A stretch of 33,855 nt of DNA. Origin: Bacteroidia bacterium (lineage in GTDB: Bacteria > Bacteroidota > Bacteroidia > Bacteroidales > Prolixibacteraceae). The stretch lies in contig JAPLDR010000043.1 of assembly GCA_026391655.1 (NCBI GenBank), positions 1 to 33,855 on the forward strand. The letters run 5' to 3'. The translations under genes were made by a program, and so were the position numbers. Shown here in pieces: positions 1 through 33,855 of the stretch. The notes beneath the pieces are model-generated. The model was not told the origin of the DNA. It was given only the letters and a program-made list of their open reading frames with translations, and ran no database searches. Every line of letters starts with the position of its first letter. Within the stretch, counting starts at the first letter, position 1.

Positions 1-950
1 ATGGGTATAAACTAAAAGATTTTCAGGCTTTAAATTCTTCAAATGGTACCGTTCTCTGCAGCATAAGCGACACAGGGAAGTACCTGTTAGTCCACAAACC
101 GGTCATTGATAGCATTCCTGAGGAACTTTTTTATTATCCGTTGGCTGGTCATGCTACCTATCGTTTTAGTGTGGGGTTGGTATTAGATCCGGCACAGGTT
201 CCCACGAAGATAAAACACAGGTTAGTTCTTACAAAAGACGCAAAAGACAAGATCATAGAATCGGCAGAAACTTCCGTTTCCAAAGAACCATTACCCATAG
301 CCTCAGCCCCTTTAAAAGGTGATAGGTTTTATTCTGCCTATACTACCACACTGATAAATAACCAGCACGCTGGTTATCAGATTACTTACAGAGGAATTAC
401 AGGTGTTCCCGAAAGATTCTGTGTTGACTGGAGTAAACTGGATGCAACGGGTAGCACCTATCATGGTGATCAGAAAATTTGTAGCAATTGGTATGTTTAC
501 GGTCAAAACGTTTATTCCGTAGCCGAAGGTTACGTAGTATCTGTAAGTGATGGAATGCCCGATCAGTCTCCGGTCGGCACAGTATCCAGCGGTATTAATT
601 TGTTTAACGGCGGAGGCAATAGTGTGATGATCTATAAAGATGGGGTTGGTTACACAATTTATAGCCACATGATACCTAACAGTATTGTCGTTAAAGCAGG
701 ACAGACGGTTGCCAAAGGGCAGCTGATTGGTAAAGTTGGCAATTCCGGAAACTCAATGGCTCCACATCTTCACTTTGGACTGCACACTGATTTTCCTTAT
801 TATATATCTGAGGGTCTTCCCTATTGCATCGATTCGATGGAAAAAATCGGCTCTACGGGAAAGCCATTGGGCCCATTGGTTTTACTTCCTGTCTCTGAGA
901 TACACACCAATGAACTTGTAGAAAATTGCGGGGTTTACAATTTGAAATGA
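1..950 (+). CDS. M23-family metallopeptidase lipoprotein, copy 1 (5' end outside window)
   Basis: The gene is open from the window edge in the frame whose first full codon is at position 3; the ATG at 141 is internal, because residues encoded upstream match copy 3 at 2311 onward. M23 (LytM-type) enzymes are zinc endopeptidases that cut peptidoglycan cross-bridges or stem peptides. The C-terminal half carries the family signature: GNSGNS followed by PHLHFGLH (the HxH pair), IYSHM, and upstream RFCVDW, whose Asp is a likely zinc ligand; a His in NNQH about 20 residues before it may be the other, as in a subfamily without the canonical HxGxD. Positions 1-950 align with 2311-3260 with no net indel, and I count 17 differences over the last 269 residues, so the two are a recent duplication. 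The TGA stop overlaps the ATG of the next gene (ATGA), implying translational coupling. Function as a hydrolase is likely; substrate is inferred. Confidence 0.85.
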   Translation, partial: GYKLKDFQALNSSNGTVLCSISDTGKYLLVHKPVIDSIPEELFYYPLAGHATYRFSVGLVLDPAQVPTKIKHRLVLTKDAKDKIIESAETSVSKEPLPIASAPLKGDRFYSAYTTTLINNQHAGYQITYRGITGVPERFCVDWSKLDATGSTYHGDQKICSNWYVYGQNVYSVAEGYVVSVSDGMPDQSPVGTVSSGINLFNGGGNSVMIYKDGVGYTIYSHMIPNSIVVKAGQTVAKGQLIGKVGNSGNSMAPHLHFGLHTDFPYYISEGLPYCIDSMEKIGSTGKPLGPLVLLPVSEIHTNELVENCGVYNLK

Positions 951-2101
951 AAAAAATGAAAAAATTCCTTCTTTGCCTTGTCCCATCGATTCTTGTAATT
1001 CTTACTTTCCTTTCCTGCTCAAAGAAGTCAGGACTTGATCTTTCAACCGACCAGACTACATTTGATCTGAAGGTGACCTTTGAACCTATGAAAGTTAATT
1101 GCACCAACGGGAAAGTAGTTCTTTTGTACAGCGTTGAATCGCTAAATTTCGAAAAAGAGGGATACAAACTAAAAGATTTTCAGATACTAAATGCTCAGAG
1201 TGGCAATTTACTTTGCAGTATCGGCGACACGGCGAAAAATATGCTGATGATTCACAAACCTTCCCTTTCAACAGCCATGGATTTATATGCTTATCCCATG
1301 CGCACCCCTGCCGGTTATCGTTTTAGTGTCGGATTGAATTTCGATCCTGCCAAGGTTCCGCAGACGGTGAAACACAGGTTAGTTCTCATTAAGGACGGAA
1401 AAGAGCGAATAATTGAAGCGGCACAAACAGCTGTTTTAGCAAAACAAATACCTGTCATTGGATCCCCTTTTAAAGGAGATGCCTATGTTGCTACCAATGC
1501 AACCGAATTGAACCCAATTCACTCTACTTTCCAAACTTCATACAATGGAATATCTACAGCGCCGGAGCGATTCTGTGTCGATTGGCTAAAATTGGGCACC
1601 GATGGAAAGCTGTTTCACGGTGACATGAAAATAAATGCAAACTGGTATGTTTATAATCAAAACCTTTATGCAGCATCCGACGGAGAGGTCATATTTATGC
1701 ATGATGGTGATCCTGATCAGATTCCTTTCGAAGTTAAAGATGAAGATTTTAATTTATACAATGGTACGGGCAATTGTGTTGTGCTTTATACGGTTAACGG
1801 TTATCTTGTGTATGGTCACATGATAAAAAACACTGTTTCAGTGATATTAGGTCAAAAGGTTACCAGGGGACAATTTCTTGGCAAAGTTGGCAACTCCGGG
1901 AACTCAAGTGCCCCGCACCTACACTTTGGACTGCATTCCAATTATCCCTATTACATATCTGAGGGGCTTCCTTATTATATTGATTCGATGGAAAAAACAG
2001 GATCTACCGGATCATTGGTTGGTGACTACGTGAAGCTTCCAACCCCTGTACAGCATAACAATGAACTGATTGAAAATTTTGGCGTATATAATTTTAAATG
2101 A
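947..2101 (+). CDS. M23-family metallopeptidase lipoprotein, copy 2
   Basis: This 384-residue paralogue lies between two near-identical ones. I start it at the ATG at 947, which overlaps the previous stop by four bases and gives a lipoprotein signal (MKKMKKFLLC onward, lipobox FLSC); the upstream start at 926 would lie inside copy 1 and spoil the signal. The mature protein has a roughly 200-residue beta-rich N-terminal region shared only among the three copies, then the M23 domain with RFCVDW, VYGHM, GNSGNSSAPHLHFGLH and the same C-terminal tail ending NFGVYNFK. It is clearly more diverged from copies 1 and 3 than they are from each other, and its KINANW lacks the Cys found in KICSNW or KICTNW. 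It probably sits on the periplasmic face of a membrane and acts on peptidoglycan peptides; that role is inferred from the family. Confidence 0.88.
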   Translation: MKKMKKFLLCLVPSILVILTFLSCSKKSGLDLSTDQTTFDLKVTFEPMKVNCTNGKVVLLYSVESLNFEKEGYKLKDFQILNAQSGNLLCSIGDTAKNMLMIHKPSLSTAMDLYAYPMRTPAGYRFSVGLNFDPAKVPQTVKHRLVLIKDGKERIIEAAQTAVLAKQIPVIGSPFKGDAYVATNATELNPIHSTFQTSYNGISTAPERFCVDWLKLGTDGKLFHGDMKINANWYVYNQNLYAASDGEVIFMHDGDPDQIPFEVKDEDFNLYNGTGNCVVLYTVNGYLVYGHMIKNTVSVILGQKVTRGQFLGKVGNSGNSSAPHLHFGLHSNYPYYISEGLPYYIDSMEKTGSTGSLVGDYVKLPTPVQHNNELIENFGVYNFK

Positions 2102-2108
2102 AAATTTT

Positions 2109-3260
2109 ATGAAAAAATTAGTTTTCTGCCTTGTTACATTGTCGGTCGTAATTCTTGCTTTTTTATCCTGCTCAAAGAGGACTGGAATATTTATTCCAAC
2201 TGACCAGACTTCATATGGTATGAAGGTAACATTTGCTCCTAAAGAGGTTAAATCAACCAATGGAAAGATCAATCTTTTATACAGTGTCGAGTTGTTAAAC
2301 TTCGAAAAGGATGGGTATAAACTAAAAGATTTTCAGGCAATTAATTCTATTACCGGAACTGTACTTTGTAGTTTAAGCGACACGGGGAAGTATCTGTTAG
2401 TCCACAAACCGGTCATTGAAAGCATTCCTGAGGAACTCTTTTATTATCCGTTGGTTGGCCATGCCACTTACCGTTTTAGTGTCGGGTTGGTATTGGATCC
2501 GGCACAGGTTCCCACGAAGATAAAACACAGGTTAGTTCTTACAAAAGACGCAAAAGACAAGATCATAGAAGCGGCAGAAACTTCCGTTTCCAAAGGATCA
2601 TTACCCATAGCATCAGCCCCTTTAAAAGGTGATCGGTTTGTTTCTGCAAACACAACCACACTGGTAAATAATCAGCATCCCGGTTATCAGATTACTTACA
2701 GAGGAATTACAGGTGTTCCCGAACGATTCTGTGTTGACTGGAATAAACTGGATGCTACAGGCAGCGCCTATCATGGGGATATGAAAATCTGCACCAATTG
2801 GTATGTTTACGGTCAAAACGTTTATTCCGTAGCCGAAGGTTCCGTAGTATCTGTAAGTGATGGAATGCCCGATCAGTCTCCGGTCGGCACAGTATCCAGC
2901 GATATTAATTTGTATAACGGCGGAGGCAATAGTGTGATGATCTATATAGACGGTGTTGGTTACACAATTTATGGCCACATGATACCTAACAGTATTGTCG
3001 TTAAAGCGGGGCAGATGGTTGCCAAAGGGCAGCTTATTGGTAAGGTTGGCAATTCCGGAAACTCTATGGCTCCACATCTTCACTTTGGACTGCATACTGA
3101 TTTCCCTTATTATATATCTGAGGGTCTCCCCTATTGCATCGATTCGATGGAGAAAATCGGCTCTACGGGAAAGCCATTGGGCCCATTGGTTTTACTTCCT
3201 GTCTCTGAGATACACACCAATGAACTTGTAGAAAATTGCGGGGTATATAATTTGAAATAA
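2109..3260 (+). CDS. M23-family metallopeptidase lipoprotein, copy 3
   Basis: The complete member of the array (383 residues). The ATG at 2109 is 8 bases after the previous stop and gives a lipoprotein signal with lipobox FLSC at about residues 19-22; the earlier in-frame ATG at 2070 lies within copy 2 and would put extra residues ahead of the signal. Likely zinc ligands are His190 (NNQH), Asp210 (RFCVDW) and the His323/His325 pair (HLHFGLH), with IYGHM about 40 residues before the pair. The ligand order matches an M23 subgroup in which the first His is further from the Asp than in lysostaphin-like enzymes; this is my alignment by eye. It ends with TAA where copy 1 has TGA, and no further copy follows. 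Expected role: exported peptidoglycan endopeptidase. Confidence 0.88.
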   Translation: MKKLVFCLVTLSVVILAFLSCSKRTGIFIPTDQTSYGMKVTFAPKEVKSTNGKINLLYSVELLNFEKDGYKLKDFQAINSITGTVLCSLSDTGKYLLVHKPVIESIPEELFYYPLVGHATYRFSVGLVLDPAQVPTKIKHRLVLTKDAKDKIIEAAETSVSKGSLPIASAPLKGDRFVSANTTTLVNNQHPGYQITYRGITGVPERFCVDWNKLDATGSAYHGDMKICTNWYVYGQNVYSVAEGSVVSVSDGMPDQSPVGTVSSDINLYNGGGNSVMIYIDGVGYTIYGHMIPNSIVVKAGQMVAKGQLIGKVGNSGNSMAPHLHFGLHTDFPYYISEGLPYCIDSMEKIGSTGKPLGPLVLLPVSEIHTNELVENCGVYNLK

Positions 3261-3294
3261 GAGCGTACTCCGAAAAGAGAAAATTCATTAATTT

Positions 3295-3373
3295 AGTCAT
3301 CCGATGAATCCATAATAGACTGATTGGTAGACTAAAAATATAAGTCTTTTGTAAAAACATTCATCGGATGACT
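3295..3373. repeat. 15-bp inverted repeat, each arm containing TCATCCGATGA
   Basis: Positions 3295-3309 and 3359-3373 are perfect reverse complements (AGTCATCCGATGAAT on the left), separated by 49 bases. Each arm is itself a near-palindrome, TCATC-C-GATGA, the shape of a dimeric regulator site. A small hairpin (AGACT at 3329-3333, AGTCT at 3343-3347) is nested between them. It lies between two convergent genes, downstream of both, so it does not obviously control either; it could be a terminator-like cruciform, a mobile-element scar, or leftover operators from a lost gene. Confidence 0.7.
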
Positions 3374-3447
3374 TTTGGAGTGGTCTCAAATAAAGATTGA
3401 AAAGTATTTTTCAGCGGGAATTTTAATTTCGGCAATAATTAGCCTGT

Positions 3448-4946
3448 TTACTGAACAGGATGCGTTGACAAATAATGTGCATAGAAATAAGCCAGTTCGG
3501 CATCAAAGTGTATGGTGTGCCCGACGCCAGGTAAGATATCAAGACTTACATTGGTGTAACCGTGTGCTTCGCATGTCGCTTTGGCATTCATAAACTGCTG
3601 CCACATTCCTTTTCCCGTTGTAACACCAATTTCAGCAACGGCGTCATTTGCTCCTGTATACTGCTTTACAGGAAGGTTTATTCTTTCGGGCGCATTCGAA
3701 ACACCTTTGCTCGTCATTCCCCTGCCTAAATCTGATGGATCGGGACCGCCTGTACCTAAATAATTACAGGCCGAAGCACAAGCTGCCGCGATAAATTCAG
3801 GACGCCACATAACCAATGGCCAGAAAGCGTGACCGCTTGCAGAGAAACCATCCCAATAGAACTTATCCTCACCATTGTAATCTGCTTTAATCTGCTGAAA
3901 TAGCTCAATCACTGCAATCTCGTCAAATAACTGGTCTGATGTTGCACTGCAATAATTCAATACATCCTGAGGATAACCGTTTGTAGTACCAACAATGCTT
4001 TTCGTTTTTACAGACACAATAATAAATGGCATATTTCCACGTTTCTGGGCAAATCATTGGGTGCAACTCCATCCCAGCCATCCCTGATATTATACATGAA
4101 TACTGGCCATTTCCTGGTCGGGGTCCAGCCAATTGGTAATGAAATATAATATAAAGTCGGACAGGTTCTGCCCGTTAACATACCAGATGTATTATTCGTT
4201 TTATCGGTGCCGCTATTATAGACCAACCCCGGAATATTGCTTGCCGTAATTGTTATATTATCAACATAATAGGTATCAGCTGTTGTACTGCCACAGTTTC
4301 TGAACAGCATTCTTACAAACTGATCCATTGCTGTTCCCTGATTCTTCCATGCAATCGGTTTAGGTGTCATTTTTGTTCCGTCAACGTAAACATCATAAGT
4401 TTTGGCAGATAAGTTAAGCGCCAACTTAACAGTGTACCATTGATTGACCTGTACATGCGAAATCAGCGTGTAATTTGTACCCGTATTATTAATTGCTGTC
4501 ATATTGCCGCCATCTCCAATAATTACCCCGGCAATTTCGGTCGATGCATTTGCCATGAGTGTGAACTGCTTCGGATTTGAAGCGTTGGTAACCCTCACCT
4601 TTGCCTCCACAGAAACCGTACCCTGAGTAACAGGCGTAAAGTCTTTGTACATTGTAAGCTGGTCTGTGGCGATGGTTGATGTCTTGTCAAGCCTAATGCA
4701 CTGGTTATTGGCATCAGCCGGATCGCTTTCTTCAGTCAGCGTACCACCGGTAAGTTCTGAGTTGGTCATATCAACAGGTGCAACGCCTTTTACGCCATAG
4801 TCAAAAGAAAACCGGGCGTAAGTTGCTTCAGGTACAATTGGCTCAGGAACTACGGGGGCGATGGTTGTTACAGAGGAACGACATGATATTGTGATGATCA
4901 TTAAAGCCACCCAAACAGTATTGGGAATAAAAATCCGGGTATTCAT
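3448..4946 (-). pseudogene. Alpha/beta-hydrolase (esterase-like) lipoprotein with LamG-like N-terminal domain, frameshifted
   Basis: Two overlapping reading frames (4946 down to 4008, and 4032 down to 3448) together make one protein of about 498 residues. The first part has a lipoprotein signal (lipobox ITISC near residue 22), then a beta-sandwich-like region (to about residue 240) resembling LamG or carbohydrate-binding folds, with VDNITIT at its end, then the start of a hydrolase (PTRKWPVFMYN). The second frame continues directly with PFIIVSVKTK and carries GFSASGHAF, a GxSx-type nucleophile elbow, and a late GVGHTIHFD with the probable catalytic His. The break is near 4022-4028, where GGAAATATGCC could be explained by one extra AT, or by loss of one base. 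Start chosen at 4946 because it gives the signal peptide. Likely an exported carbohydrate or PHB-depolymerase-like esterase once intact. A sequencing error is possible. Confidence 0.75.
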
Positions 4947-5352
4947 TGTTTATTGTAATTAAGAGTCGGGGGCCACAAATTTTTGTATAAAAAAAAACAT
5001 GCTTTGATTGATGATGCCAAAATAGTATTTTGTTTTTAAACGTTTGAGGTATTTATGGAAATATTTCAGGTTGAAATTCACATTAATATTCACTTGCTTC
5101 AAAAAACACCTCAAAACATCAGGTTTGTTCATTTGGGGAGAAAAAGGTACTTCAAAAGGAGAAATTTGACCTTAACGGACTACAAATTTAGTCACTCTAA
5201 GTGAGGAAAAGATACTTCTGTACCTCAGCGCCGATGCTTTAGAGGAGAAAAAGGAAGATAGAATGAAGAATTAAGATCGGTGGATATGTAGAGACAAGGC
5301 ATTGCCTTGTCTCTACATCAACCACTACTTATTCTTACAGAATTCTTTCAAC
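4947..5352. other. Intergenic stretch with no gene seen
   Basis: This 400-base stretch lies between the start of the broken esterase and the pckA terminator. I see no reading frame with coding character on either strand. It holds one perfect palindrome (5287-5317, listed separately) and otherwise AT-rich sequence. Any promoter for the esterase should lie in its first 150 bases, but I could not find a convincing TAnnTTTG box there. Confidence 0.6.
5287..5317. repeat. 31-base perfect palindromic repeat (REP/MITE-like)
   Basis: Two 15-base arms (left arm TGTAGAGACAAGGCA) flank a single T. The element shares its outer GAGAC...GTCTC core with the hairpin at 7341-7374, so it looks like one copy of a dispersed palindromic family. 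There is no T-run next to it on either strand, so it is not a good intrinsic terminator. Confidence 0.75.
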
Positions 5353-5384
5353 AAAAAAACCTTGCTGGTCTCAGCAAGGTTTTT
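5353..5384 (-). terminator. Rho-independent terminator of pckA
   Basis: A 13-bp perfect stem (core CCTTGCTG / CAGCAAGG) with a GTCT tetraloop at 5368-5371. Read on the minus strand it lies 23 bases after the pckA stop and runs into a string of T residues. The plus-strand side also ends in several T, but no plus-strand gene arrives from that side. Confidence 0.85.
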
Positions 5385-5406
5385 AAATATCGATTTAAAC
5401 TATTGA

Positions 5407-7002
5407 TTAGCCTAATTGAGGACCAGAGGGGATCAAAGCTCTGGCTGCATCATTATCGCAATACTGCTCAAAGTTTTTGATATAAAGGGCGGCAAGGTTC
5501 TTAGCTTTTCTTTCCCATTCAGCAACATTGGCATAAGTTTCGCGCGGGTCAAGAATCCCTTTAGAAACTTTGTTTAATGCTTTTGGAGCAGTGAGGTTTA
5601 AAATTGGAATATGAACAGTTTCTGCTTTTTCGATTGAACCATCAATGATGGCGTCAATGATAGCACGCGTATCTTTAATCGAGATACGTTTACCTGTTCC
5701 GTTCCAGCCTGTGTTTACGAGGTATGCTTTTGCATTGCTCTGATCCATTTTCTTAACCAATGTTGAAGCGTACATTGTAGGATGCAGTGTAAGGAATGCT
5801 TCACCAAATGCAGGAGAGAATGAAGGCACCGGTTCTGTAATACCACGCTCGGTACCAGCTAATTTTGATGTAAATCCACAAAGGAAGTGATACTGCGCCT
5901 GATCTCTGTCGAGGATAGAAACCGGAGGCAATACTCCAAATGCATCAGCTGACAGGTAGATGATTTTATTGGCGTGACCAGCCCTTGAAGGAAGTACAAT
6001 TTTACTGATGTGGTATAGTGGATACGAAACGCGTGTGTTTTCGGTTATCGAACTATCAGCATAATCAACACAACCATCGGGGCAAACAGTAACGTTTTCA
6101 AGCAGGGCATCGCGTTTGATCGCCCTCCAGATGTCTGGTTCATTTTCCTTGCTCAGGTTGATTGTTTTTGCATAGCACCCACCTTCATAATTGAATACAC
6201 CATGATCGTCCCATCCGTGTTCGTCGTCACCAATCAGGTAACGTTTCGGGTCAGCCGATAAAGTGGTTTTTCCTGTACCTGAAAGTCCGAAGAAAATAGC
6301 GACATCACCATCTTCACCAACGTTGGCCGAGCAGTGCATTGATGCAATACCTTTCAGTGGCAGGTAGTAGTTCATTAATGAGAAAATACCTTTTTTCATT
6401 TCGCCACCATACCAGGTACCGCCAATAACTGCCATTTTTTCGGTCAGGTTGAACAAAACAAATACATCAGAATTTAAACCCTGTGCTTTCCAGTTTGGGT
6501 TTGTAACTTTTGAACCATTCATTACTACAAAATCGGGTTTTCCGAAATTTGCCAATTCGTAATGAGAAGGGCGAATAAACATATTTGTGACAAAGTGTGC
6601 CTGCCAGGCCACTTCCATAATGAAACGAACCTTCATCCGGGTGTTGACATTTGTACCGCAAAATACGTCAACAACGTATAGTTTTTTGGCAGAGCTAAGC
6701 TGGTTTGAAACCAAACCTTTTAAATCTGTCCATATTTCCTGGGTAATAGGGCGATTGATTACGCCATCCCACCATAGTGTATCTTCTGTAATCGCATCTT
6801 TTACAAAGTATTTATCTTTTGGAGAGCGTCCGGTAAAAATACCTGTTTTTACTGCAACTGCTCCAGTGTCTGTTAATACACCTTTCTCAAAACCTACGTT
6901 TCCAGGGTCAACTTCGGCTTTGTAAAGTTTCTTGTAAGTAGGGTTGTGAATTAATTCAGCATTGGTATCAATTCCGTACTTCAATAGATCTGAGTTTTTC
7001 AT
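5407..7002 (-). CDS. pckA: Phosphoenolpyruvate carboxykinase (ATP)
   Basis: Catalyses oxaloacetate + ATP to phosphoenolpyruvate + CO2 + ADP in the cytoplasm, the first step of gluconeogenesis; in fermenting Bacteroidota it often runs in the carboxylating direction. At 531 residues it has the usual length of the ATP-dependent family. Visible motifs: GRSPKDKY (substrate site, about 58-65), the kinase-1a P-loop [11 protein letters not shown] (239-249), the kinase-2 metal site [10 protein letters not shown] (257-266, with Asp259/Asp260), and EGGCYAK (273-279). The start at 7002 is the first Met and matches the family N-terminus. It is a stand-alone gene: terminator directly downstream and a 380-base non-coding region upstream. 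Nothing links it to the peptidoglycan genes beyond proximity. Confidence 0.97.
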
Positions 7003-7340
7003 GGCAAGTGTATATATTATAACAATTTCAACAAAATTTTACGACATCAAAATTAGTTTTTTTTCAAACCGCTTATGAAGGGGTAGTATTAAATTAAGAT
7101 CAATTCGGACAAACTAATGTATAGCGAAACGCGTGAATTCTTAATCAACTGTAATTCAATAATCAATTAGCTAAATATACCCCAAAAAGAATGTTAAGAA
7201 ATTATTAACTTCCTGACATTTGGGATAAAGGTCTGACTCATGCAAAAATGTGTAGTTATAAAAAGAATGATAAACCCTTTGTTTTTAAATTTAATTCGAA
7301 AATTGGAACGAACAATAAAATATTTGGTCGTTTATAAAAA
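7003..7340. other. Intergenic region upstream of pckA
   Basis: Non-coding on both strands as far as I can see. It must contain the pckA promoter. The best -7-like match on the minus strand is TAATTTTG at 7055-7048, about 45 bases before the start codon, but no partner TTTG sits at a proper distance, so I give it little weight. Confidence 0.5.
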
Positions 7341-7374
7341 ATAGCAGAGACGTTGCATGCAACTTCTCTGCTAT
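7341..7374 (-). terminator. Terminator of murQ, formed from a palindromic repeat
   Basis: ATAGCAGAGA at 7341-7350 pairs with TCTCTGCTAT at 7365-7374, and the inner GTTGCATGCAAC is itself palindromic; one mismatch interrupts the stem. On the minus strand it begins 10 bases after the murQ stop and is followed by six T residues, a good intrinsic terminator. Its GAGAC core resembles the palindrome at 5287-5317, suggesting a dispersed repeat that serves as a terminator here. Confidence 0.8.
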
Positions 7375-7384
7375 GGGAATATCT

Positions 7385-8212
7385 TTATTTTTGGTACGAT
7401 TCGATCGCCCTTTTAACCGAACCATGTATCAGCAACAATCTTCGCGCTTCGTCTGATGGGATATTAAGTTCATCAACAATCATCCGTGTACCGCGTTCGA
7501 TCAGTTTTTTATTCGTAAGCTGCATATTCACCATCTTATTCCCCTTTACCCTTCCCAATTTGATCATGATGGAGGTTGTGATCATATTAAGAATCATTTT
7601 TTGGGCTGTTCCTGCCTTAAGCCGGGTACTTCCCGTAACGAATTCAGGCCCGACAATTGCTTCTATCGGATATTCAGTGACTTCGGCTATTTCACTCCCG
7701 GGATTGCATGTAATACATCCGGTCAGTATGCCATTCTCACGGGCAAGTTTGATTCCTCCTATTACGTAAGGAGTTGTTCCTGATGCGGCAATACCTATAA
7801 CCACATCGTTTTTATTGATATTGAAACCCTGAAGCGATATCCACGCCTTATTCGGGTCATCTTCAGCTGCCTCTACCGATTTTCGAAGTGCAACATCACC
7901 ACCTGCGATCAGGCCGATCACCATACTTTCAGGAACGCCAAATGTGGGTGGTATCTCCGAAGCATCCAAAACTCCGAGTCTGCCACTTGTTCCGGCACCA
8001 AGGTAGAATACGCGCCCCCCTTTTTTCATTCGAACTTCGATTTTTTCAACTAAATTCTTGATTTGCGGAAGCGCTTGTTTGACAGCGATATGAACTTTAG
8101 AGTCTTCTTCATTAATGTTTGTAAGCAACTCCTCGATCGACATCTTGTCAAGATTATCGAAATTTGAAGGAGATTCAGTTACACTGGTTTTTCTTTTAGC
8201 TGTTGATTTCAT
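7385..8212 (-). CDS. murQ: N-acetylmuramic acid 6-phosphate etherase (MurQ)
   Basis: Cleaves the lactyl ether of MurNAc-6-phosphate to give GlcNAc-6-phosphate and D-lactate in the cytoplasm, the committing step of MurNAc recycling. The 275-residue protein is a SIS-fold enzyme with all the family marks: TESPSNFD (12-19), GAGTSGRLGVLDASE (72-86; Glu86 matches a catalytic Glu of the E. coli enzyme), EAAEDD (114-119), ASGTTPYV (143-150) and GPEFVTGSTRLKAGTAQK (188-205). Length is a little short of the roughly 300 residues common in the family but the catalytic part is complete. The gene follows the sugar kinase on the same strand after 92 bases, and a strong terminator follows it, so the two form a small operon. 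A 14-bp palindrome lies 22 bases ahead of the start codon. Confidence 0.96.
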   Translation of the reverse strand: MKSTAKRKTSVTESPSNFDNLDKMSIEELLTNINEEDSKVHIAVKQALPQIKNLVEKIEVRMKKGGRVFYLGAGTSGRLGVLDASEIPPTFGVPESMVIGLIAGGDVALRKSVEAAEDDPNKAWISLQGFNINKNDVVIGIAASGTTPYVIGGIKLARENGILTGCITCNPGSEIAEVTEYPIEAIVGPEFVTGSTRLKAGTAQKMILNMITTSIMIKLGRVKGNKMVNMQLTNKKLIERGTRMIVDELNIPSDEARRLLLIHGSVKRAIESYQK

Positions 8213-8234
8213 CTGTTAATAATTTGTTTTTAAT

Positions 8235-8248
8235 CCCGCATATGCGGG
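8235..8248. promoter_or_regulatory. Perfect 14-bp palindrome in the kinase-murQ gap
   Basis: CCCGCATATGCGGG is an uninterrupted GC-rich dyad in otherwise AT-rich sequence, between the kinase stop (8305) and the murQ start (8212). It could be an operator for a regulator that senses a murein sugar, a processing or attenuating hairpin in the kinase-murQ transcript, or a small repeat. No T-run of terminator quality follows on the minus strand. Confidence 0.5.
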
Positions 8249-8304
8249 AGATGGAATTCGGCCCGATCCATCAGGACTCATTTCATAATCTACTCAGTAT
8301 TTTT

Positions 8305-9144
8305 TTAGATAGCTTTAGTATTATGATATTTTATAAGCCCGTTCATCGGGGCACGTTCTATTTTTCCCAATTTAAGATGCTGTTCCTCAATGGCTTTTCG
8401 GAGTTGCGCCTCAAAATAGTAGGCTATGCTACCCGTAAAATGAATCGGCATCTGCCCGATTTCGGGGTATAACAGTAAATTACGGGTAATGAACTCACGA
8501 AAGCTGGTGATAACAATATTCTCTATTTCAGGATGTTTGATGTTTTTTGAAAGAAATGTTGTATAGCCAGCCAAATAGCGGCTTGGAAACGGCTTTTTAT
8601 AGACGTTTTCGAGAATCCCGGCAGCTGATGTGTGATAAATCTCAAAAAAGTCGTTAATCAACGATTGAGGTAACTGCTTTTTTAAAATATCCCCTATGAG
8701 CTTTTTCCCCATCACAGCTCCACTACCCTCGTCGCCCAGGATAAATCCAAGTGGAGAAACATTAGCAACAATTTTGCGTCCATTGTAGTAGCATGAATTT
8801 GAACCTGTTCCCAAAATACAGGCAAATCCCGGCTTATCCTGGCACAGCGAATGAGCCGCTGCTAAAAGGTCGCTTCCAATGAAAATTTCTTCAGTTTCAA
8901 ATACTTGTAAAAGAGCCTTTTTAACAATATCCTGTTTTTCCTGATTAATACATCCGGTTCCGTAAAAGAAAATAGCATTGAATTTTTTAGCTGCGGTATA
9001 CTCCTTATGCAAAATGGCCGAAATGTTTTCAGTTTCCTGATAAAATGGGTTGATTCCTGACGTGACCACTGTTTCGGAGGTTCCCCGATCACTTATCATA
9101 CACCATTCAGTTTTGGTTGTACCGCTGTCTGCAACTAAGATCAT
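8305..9144 (-). CDS. murK: BadF/BadG-family amino-sugar kinase, probable N-acetylmuramate kinase (MurK-like)
   Basis: Expected to phosphorylate MurNAc (perhaps also GlcNAc) at O-6 with ATP, giving the substrate of MurQ. The 279-residue protein is an ASKHA-fold kinase: phosphate-1 loop DSGTTKTEW (6-14), phosphate-2 loop LGTGSNS (111-117), and LGDEGSG (136-142), which in this family contacts the sugar and nucleotide. There is no export signal. It is the first gene of a two-gene minus-strand operon with murQ and diverges from the amidase gene that opens the large plus-strand run. From memory, Tannerella forsythia has a MurNAc kinase of this family next to murQ and an AmpG-like importer, which supports the assignment. 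The alternative is a plain GlcNAc kinase; the sequence alone does not separate them. Confidence 0.82.
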   Translation of the reverse strand: MILVADSGTTKTEWCMISDRGTSETVVTSGINPFYQETENISAILHKEYTAAKKFNAIFFYGTGCINQEKQDIVKKALLQVFETEEIFIGSDLLAAAHSLCQDKPGFACILGTGSNSCYYNGRKIVANVSPLGFILGDEGSGAVMGKKLIGDILKKQLPQSLINDFFEIYHTSAAGILENVYKKPFPSRYLAGYTTFLSKNIKHPEIENIVITSFREFITRNLLLYPEIGQMPIHFTGSIAYYFEAQLRKAIEEQHLKLGKIERAPMNGLIKYHNTKAI

Positions 9145-9481
9145 TATTTACAATAATTTTTTTGTGATGAAACGAAAAATTTCTATCTTTATCTCTCTTT
9201 GATCAACATCTATAAGGGTTTAAAAATAATGCGAATCAAGAATTAAACAACACTAAAGAAATAAAAAAACAGCAAATTATTTCGTGTTTTATAACATGTA
9301 TGACAAAAGTACAAATTTTTTAAAAATTAGTTCTATTTTTGGTGAGTATTTTCTGCCAATATTCAAAAGATCATTAAAAAGTCAGACTTTAGCCTTGCCA
9401 TGAACGACCTTTGAATTATGGCAAATTGAAGTCAGCAGATTGAATAAGATTAAACTTCAAGTCTATTTTAAAAGCTTGTTT
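9145..9481. promoter_or_regulatory. Divergent control region between the kinase-murQ and amidase operons
   Basis: This AT-rich 337-base region lies between divergent genes and shows no coding frame. Bacteroidota -7-like boxes face both ways: TACTTTTG on the minus strand (9311-9304) and TATTTTTG on the plus strand (9334-9341). Neither has a good TTTG partner upstream, so exact promoters are uncertain, but the geometry suggests that uptake and degradation genes may be controlled together. An in-frame TTG start at 9440 for the amidase is possible but less likely than the ATG at 9482. Confidence 0.4.
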
Positions 9482-12400
9482 ATGAAGAAATTTAACCGAC
9501 TCCACATAGGCATCATCATTCTGATCATTTCAGTCATCCCGTTTTTTGGTTTTTCGCAAATTGCAAAGCGATCCCGATCAACCATCAAAGCTGAAAGCCA
9601 TCTCAAGAAGCTGGAAAATCTGGTACCAGGTTGGCGTCATGTGGGTCGCATTCGCTTTGATTCTTTGTCAATCCGTTCAGAAAAGAAACTAATTCAGGTT
9701 TTTTTTACAAGTCCGCTTTCATATATTCCGGTAAGGGAGACTGAAGTTGCGAATGTTGAAAATTCGGTCAAAAAAGCTTTGGGACGAAAATTCAGAAACT
9801 ATTCTGTTGAAATCTATACCGATCATCATTTATTAAGAGAATTAGTTCCCAATTCGTTACGGACGACTATTCCCGTGGACCGAACAAGAATTTCAGGAGA
9901 AAAATCAGAAAGGATTCCTGTTGTAAGTCAAATGGGAAAAGAGAAACCTTTATCGGGCTTATACAATAATAATATCGCCATGTGGGACAGTCACGGATGG
10001 TATTACGAGTCGAAACTCGACCGATGGGAGTGGCAGCGAGCCCGCTTATTCGGTACAGTTGAAGATATGTCGACAATGAGTTTTGTATTGCCATATCTTG
10101 TTCCAATGCTGGAGAACAGTGGCGCTTCCGTTTTTCTGCCCCGCGAACGTGACTGGCAGTCACACGAGGTGATCGTTGATAATGACAAATCTACCGCAGG
10201 TTCTGAACTGATCATCCCTGACGGACTGGAGGTTGATCGATCAGTCAAAGGCTTTTTGCTAAAAGATTCATTGATTTCGGGTGAGAATCCTTTTCAATCG
10301 GGAACTTCACTCAGGTTTAGGAGTTCGAATGATAATAATGTTATCAGGTACATACCTTCTTTTAGTGAAAAAGGCAGGTATTCTGTCTCTGTTTCATACC
10401 AAAATCAGGATGAATCTTCACCCGAAGTGAAGTATACCGTTTATCATGCAGGAGGAAAAACCGATTTTTTGGTCAATCAGAAGATTGGAGGAGGAACCTG
10501 GATTTACCTGGGAACATTTGATTTTAATTCCGGGAAAAATCCTGAAATGGGAATGGTGACCATGAGTTGCAACAGTGAAAAGCCGGGTTTCATATCTGCT
10601 GATGCTGTGAAATTTGGCGGCGGAATGGGAAATATAGCCCGCCGGCCGGCTGATGAAATGATTCTGAACAAAAAGTCTCTCGCTGAAAAAAATACAGAAA
10701 ATGAGTCGGTTAAAAATGACCCACAACTATTTGATTATAAATTAAGTGGCAAGCCCCGTTACCTTGAAGCAGCAAGATATTACCTCCAAAGTGCCGGTTT
10801 CCCTGATACGCTTACGTATAATCTGAATAAAAATAAAAACGACTATAACGACGATTATCAGTCACGGGGAGCATGGGTCAATTACCTGATTGGTAAGCCA
10901 AATAATTCTAATAACCTGCACGATATCACCGGATTAAAAATTCCTGTTGATCTTGCATTTGCTTTTCATACCGATGCCGGAGTTACACCAAACGATTCAA
11001 TTATTGGAACACTTGGCATTTACAGCACCACTGCCAATCAGGGTATATTTTCAAATGGAAAATCCCGAATGGCAAGTCGCGACTTATCGGATATTATTCA
11101 AACACAATTAGTTGATGACATTCGGCAACTGTATAATCCACATTGGACACGACGCGGACTTTGGGACAAGCAATACTCCGAATCGTACCGTCCCAATGTA
11201 CCAACGATGTTGCTGGAGTTGCTTTCGCACCAAAATATTGCAGATATGAGATTTGGCCTGGATCCTCGATTCCGGTTTGACGTGAGTCGTGCCATTTACA
11301 AAGGAATATTGAAATTTCAGTCGTATCAGGAAAATCGTCCGTCAGTTGTTCAACCATTGCCCATTGATCATTTTGCAATTGAAAGATTGGGGGAAAACTC
11401 CATCAAATTGAGCTGGAGCGCTGTGAATGATCAGCTTGAGCCGAGTGCCAAACCGGATAAGTTCAAAGTTTATCAACGACTTGATAACAATGGATTTGAT
11501 AATGGTGTTATTGTGGAAGATACTGTTCTTGTTTTAAAACCTGGCCAGTTCGATCGGATTTATAGTTTTAAAGTTACTGCATTGAATAATGGTGGGGAGA
11601 GTTTTCCGGGTGAAACCCTTTCTGTCGGACTTAAAAGCAACAGTAAAGGCAATATTTTGGTAGTGAATGGATTTGATCGTATTTGTTCTCCTGCAATTTT
11701 TGACAACGGAATCACATCCGGAGTCGCCTGGTGGAAAGATCAGGGAGTCGCCGACCGACAGGATATCAGCTTTATAGGATTTCAATACGATTTCGACCGT
11801 AAATCAAAATGGCTCGATGACGATAGTCCGGGTTGGGGAGCAAGTTATGGTGACATGGAGGGAAAAGTGATTCCTGGCAACAGTTTCGATTATCCTATTG
11901 TACATGGAAAGGCGATTATGGCTACCGGCTATTCGTTTGCTTCCGTGAGCGATGAGGTTTTTTGTCAGAGTAAATACGATATTTCTCCCTATTTTGCTAC
12001 AGATCTGATTTTGGGAGAAGAGCGATCTACACGCAGTTTAAGAGATTCTATGATAATTGACTACAAGATTTACACACCCGCTCTGATGTCGAAGATTTCA
12101 GAGGTAACGAAAAGTGGCGGCAAACTTTTTATTTCAGGCGCTTATATCGGTTCGGAGTTTGGTGAGATTAACGATACCATTACTGCAGCATTTGCCAAAG
12201 ACGTTCTGCATTTTAATTGGCGAACTGGTCATGCTTCAAAAGGCGATGCCTTTTACACAACCGATTATGCCCGTAAGTGGCTAAATGGAAAATGGAATTT
12301 CAATGCAGGGTATCATCCTGAAATTTATACTGTTGAAGCTCCTGATGGAATTGAACCTGCCGGGAAAAATGCTATCACAGCTTTTCGGTATGGCGAAAAT

Positions 12401-12535
12401 AACCTAAGTGCCGGAATAATTTTCAACGGAAACTACCGGGTTGTTGCGATGGGAATACCATTCGAATCTATATTGAATAATACAGATCGTCAATCACTTA
12501 TGCAACAAATTATCAATTTTTTTGAATCAAAATAA
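9482..12535 (+). CDS. Exported N-acetylmuramoyl-L-alanine amidase with inserted golvesin-type domain, FN3 and a C-terminal domain
   Basis: Predicted to cut the MurNAc-L-Ala bond, freeing stem peptides from glycan. I start at the ATG at 9482, which gives a clean signal peptide (hydrophobic core IIILIISVIPFF, cleavage near FSQ). After an N-terminal region (about 30-130), an Amidase_3-like catalytic fold appears in two halves: WDSHG with His171 and WEWQRARLFG, then FHTDAG (His496) and TMLLELLSHQN with Glu579. Between the halves (about 250-385) sits an insertion ending in FISADAVKFGGGMG, typical of the golvesin C-terminal-like or 'xanthan lyase' module. A fibronectin III domain follows (about 625-715) and a 300-residue C-terminal domain begins NILVVNGFDR, possibly flavodoxin- or ThuA-like. 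Such proteins are often annotated xanthan lyase; the zinc-amidase residues argue against that. It is first in the long plus-strand run; the next gene begins 18 bases after the stop. Confidence 0.82.
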   Translation: MKKFNRLHIGIIILIISVIPFFGFSQIAKRSRSTIKAESHLKKLENLVPGWRHVGRIRFDSLSIRSEKKLIQVFFTSPLSYIPVRETEVANVENSVKKALGRKFRNYSVEIYTDHHLLRELVPNSLRTTIPVDRTRISGEKSERIPVVSQMGKEKPLSGLYNNNIAMWDSHGWYYESKLDRWEWQRARLFGTVEDMSTMSFVLPYLVPMLENSGASVFLPRERDWQSHEVIVDNDKSTAGSELIIPDGLEVDRSVKGFLLKDSLISGENPFQSGTSLRFRSSNDNNVIRYIPSFSEKGRYSVSVSYQNQDESSPEVKYTVYHAGGKTDFLVNQKIGGGTWIYLGTFDFNSGKNPEMGMVTMSCNSEKPGFISADAVKFGGGMGNIARRPADEMILNKKSLAEKNTENESVKNDPQLFDYKLSGKPRYLEAARYYLQSAGFPDTLTYNLNKNKNDYNDDYQSRGAWVNYLIGKPNNSNNLHDITGLKIPVDLAFAFHTDAGVTPNDSIIGTLGIYSTTANQGIFSNGKSRMASRDLSDIIQTQLVDDIRQLYNPHWTRRGLWDKQYSESYRPNVPTMLLELLSHQNIADMRFGLDPRFRFDVSRAIYKGILKFQSYQENRPSVVQPLPIDHFAIERLGENSIKLSWSAVNDQLEPSAKPDKFKVYQRLDNNGFDNGVIVEDTVLVLKPGQFDRIYSFKVTALNNGGESFPGETLSVGLKSNSKGNILVVNGFDRICSPAIFDNGITSGVAWWKDQGVADRQDISFIGFQYDFDRKSKWLDDDSPGWGASYGDMEGKVIPGNSFDYPIVHGKAIMATGYSFASVSDEVFCQSKYDISPYFATDLILGEERSTRSLRDSMIIDYKIYTPALMSKISEVTKSGGKLFISGAYIGSEFGEINDTITAAFAKDVLHFNWRTGHASKGDAFYTTDYARKWLNGKWNFNAGYHPEIYTVEAPDGIEPAGKNAITAFRYGENNLSAGIIFNGNYRVVAMGIPFESILNNTDRQSLMQQIINFFESK

Positions 12536-12553
12536 GTCAATTTAAATATAAAA

Positions 12554-14023
12554 ATGAGAAATCTGATCACTTGTTTTATACCCGTTCAACATGGTACTGA
12601 TTTTAAACCAACGCTCAAAACATTAAGAGAATCGGGTGTTGTAGAAAAAATTATTCTGGTTGGCGATACCGAAAATTCAATTGAAGGAACAGATATCGCG
12701 AAAATTGCATTAGATAGTTTCAATTCGACAAAAGCGATAAAGGCGTTTGCAAAAAATGTAACTACTCCATTTATTTTGCTTTATACGAAGACATTACCAC
12801 TTGATCTGGGCCAAAATGCGTTGCATCGGATGGTGCAGGCCTGTAATAGCAGTGGCGCAGGGATGGTTTATTCCGACTATTTCGAGCAGAAAGAGGGCGC
12901 TCTGAAACCTCATCCCGTTATTGAATATCAGGAAGGAAGTTTACGCGATGATTTCGATTTTGGTTCTTTATTGCTCTATCGCACAAAAGCTTTTGTAGAA
13001 GCAGCGCAAAGTATGGATCAGGAATTTGAGCTTGCCGGTTTATACGACCTTCGGTTGAAAGTTTCGCAGAATTACAGATTGGTTCATTTGCCTGAATTGC
13101 TTTATACTGAACTTGAATTGGATACGCGTAAATCGGGAGAGAAAATGTTTGATTATGTCGATCCTCGTAACCGTTTCAAACAAATTGAGATGGAAAAAGC
13201 CTGCACAGCTCATTTAAATGTTGTTGGTGCCTGGCTCGCCCCAAAATTCAAAGAGATTGCTTTTTCAGCCGGTAATTTTAAATACGAAGCTTCAGTGATC
13301 ATCCCTGTCTGGAATCGTGCCAAGACAATTACTGATGCAATCAAATCTGTTTTGAGTCAGGAGGTTGATTTTGAATTTAATCTGATTATTGTCGACAACT
13401 ATTCCACCGATGGAACTTATGAACTGATCAAATCTTTTGCTGATTCAGACGACCGGATTATACATGTGATTCCGACACGAAAAGATCTTGGAATCGGCGG
13501 TTGCTGGAATGAAGCGATCAACCACCCTGCTTGCGGAAAGTTTGCCATTCAGTTAGATAGTGATGATTTGTATATTGATAATACAGTGATACAGAGCATT
13601 GTGGCATCTTTTTACGAACAAAACTGCGCTATGGTCGTTGGTTCGTATAAGATGGTCAACTTTAAATTGGAAGAGATTTCTCCGGGATTAATCGATCATA
13701 AGGAGTGGACACCCGAGAACGGAAGGAATAATGCACTGCGTATTAATGGATTAGGAGCTCCCCGAGCATTTTACACACCGGTACTTCGCGAAATTCAGGT
13801 TCCCAACGTAAGTTATGGCGAAGATTATGCATTGGGATTGGCCATAAGCCGGTATTATCAGATCGGACGAATTTATGTCCCGCTGTACCTCTGCCGCCGA
13901 TGGGACGAAAACTCCGATTCTTCACTCGATATTGTTAAAATGAATGCCCACAATTTTTACAAAGACAAAATCAGGACCCTTGAATTTTGGGCGCGCCAGC
14001 AGGCTGTCAAAGAGGGAAATTAA
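12554..14023 (+). CDS. Two-part glycosyltransferase with C-terminal GT2 domain, cytoplasmic
   Basis: The 489-residue protein has no signal or membrane segment. Residues from about 245 form a GT-A family 2 glycosyltransferase: SVIIPVWNR (247-255), IIVDNYSTDGT, LDSDDLY with a DxD-type metal site (335-338), GEDYALG (422-428) and RRWDENSD near the end. The first 240 residues look like a second, degenerate GT-A domain (ITCFIPVQHGTDF, FILLYTKTLPL, MVYSDYFE), so the protein may be a tandem or pseudo-tandem transferase. The domain predicts transfer of a sugar from a nucleotide sugar, but acceptor and donor cannot be read from the sequence. A biosynthetic enzyme inside a murein-degrading operon is unexpected; it follows the amidase closely and precedes a GalT-like nucleotidyltransferase, with which it may work. 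Confidence 0.82.
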   Translation: MRNLITCFIPVQHGTDFKPTLKTLRESGVVEKIILVGDTENSIEGTDIAKIALDSFNSTKAIKAFAKNVTTPFILLYTKTLPLDLGQNALHRMVQACNSSGAGMVYSDYFEQKEGALKPHPVIEYQEGSLRDDFDFGSLLLYRTKAFVEAAQSMDQEFELAGLYDLRLKVSQNYRLVHLPELLYTELELDTRKSGEKMFDYVDPRNRFKQIEMEKACTAHLNVVGAWLAPKFKEIAFSAGNFKYEASVIIPVWNRAKTITDAIKSVLSQEVDFEFNLIIVDNYSTDGTYELIKSFADSDDRIIHVIPTRKDLGIGGCWNEAINHPACGKFAIQLDSDDLYIDNTVIQSIVASFYEQNCAMVVGSYKMVNFKLEEISPGLIDHKEWTPENGRNNALRINGLGAPRAFYTPVLREIQVPNVSYGEDYALGLAISRYYQIGRIYVPLYLCRRWDENSDSSLDIVKMNAHNFYKDKIRTLEFWARQQAVKEGN

Positions 14024-14131
14024 TAACCAAAGCGTGAATCAGAATTAGAGAATTAAAGAATTAATAAGAATTTCTTAAGTAATGCAGGTCAAAAAAGAAT
14101 ACGACAATTGACATTGAATATTATTTGAAGT

Positions 14132-14210
14132 GATTGCCCTAAAGGGGCAATCCGTCAGCTGACGGATAAATAACCCCGGGTGAGCGAAGTAAGGAAGCGT
14201 AACCAGGGGG
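14132..14210. repeat. Cluster of short hairpins between the glycosyltransferase and GalT-like genes
   Basis: Within a 287-base gap there are three dyads in a row: GATTGCCC / GGGCAATC (14132-14139 and 14145-14152), the perfect palindrome CCGTCAGCTGACGG (14152-14165), and CCCCGGGT at 14174-14181 partly pairing with ACCAGGGG at 14202-14209. This is REP-like in layout. It may stabilise or end part of the transcript; no T-run is present, so full termination is doubtful. The rest of the gap is AT-rich with no gene. Confidence 0.55.
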
Positions 14211-14310
14211 AAGGAATACGATACAATAAAAGACGCAACTTTAAAGCTAAATTGAAATGATACTGCTATATGCGCCGAAAATTGAATGTACATAAAGAGA
14301 AAAGATTATA

Positions 14311-15228
14311 ATGAATTTTTCAAAGCAAACAAAGGAATTAATCCGCCAGCAGACCGGTGAATGGGATCTTGCGGCAAAGAACTACGGAGGTCTGAGAAAA
14401 GTTAAGGTTAAAACAATTGACTTTGGTGATTATAATATTGATATCCAGTTCAATCCAGAACGGATCGTCTCTTCAGCAGCCAAAGTAGATGCCAGGTCAA
14501 TCCAGGCACGTCCCTGTTTTTTATGTCAAAAAAACCTGCCTTCGCAGCAACGTTGGTTATCTTTTGATAATGAATACCTTGTATTGGTCAATCCGTTTCC
14601 GATATTTCCGGAACATCTGACCATTCCAAATGTGATCCATACCGATCAACGGATCATCGGTAGTTTTGGAAGGATGCTCGATCTTGCAGCTAAACTGGAT
14701 GATTTTGTAATTTTTTACAATGGACCCAAATGTGGAGCTTCAGCACCGGATCATCTCCATTTTCAGGCTGGAAATAAAGGCTTTTTACCGATCGAATTTG
14801 ACTTTTCAAATGGAAAATGTTGCCGTGAAGTTCGTCGGACCGGAAGCGTAACAATTTCGCATTGGCCGGATTATCAGCGAGGAATCATTACTTTAAATGG
14901 AAATGACAAGACAGCCTTGGTAGATTGTTTTAATCAGATATACGCTAAGTTGCAGATTCTGCAACCCAATGAAGCTGAACCGATGCTTAATATTCTTGCT
15001 ACATTTAAAAACGGAGAATGGATTATTCATATTTTCCCCAGGACCTTGCATCGTCCGGCGCAGTATTTCGAAACAGGAGATAAACAAATTGTCTTGAGTC
15101 CTGCAGCCGTCGATATGGGAGGTGTGCTGATTACTCCACGTGAGGAAGATTTTATTAAGATATCTAAGGAGGACGTGATTGGTATTTTCGAACAGGTTTG
15201 TCTGGGACAAATTCTGTGCTCACTATGA
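14311..15228 (+). CDS. GalT/HIT-superfamily nucleotidyltransferase (DUF4922-like)
   Basis: A 305-residue cytoplasmic protein with the marks of GalT-like hexose-1-phosphate nucleotidyltransferases or nucleotide-sugar phosphorylases: a zinc-type pair PCFLC (Cys69, Cys72), VNPFPIFPEHLTI (compare the NPYPIFPxHxTI stretch of GalT), and the catalytic HxHxQ motif in DHLHFQ (His148, His150, Gln152). In such enzymes the middle His forms a nucleotidyl intermediate, or the reaction is direct phosphorolysis of a nucleotide sugar. The true substrate is unknown; the neighbourhood suggests an amino sugar or muramyl product. I recall this family as DUF4922 in Bacteroidota. It follows the glycosyltransferase and precedes the SpoIID gene by 51 bases; the start at 14311 is the first Met and no export signal is present. 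Confidence 0.82.
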   Translation: MNFSKQTKELIRQQTGEWDLAAKNYGGLRKVKVKTIDFGDYNIDIQFNPERIVSSAAKVDARSIQARPCFLCQKNLPSQQRWLSFDNEYLVLVNPFPIFPEHLTIPNVIHTDQRIIGSFGRMLDLAAKLDDFVIFYNGPKCGASAPDHLHFQAGNKGFLPIEFDFSNGKCCREVRRTGSVTISHWPDYQRGIITLNGNDKTALVDCFNQIYAKLQILQPNEAEPMLNILATFKNGEWIIHIFPRTLHRPAQYFETGDKQIVLSPAAVDMGGVLITPREEDFIKISKEDVIGIFEQVCLGQILCSL

Positions 15229-15279
15229 CCAATCAATTGTGATTTACGCAAACAATTCTTATAATTTATTGATATATAA

Positions 15280-16614
15280 ATGGAAACGCCTCAGATTAAG
15301 GTAGGAATAATGGCCGGGAAGGAAATATCCTTTACCCTTGAAGGAAATTATCATTTAGAATATTCAAAAGGTAAAATCTCAGGAAGATGTAAGGCCAGAA
15401 AAGCCGGGCCAGGCGTTGAACTCAAATCTGATGATTATGGCTGGCTATGTCCGAATGGTTTAAAACTAATTCCATTCGATCCCGAAAATTCGAAATTTGT
15501 TCTGCACGATGTAACAATCGGCATCAATTTTCACTGGGAACGGAAAGAGGATCAGGTCTTTAAAGGAGGCCTCCATTTTATTAGTGATGGCGAAAAAATA
15601 CATGCTATCAACGTATTAAGCATAGAGGATTATCTGATCAGTGTTATATCTTCCGAGATGAGCGCAACATCTTCGATGGAGTTGCTCAAAGCACATGCTG
15701 TTATTTCCAGAAGCTGGCTGCTGGCTCAGATTCAGAAGAATAAGAGTCTTCGAATAGTGGGCAAAAAGTATCAGACCACTTTTCAAACCGATGATGAACT
15801 GATTAAATGGTACGACCGTGAAGATCATTCCTTTTTTGATGTTTGTGCTGATGATCATTGTCAGCGTTATCAGGGAATTACCCGTTCAACTACACCGCTG
15901 GTTGAAAAAGCTGTTAAAGATACCCACGGCGAAATACTTGCTATTGAAGGAGTGATTTGCGATGCACGTTTTTCGAAATGTTGTGGTGGCGTTACCGAAG
16001 TTTTCGAAAACGTCTGGGAACCTATTAATCATCCCTATTTGCAAAATATTGTCGACAACAATCTTCTCCCTGAAGGCTTCAGCCTTGAACTTGATCAGGA
16101 AGGTGCTGCCAAACAATGGATTATGGGTTATCCTGCGGCTTTCTGCAATTCATCCGACAAAAAAGTACTTAAACAGGTATTGAATGACTATGATCAGGAG
16201 ACGAACGATTTTTTCAGATGGAAGGTCGTTTATTCGCAGGAAGAATTAAGTGAATTGGTAAAGACTCGTTCCGGAATCGATTTCGGAAAGATCATTGATT
16301 TAATTCCCGTTGAACGTGGTGGTTCAGCCAGACTTATCAAACTAAAAATTGTCGGTACACTCAGGACAATGATAATTGGGAAGGAGTTGGAGATCAGAAA
16401 AACATTATCCAGATCACATCTTTATAGTTCTGCATTTATTATTGAAAAACAGGAAGTTGCAGGAAGTCTAAATTTTATTTTGATTGGTGCCGGCTGGGGT
16501 CATGGCGTCGGTTTATGCCAGATCGGAGCGGCTGTAATGGGCGACAAAGGGTACTCATACCACGAGATTTTATTGCACTATTTCCGTGGCGCAGGCCTGG
16601 AACACAAATATTAA
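15280..16614 (+). CDS. SpoIID/LytB-domain protein, probable lytic transglycosylase, no signal peptide
   Basis: SpoIID proteins cleave peptidoglycan glycan stripped of peptides, leaving 1,6-anhydroMurNAc ends. This 444-residue protein shows the whole domain: EDYLISVISSEMS with Glu126 (the position of the catalytic Glu of B. subtilis SpoIID), KAHAVISRSWLL, DARFSKCCGGVTE (Cys234, Cys235) and GWGHGVGLCQIGA (His408), then GYSYHEILLHYF. Unlike typical members it has no N-terminal signal or anchor (METPQIKVGIMAGKEI), and the codon directly before the ATG is a TAA stop, so no longer start exists. It is therefore predicted cytoplasmic, like the two genes before it, or exported by an unrecognised route. 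The next gene begins 17 bases after the stop. Confidence 0.9.
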   Translation: METPQIKVGIMAGKEISFTLEGNYHLEYSKGKISGRCKARKAGPGVELKSDDYGWLCPNGLKLIPFDPENSKFVLHDVTIGINFHWERKEDQVFKGGLHFISDGEKIHAINVLSIEDYLISVISSEMSATSSMELLKAHAVISRSWLLAQIQKNKSLRIVGKKYQTTFQTDDELIKWYDREDHSFFDVCADDHCQRYQGITRSTTPLVEKAVKDTHGEILAIEGVICDARFSKCCGGVTEVFENVWEPINHPYLQNIVDNNLLPEGFSLELDQEGAAKQWIMGYPAAFCNSSDKKVLKQVLNDYDQETNDFFRWKVVYSQEELSELVKTRSGIDFGKIIDLIPVERGGSARLIKLKIVGTLRTMIIGKELEIRKTLSRSHLYSSAFIIEKQEVAGSLNFILIGAGWGHGVGLCQIGAAVMGDKGYSYHEILLHYFRGAGLEHKY

Positions 16615-16630
16615 ATTAAATATATTCAGC

Positions 16631-19102
16631 ATGATAGGTAGAATTACTTTTGTAAGTTTACTTTTATTATCTTCATTGATAACCAGCGGATCTTCATGGA
16701 TCAGGATCAACCAGATGGGCTACCTGCCTCAATCGGTTAAAGTGGCTGTTTTTATATCGGAGGAACCAATAGAAAATACTCAATTTCAGCTAGTTGATGC
16801 TGTATCGGACAAGGTGGTATTCGAAAGTCTGTCAGTGAGTTACGATGGTAAACGATGGGGAATGAAATCTGCTGCACGTCTTAATTTTTCAAAGTTTTCG
16901 GAACAGGGTCGTTATTACGTAAAGGCTGGCAATACGCGTTCCACCGAATTCCCGATTTCCCCTGATGTTTATAAAGGTACTGCTGATTATATATTGAATT
17001 ATATGCGTCAGCAACAATGCGGATACAATCCTTACCTGAAAGATTCGTGCCATACGCATGATGGATTTATAGTCGATCATCCTACAAAAACAGGTCAGAT
17101 CATTGATGTTAAAGGTGGATGGCACGATGCAACGGATTATTTACAATATACAACTACATCGGCGAATGCTGTTTATCAGATGCTTTTTGCTTATTTAAAA
17201 AATCCTGAAGTATTTGGTGATCAATATAATGCATCAGGGCTTCCGGGACCTGACGGCATTCCCGATATTTTGAACGAAGTTCGCTGGGGATTGGATTGGC
17301 TGGTCAAAATGAATCCGGATAGCACAGAGATGTACAACCAGATTGCTGACGATCGCGATCACGCTGGTTTTCGGTTACCCAATAAAGATTCAGCCTCTTA
17401 TGGAAAAGGTTTATATCGTCCGGTTTACTTTGTGACGGGTAAGGTCCAGGGTTTATCGAAATATAAAAACCGGACTACCGGTGTTTCTTCTACAGCCGGA
17501 AAGTTTAGTTCAGCTTTCGCGTTAGGAGCACGCATCTTTCAGAAATCCAATCCGGAATTTAGCAAAATGCTCGTTCACAAAGCTAAACAGGCTTATGCCT
17601 TCGGTTTGACCGATCTTGGTGTAGCTCAGACTGCGAGCGTGGTATCACCCTATTTTTACGAAGAGGACAATTATATCGACGATCTTGAGCTGGCAGCAAT
17701 CACACTTTATCAGTTAAATGGCGATGAATATTACCTGAAGCAGGCTAATTACTGGGGACAACTTGAACCGATCACTCCGTGGATGGAAAAAGGGAGCGCC
17801 CGTCACTATCAGTACTATCCATTTGTGAATCTGGGTCATGCAAACCAGGCAAATATGGATATTCCGGATGCTATATCTTATTCCGGCTTAATGAAAAACG
17901 GATTAAAAGCAATCTATGAAAGGGGCAAAACCGATCCGTTTCTGAATGGCATCCCGTTTATCTGGTGTTCTAATAATCTGAATGTTGCGGCTATCACCCA
18001 GGCCAGGCTCTATTTTGAATCAACTTCCGATTCGACGTATATTGAAATGGAAGCAGCGTTGCGCGACTGGTTATTCGGTTGTAATCCTTGGGGAACCAGT
18101 ATGATCTGCGGATTACCTGCAAACGGCGATTTTCCGCAATATCCTCACTCTTCGATCACAAAGATCAAAGGCGAGCCTACCTATGGCGGATTAGTCGATG
18201 GTCCGGTTTATCGCGAAATTTTTAGCGGACATATTGGTGTTGGCTTATTGAAAAAAGATGATTATCAGCCATTTCAAAATGGAATTGCAGTCTATCACGA
18301 CGATATGGGCGATTATACTTCGAACGAACCTACAATGGATGGAACCGCAAGTCTTAGTTTTTACCTTTTGTCACTCGAAAAAGAGGGAATCCGTCAGCTC
18401 AGGATGAAGAATTGCACCGTTGATAATTCGGGAGCACTGGTTCGCATGGATAACCTTCAGAAAACTGTATACCTGATATTTTCAGCTGATGAATATGGTG
18501 AAGGTACTGATCATATTTTGAAAACTTTATCAAAGAAAAAAGTTAAAGGGTCTTTTTTCCTAACTGGTAATTTTCTGAGAAATCCTGAATTCGCAGGCGC
18601 TATTAAACGGATGATTGCTGATCATCATTACGTTGGACCACATTCCGACGGTCATTTGTTATACTCACCCTGGGAAAAGCGTGATTCAATGCTGGTTACA
18701 CAAAAGCAATTTAATGATGATATTACAAATAATTTTGAAGAGCTTGGTAAATTCGGGGTACGACCTGAAGTTGTGAAATATTTTCTTTCACCTTATGAGT
18801 GGTACAACCTGACTATCAGCAGATGGAGTGCTCAACGCAATATGCAGTTGATTAATTTCACACCAGGAGTCGGAACAAACGCCGATTATACAACGCCGGA
18901 AATGGCAAATTATAAATCATCGAAGCAGTTAACTGAAAGATTAATGAAATTCGAGACAACAAATCCGGATAAGCTCAACGGGGCAATCGTTTTGATTCAC
19001 CTTGGAACTCATCCCGACAGAAAGGATAAGTTTTTCGATTCATTGGATCAGATCATTGAAACGTTGTCAAAAAATGGGTATTCATTTAAGGCGTTACCAT
19101 AA
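16631..19102 (+). CDS. Glycoside hydrolase family 9 fused to a NodB-like polysaccharide deacetylase, exported
   Basis: An 824-residue two-enzyme fusion. I start at the ATG at 16631, which gives a signal peptide ending near TSGSS; the longer frame from 16586 overlaps the SpoIID gene. Residues 23-110 form the Ig-like domain common before GH9 (IRINQMGYLP). The GH9 catalytic domain follows: GGWHDATDY (Asp166 and Asp169, base pair), GIPDILNEVRWGLDWLVKM, GCNPWGTSMI, and YTSNEPTMDGTASL with Glu566 as likely acid. Residues about 610-824 are a carbohydrate-esterase-4-like domain with FSADEYGEG (Asp620/Glu621 where TFDDG is usual) and PHSDGH (His671, His675 metal ligands). GH9 is best known for cellulases but includes exo-beta-glucosaminidases; in this operon action on murein-derived amino sugars is more plausible. 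An AmpG-like carrier and a NagX-like acetyltransferase lie downstream. Confidence 0.9.
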   Translation: MIGRITFVSLLLLSSLITSGSSWIRINQMGYLPQSVKVAVFISEEPIENTQFQLVDAVSDKVVFESLSVSYDGKRWGMKSAARLNFSKFSEQGRYYVKAGNTRSTEFPISPDVYKGTADYILNYMRQQQCGYNPYLKDSCHTHDGFIVDHPTKTGQIIDVKGGWHDATDYLQYTTTSANAVYQMLFAYLKNPEVFGDQYNASGLPGPDGIPDILNEVRWGLDWLVKMNPDSTEMYNQIADDRDHAGFRLPNKDSASYGKGLYRPVYFVTGKVQGLSKYKNRTTGVSSTAGKFSSAFALGARIFQKSNPEFSKMLVHKAKQAYAFGLTDLGVAQTASVVSPYFYEEDNYIDDLELAAITLYQLNGDEYYLKQANYWGQLEPITPWMEKGSARHYQYYPFVNLGHANQANMDIPDAISYSGLMKNGLKAIYERGKTDPFLNGIPFIWCSNNLNVAAITQARLYFESTSDSTYIEMEAALRDWLFGCNPWGTSMICGLPANGDFPQYPHSSITKIKGEPTYGGLVDGPVYREIFSGHIGVGLLKKDDYQPFQNGIAVYHDDMGDYTSNEPTMDGTASLSFYLLSLEKEGIRQLRMKNCTVDNSGALVRMDNLQKTVYLIFSADEYGEGTDHILKTLSKKKVKGSFFLTGNFLRNPEFAGAIKRMIADHHYVGPHSDGHLLYSPWEKRDSMLVTQKQFNDDITNNFEELGKFGVRPEVVKYFLSPYEWYNLTISRWSAQRNMQLINFTPGVGTNADYTTPEMANYKSSKQLTERLMKFETTNPDKLNGAIVLIHLGTHPDRKDKFFDSLDQIIETLSKNGYSFKALP

Positions 19103-19163
19103 AATGTATAACCTCTACGAGGTACAAAGAGAAATGGGATAATAATTTAACTACAATACTCAA

Positions 19164-19243
19164 TCGCCTACGGCGAATTCCGCGTAGCGGATTTAGTTTT
19201 GTAGGATTGTAAGTTTCAGAATTTTTCTATTCCGCGTAGCGGA
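19164..19243. repeat. Three short REP-like hairpins upstream of the permease gene
   Basis: TCGCCTACGGCGA (19164-19176) and two copies of TCCGCGTAGCGGA (19179-19191 and 19231-19243) each form a 5-bp stem with a 3-base loop. They fill much of the 193-base gap before the permease gene. A TAGTTTTG at 19194-19201 resembles a -7 box and could start an internal transcript, but it has no partner box. No coding frame is seen here. Confidence 0.65.
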
Positions 19244-19295
19244 TAAACAATTTCATGACAGACACGAGTACTAAAACACTAAATATCTAATATTT

Positions 19296-20984
19296 ATGAC
19301 CGATATTAACGAATCAAAAAGTTCCAAAAATCCATGGTCGTGGATTCCAAGTCTCTATTTTTACCAGGGAATTCCATATAGCATAGTGATGATCACTTCT
19401 GGTCTGATTTACAAGACAATGGGAGTATCGATTGCTATGTTTGCATTCTGGACGAGTTTACTCTATCTGCCATGGGCAATAAAACCATTGTGGAGCCCTT
19501 ACATCGATGTAGTTTCAACTAAACGAAACTGGATTTTGTGGACACAGTTGTTGCTCGGAATTGCCTTTATTGCAGTCGGTTTCGCAATGCAACTTCCTTT
19601 TTACTTTCCGGTTACCATAGCAATTTTTGCAGTTATTGCGATCTCTTCAGCCAGTCACGACATTGCAGCAGACGGGTTTTATATGCTTTCGCTCGATCAG
19701 CATAAACAGGCATTTTTTGTGGGCATACGCAGCACTTTTTACCGTTTTGCAATGCTGACAGCGCTGGGATTACTTCCATTAATTGCCGGATTAATTCAGG
19801 AAAACACAGGATTAAAGCCTGTTTCATTCGAAGTAAATGCTATTCCTGCCAATCAGTTTAAAGCCGCTGATGTTGCTGATTTTAAGATTACAAAACAGGA
19901 AGGAATTCCCAAAATAATCATCTATCCCGAAAAAGTGCAGATCCCTGTTTTCGAAAAGGGTGTATCCAATCTCGATTCGGCTGTTATTTTTGTAGCGTTG
20001 TCTGCTCCTCCGGCTCCGGACGAAACTATTGTTGTAAACCTGGGGCGCAAATCGGGAAGTAAAGATATCGATCTTCCTAAAAACCAAACAGGGCGTTTCG
20101 AATTTACAGCTAATAATTGGGATAAGCCCGTCGCTGCAGTAATTCGTGTTGACCACAATCTGACCGGTCAAACCAGTTCACAATTCAGGGCAACTGCCGG
20201 AAATATTGCTTTCAGCTGGACGGTATCTTTAGGAGCTCTGGGCATCATTTTATTGCTTTTGGCAGTTTATCACCGGATGGCATTGCCCAGACCTGTTGAG
20301 GTAAAAGAAAAGACCAAAGTTGATCTGATAGTATATGGCGAAGTGTTTAAATCTTTCTTTACAAAACCAGGAATTGGTCCTGCACTGATTTTCTTTTTGT
20401 TGTATCGTTTAGGTGAATCCCAACTTGTAAAAGTAGCTACCCCATTTCTGGTCGATGCGCGGAACAGCGGCGGAATAGGATTAACGTCGGCACAATATGG
20501 AATAGCTTATGGAACGCTCGGAATGATTTGTCTTACCATCGGAGGAATCCTTGGAGGAGTTGTCGCTTCAAAATTCGGTTTAAAGAAGATGATCTGGGTC
20601 ATGGCTTTCGCGATGAATATTCCGGTGAGTGTTTATATTTATCTCTCTACATTTCAACCTGTTCCGGGTGATATTACAATCTATCTGTCTATCGCCGCGG
20701 AACAAATGGGCTACGGTTTTGGATTCACGGCCTATATGCTTTATATGCTTGCGTTTGTCGGAGAAAGTAAATATAAAACTGCTGAATTTGCCATTGGAAC
20801 CTCATTGATGGCTTTTGGAATGATGATACCAGGTATGCTTTCAGGATTTATGAAAGAATTGTTGGGTTACCAGCATTTCTTTATTTACGTAATGATCTGT
20901 GCCATCCCCGGAATGATCGCAATAAAATTTTTAAGAATAGATCCTACATTTGGAATTAAGAAGAAAGAAGATGCGAAGGTGTGA
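19296..20984 (+). CDS. AmpG-like MFS permease with large periplasmic insert
   Basis: Probably imports muropeptides or amino sugars released by the exported enzymes. The 562-residue protein begins WSWIPSLYFYQGIPYSIV, like the first helix of AmpG-type carriers, and has HDIAADGFY after helix 4, recalling the SQDIVIDAYR-type segment of AmpG. I see about 12 membrane segments in two halves. Between helix 5 (VGIRSTFYRFAMLTALGLL) and helix 6 (SWTVSLGALGIILLLLAVY) lie about 130 soluble residues (172-302) with beta-like alternation; helix counting puts them in the periplasm. Ordinary AmpG lacks this. AmpG-like proteins in this phylum can carry MurNAc, which fits the kinase and murQ nearby. Start at 19296 is the first Met, with no signal peptide needed. 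Confidence 0.87.
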   Translation: MTDINESKSSKNPWSWIPSLYFYQGIPYSIVMITSGLIYKTMGVSIAMFAFWTSLLYLPWAIKPLWSPYIDVVSTKRNWILWTQLLLGIAFIAVGFAMQLPFYFPVTIAIFAVIAISSASHDIAADGFYMLSLDQHKQAFFVGIRSTFYRFAMLTALGLLPLIAGLIQENTGLKPVSFEVNAIPANQFKAADVADFKITKQEGIPKIIIYPEKVQIPVFEKGVSNLDSAVIFVALSAPPAPDETIVVNLGRKSGSKDIDLPKNQTGRFEFTANNWDKPVAAVIRVDHNLTGQTSSQFRATAGNIAFSWTVSLGALGIILLLLAVYHRMALPRPVEVKEKTKVDLIVYGEVFKSFFTKPGIGPALIFFLLYRLGESQLVKVATPFLVDARNSGGIGLTSAQYGIAYGTLGMICLTIGGILGGVVASKFGLKKMIWVMAFAMNIPVSVYIYLSTFQPVPGDITIYLSIAAEQMGYGFGFTAYMLYMLAFVGESKYKTAEFAIGTSLMAFGMMIPGMLSGFMKELLGYQHFFIYVMICAIPGMIAIKFLRIDPTFGIKKKEDAKV

Positions 20985-20998
20985 GGGAGAGACTAAGA

Positions 20999-21038
20999 GT
21001 CATTGGGTCATTGGAGTCATTGGGGTCATTGAGTCATT
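20999..21038 (+). repeat. Imperfect tandem repeat of GTCATTGG(A/G)
   Basis: Five consecutive units (8, 9, 9, 8 and 6 bases) begin 14 bases after the permease stop. The region to 21139 is otherwise non-coding. The unit count could vary by slippage; there is no evidence that it affects the downstream gene, whose start is 100 bases away. Confidence 0.75.
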
Positions 21039-21139
21039 ATTAGTATCTTATTTTTTTAGAATGAGGAACTACAAGTTACCAGGTGCCAGGCTCAAATAGC
21101 GCAAATTAGAGATTGTAATGAAATAAAAAATAAAAAAAT

Positions 21140-22639
21140 ATGAAAAAACTAATTGGATTAAGCCTGATTTTGTTGTTGACCATCAATTTGAATGCCGCAA
21201 AACATCCCAAACGGGAGATGCGGGCGGTCTGGATTGCCACTGTGGCAAATATTGACTGGCCATCGGCTTCAAACCTTTCGACAGATCAGCAGAAAAAAGA
21301 ATTCATCGAATTACTCGATTTATGTAAGGAGTACAATATGAATACGGTTGTTTTTCAAATCAGACCATCCGCCGATGCTTTTTATGCTTCAAAATACGAA
21401 CCATGGTCGCAGTATTTGACGGGAAAACAAGGGAAAGCACCTGATTACGATCCACTTGCATTTGCAAGTGTCGAATGTCGCAAACGGGGTCTCGACCTCC
21501 ACGTCTGGATCAATCCATACCGGGCTGTTTCGGATGTTAACAATAATCAGACTGCTCCGGATCATATCACCAATACTCACCCCGAATGGTTTCTTACCTA
21601 CGGAAAGACTAAATACTTCGATCCTGCCCTTCCGGAAACCCGCAATTTTGTTGCAAATGTGGTTAGCGATATCGTTCGAAGGTATGATATTGATGCTGTT
21701 CATATGGACGATTATTTTTATCCTTACCGAATTGCAGGAGTTGAATTTCCGGATGATCAATCATTTAAAGCTTACCCACGAGGTTACTCTACAAGTCAGC
21801 GTGACGATTGGCGCCGGAATAATGTTGACTTGATTATCAAACAAATACACGACAGCATCAAGGCGATTAAACCGTGGGTAGAGTTAGGTATTTCGCCGTT
21901 TGGCGTTTGGCGAAACAGTACAAAAGATCCTGCCGGTTCGAAAACCAAAGCAGGACAAACCAATTATGATGATCTTTTTGCCGACGTCCTGAAATGGCAG
22001 CGCGAGAGGTGGATTGATTACGTTACACCTCAGATCTATTGGGAAATCGGCAAAGAAGTAGCTGACTATAAAATTATTGCCGACTGGTGGAGCCGGAATA
22101 CCTATGGAGCGCAACTTTATATTGGACAGGCACCTTACAGAATAAATCCACAGGCGAAAGAAAAGTCGTGGCAAAGTGCCGACGAAATTATTCGCCAGAT
22201 TAAATTGAATCGTAAATATCCCGATATTTCAGGAAGCATGTTTTTTAGTGCGAAATTCATGCGTAAAAACCCTTTGGATCTTCACGAAAAATTGCAAAAA
22301 CGATATTATCGTTATCCGGCTCTTGCTCCTGAAAATCAAAGGATAGATCCTATAGCGCCTCAGGAACCAATCAATGCTCAATTGACATCATTAAACGGTC
22401 AATTGAATTTCTCATGGGAGAAAGGGAACAACACGAAATCGTTTGTAATTTATCAGTTTAAAAGAGGCCAAAAAATAAATACTAAAAAACCAGATCATAT
22501 TTTTCTGACAACTTCAGATAATTCAATCACCTACGAATTCGACAAACGCACTGATCCTGACAGATTTAAATATGTGGTAACTTCTGTCAGTAAATCGAAT
22601 GTTGAAAGCAGTCCGGTTGGCTTTTTGTATAAAAATTAA
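21140..22639 (+). CDS. GHL10-family glycosidase (DUF187, DigH/YngK-like), exported
   Basis: The family includes E. coli DigH, which cleaves glycan strands from which the peptides have been removed; that would follow the amidase in this pathway. The 499-residue protein has a signal peptide (cleavage near NLNAA, residue 20), then a (beta/alpha)8 domain to about residue 390: REMRAVWIATVANIDWP (25-41), VVFQIRPSADAFY, LHVWINPYR, HPEWFL, YFDPALPE and the probable catalytic AVHMDDYFYPY with Asp190/Asp191, then YVTPQIYWE. The last 90 residues look like a fibronectin-III-type domain (LNFSWEKGNNTKSFVIYQF). No lipobox, so probably soluble periplasmic or secreted. The next gene begins 12 bases after the stop. 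Confidence 0.9.
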   Translation: MKKLIGLSLILLLTINLNAAKHPKREMRAVWIATVANIDWPSASNLSTDQQKKEFIELLDLCKEYNMNTVVFQIRPSADAFYASKYEPWSQYLTGKQGKAPDYDPLAFASVECRKRGLDLHVWINPYRAVSDVNNNQTAPDHITNTHPEWFLTYGKTKYFDPALPETRNFVANVVSDIVRRYDIDAVHMDDYFYPYRIAGVEFPDDQSFKAYPRGYSTSQRDDWRRNNVDLIIKQIHDSIKAIKPWVELGISPFGVWRNSTKDPAGSKTKAGQTNYDDLFADVLKWQRERWIDYVTPQIYWEIGKEVADYKIIADWWSRNTYGAQLYIGQAPYRINPQAKEKSWQSADEIIRQIKLNRKYPDISGSMFFSAKFMRKNPLDLHEKLQKRYYRYPALAPENQRIDPIAPQEPINAQLTSLNGQLNFSWEKGNNTKSFVIYQFKRGQKINTKKPDHIFLTTSDNSITYEFDKRTDPDRFKYVVTSVSKSNVESSPVGFLYKN

Positions 22640-22650
22640 TTTCTATAATT

Positions 22651-23763
22651 ATGCAACCATCACAACGTTATTTGGCCCTTGATGTCCTTAGAGGAATCAC
22701 CATTGCCACCATGATCACCGTAAATACACCCGGAAGCTGGGCACATATTTATGCACCATTAGAACACTCTAAATGGCACGGGTGTACGCCAACCGATCTG
22801 GTCTTCCCATTCTTTTTGTTTGTAGTGGGCGTTTCGATGTTTTTCTCTTTCTCGAAATACAATAATTCGCTGAACAAAGAATCACTGATCAGGATTGTGA
22901 AGAGAACACTGTTGATTTTTGCCATCGGTTTATTCCTGAACTCTTTCCCGCAATGGATGACCGATTATTCAAAACTAAGAATTTTGGGTGTTCTTCAGCG
23001 GATAGCAATAGCATACGGAGTTGGTTCCCTGATTGTTTTGGCTGTTCAGAAAAAATATCTTCCTTTTGTTGGGGCCGGCATTTTATTGATATATTGGGGA
23101 ATACTTTATTTTTTTGGTGGTACTGATCCCTATTCGCTCGCAGGTAATGCGGCCGTCCCATTTGATAAGGCCATGCTCGGCGAAAGCCATTTGTACAAAG
23201 GATTCGGAATTCCGTTTGATCCCGAAGGGCTATTGAGTACAATTCCTGCTATTGTAACCGTTATTATTGGCTATATGACAGGCTCAATAATCAAACAGAC
23301 AGAGAAGATCAAAGTACCACGTACACTGGCAATTTACGGAATCTCTGGTGTTGTAGCCGGATTTTTATGGGCATTCCTGTTTCCGCTCAATAAACCGCTT
23401 TGGACCAGTTCCTATGTTCTTTATGCTGCCGGCTGGGCATTGCTAGTATTGGCACTATTGATCTGGATCATCGATCTGAAAGGTTACTCCAAATGGACTT
23501 CCTTCTTTGTTGTATTTGGGATGAATTCGTTGGTAATCTTTGCACTATCGGGCCTTTATGCAAGATCCATTACCCGTTTTATACACGTAACCGAAGCCGA
23601 TGGAACCGTGGTGAATGGTTACACATGGCTGTATCAGCATGTTTTCGTGCCGCTTAGCTCCGATCCAAAAATCTCTTCATTGCTCTTTGCACTCTCTCAT
23701 ATCGTGATGTATTGGCTGATTGGATTGGTCCTATATAAAAAGAAGATTTTCATCAAGGTATAA
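22651..23763 (+). CDS. Heparan-alpha-glucosaminide N-acetyltransferase-like membrane protein (NagX/DUF5009)
   Basis: A 370-residue membrane protein with about ten helices. It opens with RYLALDVLRGITIATMI and EHSKWHGCTPTDLVFPFF; His39 in this motif matches the active-site His of the human lysosomal enzyme HGSNAT, which uses cytoplasmic acetyl-CoA to acetylate terminal glucosamine on the far side of the membrane. RILGVLQRIAIAYG and FFVVFGMNSLVIFALSG are also typical. The inferred role here is N-acetylation of glucosamine units in the periplasm, or of an imported amino sugar; the bacterial function is not firmly established to my knowledge. It sits between the GHL10 and NagZ-like genes and close to a deacetylase fusion, which makes an acetylation role coherent. 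Confidence 0.85.
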   Translation: MQPSQRYLALDVLRGITIATMITVNTPGSWAHIYAPLEHSKWHGCTPTDLVFPFFLFVVGVSMFFSFSKYNNSLNKESLIRIVKRTLLIFAIGLFLNSFPQWMTDYSKLRILGVLQRIAIAYGVGSLIVLAVQKKYLPFVGAGILLIYWGILYFFGGTDPYSLAGNAAVPFDKAMLGESHLYKGFGIPFDPEGLLSTIPAIVTVIIGYMTGSIIKQTEKIKVPRTLAIYGISGVVAGFLWAFLFPLNKPLWTSSYVLYAAGWALLVLALLIWIIDLKGYSKWTSFFVVFGMNSLVIFALSGLYARSITRFIHVTEADGTVVNGYTWLYQHVFVPLSSDPKISSLLFALSHIVMYWLIGLVLYKKKIFIKV

Positions 23764-23810
23764 GATTTGAATTCCCTGATTTCGAGTTTCAATACTAAAA
23801 TACTTTTCAT

Positions 23811-26800
23811 ATGCTGAAGAATATACTGATTGGTTTACTGTTACTGCTAACGGTGATCTTCCCTTTGAAGTCACAGTCACAGGTAAATCTTGATAAGTTA
23901 GTCAACCACCCTTGGGTTGATTCTGTGTTTAATTCCCTTTCGCCTGATGAACGGATTGCTCAGCTGATCTGGATTGATGTTAGCGGTGACGAAGACTTGC
24001 AAAAGCAATTTCATGTTGCTGAACTTATTAAAAAGAATAATTTCGGAGGATTGGTATTCTTCGAAGGAACCGCCGTAAAACAATCGCAATTAATCAATTA
24101 CTATCAGTCGCTGGCCAAAACGCCGCTTATGATTGCCATGGATGCTGAATGGGGTCCGGGTATGCGCCTTGACGAAATTATACCATTTCCCTACAATATG
24201 ACTATGGGTGCTGCCACGGATAACGAACTGATCCGTAAGTGTGCCGCGGCTATGGCCGTTCAGTTGAAACGACTTGGTGTTCAGATCAGTTTCGGTCCTG
24301 TTTGTGACATCAATACCGAGCCGCTTAATCCGATTATCGGGATGCGTTCGTTTGGCGAATCGCGCGACTTGGTTACGGCCAAAAGTCTGGCTTATATGAA
24401 AGGCTTGCAGGAGAACGGAATTATTGCAGTAGCCAAACACTTTCCCGGACATGGTGACACTAAAACTGATTCACATTTGTCGTTACCACTCCTCCCCTAC
24501 CCGCGTCAACGACTTGATAGCATGGAGCTTTATCCTTTCAAAAGATTATCAGCCGAAGGAATTGGAGGAATTATGACGGCTCATATGCGCGTTCCGGCAC
24601 TCGATCCCAACGGTGATGGTCCTTCAAGTCTCTCGAATAGTGCCGTCGAAGGAGTGATCCGGAAAGAGTGGAATTATAAGGGACTGATTATCACCGACGC
24701 CATGAATATGGGCGGTGCCAAATTAACCGGAAAGACGAGCAGCATTGATGTTCAGGCAATCATAGCGGGGAATGATGTTATTGAATTCCCTGTTGATGGC
24801 GAGGAAACAATCAAAGCAGTAAAAGAGGCCATTCTTAAAAAGGAACTTTCGTGGGAAGATATTAATCTCAAATGCCGCAGAGTGCTGGCAGCCAAATATT
24901 TTGCAGGTTTAAATCACTTTCAGCCGGTAAAAATCCCGGGACTTGTTGCTGACCTGAATTCTTCTGAATCCCAATTCGCCCAACGACTTCTGGTTGAATC
25001 AGCACTTACACTGCTTGAAAATAAAAACAATTTGATCCCTTTTCAGGGATTAGATACACTCCATATTGCGGCGCTTTCAGTAGGATCATTAGGAGTTACA
25101 CCATTCCAAAAGATGCTTTGTAACTACACCAAAGTTGATTATTTTAATCTCTCTGAGGATTTTACAGAAGCTGAGCTGAACGGATTAACCCAAAAATTGA
25201 ACGGTTACAATCTTGTGATTACGGGTATACATTCCCTTTATGAAAGTAAAATCCGCCGAACTGTTAAAGTGGGCAACCTGATCCATATTACGCCCCAGCG
25301 TCCTTATGGTGTGACCGAAAACCTCGAAAATCTGCTTAGCCGTTTATCTTCGGTGAAGAATTCGGTTTTTGTTTTCTTTTCGAATCCATATGCCATTAAT
25401 GAGTTGAAAGACTTCGGCCATCCTGATGGTATGCTGATTGCCTATCAAAACACCACCTTCTCGCAGGAATTAGCCGCACAGTTGTTGTTTGGAGGAATCG
25501 GAGCCAGTGGAAAATTACCTGTCTCAATCGGTAATCACTATCGTGCCGGAGAAGGACTTACAATCAGTCAACCAATCCGTATAAAATATACGCTTCCCGA
25601 AGAGGTAGGATTAAATTCTGTAAAATTAAACGGACGCATCGACTCAATTGTGAATAATGCATTGTTAAAGAAGGCGTTCCCGGGTTGTAATGTTCTTGTA
25701 GCAAAAGATGGGAAGGTGATTTTTCAAAAAGCTTATGGTTTTCATACTTACGAAAACAGGATTCCTGCCTCTTTGGATGATATTTACGACCTGGCTTCTG
25801 TTACCAAAGTTTCCGGAGCGCTTCCTGCTATTATGAAAATGAATGAAGAGGGGAAATATCTTCTCGACGTACCATTTTCGACTTATTGGACCGACTGGAA
25901 AAAAGGTTTTCTGCATCCATCAAATAAAAGCGATATCACACTTCGGGAAATGCTTGCGCATCAGTCCGGGATAGTCCCTTTTATTCCGTTCTACAGACAG
26001 TCAATGAATGGTAAAGACTTATCTGGCAAATGGTATAGCGTCGCATCAGGCGATCCGTATAATCTGGAAGTTGCACCGGGACTATATCTCAATTCTAAAT
26101 TTAAGAACAAAGTTTTTAAGGCAATCAGAAAATCACCACTGAAAACGCGGGGAAAATATGTTTACAGTGATCTGTCGATTATTTTAACGCCTGAGATTAT
26201 TGAAAAGTTATCAGGAATGAAATTCACAGATTATCTTGATCAAAATTTCTACGGTCCGCTTGGTGCCACGACGATTACCTACCTGCCATCACATAAATTT
26301 TCAAACGATCAGATTGTCCCCACCGAATATGATGCCATATATCGTAAAGAATTGGTTCATGGCAGTGTACATGACGAGTCGGCTGCCGTATTTGGCGGGA
26401 TTGCCGGAAATGCCGGATTATTTGCTTCAGCTAACGATTTAGCAAAACTGGTACAAATGTATGTTCAGTTTGGAACATATGGTGGTAAACAATATTTGAA
26501 AAAATCGACTTTGGAAGAGTTCAACCGGGTTCAATTTCCGCAGAACAACAACCGTCGCGGATTAGGATTTGATAAGCCTTTGATTGATAATCAGAAACTT
26601 GATAAACATCAGGCCTATCCTTGCCCGAGTGCTACACCTCAAAGTTTCGGACATTCAGGCTTTACCGGAACATTTTTCTGGGCTGACCCTTCAAACGGAT
26701 TGGTCTACATCTTTCTTTCGAACAGGGTATACCCTACTCGCAATAACAATAAAATCAGTGATTTGAATGTAAGGACTGAGATTTTACAGGTAATGTATGA

Positions 26801-26852
26801 TGAAATCCGCGATGCAACAATAAAACATTTAAATACTGTTGAAATAGAATGA
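23811..26852 (+). CDS. Bifunctional GH3 beta-N-acetylglucosaminidase (NagZ-like) / class C beta-lactamase-like serine hydrolase
   Basis: A 1013-residue fusion with a signal peptide (cleavage near KSQSQ). The GH3 part (about 30-360) has the N-acetylhexosaminidase signature KHFPGHGDTKTDSH, with His214 and Asp216 of the acid/base dyad, and ITDAMNM with nucleophile Asp296; NagZ removes GlcNAc from GlcNAc-MurNAc units. A GH3 C-terminal-like domain spans about 395-600 (GASGKLPVSI near its end). The last 400 residues are a penicillin-binding/beta-lactamase fold with intact SVTK (Ser663, Lys666), YSD (Tyr785) and HSGFTG (His948, in place of KTG). The second half could be a D,D-carboxypeptidase, D-amino-acid esterase or other hydrolase of murein pieces; true beta-lactamase action is not implied. 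Unlike E. coli NagZ it is exported. The following gene begins one base after its stop. Confidence 0.93.
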   Translation: MLKNILIGLLLLLTVIFPLKSQSQVNLDKLVNHPWVDSVFNSLSPDERIAQLIWIDVSGDEDLQKQFHVAELIKKNNFGGLVFFEGTAVKQSQLINYYQSLAKTPLMIAMDAEWGPGMRLDEIIPFPYNMTMGAATDNELIRKCAAAMAVQLKRLGVQISFGPVCDINTEPLNPIIGMRSFGESRDLVTAKSLAYMKGLQENGIIAVAKHFPGHGDTKTDSHLSLPLLPYPRQRLDSMELYPFKRLSAEGIGGIMTAHMRVPALDPNGDGPSSLSNSAVEGVIRKEWNYKGLIITDAMNMGGAKLTGKTSSIDVQAIIAGNDVIEFPVDGEETIKAVKEAILKKELSWEDINLKCRRVLAAKYFAGLNHFQPVKIPGLVADLNSSESQFAQRLLVESALTLLENKNNLIPFQGLDTLHIAALSVGSLGVTPFQKMLCNYTKVDYFNLSEDFTEAELNGLTQKLNGYNLVITGIHSLYESKIRRTVKVGNLIHITPQRPYGVTENLENLLSRLSSVKNSVFVFFSNPYAINELKDFGHPDGMLIAYQNTTFSQELAAQLLFGGIGASGKLPVSIGNHYRAGEGLTISQPIRIKYTLPEEVGLNSVKLNGRIDSIVNNALLKKAFPGCNVLVAKDGKVIFQKAYGFHTYENRIPASLDDIYDLASVTKVSGALPAIMKMNEEGKYLLDVPFSTYWTDWKKGFLHPSNKSDITLREMLAHQSGIVPFIPFYRQSMNGKDLSGKWYSVASGDPYNLEVAPGLYLNSKFKNKVFKAIRKSPLKTRGKYVYSDLSIILTPEIIEKLSGMKFTDYLDQNFYGPLGATTITYLPSHKFSNDQIVPTEYDAIYRKELVHGSVHDESAAVFGGIAGNAGLFASANDLAKLVQMYVQFGTYGGKQYLKKSTLEEFNRVQFPQNNNRRGLGFDKPLIDNQKLDKHQAYPCPSATPQSFGHSGFTGTFFWADPSNGLVYIFLSNRVYPTRNNNKISDLNVRTEILQVMYDEIRDATIKHLNTVEIE

Positions 26853-26853
26853 G

Positions 26854-27876
26854 ATGATGCATCGAAAATACGAACCTGATTTTAACCAGTTATTGAAGGT
26901 ACTCCGATGTGAAAAGCCCGACCGACCTGTGTTGTTCGAGTATTTTACAAATGGTCCGTTAAACGAATACCTTGCAGGTCGTAAAAACGCTGATCCGGAT
27001 AATCTTGCAGAGACCATCGCGATTACGATTGAAGCCTTTACCAATGCAGGTTACGACTACGTCACAATTCCCTCGCGGTTCTACAGTGGTATGAAGTTCA
27101 CATTAGCAGCACACGAACAGAAGTCAACGGTTTCTCAAAATGACGGAGTTATGATTACAGATCGTGCCTCGTTCGAATCCTATCCATGGCCTGACCCTGA
27201 AAAGGGCGACTTTGATACTTTCTATCGGTTTGCGCCTCTGCTTCATAAGCAGATGAAATTTATTACTCCCGGACCAGGTGGTGTGCTTGAAAATGTGATC
27301 GATCTGGTAGGTTTCGAGCGGTTGTGCTATATGTTGTTTGAAGATGAACAACTTGTTCAGGATATTTTTGATGCTGTTGGTTCAAGACTATTACGGTTTT
27401 ACGAGATCCTTTCCTGTTTGGAAACTATTGGAGCACTGATAGTAAACGACGACTGGGGTTTCAAAACCCAGACAATGCTTGATCCCGATTCAATGCATCG
27501 CTATCTCTTCCCATGGCATAAAAAGATCGTTGAAGCAATTCATCTAAACGGAAAACCAGCCATCCTTCATTCATGCGGAAATCTTGAGACTGTGATGGAT
27601 TTTCTGATCGATGAACTCAAATACGACGCAAAACATTCATGGGAAGATTCGATTTGTCCCGTTGAAAAGGGATGGCAACAGTGGGGTGACCGGATTGCAA
27701 TTTTGGGCGGAATAGATATGGATTTTTTAGTAAGATCAACACCCGAAGCAATTCGCAACAGATCAATAGAAATGCTGAAATTAACGGGATCAAAAGGATA
27801 TGCCCTTGGATCAGGAAACAGCATACCTGCCTTTGTTCCTGTCGAAAATTACCTGGCAATGATTAGTGCGATTTAG
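26854..27876 (+). CDS. Uroporphyrinogen decarboxylase-family protein (methyltransferase-like), function unknown
   Basis: A 340-residue cytoplasmic TIM-barrel protein. LFEYFTNGP, TPGPGGVLENVIDLVGFE, NDDWGFKTQTMLDP, HSCGNLE (His239, Cys241) and ILGGIDMDFL place it in the URO-D superfamily, in the branch related to cobamide-dependent methyltransferases where His and Cys of HxCG bind zinc. True HemE motifs are not evident, so haem synthesis is unlikely. The start lies one base after the preceding stop (TGAGATGATG), with a second Met directly after, so it is translationally coupled to the GH3 fusion. Its substrate is unknown; the coupling suggests it handles something from murein or its uptake, but nothing in the sequence proves this. 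It ends the long plus-strand run. Confidence 0.85.
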   Translation: MMHRKYEPDFNQLLKVLRCEKPDRPVLFEYFTNGPLNEYLAGRKNADPDNLAETIAITIEAFTNAGYDYVTIPSRFYSGMKFTLAAHEQKSTVSQNDGVMITDRASFESYPWPDPEKGDFDTFYRFAPLLHKQMKFITPGPGGVLENVIDLVGFERLCYMLFEDEQLVQDIFDAVGSRLLRFYEILSCLETIGALIVNDDWGFKTQTMLDPDSMHRYLFPWHKKIVEAIHLNGKPAILHSCGNLETVMDFLIDELKYDAKHSWEDSICPVEKGWQQWGDRIAILGGIDMDFLVRSTPEAIRNRSIEMLKLTGSKGYALGSGNSIPAFVPVENYLAMISAI

Positions 27877-27884
27877 GTAAATTT

Positions 27885-28114
27885 TTACAAGGGTTCTCCC
27901 TCCATCACAATCTTGATAATATCCGGAATTTCCGATTCATTTGGTATATCCATGTTGGTTATGTAATAATATTCAAGTACAAAGGCTCCCAATTCATTGC
28001 ACATTTTTATACCGGTATCAATGACAGTACCATATCTATGCCATCATCCATAATATCAAACTGTTCAGACATATTAGCTAAAATCCTTTGTGTTTCCTCG
28101 TCTTTATCTTTCAT
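27885..28114 (-). pseudogene. Small acidic protein gene, frameshifted
   Basis: On the minus strand an ATG at 28114 opens MKDKDEETQRILANMSEQ and runs to a stop at 28007. In the next frame the sequence continues smoothly as DTGIKMCNELGAF and ends at a TAA at 27885 (end MEGEPL). Loss of one base near 28020 would explain the break; repaired, it would encode about 76 residues. Composition is acidic with no signal or membrane segment. It lies 46 bases downstream of namZ on the same strand and could be in its transcript. I do not recognise the family. Confidence 0.5.
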
Positions 28115-28160
28115 ATTGACTTGTTTTCAACCTATTAACTATTTAAAAGAGTTTATGATT

Positions 28161-29405
28161 TTAATAAAGAAAATATTTTTTTGCTCTCACTCTGAATGCA
28201 TCAATATCCTTTTCCCACAACTGGCGGATTGATTCCACAAAGAATGTTTTGGAGAATTCAAGACGAATCCTGTCTGTTCCGCAAACTTTGTCAAACATAT
28301 TAAGTCGTGATTTTTCACACAATTCAAAAACATTTTTTTCGGGCCAGAGTTTGTGGCATTCCTGTAGCACATAGAATTGAACCAGAGACAATTCTGCATT
28401 TTTGTAATCGGTGACATATACCTGAATGCCATGAACAACACGATCTTTTGAAACGCTGTAATACGGAGTAAAATGGATCGGACGAAACTGCATACCGGGA
28501 AGTTTCAACTCGTTCATGCTTTTTGCCAGACTGTCTGCATTTATCCATTCGGCAGCAAATAGTTGAAACGGCAACGTGTAGCCGACACCAATATTCATCA
28601 CATAAAGTTCACCTAAAATACCGGATATCGGGTAAAAAACAGGCGAATAGGTTTGTGGAATATGGGGTGACGAAGGTATCCATGGAAGACCTGTTTTATC
28701 AAAGGTCAACTTTCGCTTCCAACCTTTCATTGGAATTACTATAAGCTTGCATTTAATCTTGTTCGCCAACAAACCTTCTTCATTTAAATATATGGCCAGC
28801 TCACCTACAGTAAGTCCGTGAATATATGGAATTGGAAACTGGCTCACAAATGAGGTGTATGCCGGTTCGGTCAGACAACCTTCCATTTTCAGTCCGCCTA
28901 AAGGGTTTGGTCTGTCCAAAACAACGAATTCGATGCTATTTTCAGCCGCAGCCTCCATGGCCAATCCCAACGAACTGATGTAAGTATATGAACGTGAGCC
29001 AATATCTTGTATGTCATACACAAGTACATCAATATCGCGCAACATTTCGGGTGTTGGTTTTCGGGTTTTTCCATAAATACTATAAACCGGCAATCCTGTT
29101 TCTGAATCCTTAAAATTCGAAACAGAGGTTCCGGCTGAATAATCGCCCCTGACTCCGTGTTCCGGACCATAGAGTGCAATCAGCTTTATCTCTTTTGAAT
29201 GGAAGAAAAGATCAATGGTCGATTGAAGGTTCCGGTCAACCCCTGTTGGATTTGTGATTAATCCCACTCTTTTCCCTTTGATTGCTGCAAAGTTTTGCCC
29301 TTTCAGTACCTCAACTCCGGTTCTTACCTTTCCGGCTGAAACTGTTGTCGTTAAAAGGGAGAATAGTAACAAGAACAGAAAATGTTTTCTAATTTTGAAT
29401 TTCAT
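28161..29405 (-). CDS. namZ: Exo-beta-N-acetylmuramidase NamZ (DUF1343, GH171), exported
   Basis: NamZ removes MurNAc from the non-reducing end of peptide-free glycan, the partner activity to NagZ, which removes GlcNAc. The 414-residue protein has a signal peptide (hydrophobic core to about residue 21, cleavage near VSA-GK) and the full family pattern: GVEVLKG (30-36), GLITNPTGVD (48-57), GPEHGVRGDYSAG (80-92, with the conserved Glu/His), YDIQDIGSRSYTYISSLG (130-147), VLDRPNPLGG, PYIHGLTVGELA, GLPWIPSSPHIP and NIGVGYT. The gene points away from the transglutaminase-like gene and shares a 96-base divergent region with it. With the exported GH3 fusion it would free both monosaccharides outside the cytoplasm, so the permease would import sugars rather than large muropeptides. 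Confidence 0.94.
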   Translation of the reverse strand: MKFKIRKHFLFLLLFSLLTTTVSAGKVRTGVEVLKGQNFAAIKGKRVGLITNPTGVDRNLQSTIDLFFHSKEIKLIALYGPEHGVRGDYSAGTSVSNFKDSETGLPVYSIYGKTRKPTPEMLRDIDVLVYDIQDIGSRSYTYISSLGLAMEAAAENSIEFVVLDRPNPLGGLKMEGCLTEPAYTSFVSQFPIPYIHGLTVGELAIYLNEEGLLANKIKCKLIVIPMKGWKRKLTFDKTGLPWIPSSPHIPQTYSPVFYPISGILGELYVMNIGVGYTLPFQLFAAEWINADSLAKSMNELKLPGMQFRPIHFTPYYSVSKDRVVHGIQVYVTDYKNAELSLVQFYVLQECHKLWPEKNVFELCEKSRLNMFDKVCGTDRIRLEFSKTFFVESIRQLWEKDIDAFRVRAKKYFLY

Positions 29406-29426
29406 GACATATTTGAATTAAAAAAG

Positions 29427-29462
29427 TTTGAAATCAATGCAGAATGTTTACCTTTAAATTTG
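29427..29462 (+). promoter_or_regulatory. Candidate Bacteroidota-type promoter for the transglutaminase-like gene
   Basis: TTTG at 29427-29430 and TAAATTTG at 29455-29462 match the -33/-7 boxes of Bacteroidota primary promoters. The gap of 24 bases is slightly longer than usual. The predicted start would be about 33 bases before the ATG at 29502. Confidence 0.42.
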
Positions 29463-29501
29463 TATTACAACAATCGTAAAGATAAAAAAAGAGTTTAATA
29501 T

Positions 29502-30946
29502 ATGAAGAGTATTACAACTTACTTCGGCTTAATTATTTTAATCATAGGAGTAAGCTGTCAGCACCAGGTGCCCAGGTGCCGACAAGCCGCACACTCAATG
29601 ATATCGAAACGGCAGTTAAAAACGGCCAGTTAACGCTTGCGACCCGGTGGGCTGATTCACTGCTAAACAGTGGAAAAGTCGATTCATCGATGCAGATGAA
29701 ACTCACATCAATAGTTGATATGGCCGGACGGGTCAGAGCCGATTTTAATTTAGCAGAGCCTAAAGTAGAAAACCGTCTGAAGAAAGATTTTGGAGAATAC
29801 TCGCAAAATGACAGAGCCATGTGGGATAAAAATAACTGGCTTGAATACAGAATTTTAGATGGCGAAAAGCGTTACTTCAACCGGGCTGTTTCCAATCTTA
29901 AATTAATTCTCAAAAGTAAGCAGCCCAAACAATTGGGATCCCGGGAAGTGATACCTGATAAATTTTCTTTGTTCTGTCTGGAGCATTCACGCAAAGTGAT
30001 TAATTCAGGGAATTCTGACGGAAAGCCTGTCATCCCTGTTAAAATGAAGGTGATTTATCAACTAACGGTTAAAGCTGATGCGGTTCCTGATGGCGAAATT
30101 GTCCGGTGTTGGATGCCATGGCCACGCGAAACACATGATCGGCAAGGAGATATAAAACTACTTAAAACAGTTCCCGACAACCACTTTATAGCTCCGGATA
30201 CTACTGAGCAGCGTTCTGTATATATGGAGCAGCCGGCGTCAAAGGGGAAACCTGTTGTGTTTGAAATTCAATTCGAGTATAGGTCTGCGGCTCAGTACTT
30301 TGATTTAAACAAATTAAAAACCCTCCACTACGATACGACATCGGCAATTTTTAAAAAATATACAGCTGAACAATACCCTCAAATTGTATTCACTAACGAG
30401 ATTAAGCAATTGTCTGACAGCATAGTGAGTGGAATCACGAATCCAATAGAAAAAGTTAGAAAACTCTATTACTGGATTAATGACCATATCATCTGGACTG
30501 GTGCGCTGGAGTATTCAATTATGCCATTTATCCCCGGATATGTATTGAAGAACGGTCGTGGCGATTGCGGTATGCAGACCTTACTTTTTATGACAATGGC
30601 CAGGTATCAGGGAATTCCTGTTAAATGGCAGAGTGGCTGGATGATGCATCCGGGCGAAGTAAATTTGCACGACTGGAGCGAGGTCTTCTACGAGGGATTA
30701 GGTTGGGTTCCGCTTGATATGTCGTATAATCTTCAGAATTCAAAAGAAATCCGCGAGAAAGAATTTTATATCAGCGGAATAGATGCTTACCGCTTGATTG
30801 TGAACGATGCAATCGGTAGTCGGTTTGTTCCCAATAAAAAGTTTTTCAGGAGCGAACCTTATGATTTCCAGCGAGGTGAAGTGGAATGGCGTGGAGGAAA
30901 TCTCTACTTTAATCAATGGGATTACCATATGAATGTTGAATACTAA
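29502..30946 (+). pseudogene. Transglutaminase-like lipoprotein, frame broken by an 8-bp duplication
   Basis: The ATG at 29502 begins a clear lipoprotein signal (MKSITTYFGLIILIIGVSC, Cys at 19), but the frame stops early. The mature protein continues in another frame. Removing one of two tandem CAGGTGCC copies at 29565-29580 joins them exactly, giving CQHQVPTSRTLND and a 478-residue protein. The catalytic part is whole: NGRGDCGMQT (Cys353 in the repaired numbering), NLHDWSEVFY (His387) and VPLDMSY (Asp403), the papain-like triad. Exported bacterial proteins of this superfamily are often peptidases or amidases of unknown substrate; the neighbourhood suggests murein peptides. As it stands, a GTG at 29576 could start a 456-residue cytoplasmic form without a signal. 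The break may be decay, slippage-based switching, or an assembly error. Confidence 0.8.
29565..29580 (+). repeat. Tandem 8-bp duplication (CAGGTGCC x2) that breaks the gene
   Basis: Two perfect adjacent copies, 29565-29572 and 29573-29580, fall just after the lipobox codon of the transglutaminase-like gene. A single copy would restore the frame between signal peptide and mature protein. Confidence 0.9.
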
Positions 30947-30996
30947 AGTCCTGTTAAAAAACATATTGAAATCTAATCAGCGATTGAATTTAATAG

Positions 30997-31004
30997 TACA
31001 TTTG
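30997..31004 (+). promoter_or_regulatory. Candidate -7 box for the NlpC/P60 gene
   Basis: TACATTTG fits TAnnTTTG and lies about 40 bases before the ATG at 31045. No TTTG stands at a standard distance upstream, so the call is weak. The gene may instead be read through from the transglutaminase-like gene 98 bases upstream. Confidence 0.3.
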
Positions 31005-31044
31005 CATTACTAAAGATGTCATACAAGATACAAAACGCTCATTT

Positions 31045-32211
31045 ATGAAATTTATCTCTTCCTCTGTAGTTGTCATTTTCACACTTTTTCTAAGTTGCCA
31101 TCCAAGGTCGGCTGATTTGTTACAAAGTGAGATTGACAGTGTGGCAAACCGTTGGGTTCCTGATAAAAGAGTTGGAATTTGTAACCTCGTACTCGTGAAT
31201 GGACAAGGCAAAGAGTATATCCTAAAAGGCGAAACGTTGTTTCCCGGATCCAAAACAGAGGTATTACAACTGTTAACCAATAAGGGCCTCACAGTTGTTG
31301 ACAGTGTTATAGTTCTTCCCGACACGACTAAATTAGAAAAAAATTGGGGCTTAATATCTTTGAGTGTCGCCAATCTCCGAAGTAAACCTGCCCATTCTGC
31401 TGAGTTAGCTTCACAGGCAATCATGGGCACTCCTGTGCGTATTTTGAAGGAAAATGATGAATGGTTTTTAGTCCAGACTCCGGAGAATTATATAGCCTGG
31501 ACAAATAAATCATCAGTAAATCAAATGAATCGTTCAGAATTCAACGGCTGGAAAAATTCTGATCGGATGATGTTTACCGATACATATGGCTTTATTTCAG
31601 GAGATAGCAAGCTAACCACGGTAATGAGTGACCTGGTTGCCGGTGCTATTGTTGTTAAAAAATCAGAAAGTCAGAATATTGCAGAAGTTAGCCTTCCGGA
31701 TGGGAGAACAGGTTTTGTATCAAATTTAAAATGGCTGAATTTAAAACAATGGAAAGATACGGTTTCATTAATTAGTGATAATTTGATTGTTACGGGAAAG
31801 CGGTTTTTGGGCTTTCCGTATTTATGGGGAGGCACCTCTACAAAGGGAATGGATTGCAGCGGATTTTCAAAGACAATATATTTTCTCAACGGCGTTATTC
31901 TCGAGCGTGATGCCTCGCAGCAATTCAAACATGGTAAAGAGATTGATATTTCCTCTGGTTTGGATAATCTTCAAAAAGGAGATTTACTCTTTTTTGGTTC
32001 TTCGGAGTCGAAACGTATCACACATGTCGGCATGTACATTGGAGACAGTGAGTTAATACATTCATCGGGAAGAGTCAGGATTAATAGTCTTGATCCTAAA
32101 AGAGACAACTACAGTAAACATCTAAGATCTACTTTACTTGGTGCAAGAAGGATTATCGGATTTCAGCCTGAGCAAGGTAATTTGCCCATAAGGTCGCACA
32201 ATTGGTATTGA
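31045..32211 (+). CDS. NlpC/P60 endopeptidase lipoprotein with SH3-like domains (YkfC-like)
   Basis: Likely a gamma-D-glutamyl-diamino-acid endopeptidase that cuts murein stem peptides after D-Glu, releasing L-Ala-D-Glu. The 388-residue protein has a lipoprotein signal (lipobox LFLSC, Cys at 18), two SH3b-like regions (about 100-155, with VANLRSKPAHSAELASQA, and 170-235, ending GRTGFVS), and a C-terminal NlpC/P60 domain: GFPYLWGGTSTKGMDCSGF with Cys271, THVGMYIG with His327 and IHSSGRV with His339. This SH3b-SH3b-NlpC/P60 order is that of YkfC-type enzymes, which need a free N-terminal L-Ala and so act after an amidase. The next gene is a dipeptide epimerase, the next enzyme of the same pathway. 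Membrane-anchored and facing the periplasm, unlike cytoplasmic recycling enzymes. Confidence 0.92.
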   Translation: MKFISSSVVVIFTLFLSCHPRSADLLQSEIDSVANRWVPDKRVGICNLVLVNGQGKEYILKGETLFPGSKTEVLQLLTNKGLTVVDSVIVLPDTTKLEKNWGLISLSVANLRSKPAHSAELASQAIMGTPVRILKENDEWFLVQTPENYIAWTNKSSVNQMNRSEFNGWKNSDRMMFTDTYGFISGDSKLTTVMSDLVAGAIVVKKSESQNIAEVSLPDGRTGFVSNLKWLNLKQWKDTVSLISDNLIVTGKRFLGFPYLWGGTSTKGMDCSGFSKTIYFLNGVILERDASQQFKHGKEIDISSGLDNLQKGDLLFFGSSESKRITHVGMYIGDSELIHSSGRVRINSLDPKRDNYSKHLRSTLLGARRIIGFQPEQGNLPIRSHNWY

Positions 32212-32321
32212 TGTTAAATGGGTGCCGTGATTTGCAATCGCGGTAAAAAAATAAAAGCGATTTTAAATAGCCTGACCCCTGCAACCATAGGCCAAAACAT
32301 TTACAACTAAACAATCTTCAA

Positions 32322-33461
32322 ATGAGTAACAGACGTAATTTTTTAAAATACAGTGGGCTGGCAGCCGGCTCGTTAATTCTACCGAAAGCTATATCAGCTA
32401 CCGAAAGGAATCCAACCATCAAAACAAAATCAGGAAAACCTGCATCAATGAAACTACGTTTCCGTCCATATGATCTCCAGCTGAAACACGTCTTTACAAT
32501 CGCAAATAACTCGAGAACAACAACTCCTGTGATGCTTACCGAGCTGGAATATGACGGTCTCATCGGATATGGCGAAGCCAGTATGCCACCCTATCTTGGC
32601 GAAAGCCACAAAACAGCCGCAGAATTTCTTTCGAAGGTTGATCTTTCATCATATAACGATCCTTTTGAAATTGAAGATATCATTCAGTATATTGATAGTA
32701 TTGCTGTTGGTAATTATGCAGCAAAAGCCTCTGTAGATATTGCCTTGCACGATCTGGTTGGGAAAATAGTAAAACAACCGTGGCATAAACTTTGGGGACT
32801 GAATCGCACGAAAACGCCAAATACAAGTTTTACGATAGGAATTGATACACCTGAAGTAGTTAAAGAAAAAGTTAAGGAAGCTGAAATATATAAAATACTG
32901 AAAGTCAAACTAGGCCGTGAAAACGACAAAGAGATGATTAAAACCATCCGGTCGGTGACTAATAAACCAATTTGCGTCGATGTTAATCAGGGCTGGAAAG
33001 ACAAGCAGATGGCACTTGAAATGATTCAGTGGCTCGCAACCCAGGGAGTCGTTTTTGTAGAGCAGCCCATGAGTAAACTTGCTGTTGATGACATTGCCTG
33101 GCTAACCCTAAATAGTCCGCTTCCAATTATTGCCGACGAAGCTGTTCAAACAGTTAACGATGTTGCCGGATTAAACAAGATTTATTCCGGAATCAATATC
33201 AAGTTAATGAAATGTGGTGGTATGCGAAATGCCAATAAGATGGCACTTATCGCTAAAGCGATGGGTATGAAGGTAATGATTGGCTGTATGACCGAAACGT
33301 CATGTGCTGTATCAGCAGCTGCTCAGTTATCACCACTGGCCGATTGGGCTGACTTAGACGGGAACCTATTAATTAGCAACGATATATACGAAGGCACCAA
33401 AGTGGTAGACGGGAAGATTATCTTGTCGGATTTACCCGGTATTGGTATTCGGTTAAAATAA
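32322..33461 (+). CDS. L-Ala-D/L-Glu epimerase with twin-arginine export signal
   Basis: Converts L-Ala-D-Glu to L-Ala-L-Glu so that it can be hydrolysed and used. The 379-residue enolase-superfamily protein has the muconate-lactonizing-subgroup residues: KVK (Lys194, Lys196), metal ligands Asp220 (VDVNQGW), Glu247 (VEQP) and Asp272 (ADEAV), a lysine base in NIKLMKCGG (Lys294), and near the C-terminus DLDGN, the DxD motif that marks dipeptide epimerases by binding the substrate amino group. The N-terminus NRRNFLKYSGLAAGSLILP is a twin-arginine signal, so the enzyme is predicted to fold in the cytoplasm and be exported; E. coli and Bacillus homologues are cytoplasmic. It lies 110 bases downstream of the NlpC/P60 lipoprotein, matching the ykfC-ykfB pairing. 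Confidence 0.92.
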   Translation: MSNRRNFLKYSGLAAGSLILPKAISATERNPTIKTKSGKPASMKLRFRPYDLQLKHVFTIANNSRTTTPVMLTELEYDGLIGYGEASMPPYLGESHKTAAEFLSKVDLSSYNDPFEIEDIIQYIDSIAVGNYAAKASVDIALHDLVGKIVKQPWHKLWGLNRTKTPNTSFTIGIDTPEVVKEKVKEAEIYKILKVKLGRENDKEMIKTIRSVTNKPICVDVNQGWKDKQMALEMIQWLATQGVVFVEQPMSKLAVDDIAWLTLNSPLPIIADEAVQTVNDVAGLNKIYSGINIKLMKCGGMRNANKMALIAKAMGMKVMIGCMTETSCAVSAAAQLSPLADWADLDGNLLISNDIYEGTKVVDGKIILSDLPGIGIRLK

Positions 33462-33654
33462 ATTGTAAGGTTTTAGCAACCGGGTAAATATCTGGTTTAT
33501 ATAATCCCAAAGATTCCGCTGATTAGCGAAGATAAAAGATTGTTCCAACAGAATAAACCGGCGGTATATGTCGGAGAAACTTAGTCCCCAACTGTTTGAG
33601 AATTTTCGGAAAGTACCGTCAACCATTCTGTTGATCAAACCCAAACTATCATTA

Positions 33655-33855
33655 ATGAAAAAAATCTTTTTTCTGATCTTCTTTTACCTGTCGTTTTTCT
33701 GTCAGGCAGGATTCGGACAAAAGCTCACTTTTGCGCTCCTAACAGATTTGCATGTTAACCCAAGATCCGTAAGTGATACTGCGCTTCATCATATTGTAGA
33801 TGAGATAAATAAAACTGAATTTGATTTCGTTATTGTGAGCGGCGACATCACCAAC
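33655..33855 (+). CDS. Secreted metallophosphoesterase (3' end outside window)
   Basis: The ATG at 33655 opens a frame that runs off the window edge after 67 codons. It has a signal peptide (MKKIFFLIFFYLSFF, cleavage near GFGQ) followed by LTFALLTDLHVNP, the DxH metal motif, and FVIVSGDITN, the GD motif of calcineurin-like phosphoesterases. The rest of the domain lies outside. The 193-base gap before it holds no gene I can support. Substrate unknown; nothing visible ties it to murein except position. Confidence 0.85.
   Translation, partial: MKKIFFLIFFYLSFFCQAGFGQKLTFALLTDLHVNPRSVSDTALHHIVDEINKTEFDFVIVSGDITN

Follow-up and report, generated by a model that had tools for sequence, protein, structure and literature searches.

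The window analysed here, a stretch of 33,855 nucleotides from a member of the Bacteroidota, contains at positions 7385-33461 what is probably a gene set for cell-wall disassembly and reuse of the resulting pieces. Its members are as follows:

7385..8212, minus strand: MurQ, MurNAc-6-phosphate etherase, no export signal (TIGR00274, 315.1 bits; cut-off 302)
8305..9144, minus strand: MurK-like MurNAc kinase, no export signal (44% identity to T. forsythia MurK)
9482..12535, plus strand: split Zn-type amidase, exported, with a Golvesin_C insert (Golvesin_C 77.2 bits; Amidase_3 21.7 bits)
12554..14023, plus strand: GT2 glycosyltransferase, no signal peptide (PF00535, 83.9 bits)
14311..15228, plus strand: DUF4922 protein, no signal peptide (PF16269, 211.8 bits)
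15280..16614, plus strand: predicted SpoIID/LytB-type glycan-cleaving enzyme, no export signal (TIGR02669, 161.7 bits; cut-off 83.3)
16631..19102, plus strand: GH9 plus polysaccharide-deacetylase protein, exported, with leader (PF00759, 236.8 bits; PF01522, 39.4 bits)
19296..20984, plus strand: AmpG-type permease (TIGR00901, 139.8 bits, below the cut-off of 350)
21140..22639, plus strand: GHL10 glycosidase, exported, with leader (PF02638, 267.5 bits)
22651..23763, plus strand: NagX/MurT-family membrane protein of the HGSNAT type (NagX_SO_3504, 162.5 bits, below the cut-off of 480)
23811..26852, plus strand: NagZ-type GH3 with a beta-lactamase/PBP4B-like domain, exported (PF00933, 236.6 bits; PF00144, 151.5 bits)
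26854..27876, plus strand: URO-D/MtaA-like protein (PF01208, 74.1 bits)
28161..29405, minus strand: NamZ exo-N-acetylmuramidase, exported (NamZ_N 278.3 bits; NamZ_C 133.1 bits)
29502..30946 (body from 29576), plus strand: transglutaminase-like protein (PF01841, 68.8 bits)
31045..32211, plus strand: YkfC-type NlpC/P60 endopeptidase with SH3 domain, exported, with leader (PF00877, 81.2 bits)
32322..33461, plus strand: dipeptide-epimerase-like protein of the enolase superfamily, with twin-arginine signal (3iji, 493.7 bits from residue 43)

All of the genes named in the initial annotation (amidase, GHL10, NamZ, GH3, NlpC/P60, epimerase, AmpG-like, MurK-like and MurQ) were recovered at their positions by Pfam and NCBIfam; the GT2, DUF4922, SpoIID, GH9-deacetylase, NagX/MurT-like, URO-D and transglutaminase-like proteins are additional to that list. 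As judged from sequence, the locus expands on an operon already published from Tannerella forsythia, Tanf_08345-08385, which passages of PMC5388701 describe as a single transcript. Homologues of all nine operon genes are present, 41-63% identical (45% over 268 amino acids for AmpG), and on the published contig of the T. forsythia strain itself (L210) these nine sit in operon order. The sequence amidase, GT2, DUF4922, SpoIID, AmpG, NamZ is common to both, with extra genes intervening in the window. Unlike the operon, the window adds the GHL10, GH3-beta-lactamase, GH9-deacetylase, NlpC, epimerase and transglutaminase-like genes, and it encodes murK, murQ and namZ in the reverse direction, so that the nine genes would not share a single transcript.

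Export signals were assessed with a crude leader rule (score threshold 2.0) with internal controls. The earlier claim that most hydrolases carry signal peptides holds: the amidase, GH9-deacetylase, GHL10, GH3, NamZ and NlpC proteins all pass the rule and, with the twin-arginine motif of the epimerase, seven enzymes of the window carry export signals. Among orthologues, leaders were found in NamZ (32 of 36), the amidase (29 of 37), GHL10 (11 of 15), NlpC (13 of 15), GH3 and GH9 (8 of 8 each) and the transglutaminase-like proteins (6 of 6). The same rule detected no leader in MurQ (33 of 34), MurK (40 of 41), GT2 (77 of 77, at the chosen start), DUF4922 (76 of 77) and SpoIID (100 of 102). In the window, the transglutaminase-like gene has a leader at 29502 that is out of frame with the body of the protein, a frame break evident in a three-frame view.

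The amidase is the counterpart of the protein termed "xanthan lyase" in the operon from T. forsythia (46% identity to that homologue; leader present). Its Amidase_3 score is weak with respect to the Pfam cut-off of 27 bits, because the Golvesin_C domain splits the amidase; residues H171, E194, H496 and E579 each show 97% conservation or more (n=37). The GH3 protein exhibits a KHFPGHG..DSH motif in addition to its leader, and its best PDB relative is YbbD (3bmx, 203.7 bits). NamZ is 58% identical to its T. forsythia homologue and matches 4k05 with 543.3 bits. The structural relatives of the NlpC/P60 protein are 3pvq (197.5 bits) and 3npf (195.4 bits), and its conserved C271, H327, Y149 and D289 (n=16) match by position, as judged by eye, the YkfC signature outlined in passages of PMC2954226, i.e., a Cys/His centre with a conserved Tyr (SH3b) and an Asp for the free N-terminal L-Ala.

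The assignment of the epimerase is more qualified, as 3iji is labelled merely muconate cycloisomerase, 3jva, the "Dipeptide Epimerase", scores 135.6 bits, and the NCBIfam epimerase models are below cut-off. The protein misses the crude leader rule (score 1.44), which recognises an export signal in just 1 of 14 epimerases because Tat signals are less hydrophobic; it bears the Tat motif RRNFLK, and TatC is encoded in the genome. A Tat signal occurs in about 18 of 32 distinct orthologue rows, obtained from 45 loci by removing those with identical last 150 residues, fewer than 300 amino acids or no match; 19 were labelled by script, of which L121 was judged spurious, and L110 and L115 rest on non-ATG starts. 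No paper containing both "dipeptide epimerase" and "signal peptide" was found among open-licence PMC papers.

Part of this arrangement is familiar from B. subtilis and B. cereus (NagZ/YbbD, NamZ/YbbC, YkfB-YkfC), where, as in the window, a YkfC-type endopeptidase gene adjoins that of the epimerase. In Bacillus, GH3 and NamZ are exported, and salvage by exported NagZ, amidase and NamZ is known in B. subtilis. For B. cereus, breakdown of murein peptides outside the cell by exported YkfC has been proposed in print (passages of PMC2954226). The exported salvage scheme as such is therefore not new in kind. The window differs from Bacillus in possessing an AmpG and in the predicted Tat-type signal of its epimerase, whereas the same passages of PMC2954226 give the YkfB epimerase as lacking a predicted signal peptide in B. 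subtilis and B. cereus alike.

Other genes of the set concern uptake and MurNAc. MurQ is 63% identical to T. forsythia MurQ, and the MurK-like kinase has equivalents (alignment with 8oqw, by eye) of D95, N119, S133-P134-L135 and D141, the key residues listed in part of PMC10465942. The NagX/MurT-like protein is 41% identical to the protein at the MurT place in T. forsythia; its H39, a His in all 26 orthologues, aligns with H297, cited as the catalytic His of HGSNAT in a passage of PMC9007349. The AmpG-type permease, unlike that of T. forsythia, is split by an insert of about 128 amino acids (residues 173-300), which in the model (pLDDT 77) forms strands flanked by helices 135-170 and 304-329 and probably sits in a periplasmic loop. 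AnmK, which acts on anhydroMurNAc, was not found in three of the seven SpoIID genomes tested, T. forsythia among them, a point that counts against the two-compartment reading given below.

Conservation of the neighbourhood was examined in 80 named SpoIID loci, with flanks of up to 10 kb per side. At least four further cluster genes occur in 47 of the 80 loci, and in 26 of 36 among the longest; the clustering exceeds chance. The commonest neighbours of SpoIID are GT2 (61 of 80 loci), AmpG (60) and DUF4922 (56), almost always on its strand (60/61, 60/60 and 55/56, respectively), as are the amidase (34/34) and NagX (21/21); MurK, MurQ and NamZ occur on either strand. A conserved neighbourhood, whose absence in relatives would have spoken against the initial annotation, is thus present for this core; GHL10, GH3, transglutaminase, NlpC and epimerase are near it in just 2-7 loci. 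The GH9-deacetylase gene was found in nine loci. The NlpC and epimerase genes accompany SpoIID in two loci (in the window they lie about 15 kb from it, further than the 10-kb flank reaches); AmpG has them nearby in none of 23 stretches from the window's order and in 2 of 16 others. Two candidates were rejected as parts of the cluster, namely the M23 triplet at 141-3260 (1 of 80 loci) and URO-D (0 of 80), the latter being probably a passenger.

The locus most likely consists of an exported half and a previously unrecognised cytoplasmic half, the GT2-DUF4922-SpoIID trio, whose enzymes, judging from their sequences, should act inside the cell, including SpoIID, a kind usually placed outside. The SpoIID protein of the window has neither a leader by the crude rule nor a twin-arginine motif, and the two exceptions among its 102 orthologues appear by eye to be hydrophobic starts of the SpoIID domain itself. 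Leaders are detectable in this family, since the distant homologues L095 and L096 (24-26% identity) carry them. The residues expected of such an enzyme, a catalytic Glu with Cys/His positions, are present, E126, C189, H193 and C194 being identical in all 103 rows. The protein has the SpoIID domain in common with the SpoIID lytic transglycosylases 4rwr and 5i1t, and the Glu in its SEM motif coincides with theirs in the alignment; unlike them, the present type lacks an export signal and is fused to nucleotide-type enzymes in ten relatives. No cytoplasmic SpoIID form in Bacteroidota was noticed in the titles and abstract openings of open-licence PMC papers. DUF4922 is predicted to be a nucleotidyltransferase or phosphorylase within the HIT superfamily (GalT/Apa2 branch), resembling Ap4A phosphorylase: the fold and HxHxQ motif are those of that branch, HxHxQ and CFLC are invariant (n=22), and the best PDB match of its AF2 model (pLDDT 92.3) is Ap4A phosphorylase 4i5v (E 1.8e-10). 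Among open-licence PMC papers, the literature on DUF4922 comprised plant work alone. Fusions occur in 15 of 77 DUF4922 ORFs, with SpoIID in ten loci (L200 and L202, 99.5% alike over 400 residues, count as one) and with GT2 in L152, L209, L240, L242 and L247; in two of the ten, from Prevotella (L246, L251), all three form a single GT2-DUF4922-SpoIID chain.

The trio also follows AmpG in its occurrence. In a sample of 99 genomes from the window's order, uncorrected for shared ancestry, 23 have AmpG, 22 SpoIID and 21 DUF4922, and SpoIID and DUF4922 occur solely in AmpG genomes. SpoIID and AmpG are within 10 kb of each other in 19 of the 22 genomes with both, and on separate contigs in three. The trio's SpoIID is present in 18 of 23 AmpG stretches within the order; among 16 outside it, SpoIID, DUF4922 and GT2 each occur in one, and AmpG does not require the trio. 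Conversely, AmpG is absent from the stretch in 20 of the 80 SpoIID loci, of which four (L173, L180, L194, L231) end less than 200 bases from SpoIID and eight are titled Ignavibacteria, Ignavibacteriales or Melioribacteraceae. The absence of SpoIID from 15 of those 16 AmpG stretches, a GT4-type glycosyltransferase neighbour (by eye) in 5 of the 20 AmpG-less loci, and the biosynthetic look of two of the three members (glycosyltransferase, nucleotidyltransferase) would suit a trio that synthesises or trims a different envelope glycan, its proximity to ordinary salvage genes being incidental; an earlier study, cited in passages of PMC5388701, termed the T. forsythia operon glycosylation-related. 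We regard this as unlikely, given that the trio adjoins AmpG and is nested with it in the order sample, and that in T. forsythia it shares a transcript with ampG and murTKQ (same passages of PMC5388701).

From gene content, core conservation, signals, active-site residues, fusions and co-occurrence we infer, with a probability of about 0.7, a two-compartment salvage of peptidoglycan, in which exported hydrolases would act outside and AmpG-imported disaccharides would be handled inside by GT2-DUF4922-SpoIID. Outside the inner membrane, the amidase would remove stem peptides from the glycan, and GHL10, possibly with the GH9-deacetylase protein, would open the naked chains. The NagZ-type GH3 and NamZ would then release GlcNAc and MurNAc at non-reducing ends, while the YkfC-type NlpC/P60 enzyme would trim the free peptide to L-Ala-D-Glu, to be converted to L-Ala-L-Glu by the Tat-exported epimerase. 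MurNAc might be imported by the MurT-like protein or another route and converted by MurK and MurQ to GlcNAc-6-P; disaccharides would enter via AmpG and be processed by the linked trio, acting as one cytoplasmic unit.

The initial annotation had placed the complete breakdown to monosaccharides and dipeptides before import, a view that conflicts with the retention of AmpG, whose T. forsythia homologue imports disaccharides according to passages of PMC7670621, and with a SpoIID devoid of an export signal. A wholly external breakdown, with import limited to those products and with AmpG and SpoIID vestigial or serving own turnover only, would agree with the export signals of the NagZ-type GH3, NamZ, NlpC and epimerase and with the leaders on both NagZ-motif GH3 proteins of the genome. 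It appears quite improbable, however, when GT2, AmpG and DUF4922 are the top neighbours of the leaderless SpoIID and, according to passages of PMC7670621, T. forsythia requires AmpG for growth on peptidoglycan.

Compared with the E. coli AmpG/NagZ/LdcA/YcjG recycling pathway, the window shares an AmpG-type permease, MurQ, a NagZ-type GH3 and an epimerase-type enzyme, but its GH3 and epimerase carry export signals. A cytoplasmic NagZ was considered as the inside enzyme and rejected: among the 14 GH3 matches of the genome, both with the NagZ motif have leaders, and the one leaderless GH3 recognised (L261) is divergent, with a KHFAGRG..TDAH stretch and a masked run. Given L261 and a further GH3 cut by a contig end (L263), the genome may nevertheless code for a cytoplasmic hexosaminidase. 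In T. forsythia, all three GH3 places have leader-like starts. MurNAc auxotrophy was likewise rejected as a rationale for the locus; T. forsythia has one EPSP-type enzyme, whereas the genome of the window codes for a second (MurA-like) and is thus not evidently that of a MurNAc auxotroph.

The exported enzymes raise the prospect that the locus serves mainly for feeding on the walls of other bacteria, as do a TonB-plug/SusD-like pair and another Amidase_3 protein encoded downstream on the same contig. This is doubtful, though conceivable, as the SusC-like frame is fragmented and the same enzymes would be required for recycling of the cell's own wall.

Known-type SpoIID enzymes cleave MurNAc-GlcNAc bonds, and GlcNAc-MurNAc contains no such bond, which runs counter to the trio acting on disaccharides. 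One highly improbable scheme would have GT2 and DUF4922 form a phosphorylase couple on the imported disaccharides, for which SpoIID, in the cytoplasm, would prepare fragments that are longer or anhydro-ended. GT2 would run in reverse (GlcNAc-MurNAc + UDP to UDP-GlcNAc + MurNAc), and DUF4922, by analogy with its Ap4A- and GDP-galactose-phosphorylase relatives, might convert UDP-GlcNAc and phosphate to GlcNAc-1-P and UDP. If true, this would amount to a net energy-saving phosphorolysis of the wall disaccharide, and to a third muropeptide route in addition to hydrolysis by NagZ and external exo-lytic digestion.

Passages of PMC7670621 name the internal processing of AmpG-imported fragments in T. 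forsythia as an open question. The GT2-DUF4922-SpoIID unit, at times a single chain and present in loci named after gut, oral and environmental Bacteroidota, is a concrete candidate for this role. A cytoplasmic SpoIID and a Tat-exported dipeptide epimerase would both run counter to the usual compartment assignment of these enzymes.

The genes named in the initial annotation, which had proposed a locus for peptidoglycan disassembly and salvage, were borne out by the ORFs and profile searches of the window. These also revealed a GT2 glycosyltransferase (12554-14023), a DUF4922 protein (14311-15228), a SpoIID protein (15280-16614), a GH9-deacetylase, a NagX/MurT-like membrane protein, URO-D and a transglutaminase-like gene. 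Contig C123, one of 149 in this 5.0-Mb genome, is 54,374 bases long, and its initial 33,855 bases make up the window. Other features of this contig are the following:

Further features of the window and its contig
141-3260: three M23 peptidase-like ORFs in tandem, similar to one another; of these, the third was scanned and matches PF01551
3448-4946, minus strand: esterase-like gene (so named by eye), in two overlapping ORFs
29502-29576: transglutaminase-like gene; lipoprotein-like leader out of frame with the body, a frame break that is either real or from assembly
35688-43310 of the contig (1833-9455 of fetched stretch L079): TonB-plug/SusD-like pair and a second Amidase_3 with an AMIN domain, downstream of the cluster

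The shorter ORF of the esterase-like gene lacks a Pfam match, and this gene possibly represents a second frame break in the window. The TonB-plug gene, the first of its pair, is fragmented, and a GntR/FCD regulator also lies downstream.

In the exported half of the locus, a crude, hydropathy-type rule assigns leaders to the amidase, GH9-deacetylase, GHL10, GH3, NamZ and NlpC proteins, and catalytic-type residues are retained in the amidase, GH3, NamZ and NlpC. A NagZ-AmiE-NamZ scheme is found in B. subtilis. Elsewhere in the same genome, a second GH3 with a NagZ motif and a leader occupies an open frame of 1015 codons (L256, G000:C130:106068). Alignment of the epimerase with the solved structure 3iji begins only at residue 43 and is preceded by the segment MSNRRNFLKYSGLAAGS. 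A twin arginine was labelled by script near the start of 19 of 32 distinct orthologue rows, two others having RK and 11 neither; the label on L121 was judged spurious, leaving 18 credible Tat forms, and for 15 of these the retrieved stretch also contains an NlpC gene. On the epimerase tree the label (L121 included) requires five changes, a number as low in 1 of 500 shuffles, and TatC was found in the genome (220.8 bits). For Bacillus, PMC2954226 describes an exported form of YkfC and none of YkfB, whereas the epimerase of the window carries a Tat-type signal.

The SpoIID protein, like that of T. forsythia, begins directly at its folded domain. By the crude rule, a leader is absent from 100 of 102 orthologues, the two exceptions being hydrophobic starts of the domain itself. 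In 90 of 103 rows, no more than 10 residues precede the position of the window protein's first residue; fusions account for ten of the remaining 13. DUF4922 is fused to SpoIID in eight loci and to GT2 in five, and all three occur in one chain in two Prevotella loci, one of them (L251) confirmed by Pfam. The DUF4922 model (AF2, pLDDT 92.3) resembles the Ap4A phosphorylase Apa2 (Foldseek E 1.8e-10, TM 0.65), and HxHxQ is kept in 22 of 22 sequences; GDP-galactose phosphorylase activity is a known reaction. GT2 and DUF4922 would be expected to act on nucleotide substrates, which would place the GT2-DUF4922-SpoIID unit inside the cell. In another family, distant SpoIID homologues (L095 and L096; 24-26% identity) have clear leaders and adjoin AmpG, amidase and GHL10.

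In 20-kb stretches around AmpG from relatives of the same order, GT2-DUF4922-SpoIID-AmpG often recurs, in some cases also with NamZ, NagX, MurK, MurQ and amidase. The 23 stretches contain SpoIID (18), DUF4922 (14), GT2 (13), NamZ (7), MurQ (7) and amidase (5). Among 16 stretches from other members of the phylum, SpoIID, DUF4922, GT2 and NamZ each occur once, with GH3 in 9, amidase and GHL10 in 4 each, and NlpC and epimerase in 2 each. A scan with a SpoIID alignment also yielded 80 named loci, the best matches out of 562 or more, which were taken with flanks of up to 10 kb; contig ends shorten many of these stretches. GT2 (61), AmpG (60) and DUF4922 (56) are the commonest neighbours in these best 80, followed by amidase (34), MurK and NamZ (32 each), MurQ (25) and NagX (21); GH9-deacetylase (9), GHL10 (7), GH3 (6) and transglutaminase (3) are rarer, NlpC and epimerase (2 each) are rarest, and URO-D occurs in none within these flanks. 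The third M23 ORF was matched in one of the 80. The MurQ-to-NagX order is repeated in the nearest named relative (L201), and L210, from T. forsythia ATCC 43037 contig082, carries the published operon (PMC5388701). Orthologues of the core also occur in B. clarus (L215) and B. graminisolvens (L199).

A sample of 99 genomes from the order, taken at one per genus, contains AmpG in 23, SpoIID in 22 and DUF4922 in 21 (E 1e-30, 1e-30 and 1e-15, respectively; raw counts, to which shared ancestry may contribute), each set nested within the preceding one. A tie of the GT2-DUF4922-SpoIID trio to salvage is likely. Against it, AmpG outside the order mostly lacks the trio nearby (present in 1 of 16 stretches), 20 of the 80 best-matching SpoIID loci have no AmpG in the stretch, AnmK was not found in three of seven SpoIID genomes searched, and the bond that SpoIID is known to cut is absent from the GlcNAc-MurNAc disaccharide. 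A chlamydial SpoIID is described as having lytic transglycosylase as well as muramidase activity (PMC9928106), which makes hydrolysis possible for this one too.

In T. forsythia, NagX lies between NamZ and MurK, the place of MurT, and the window protein is 41% identical to it; by position and sequence, we therefore identify the latter as a MurT homologue. All 26 rows, among them that of T. forsythia, have the catalytic His of the NagX type. The distant kinship of NagX and TfMurT is already published, as is the proposal that NagX acts as a transmembrane acetyltransferase and not as a transporter (PMC9007349). The AmpG of the window (19296-20984) bears an insert of about 128 residues (173-300), modelled as strands, which that of T. 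forsythia lacks; inserts of 112-205 residues occupy this site in 22 of 28 aligned, hand-chosen sequences. T. forsythia also has a second MurK-like gene, divergently oriented upstream of the amidase (L210 3214-4038), which we take to be possibly the published paralogue K1058.

Outside the window, the genome encodes AnmK, two EPSP-type enzymes and an S66 peptidase; the same searches of T. forsythia found one EPSP-type enzyme and neither AnmK nor S66. Given two EPSP-type enzymes here and one in T. forsythia, MurNAc auxotrophy is not an evident reason for the locus. The sequence favours neither own-wall recycling nor feeding, and the locus may serve either.
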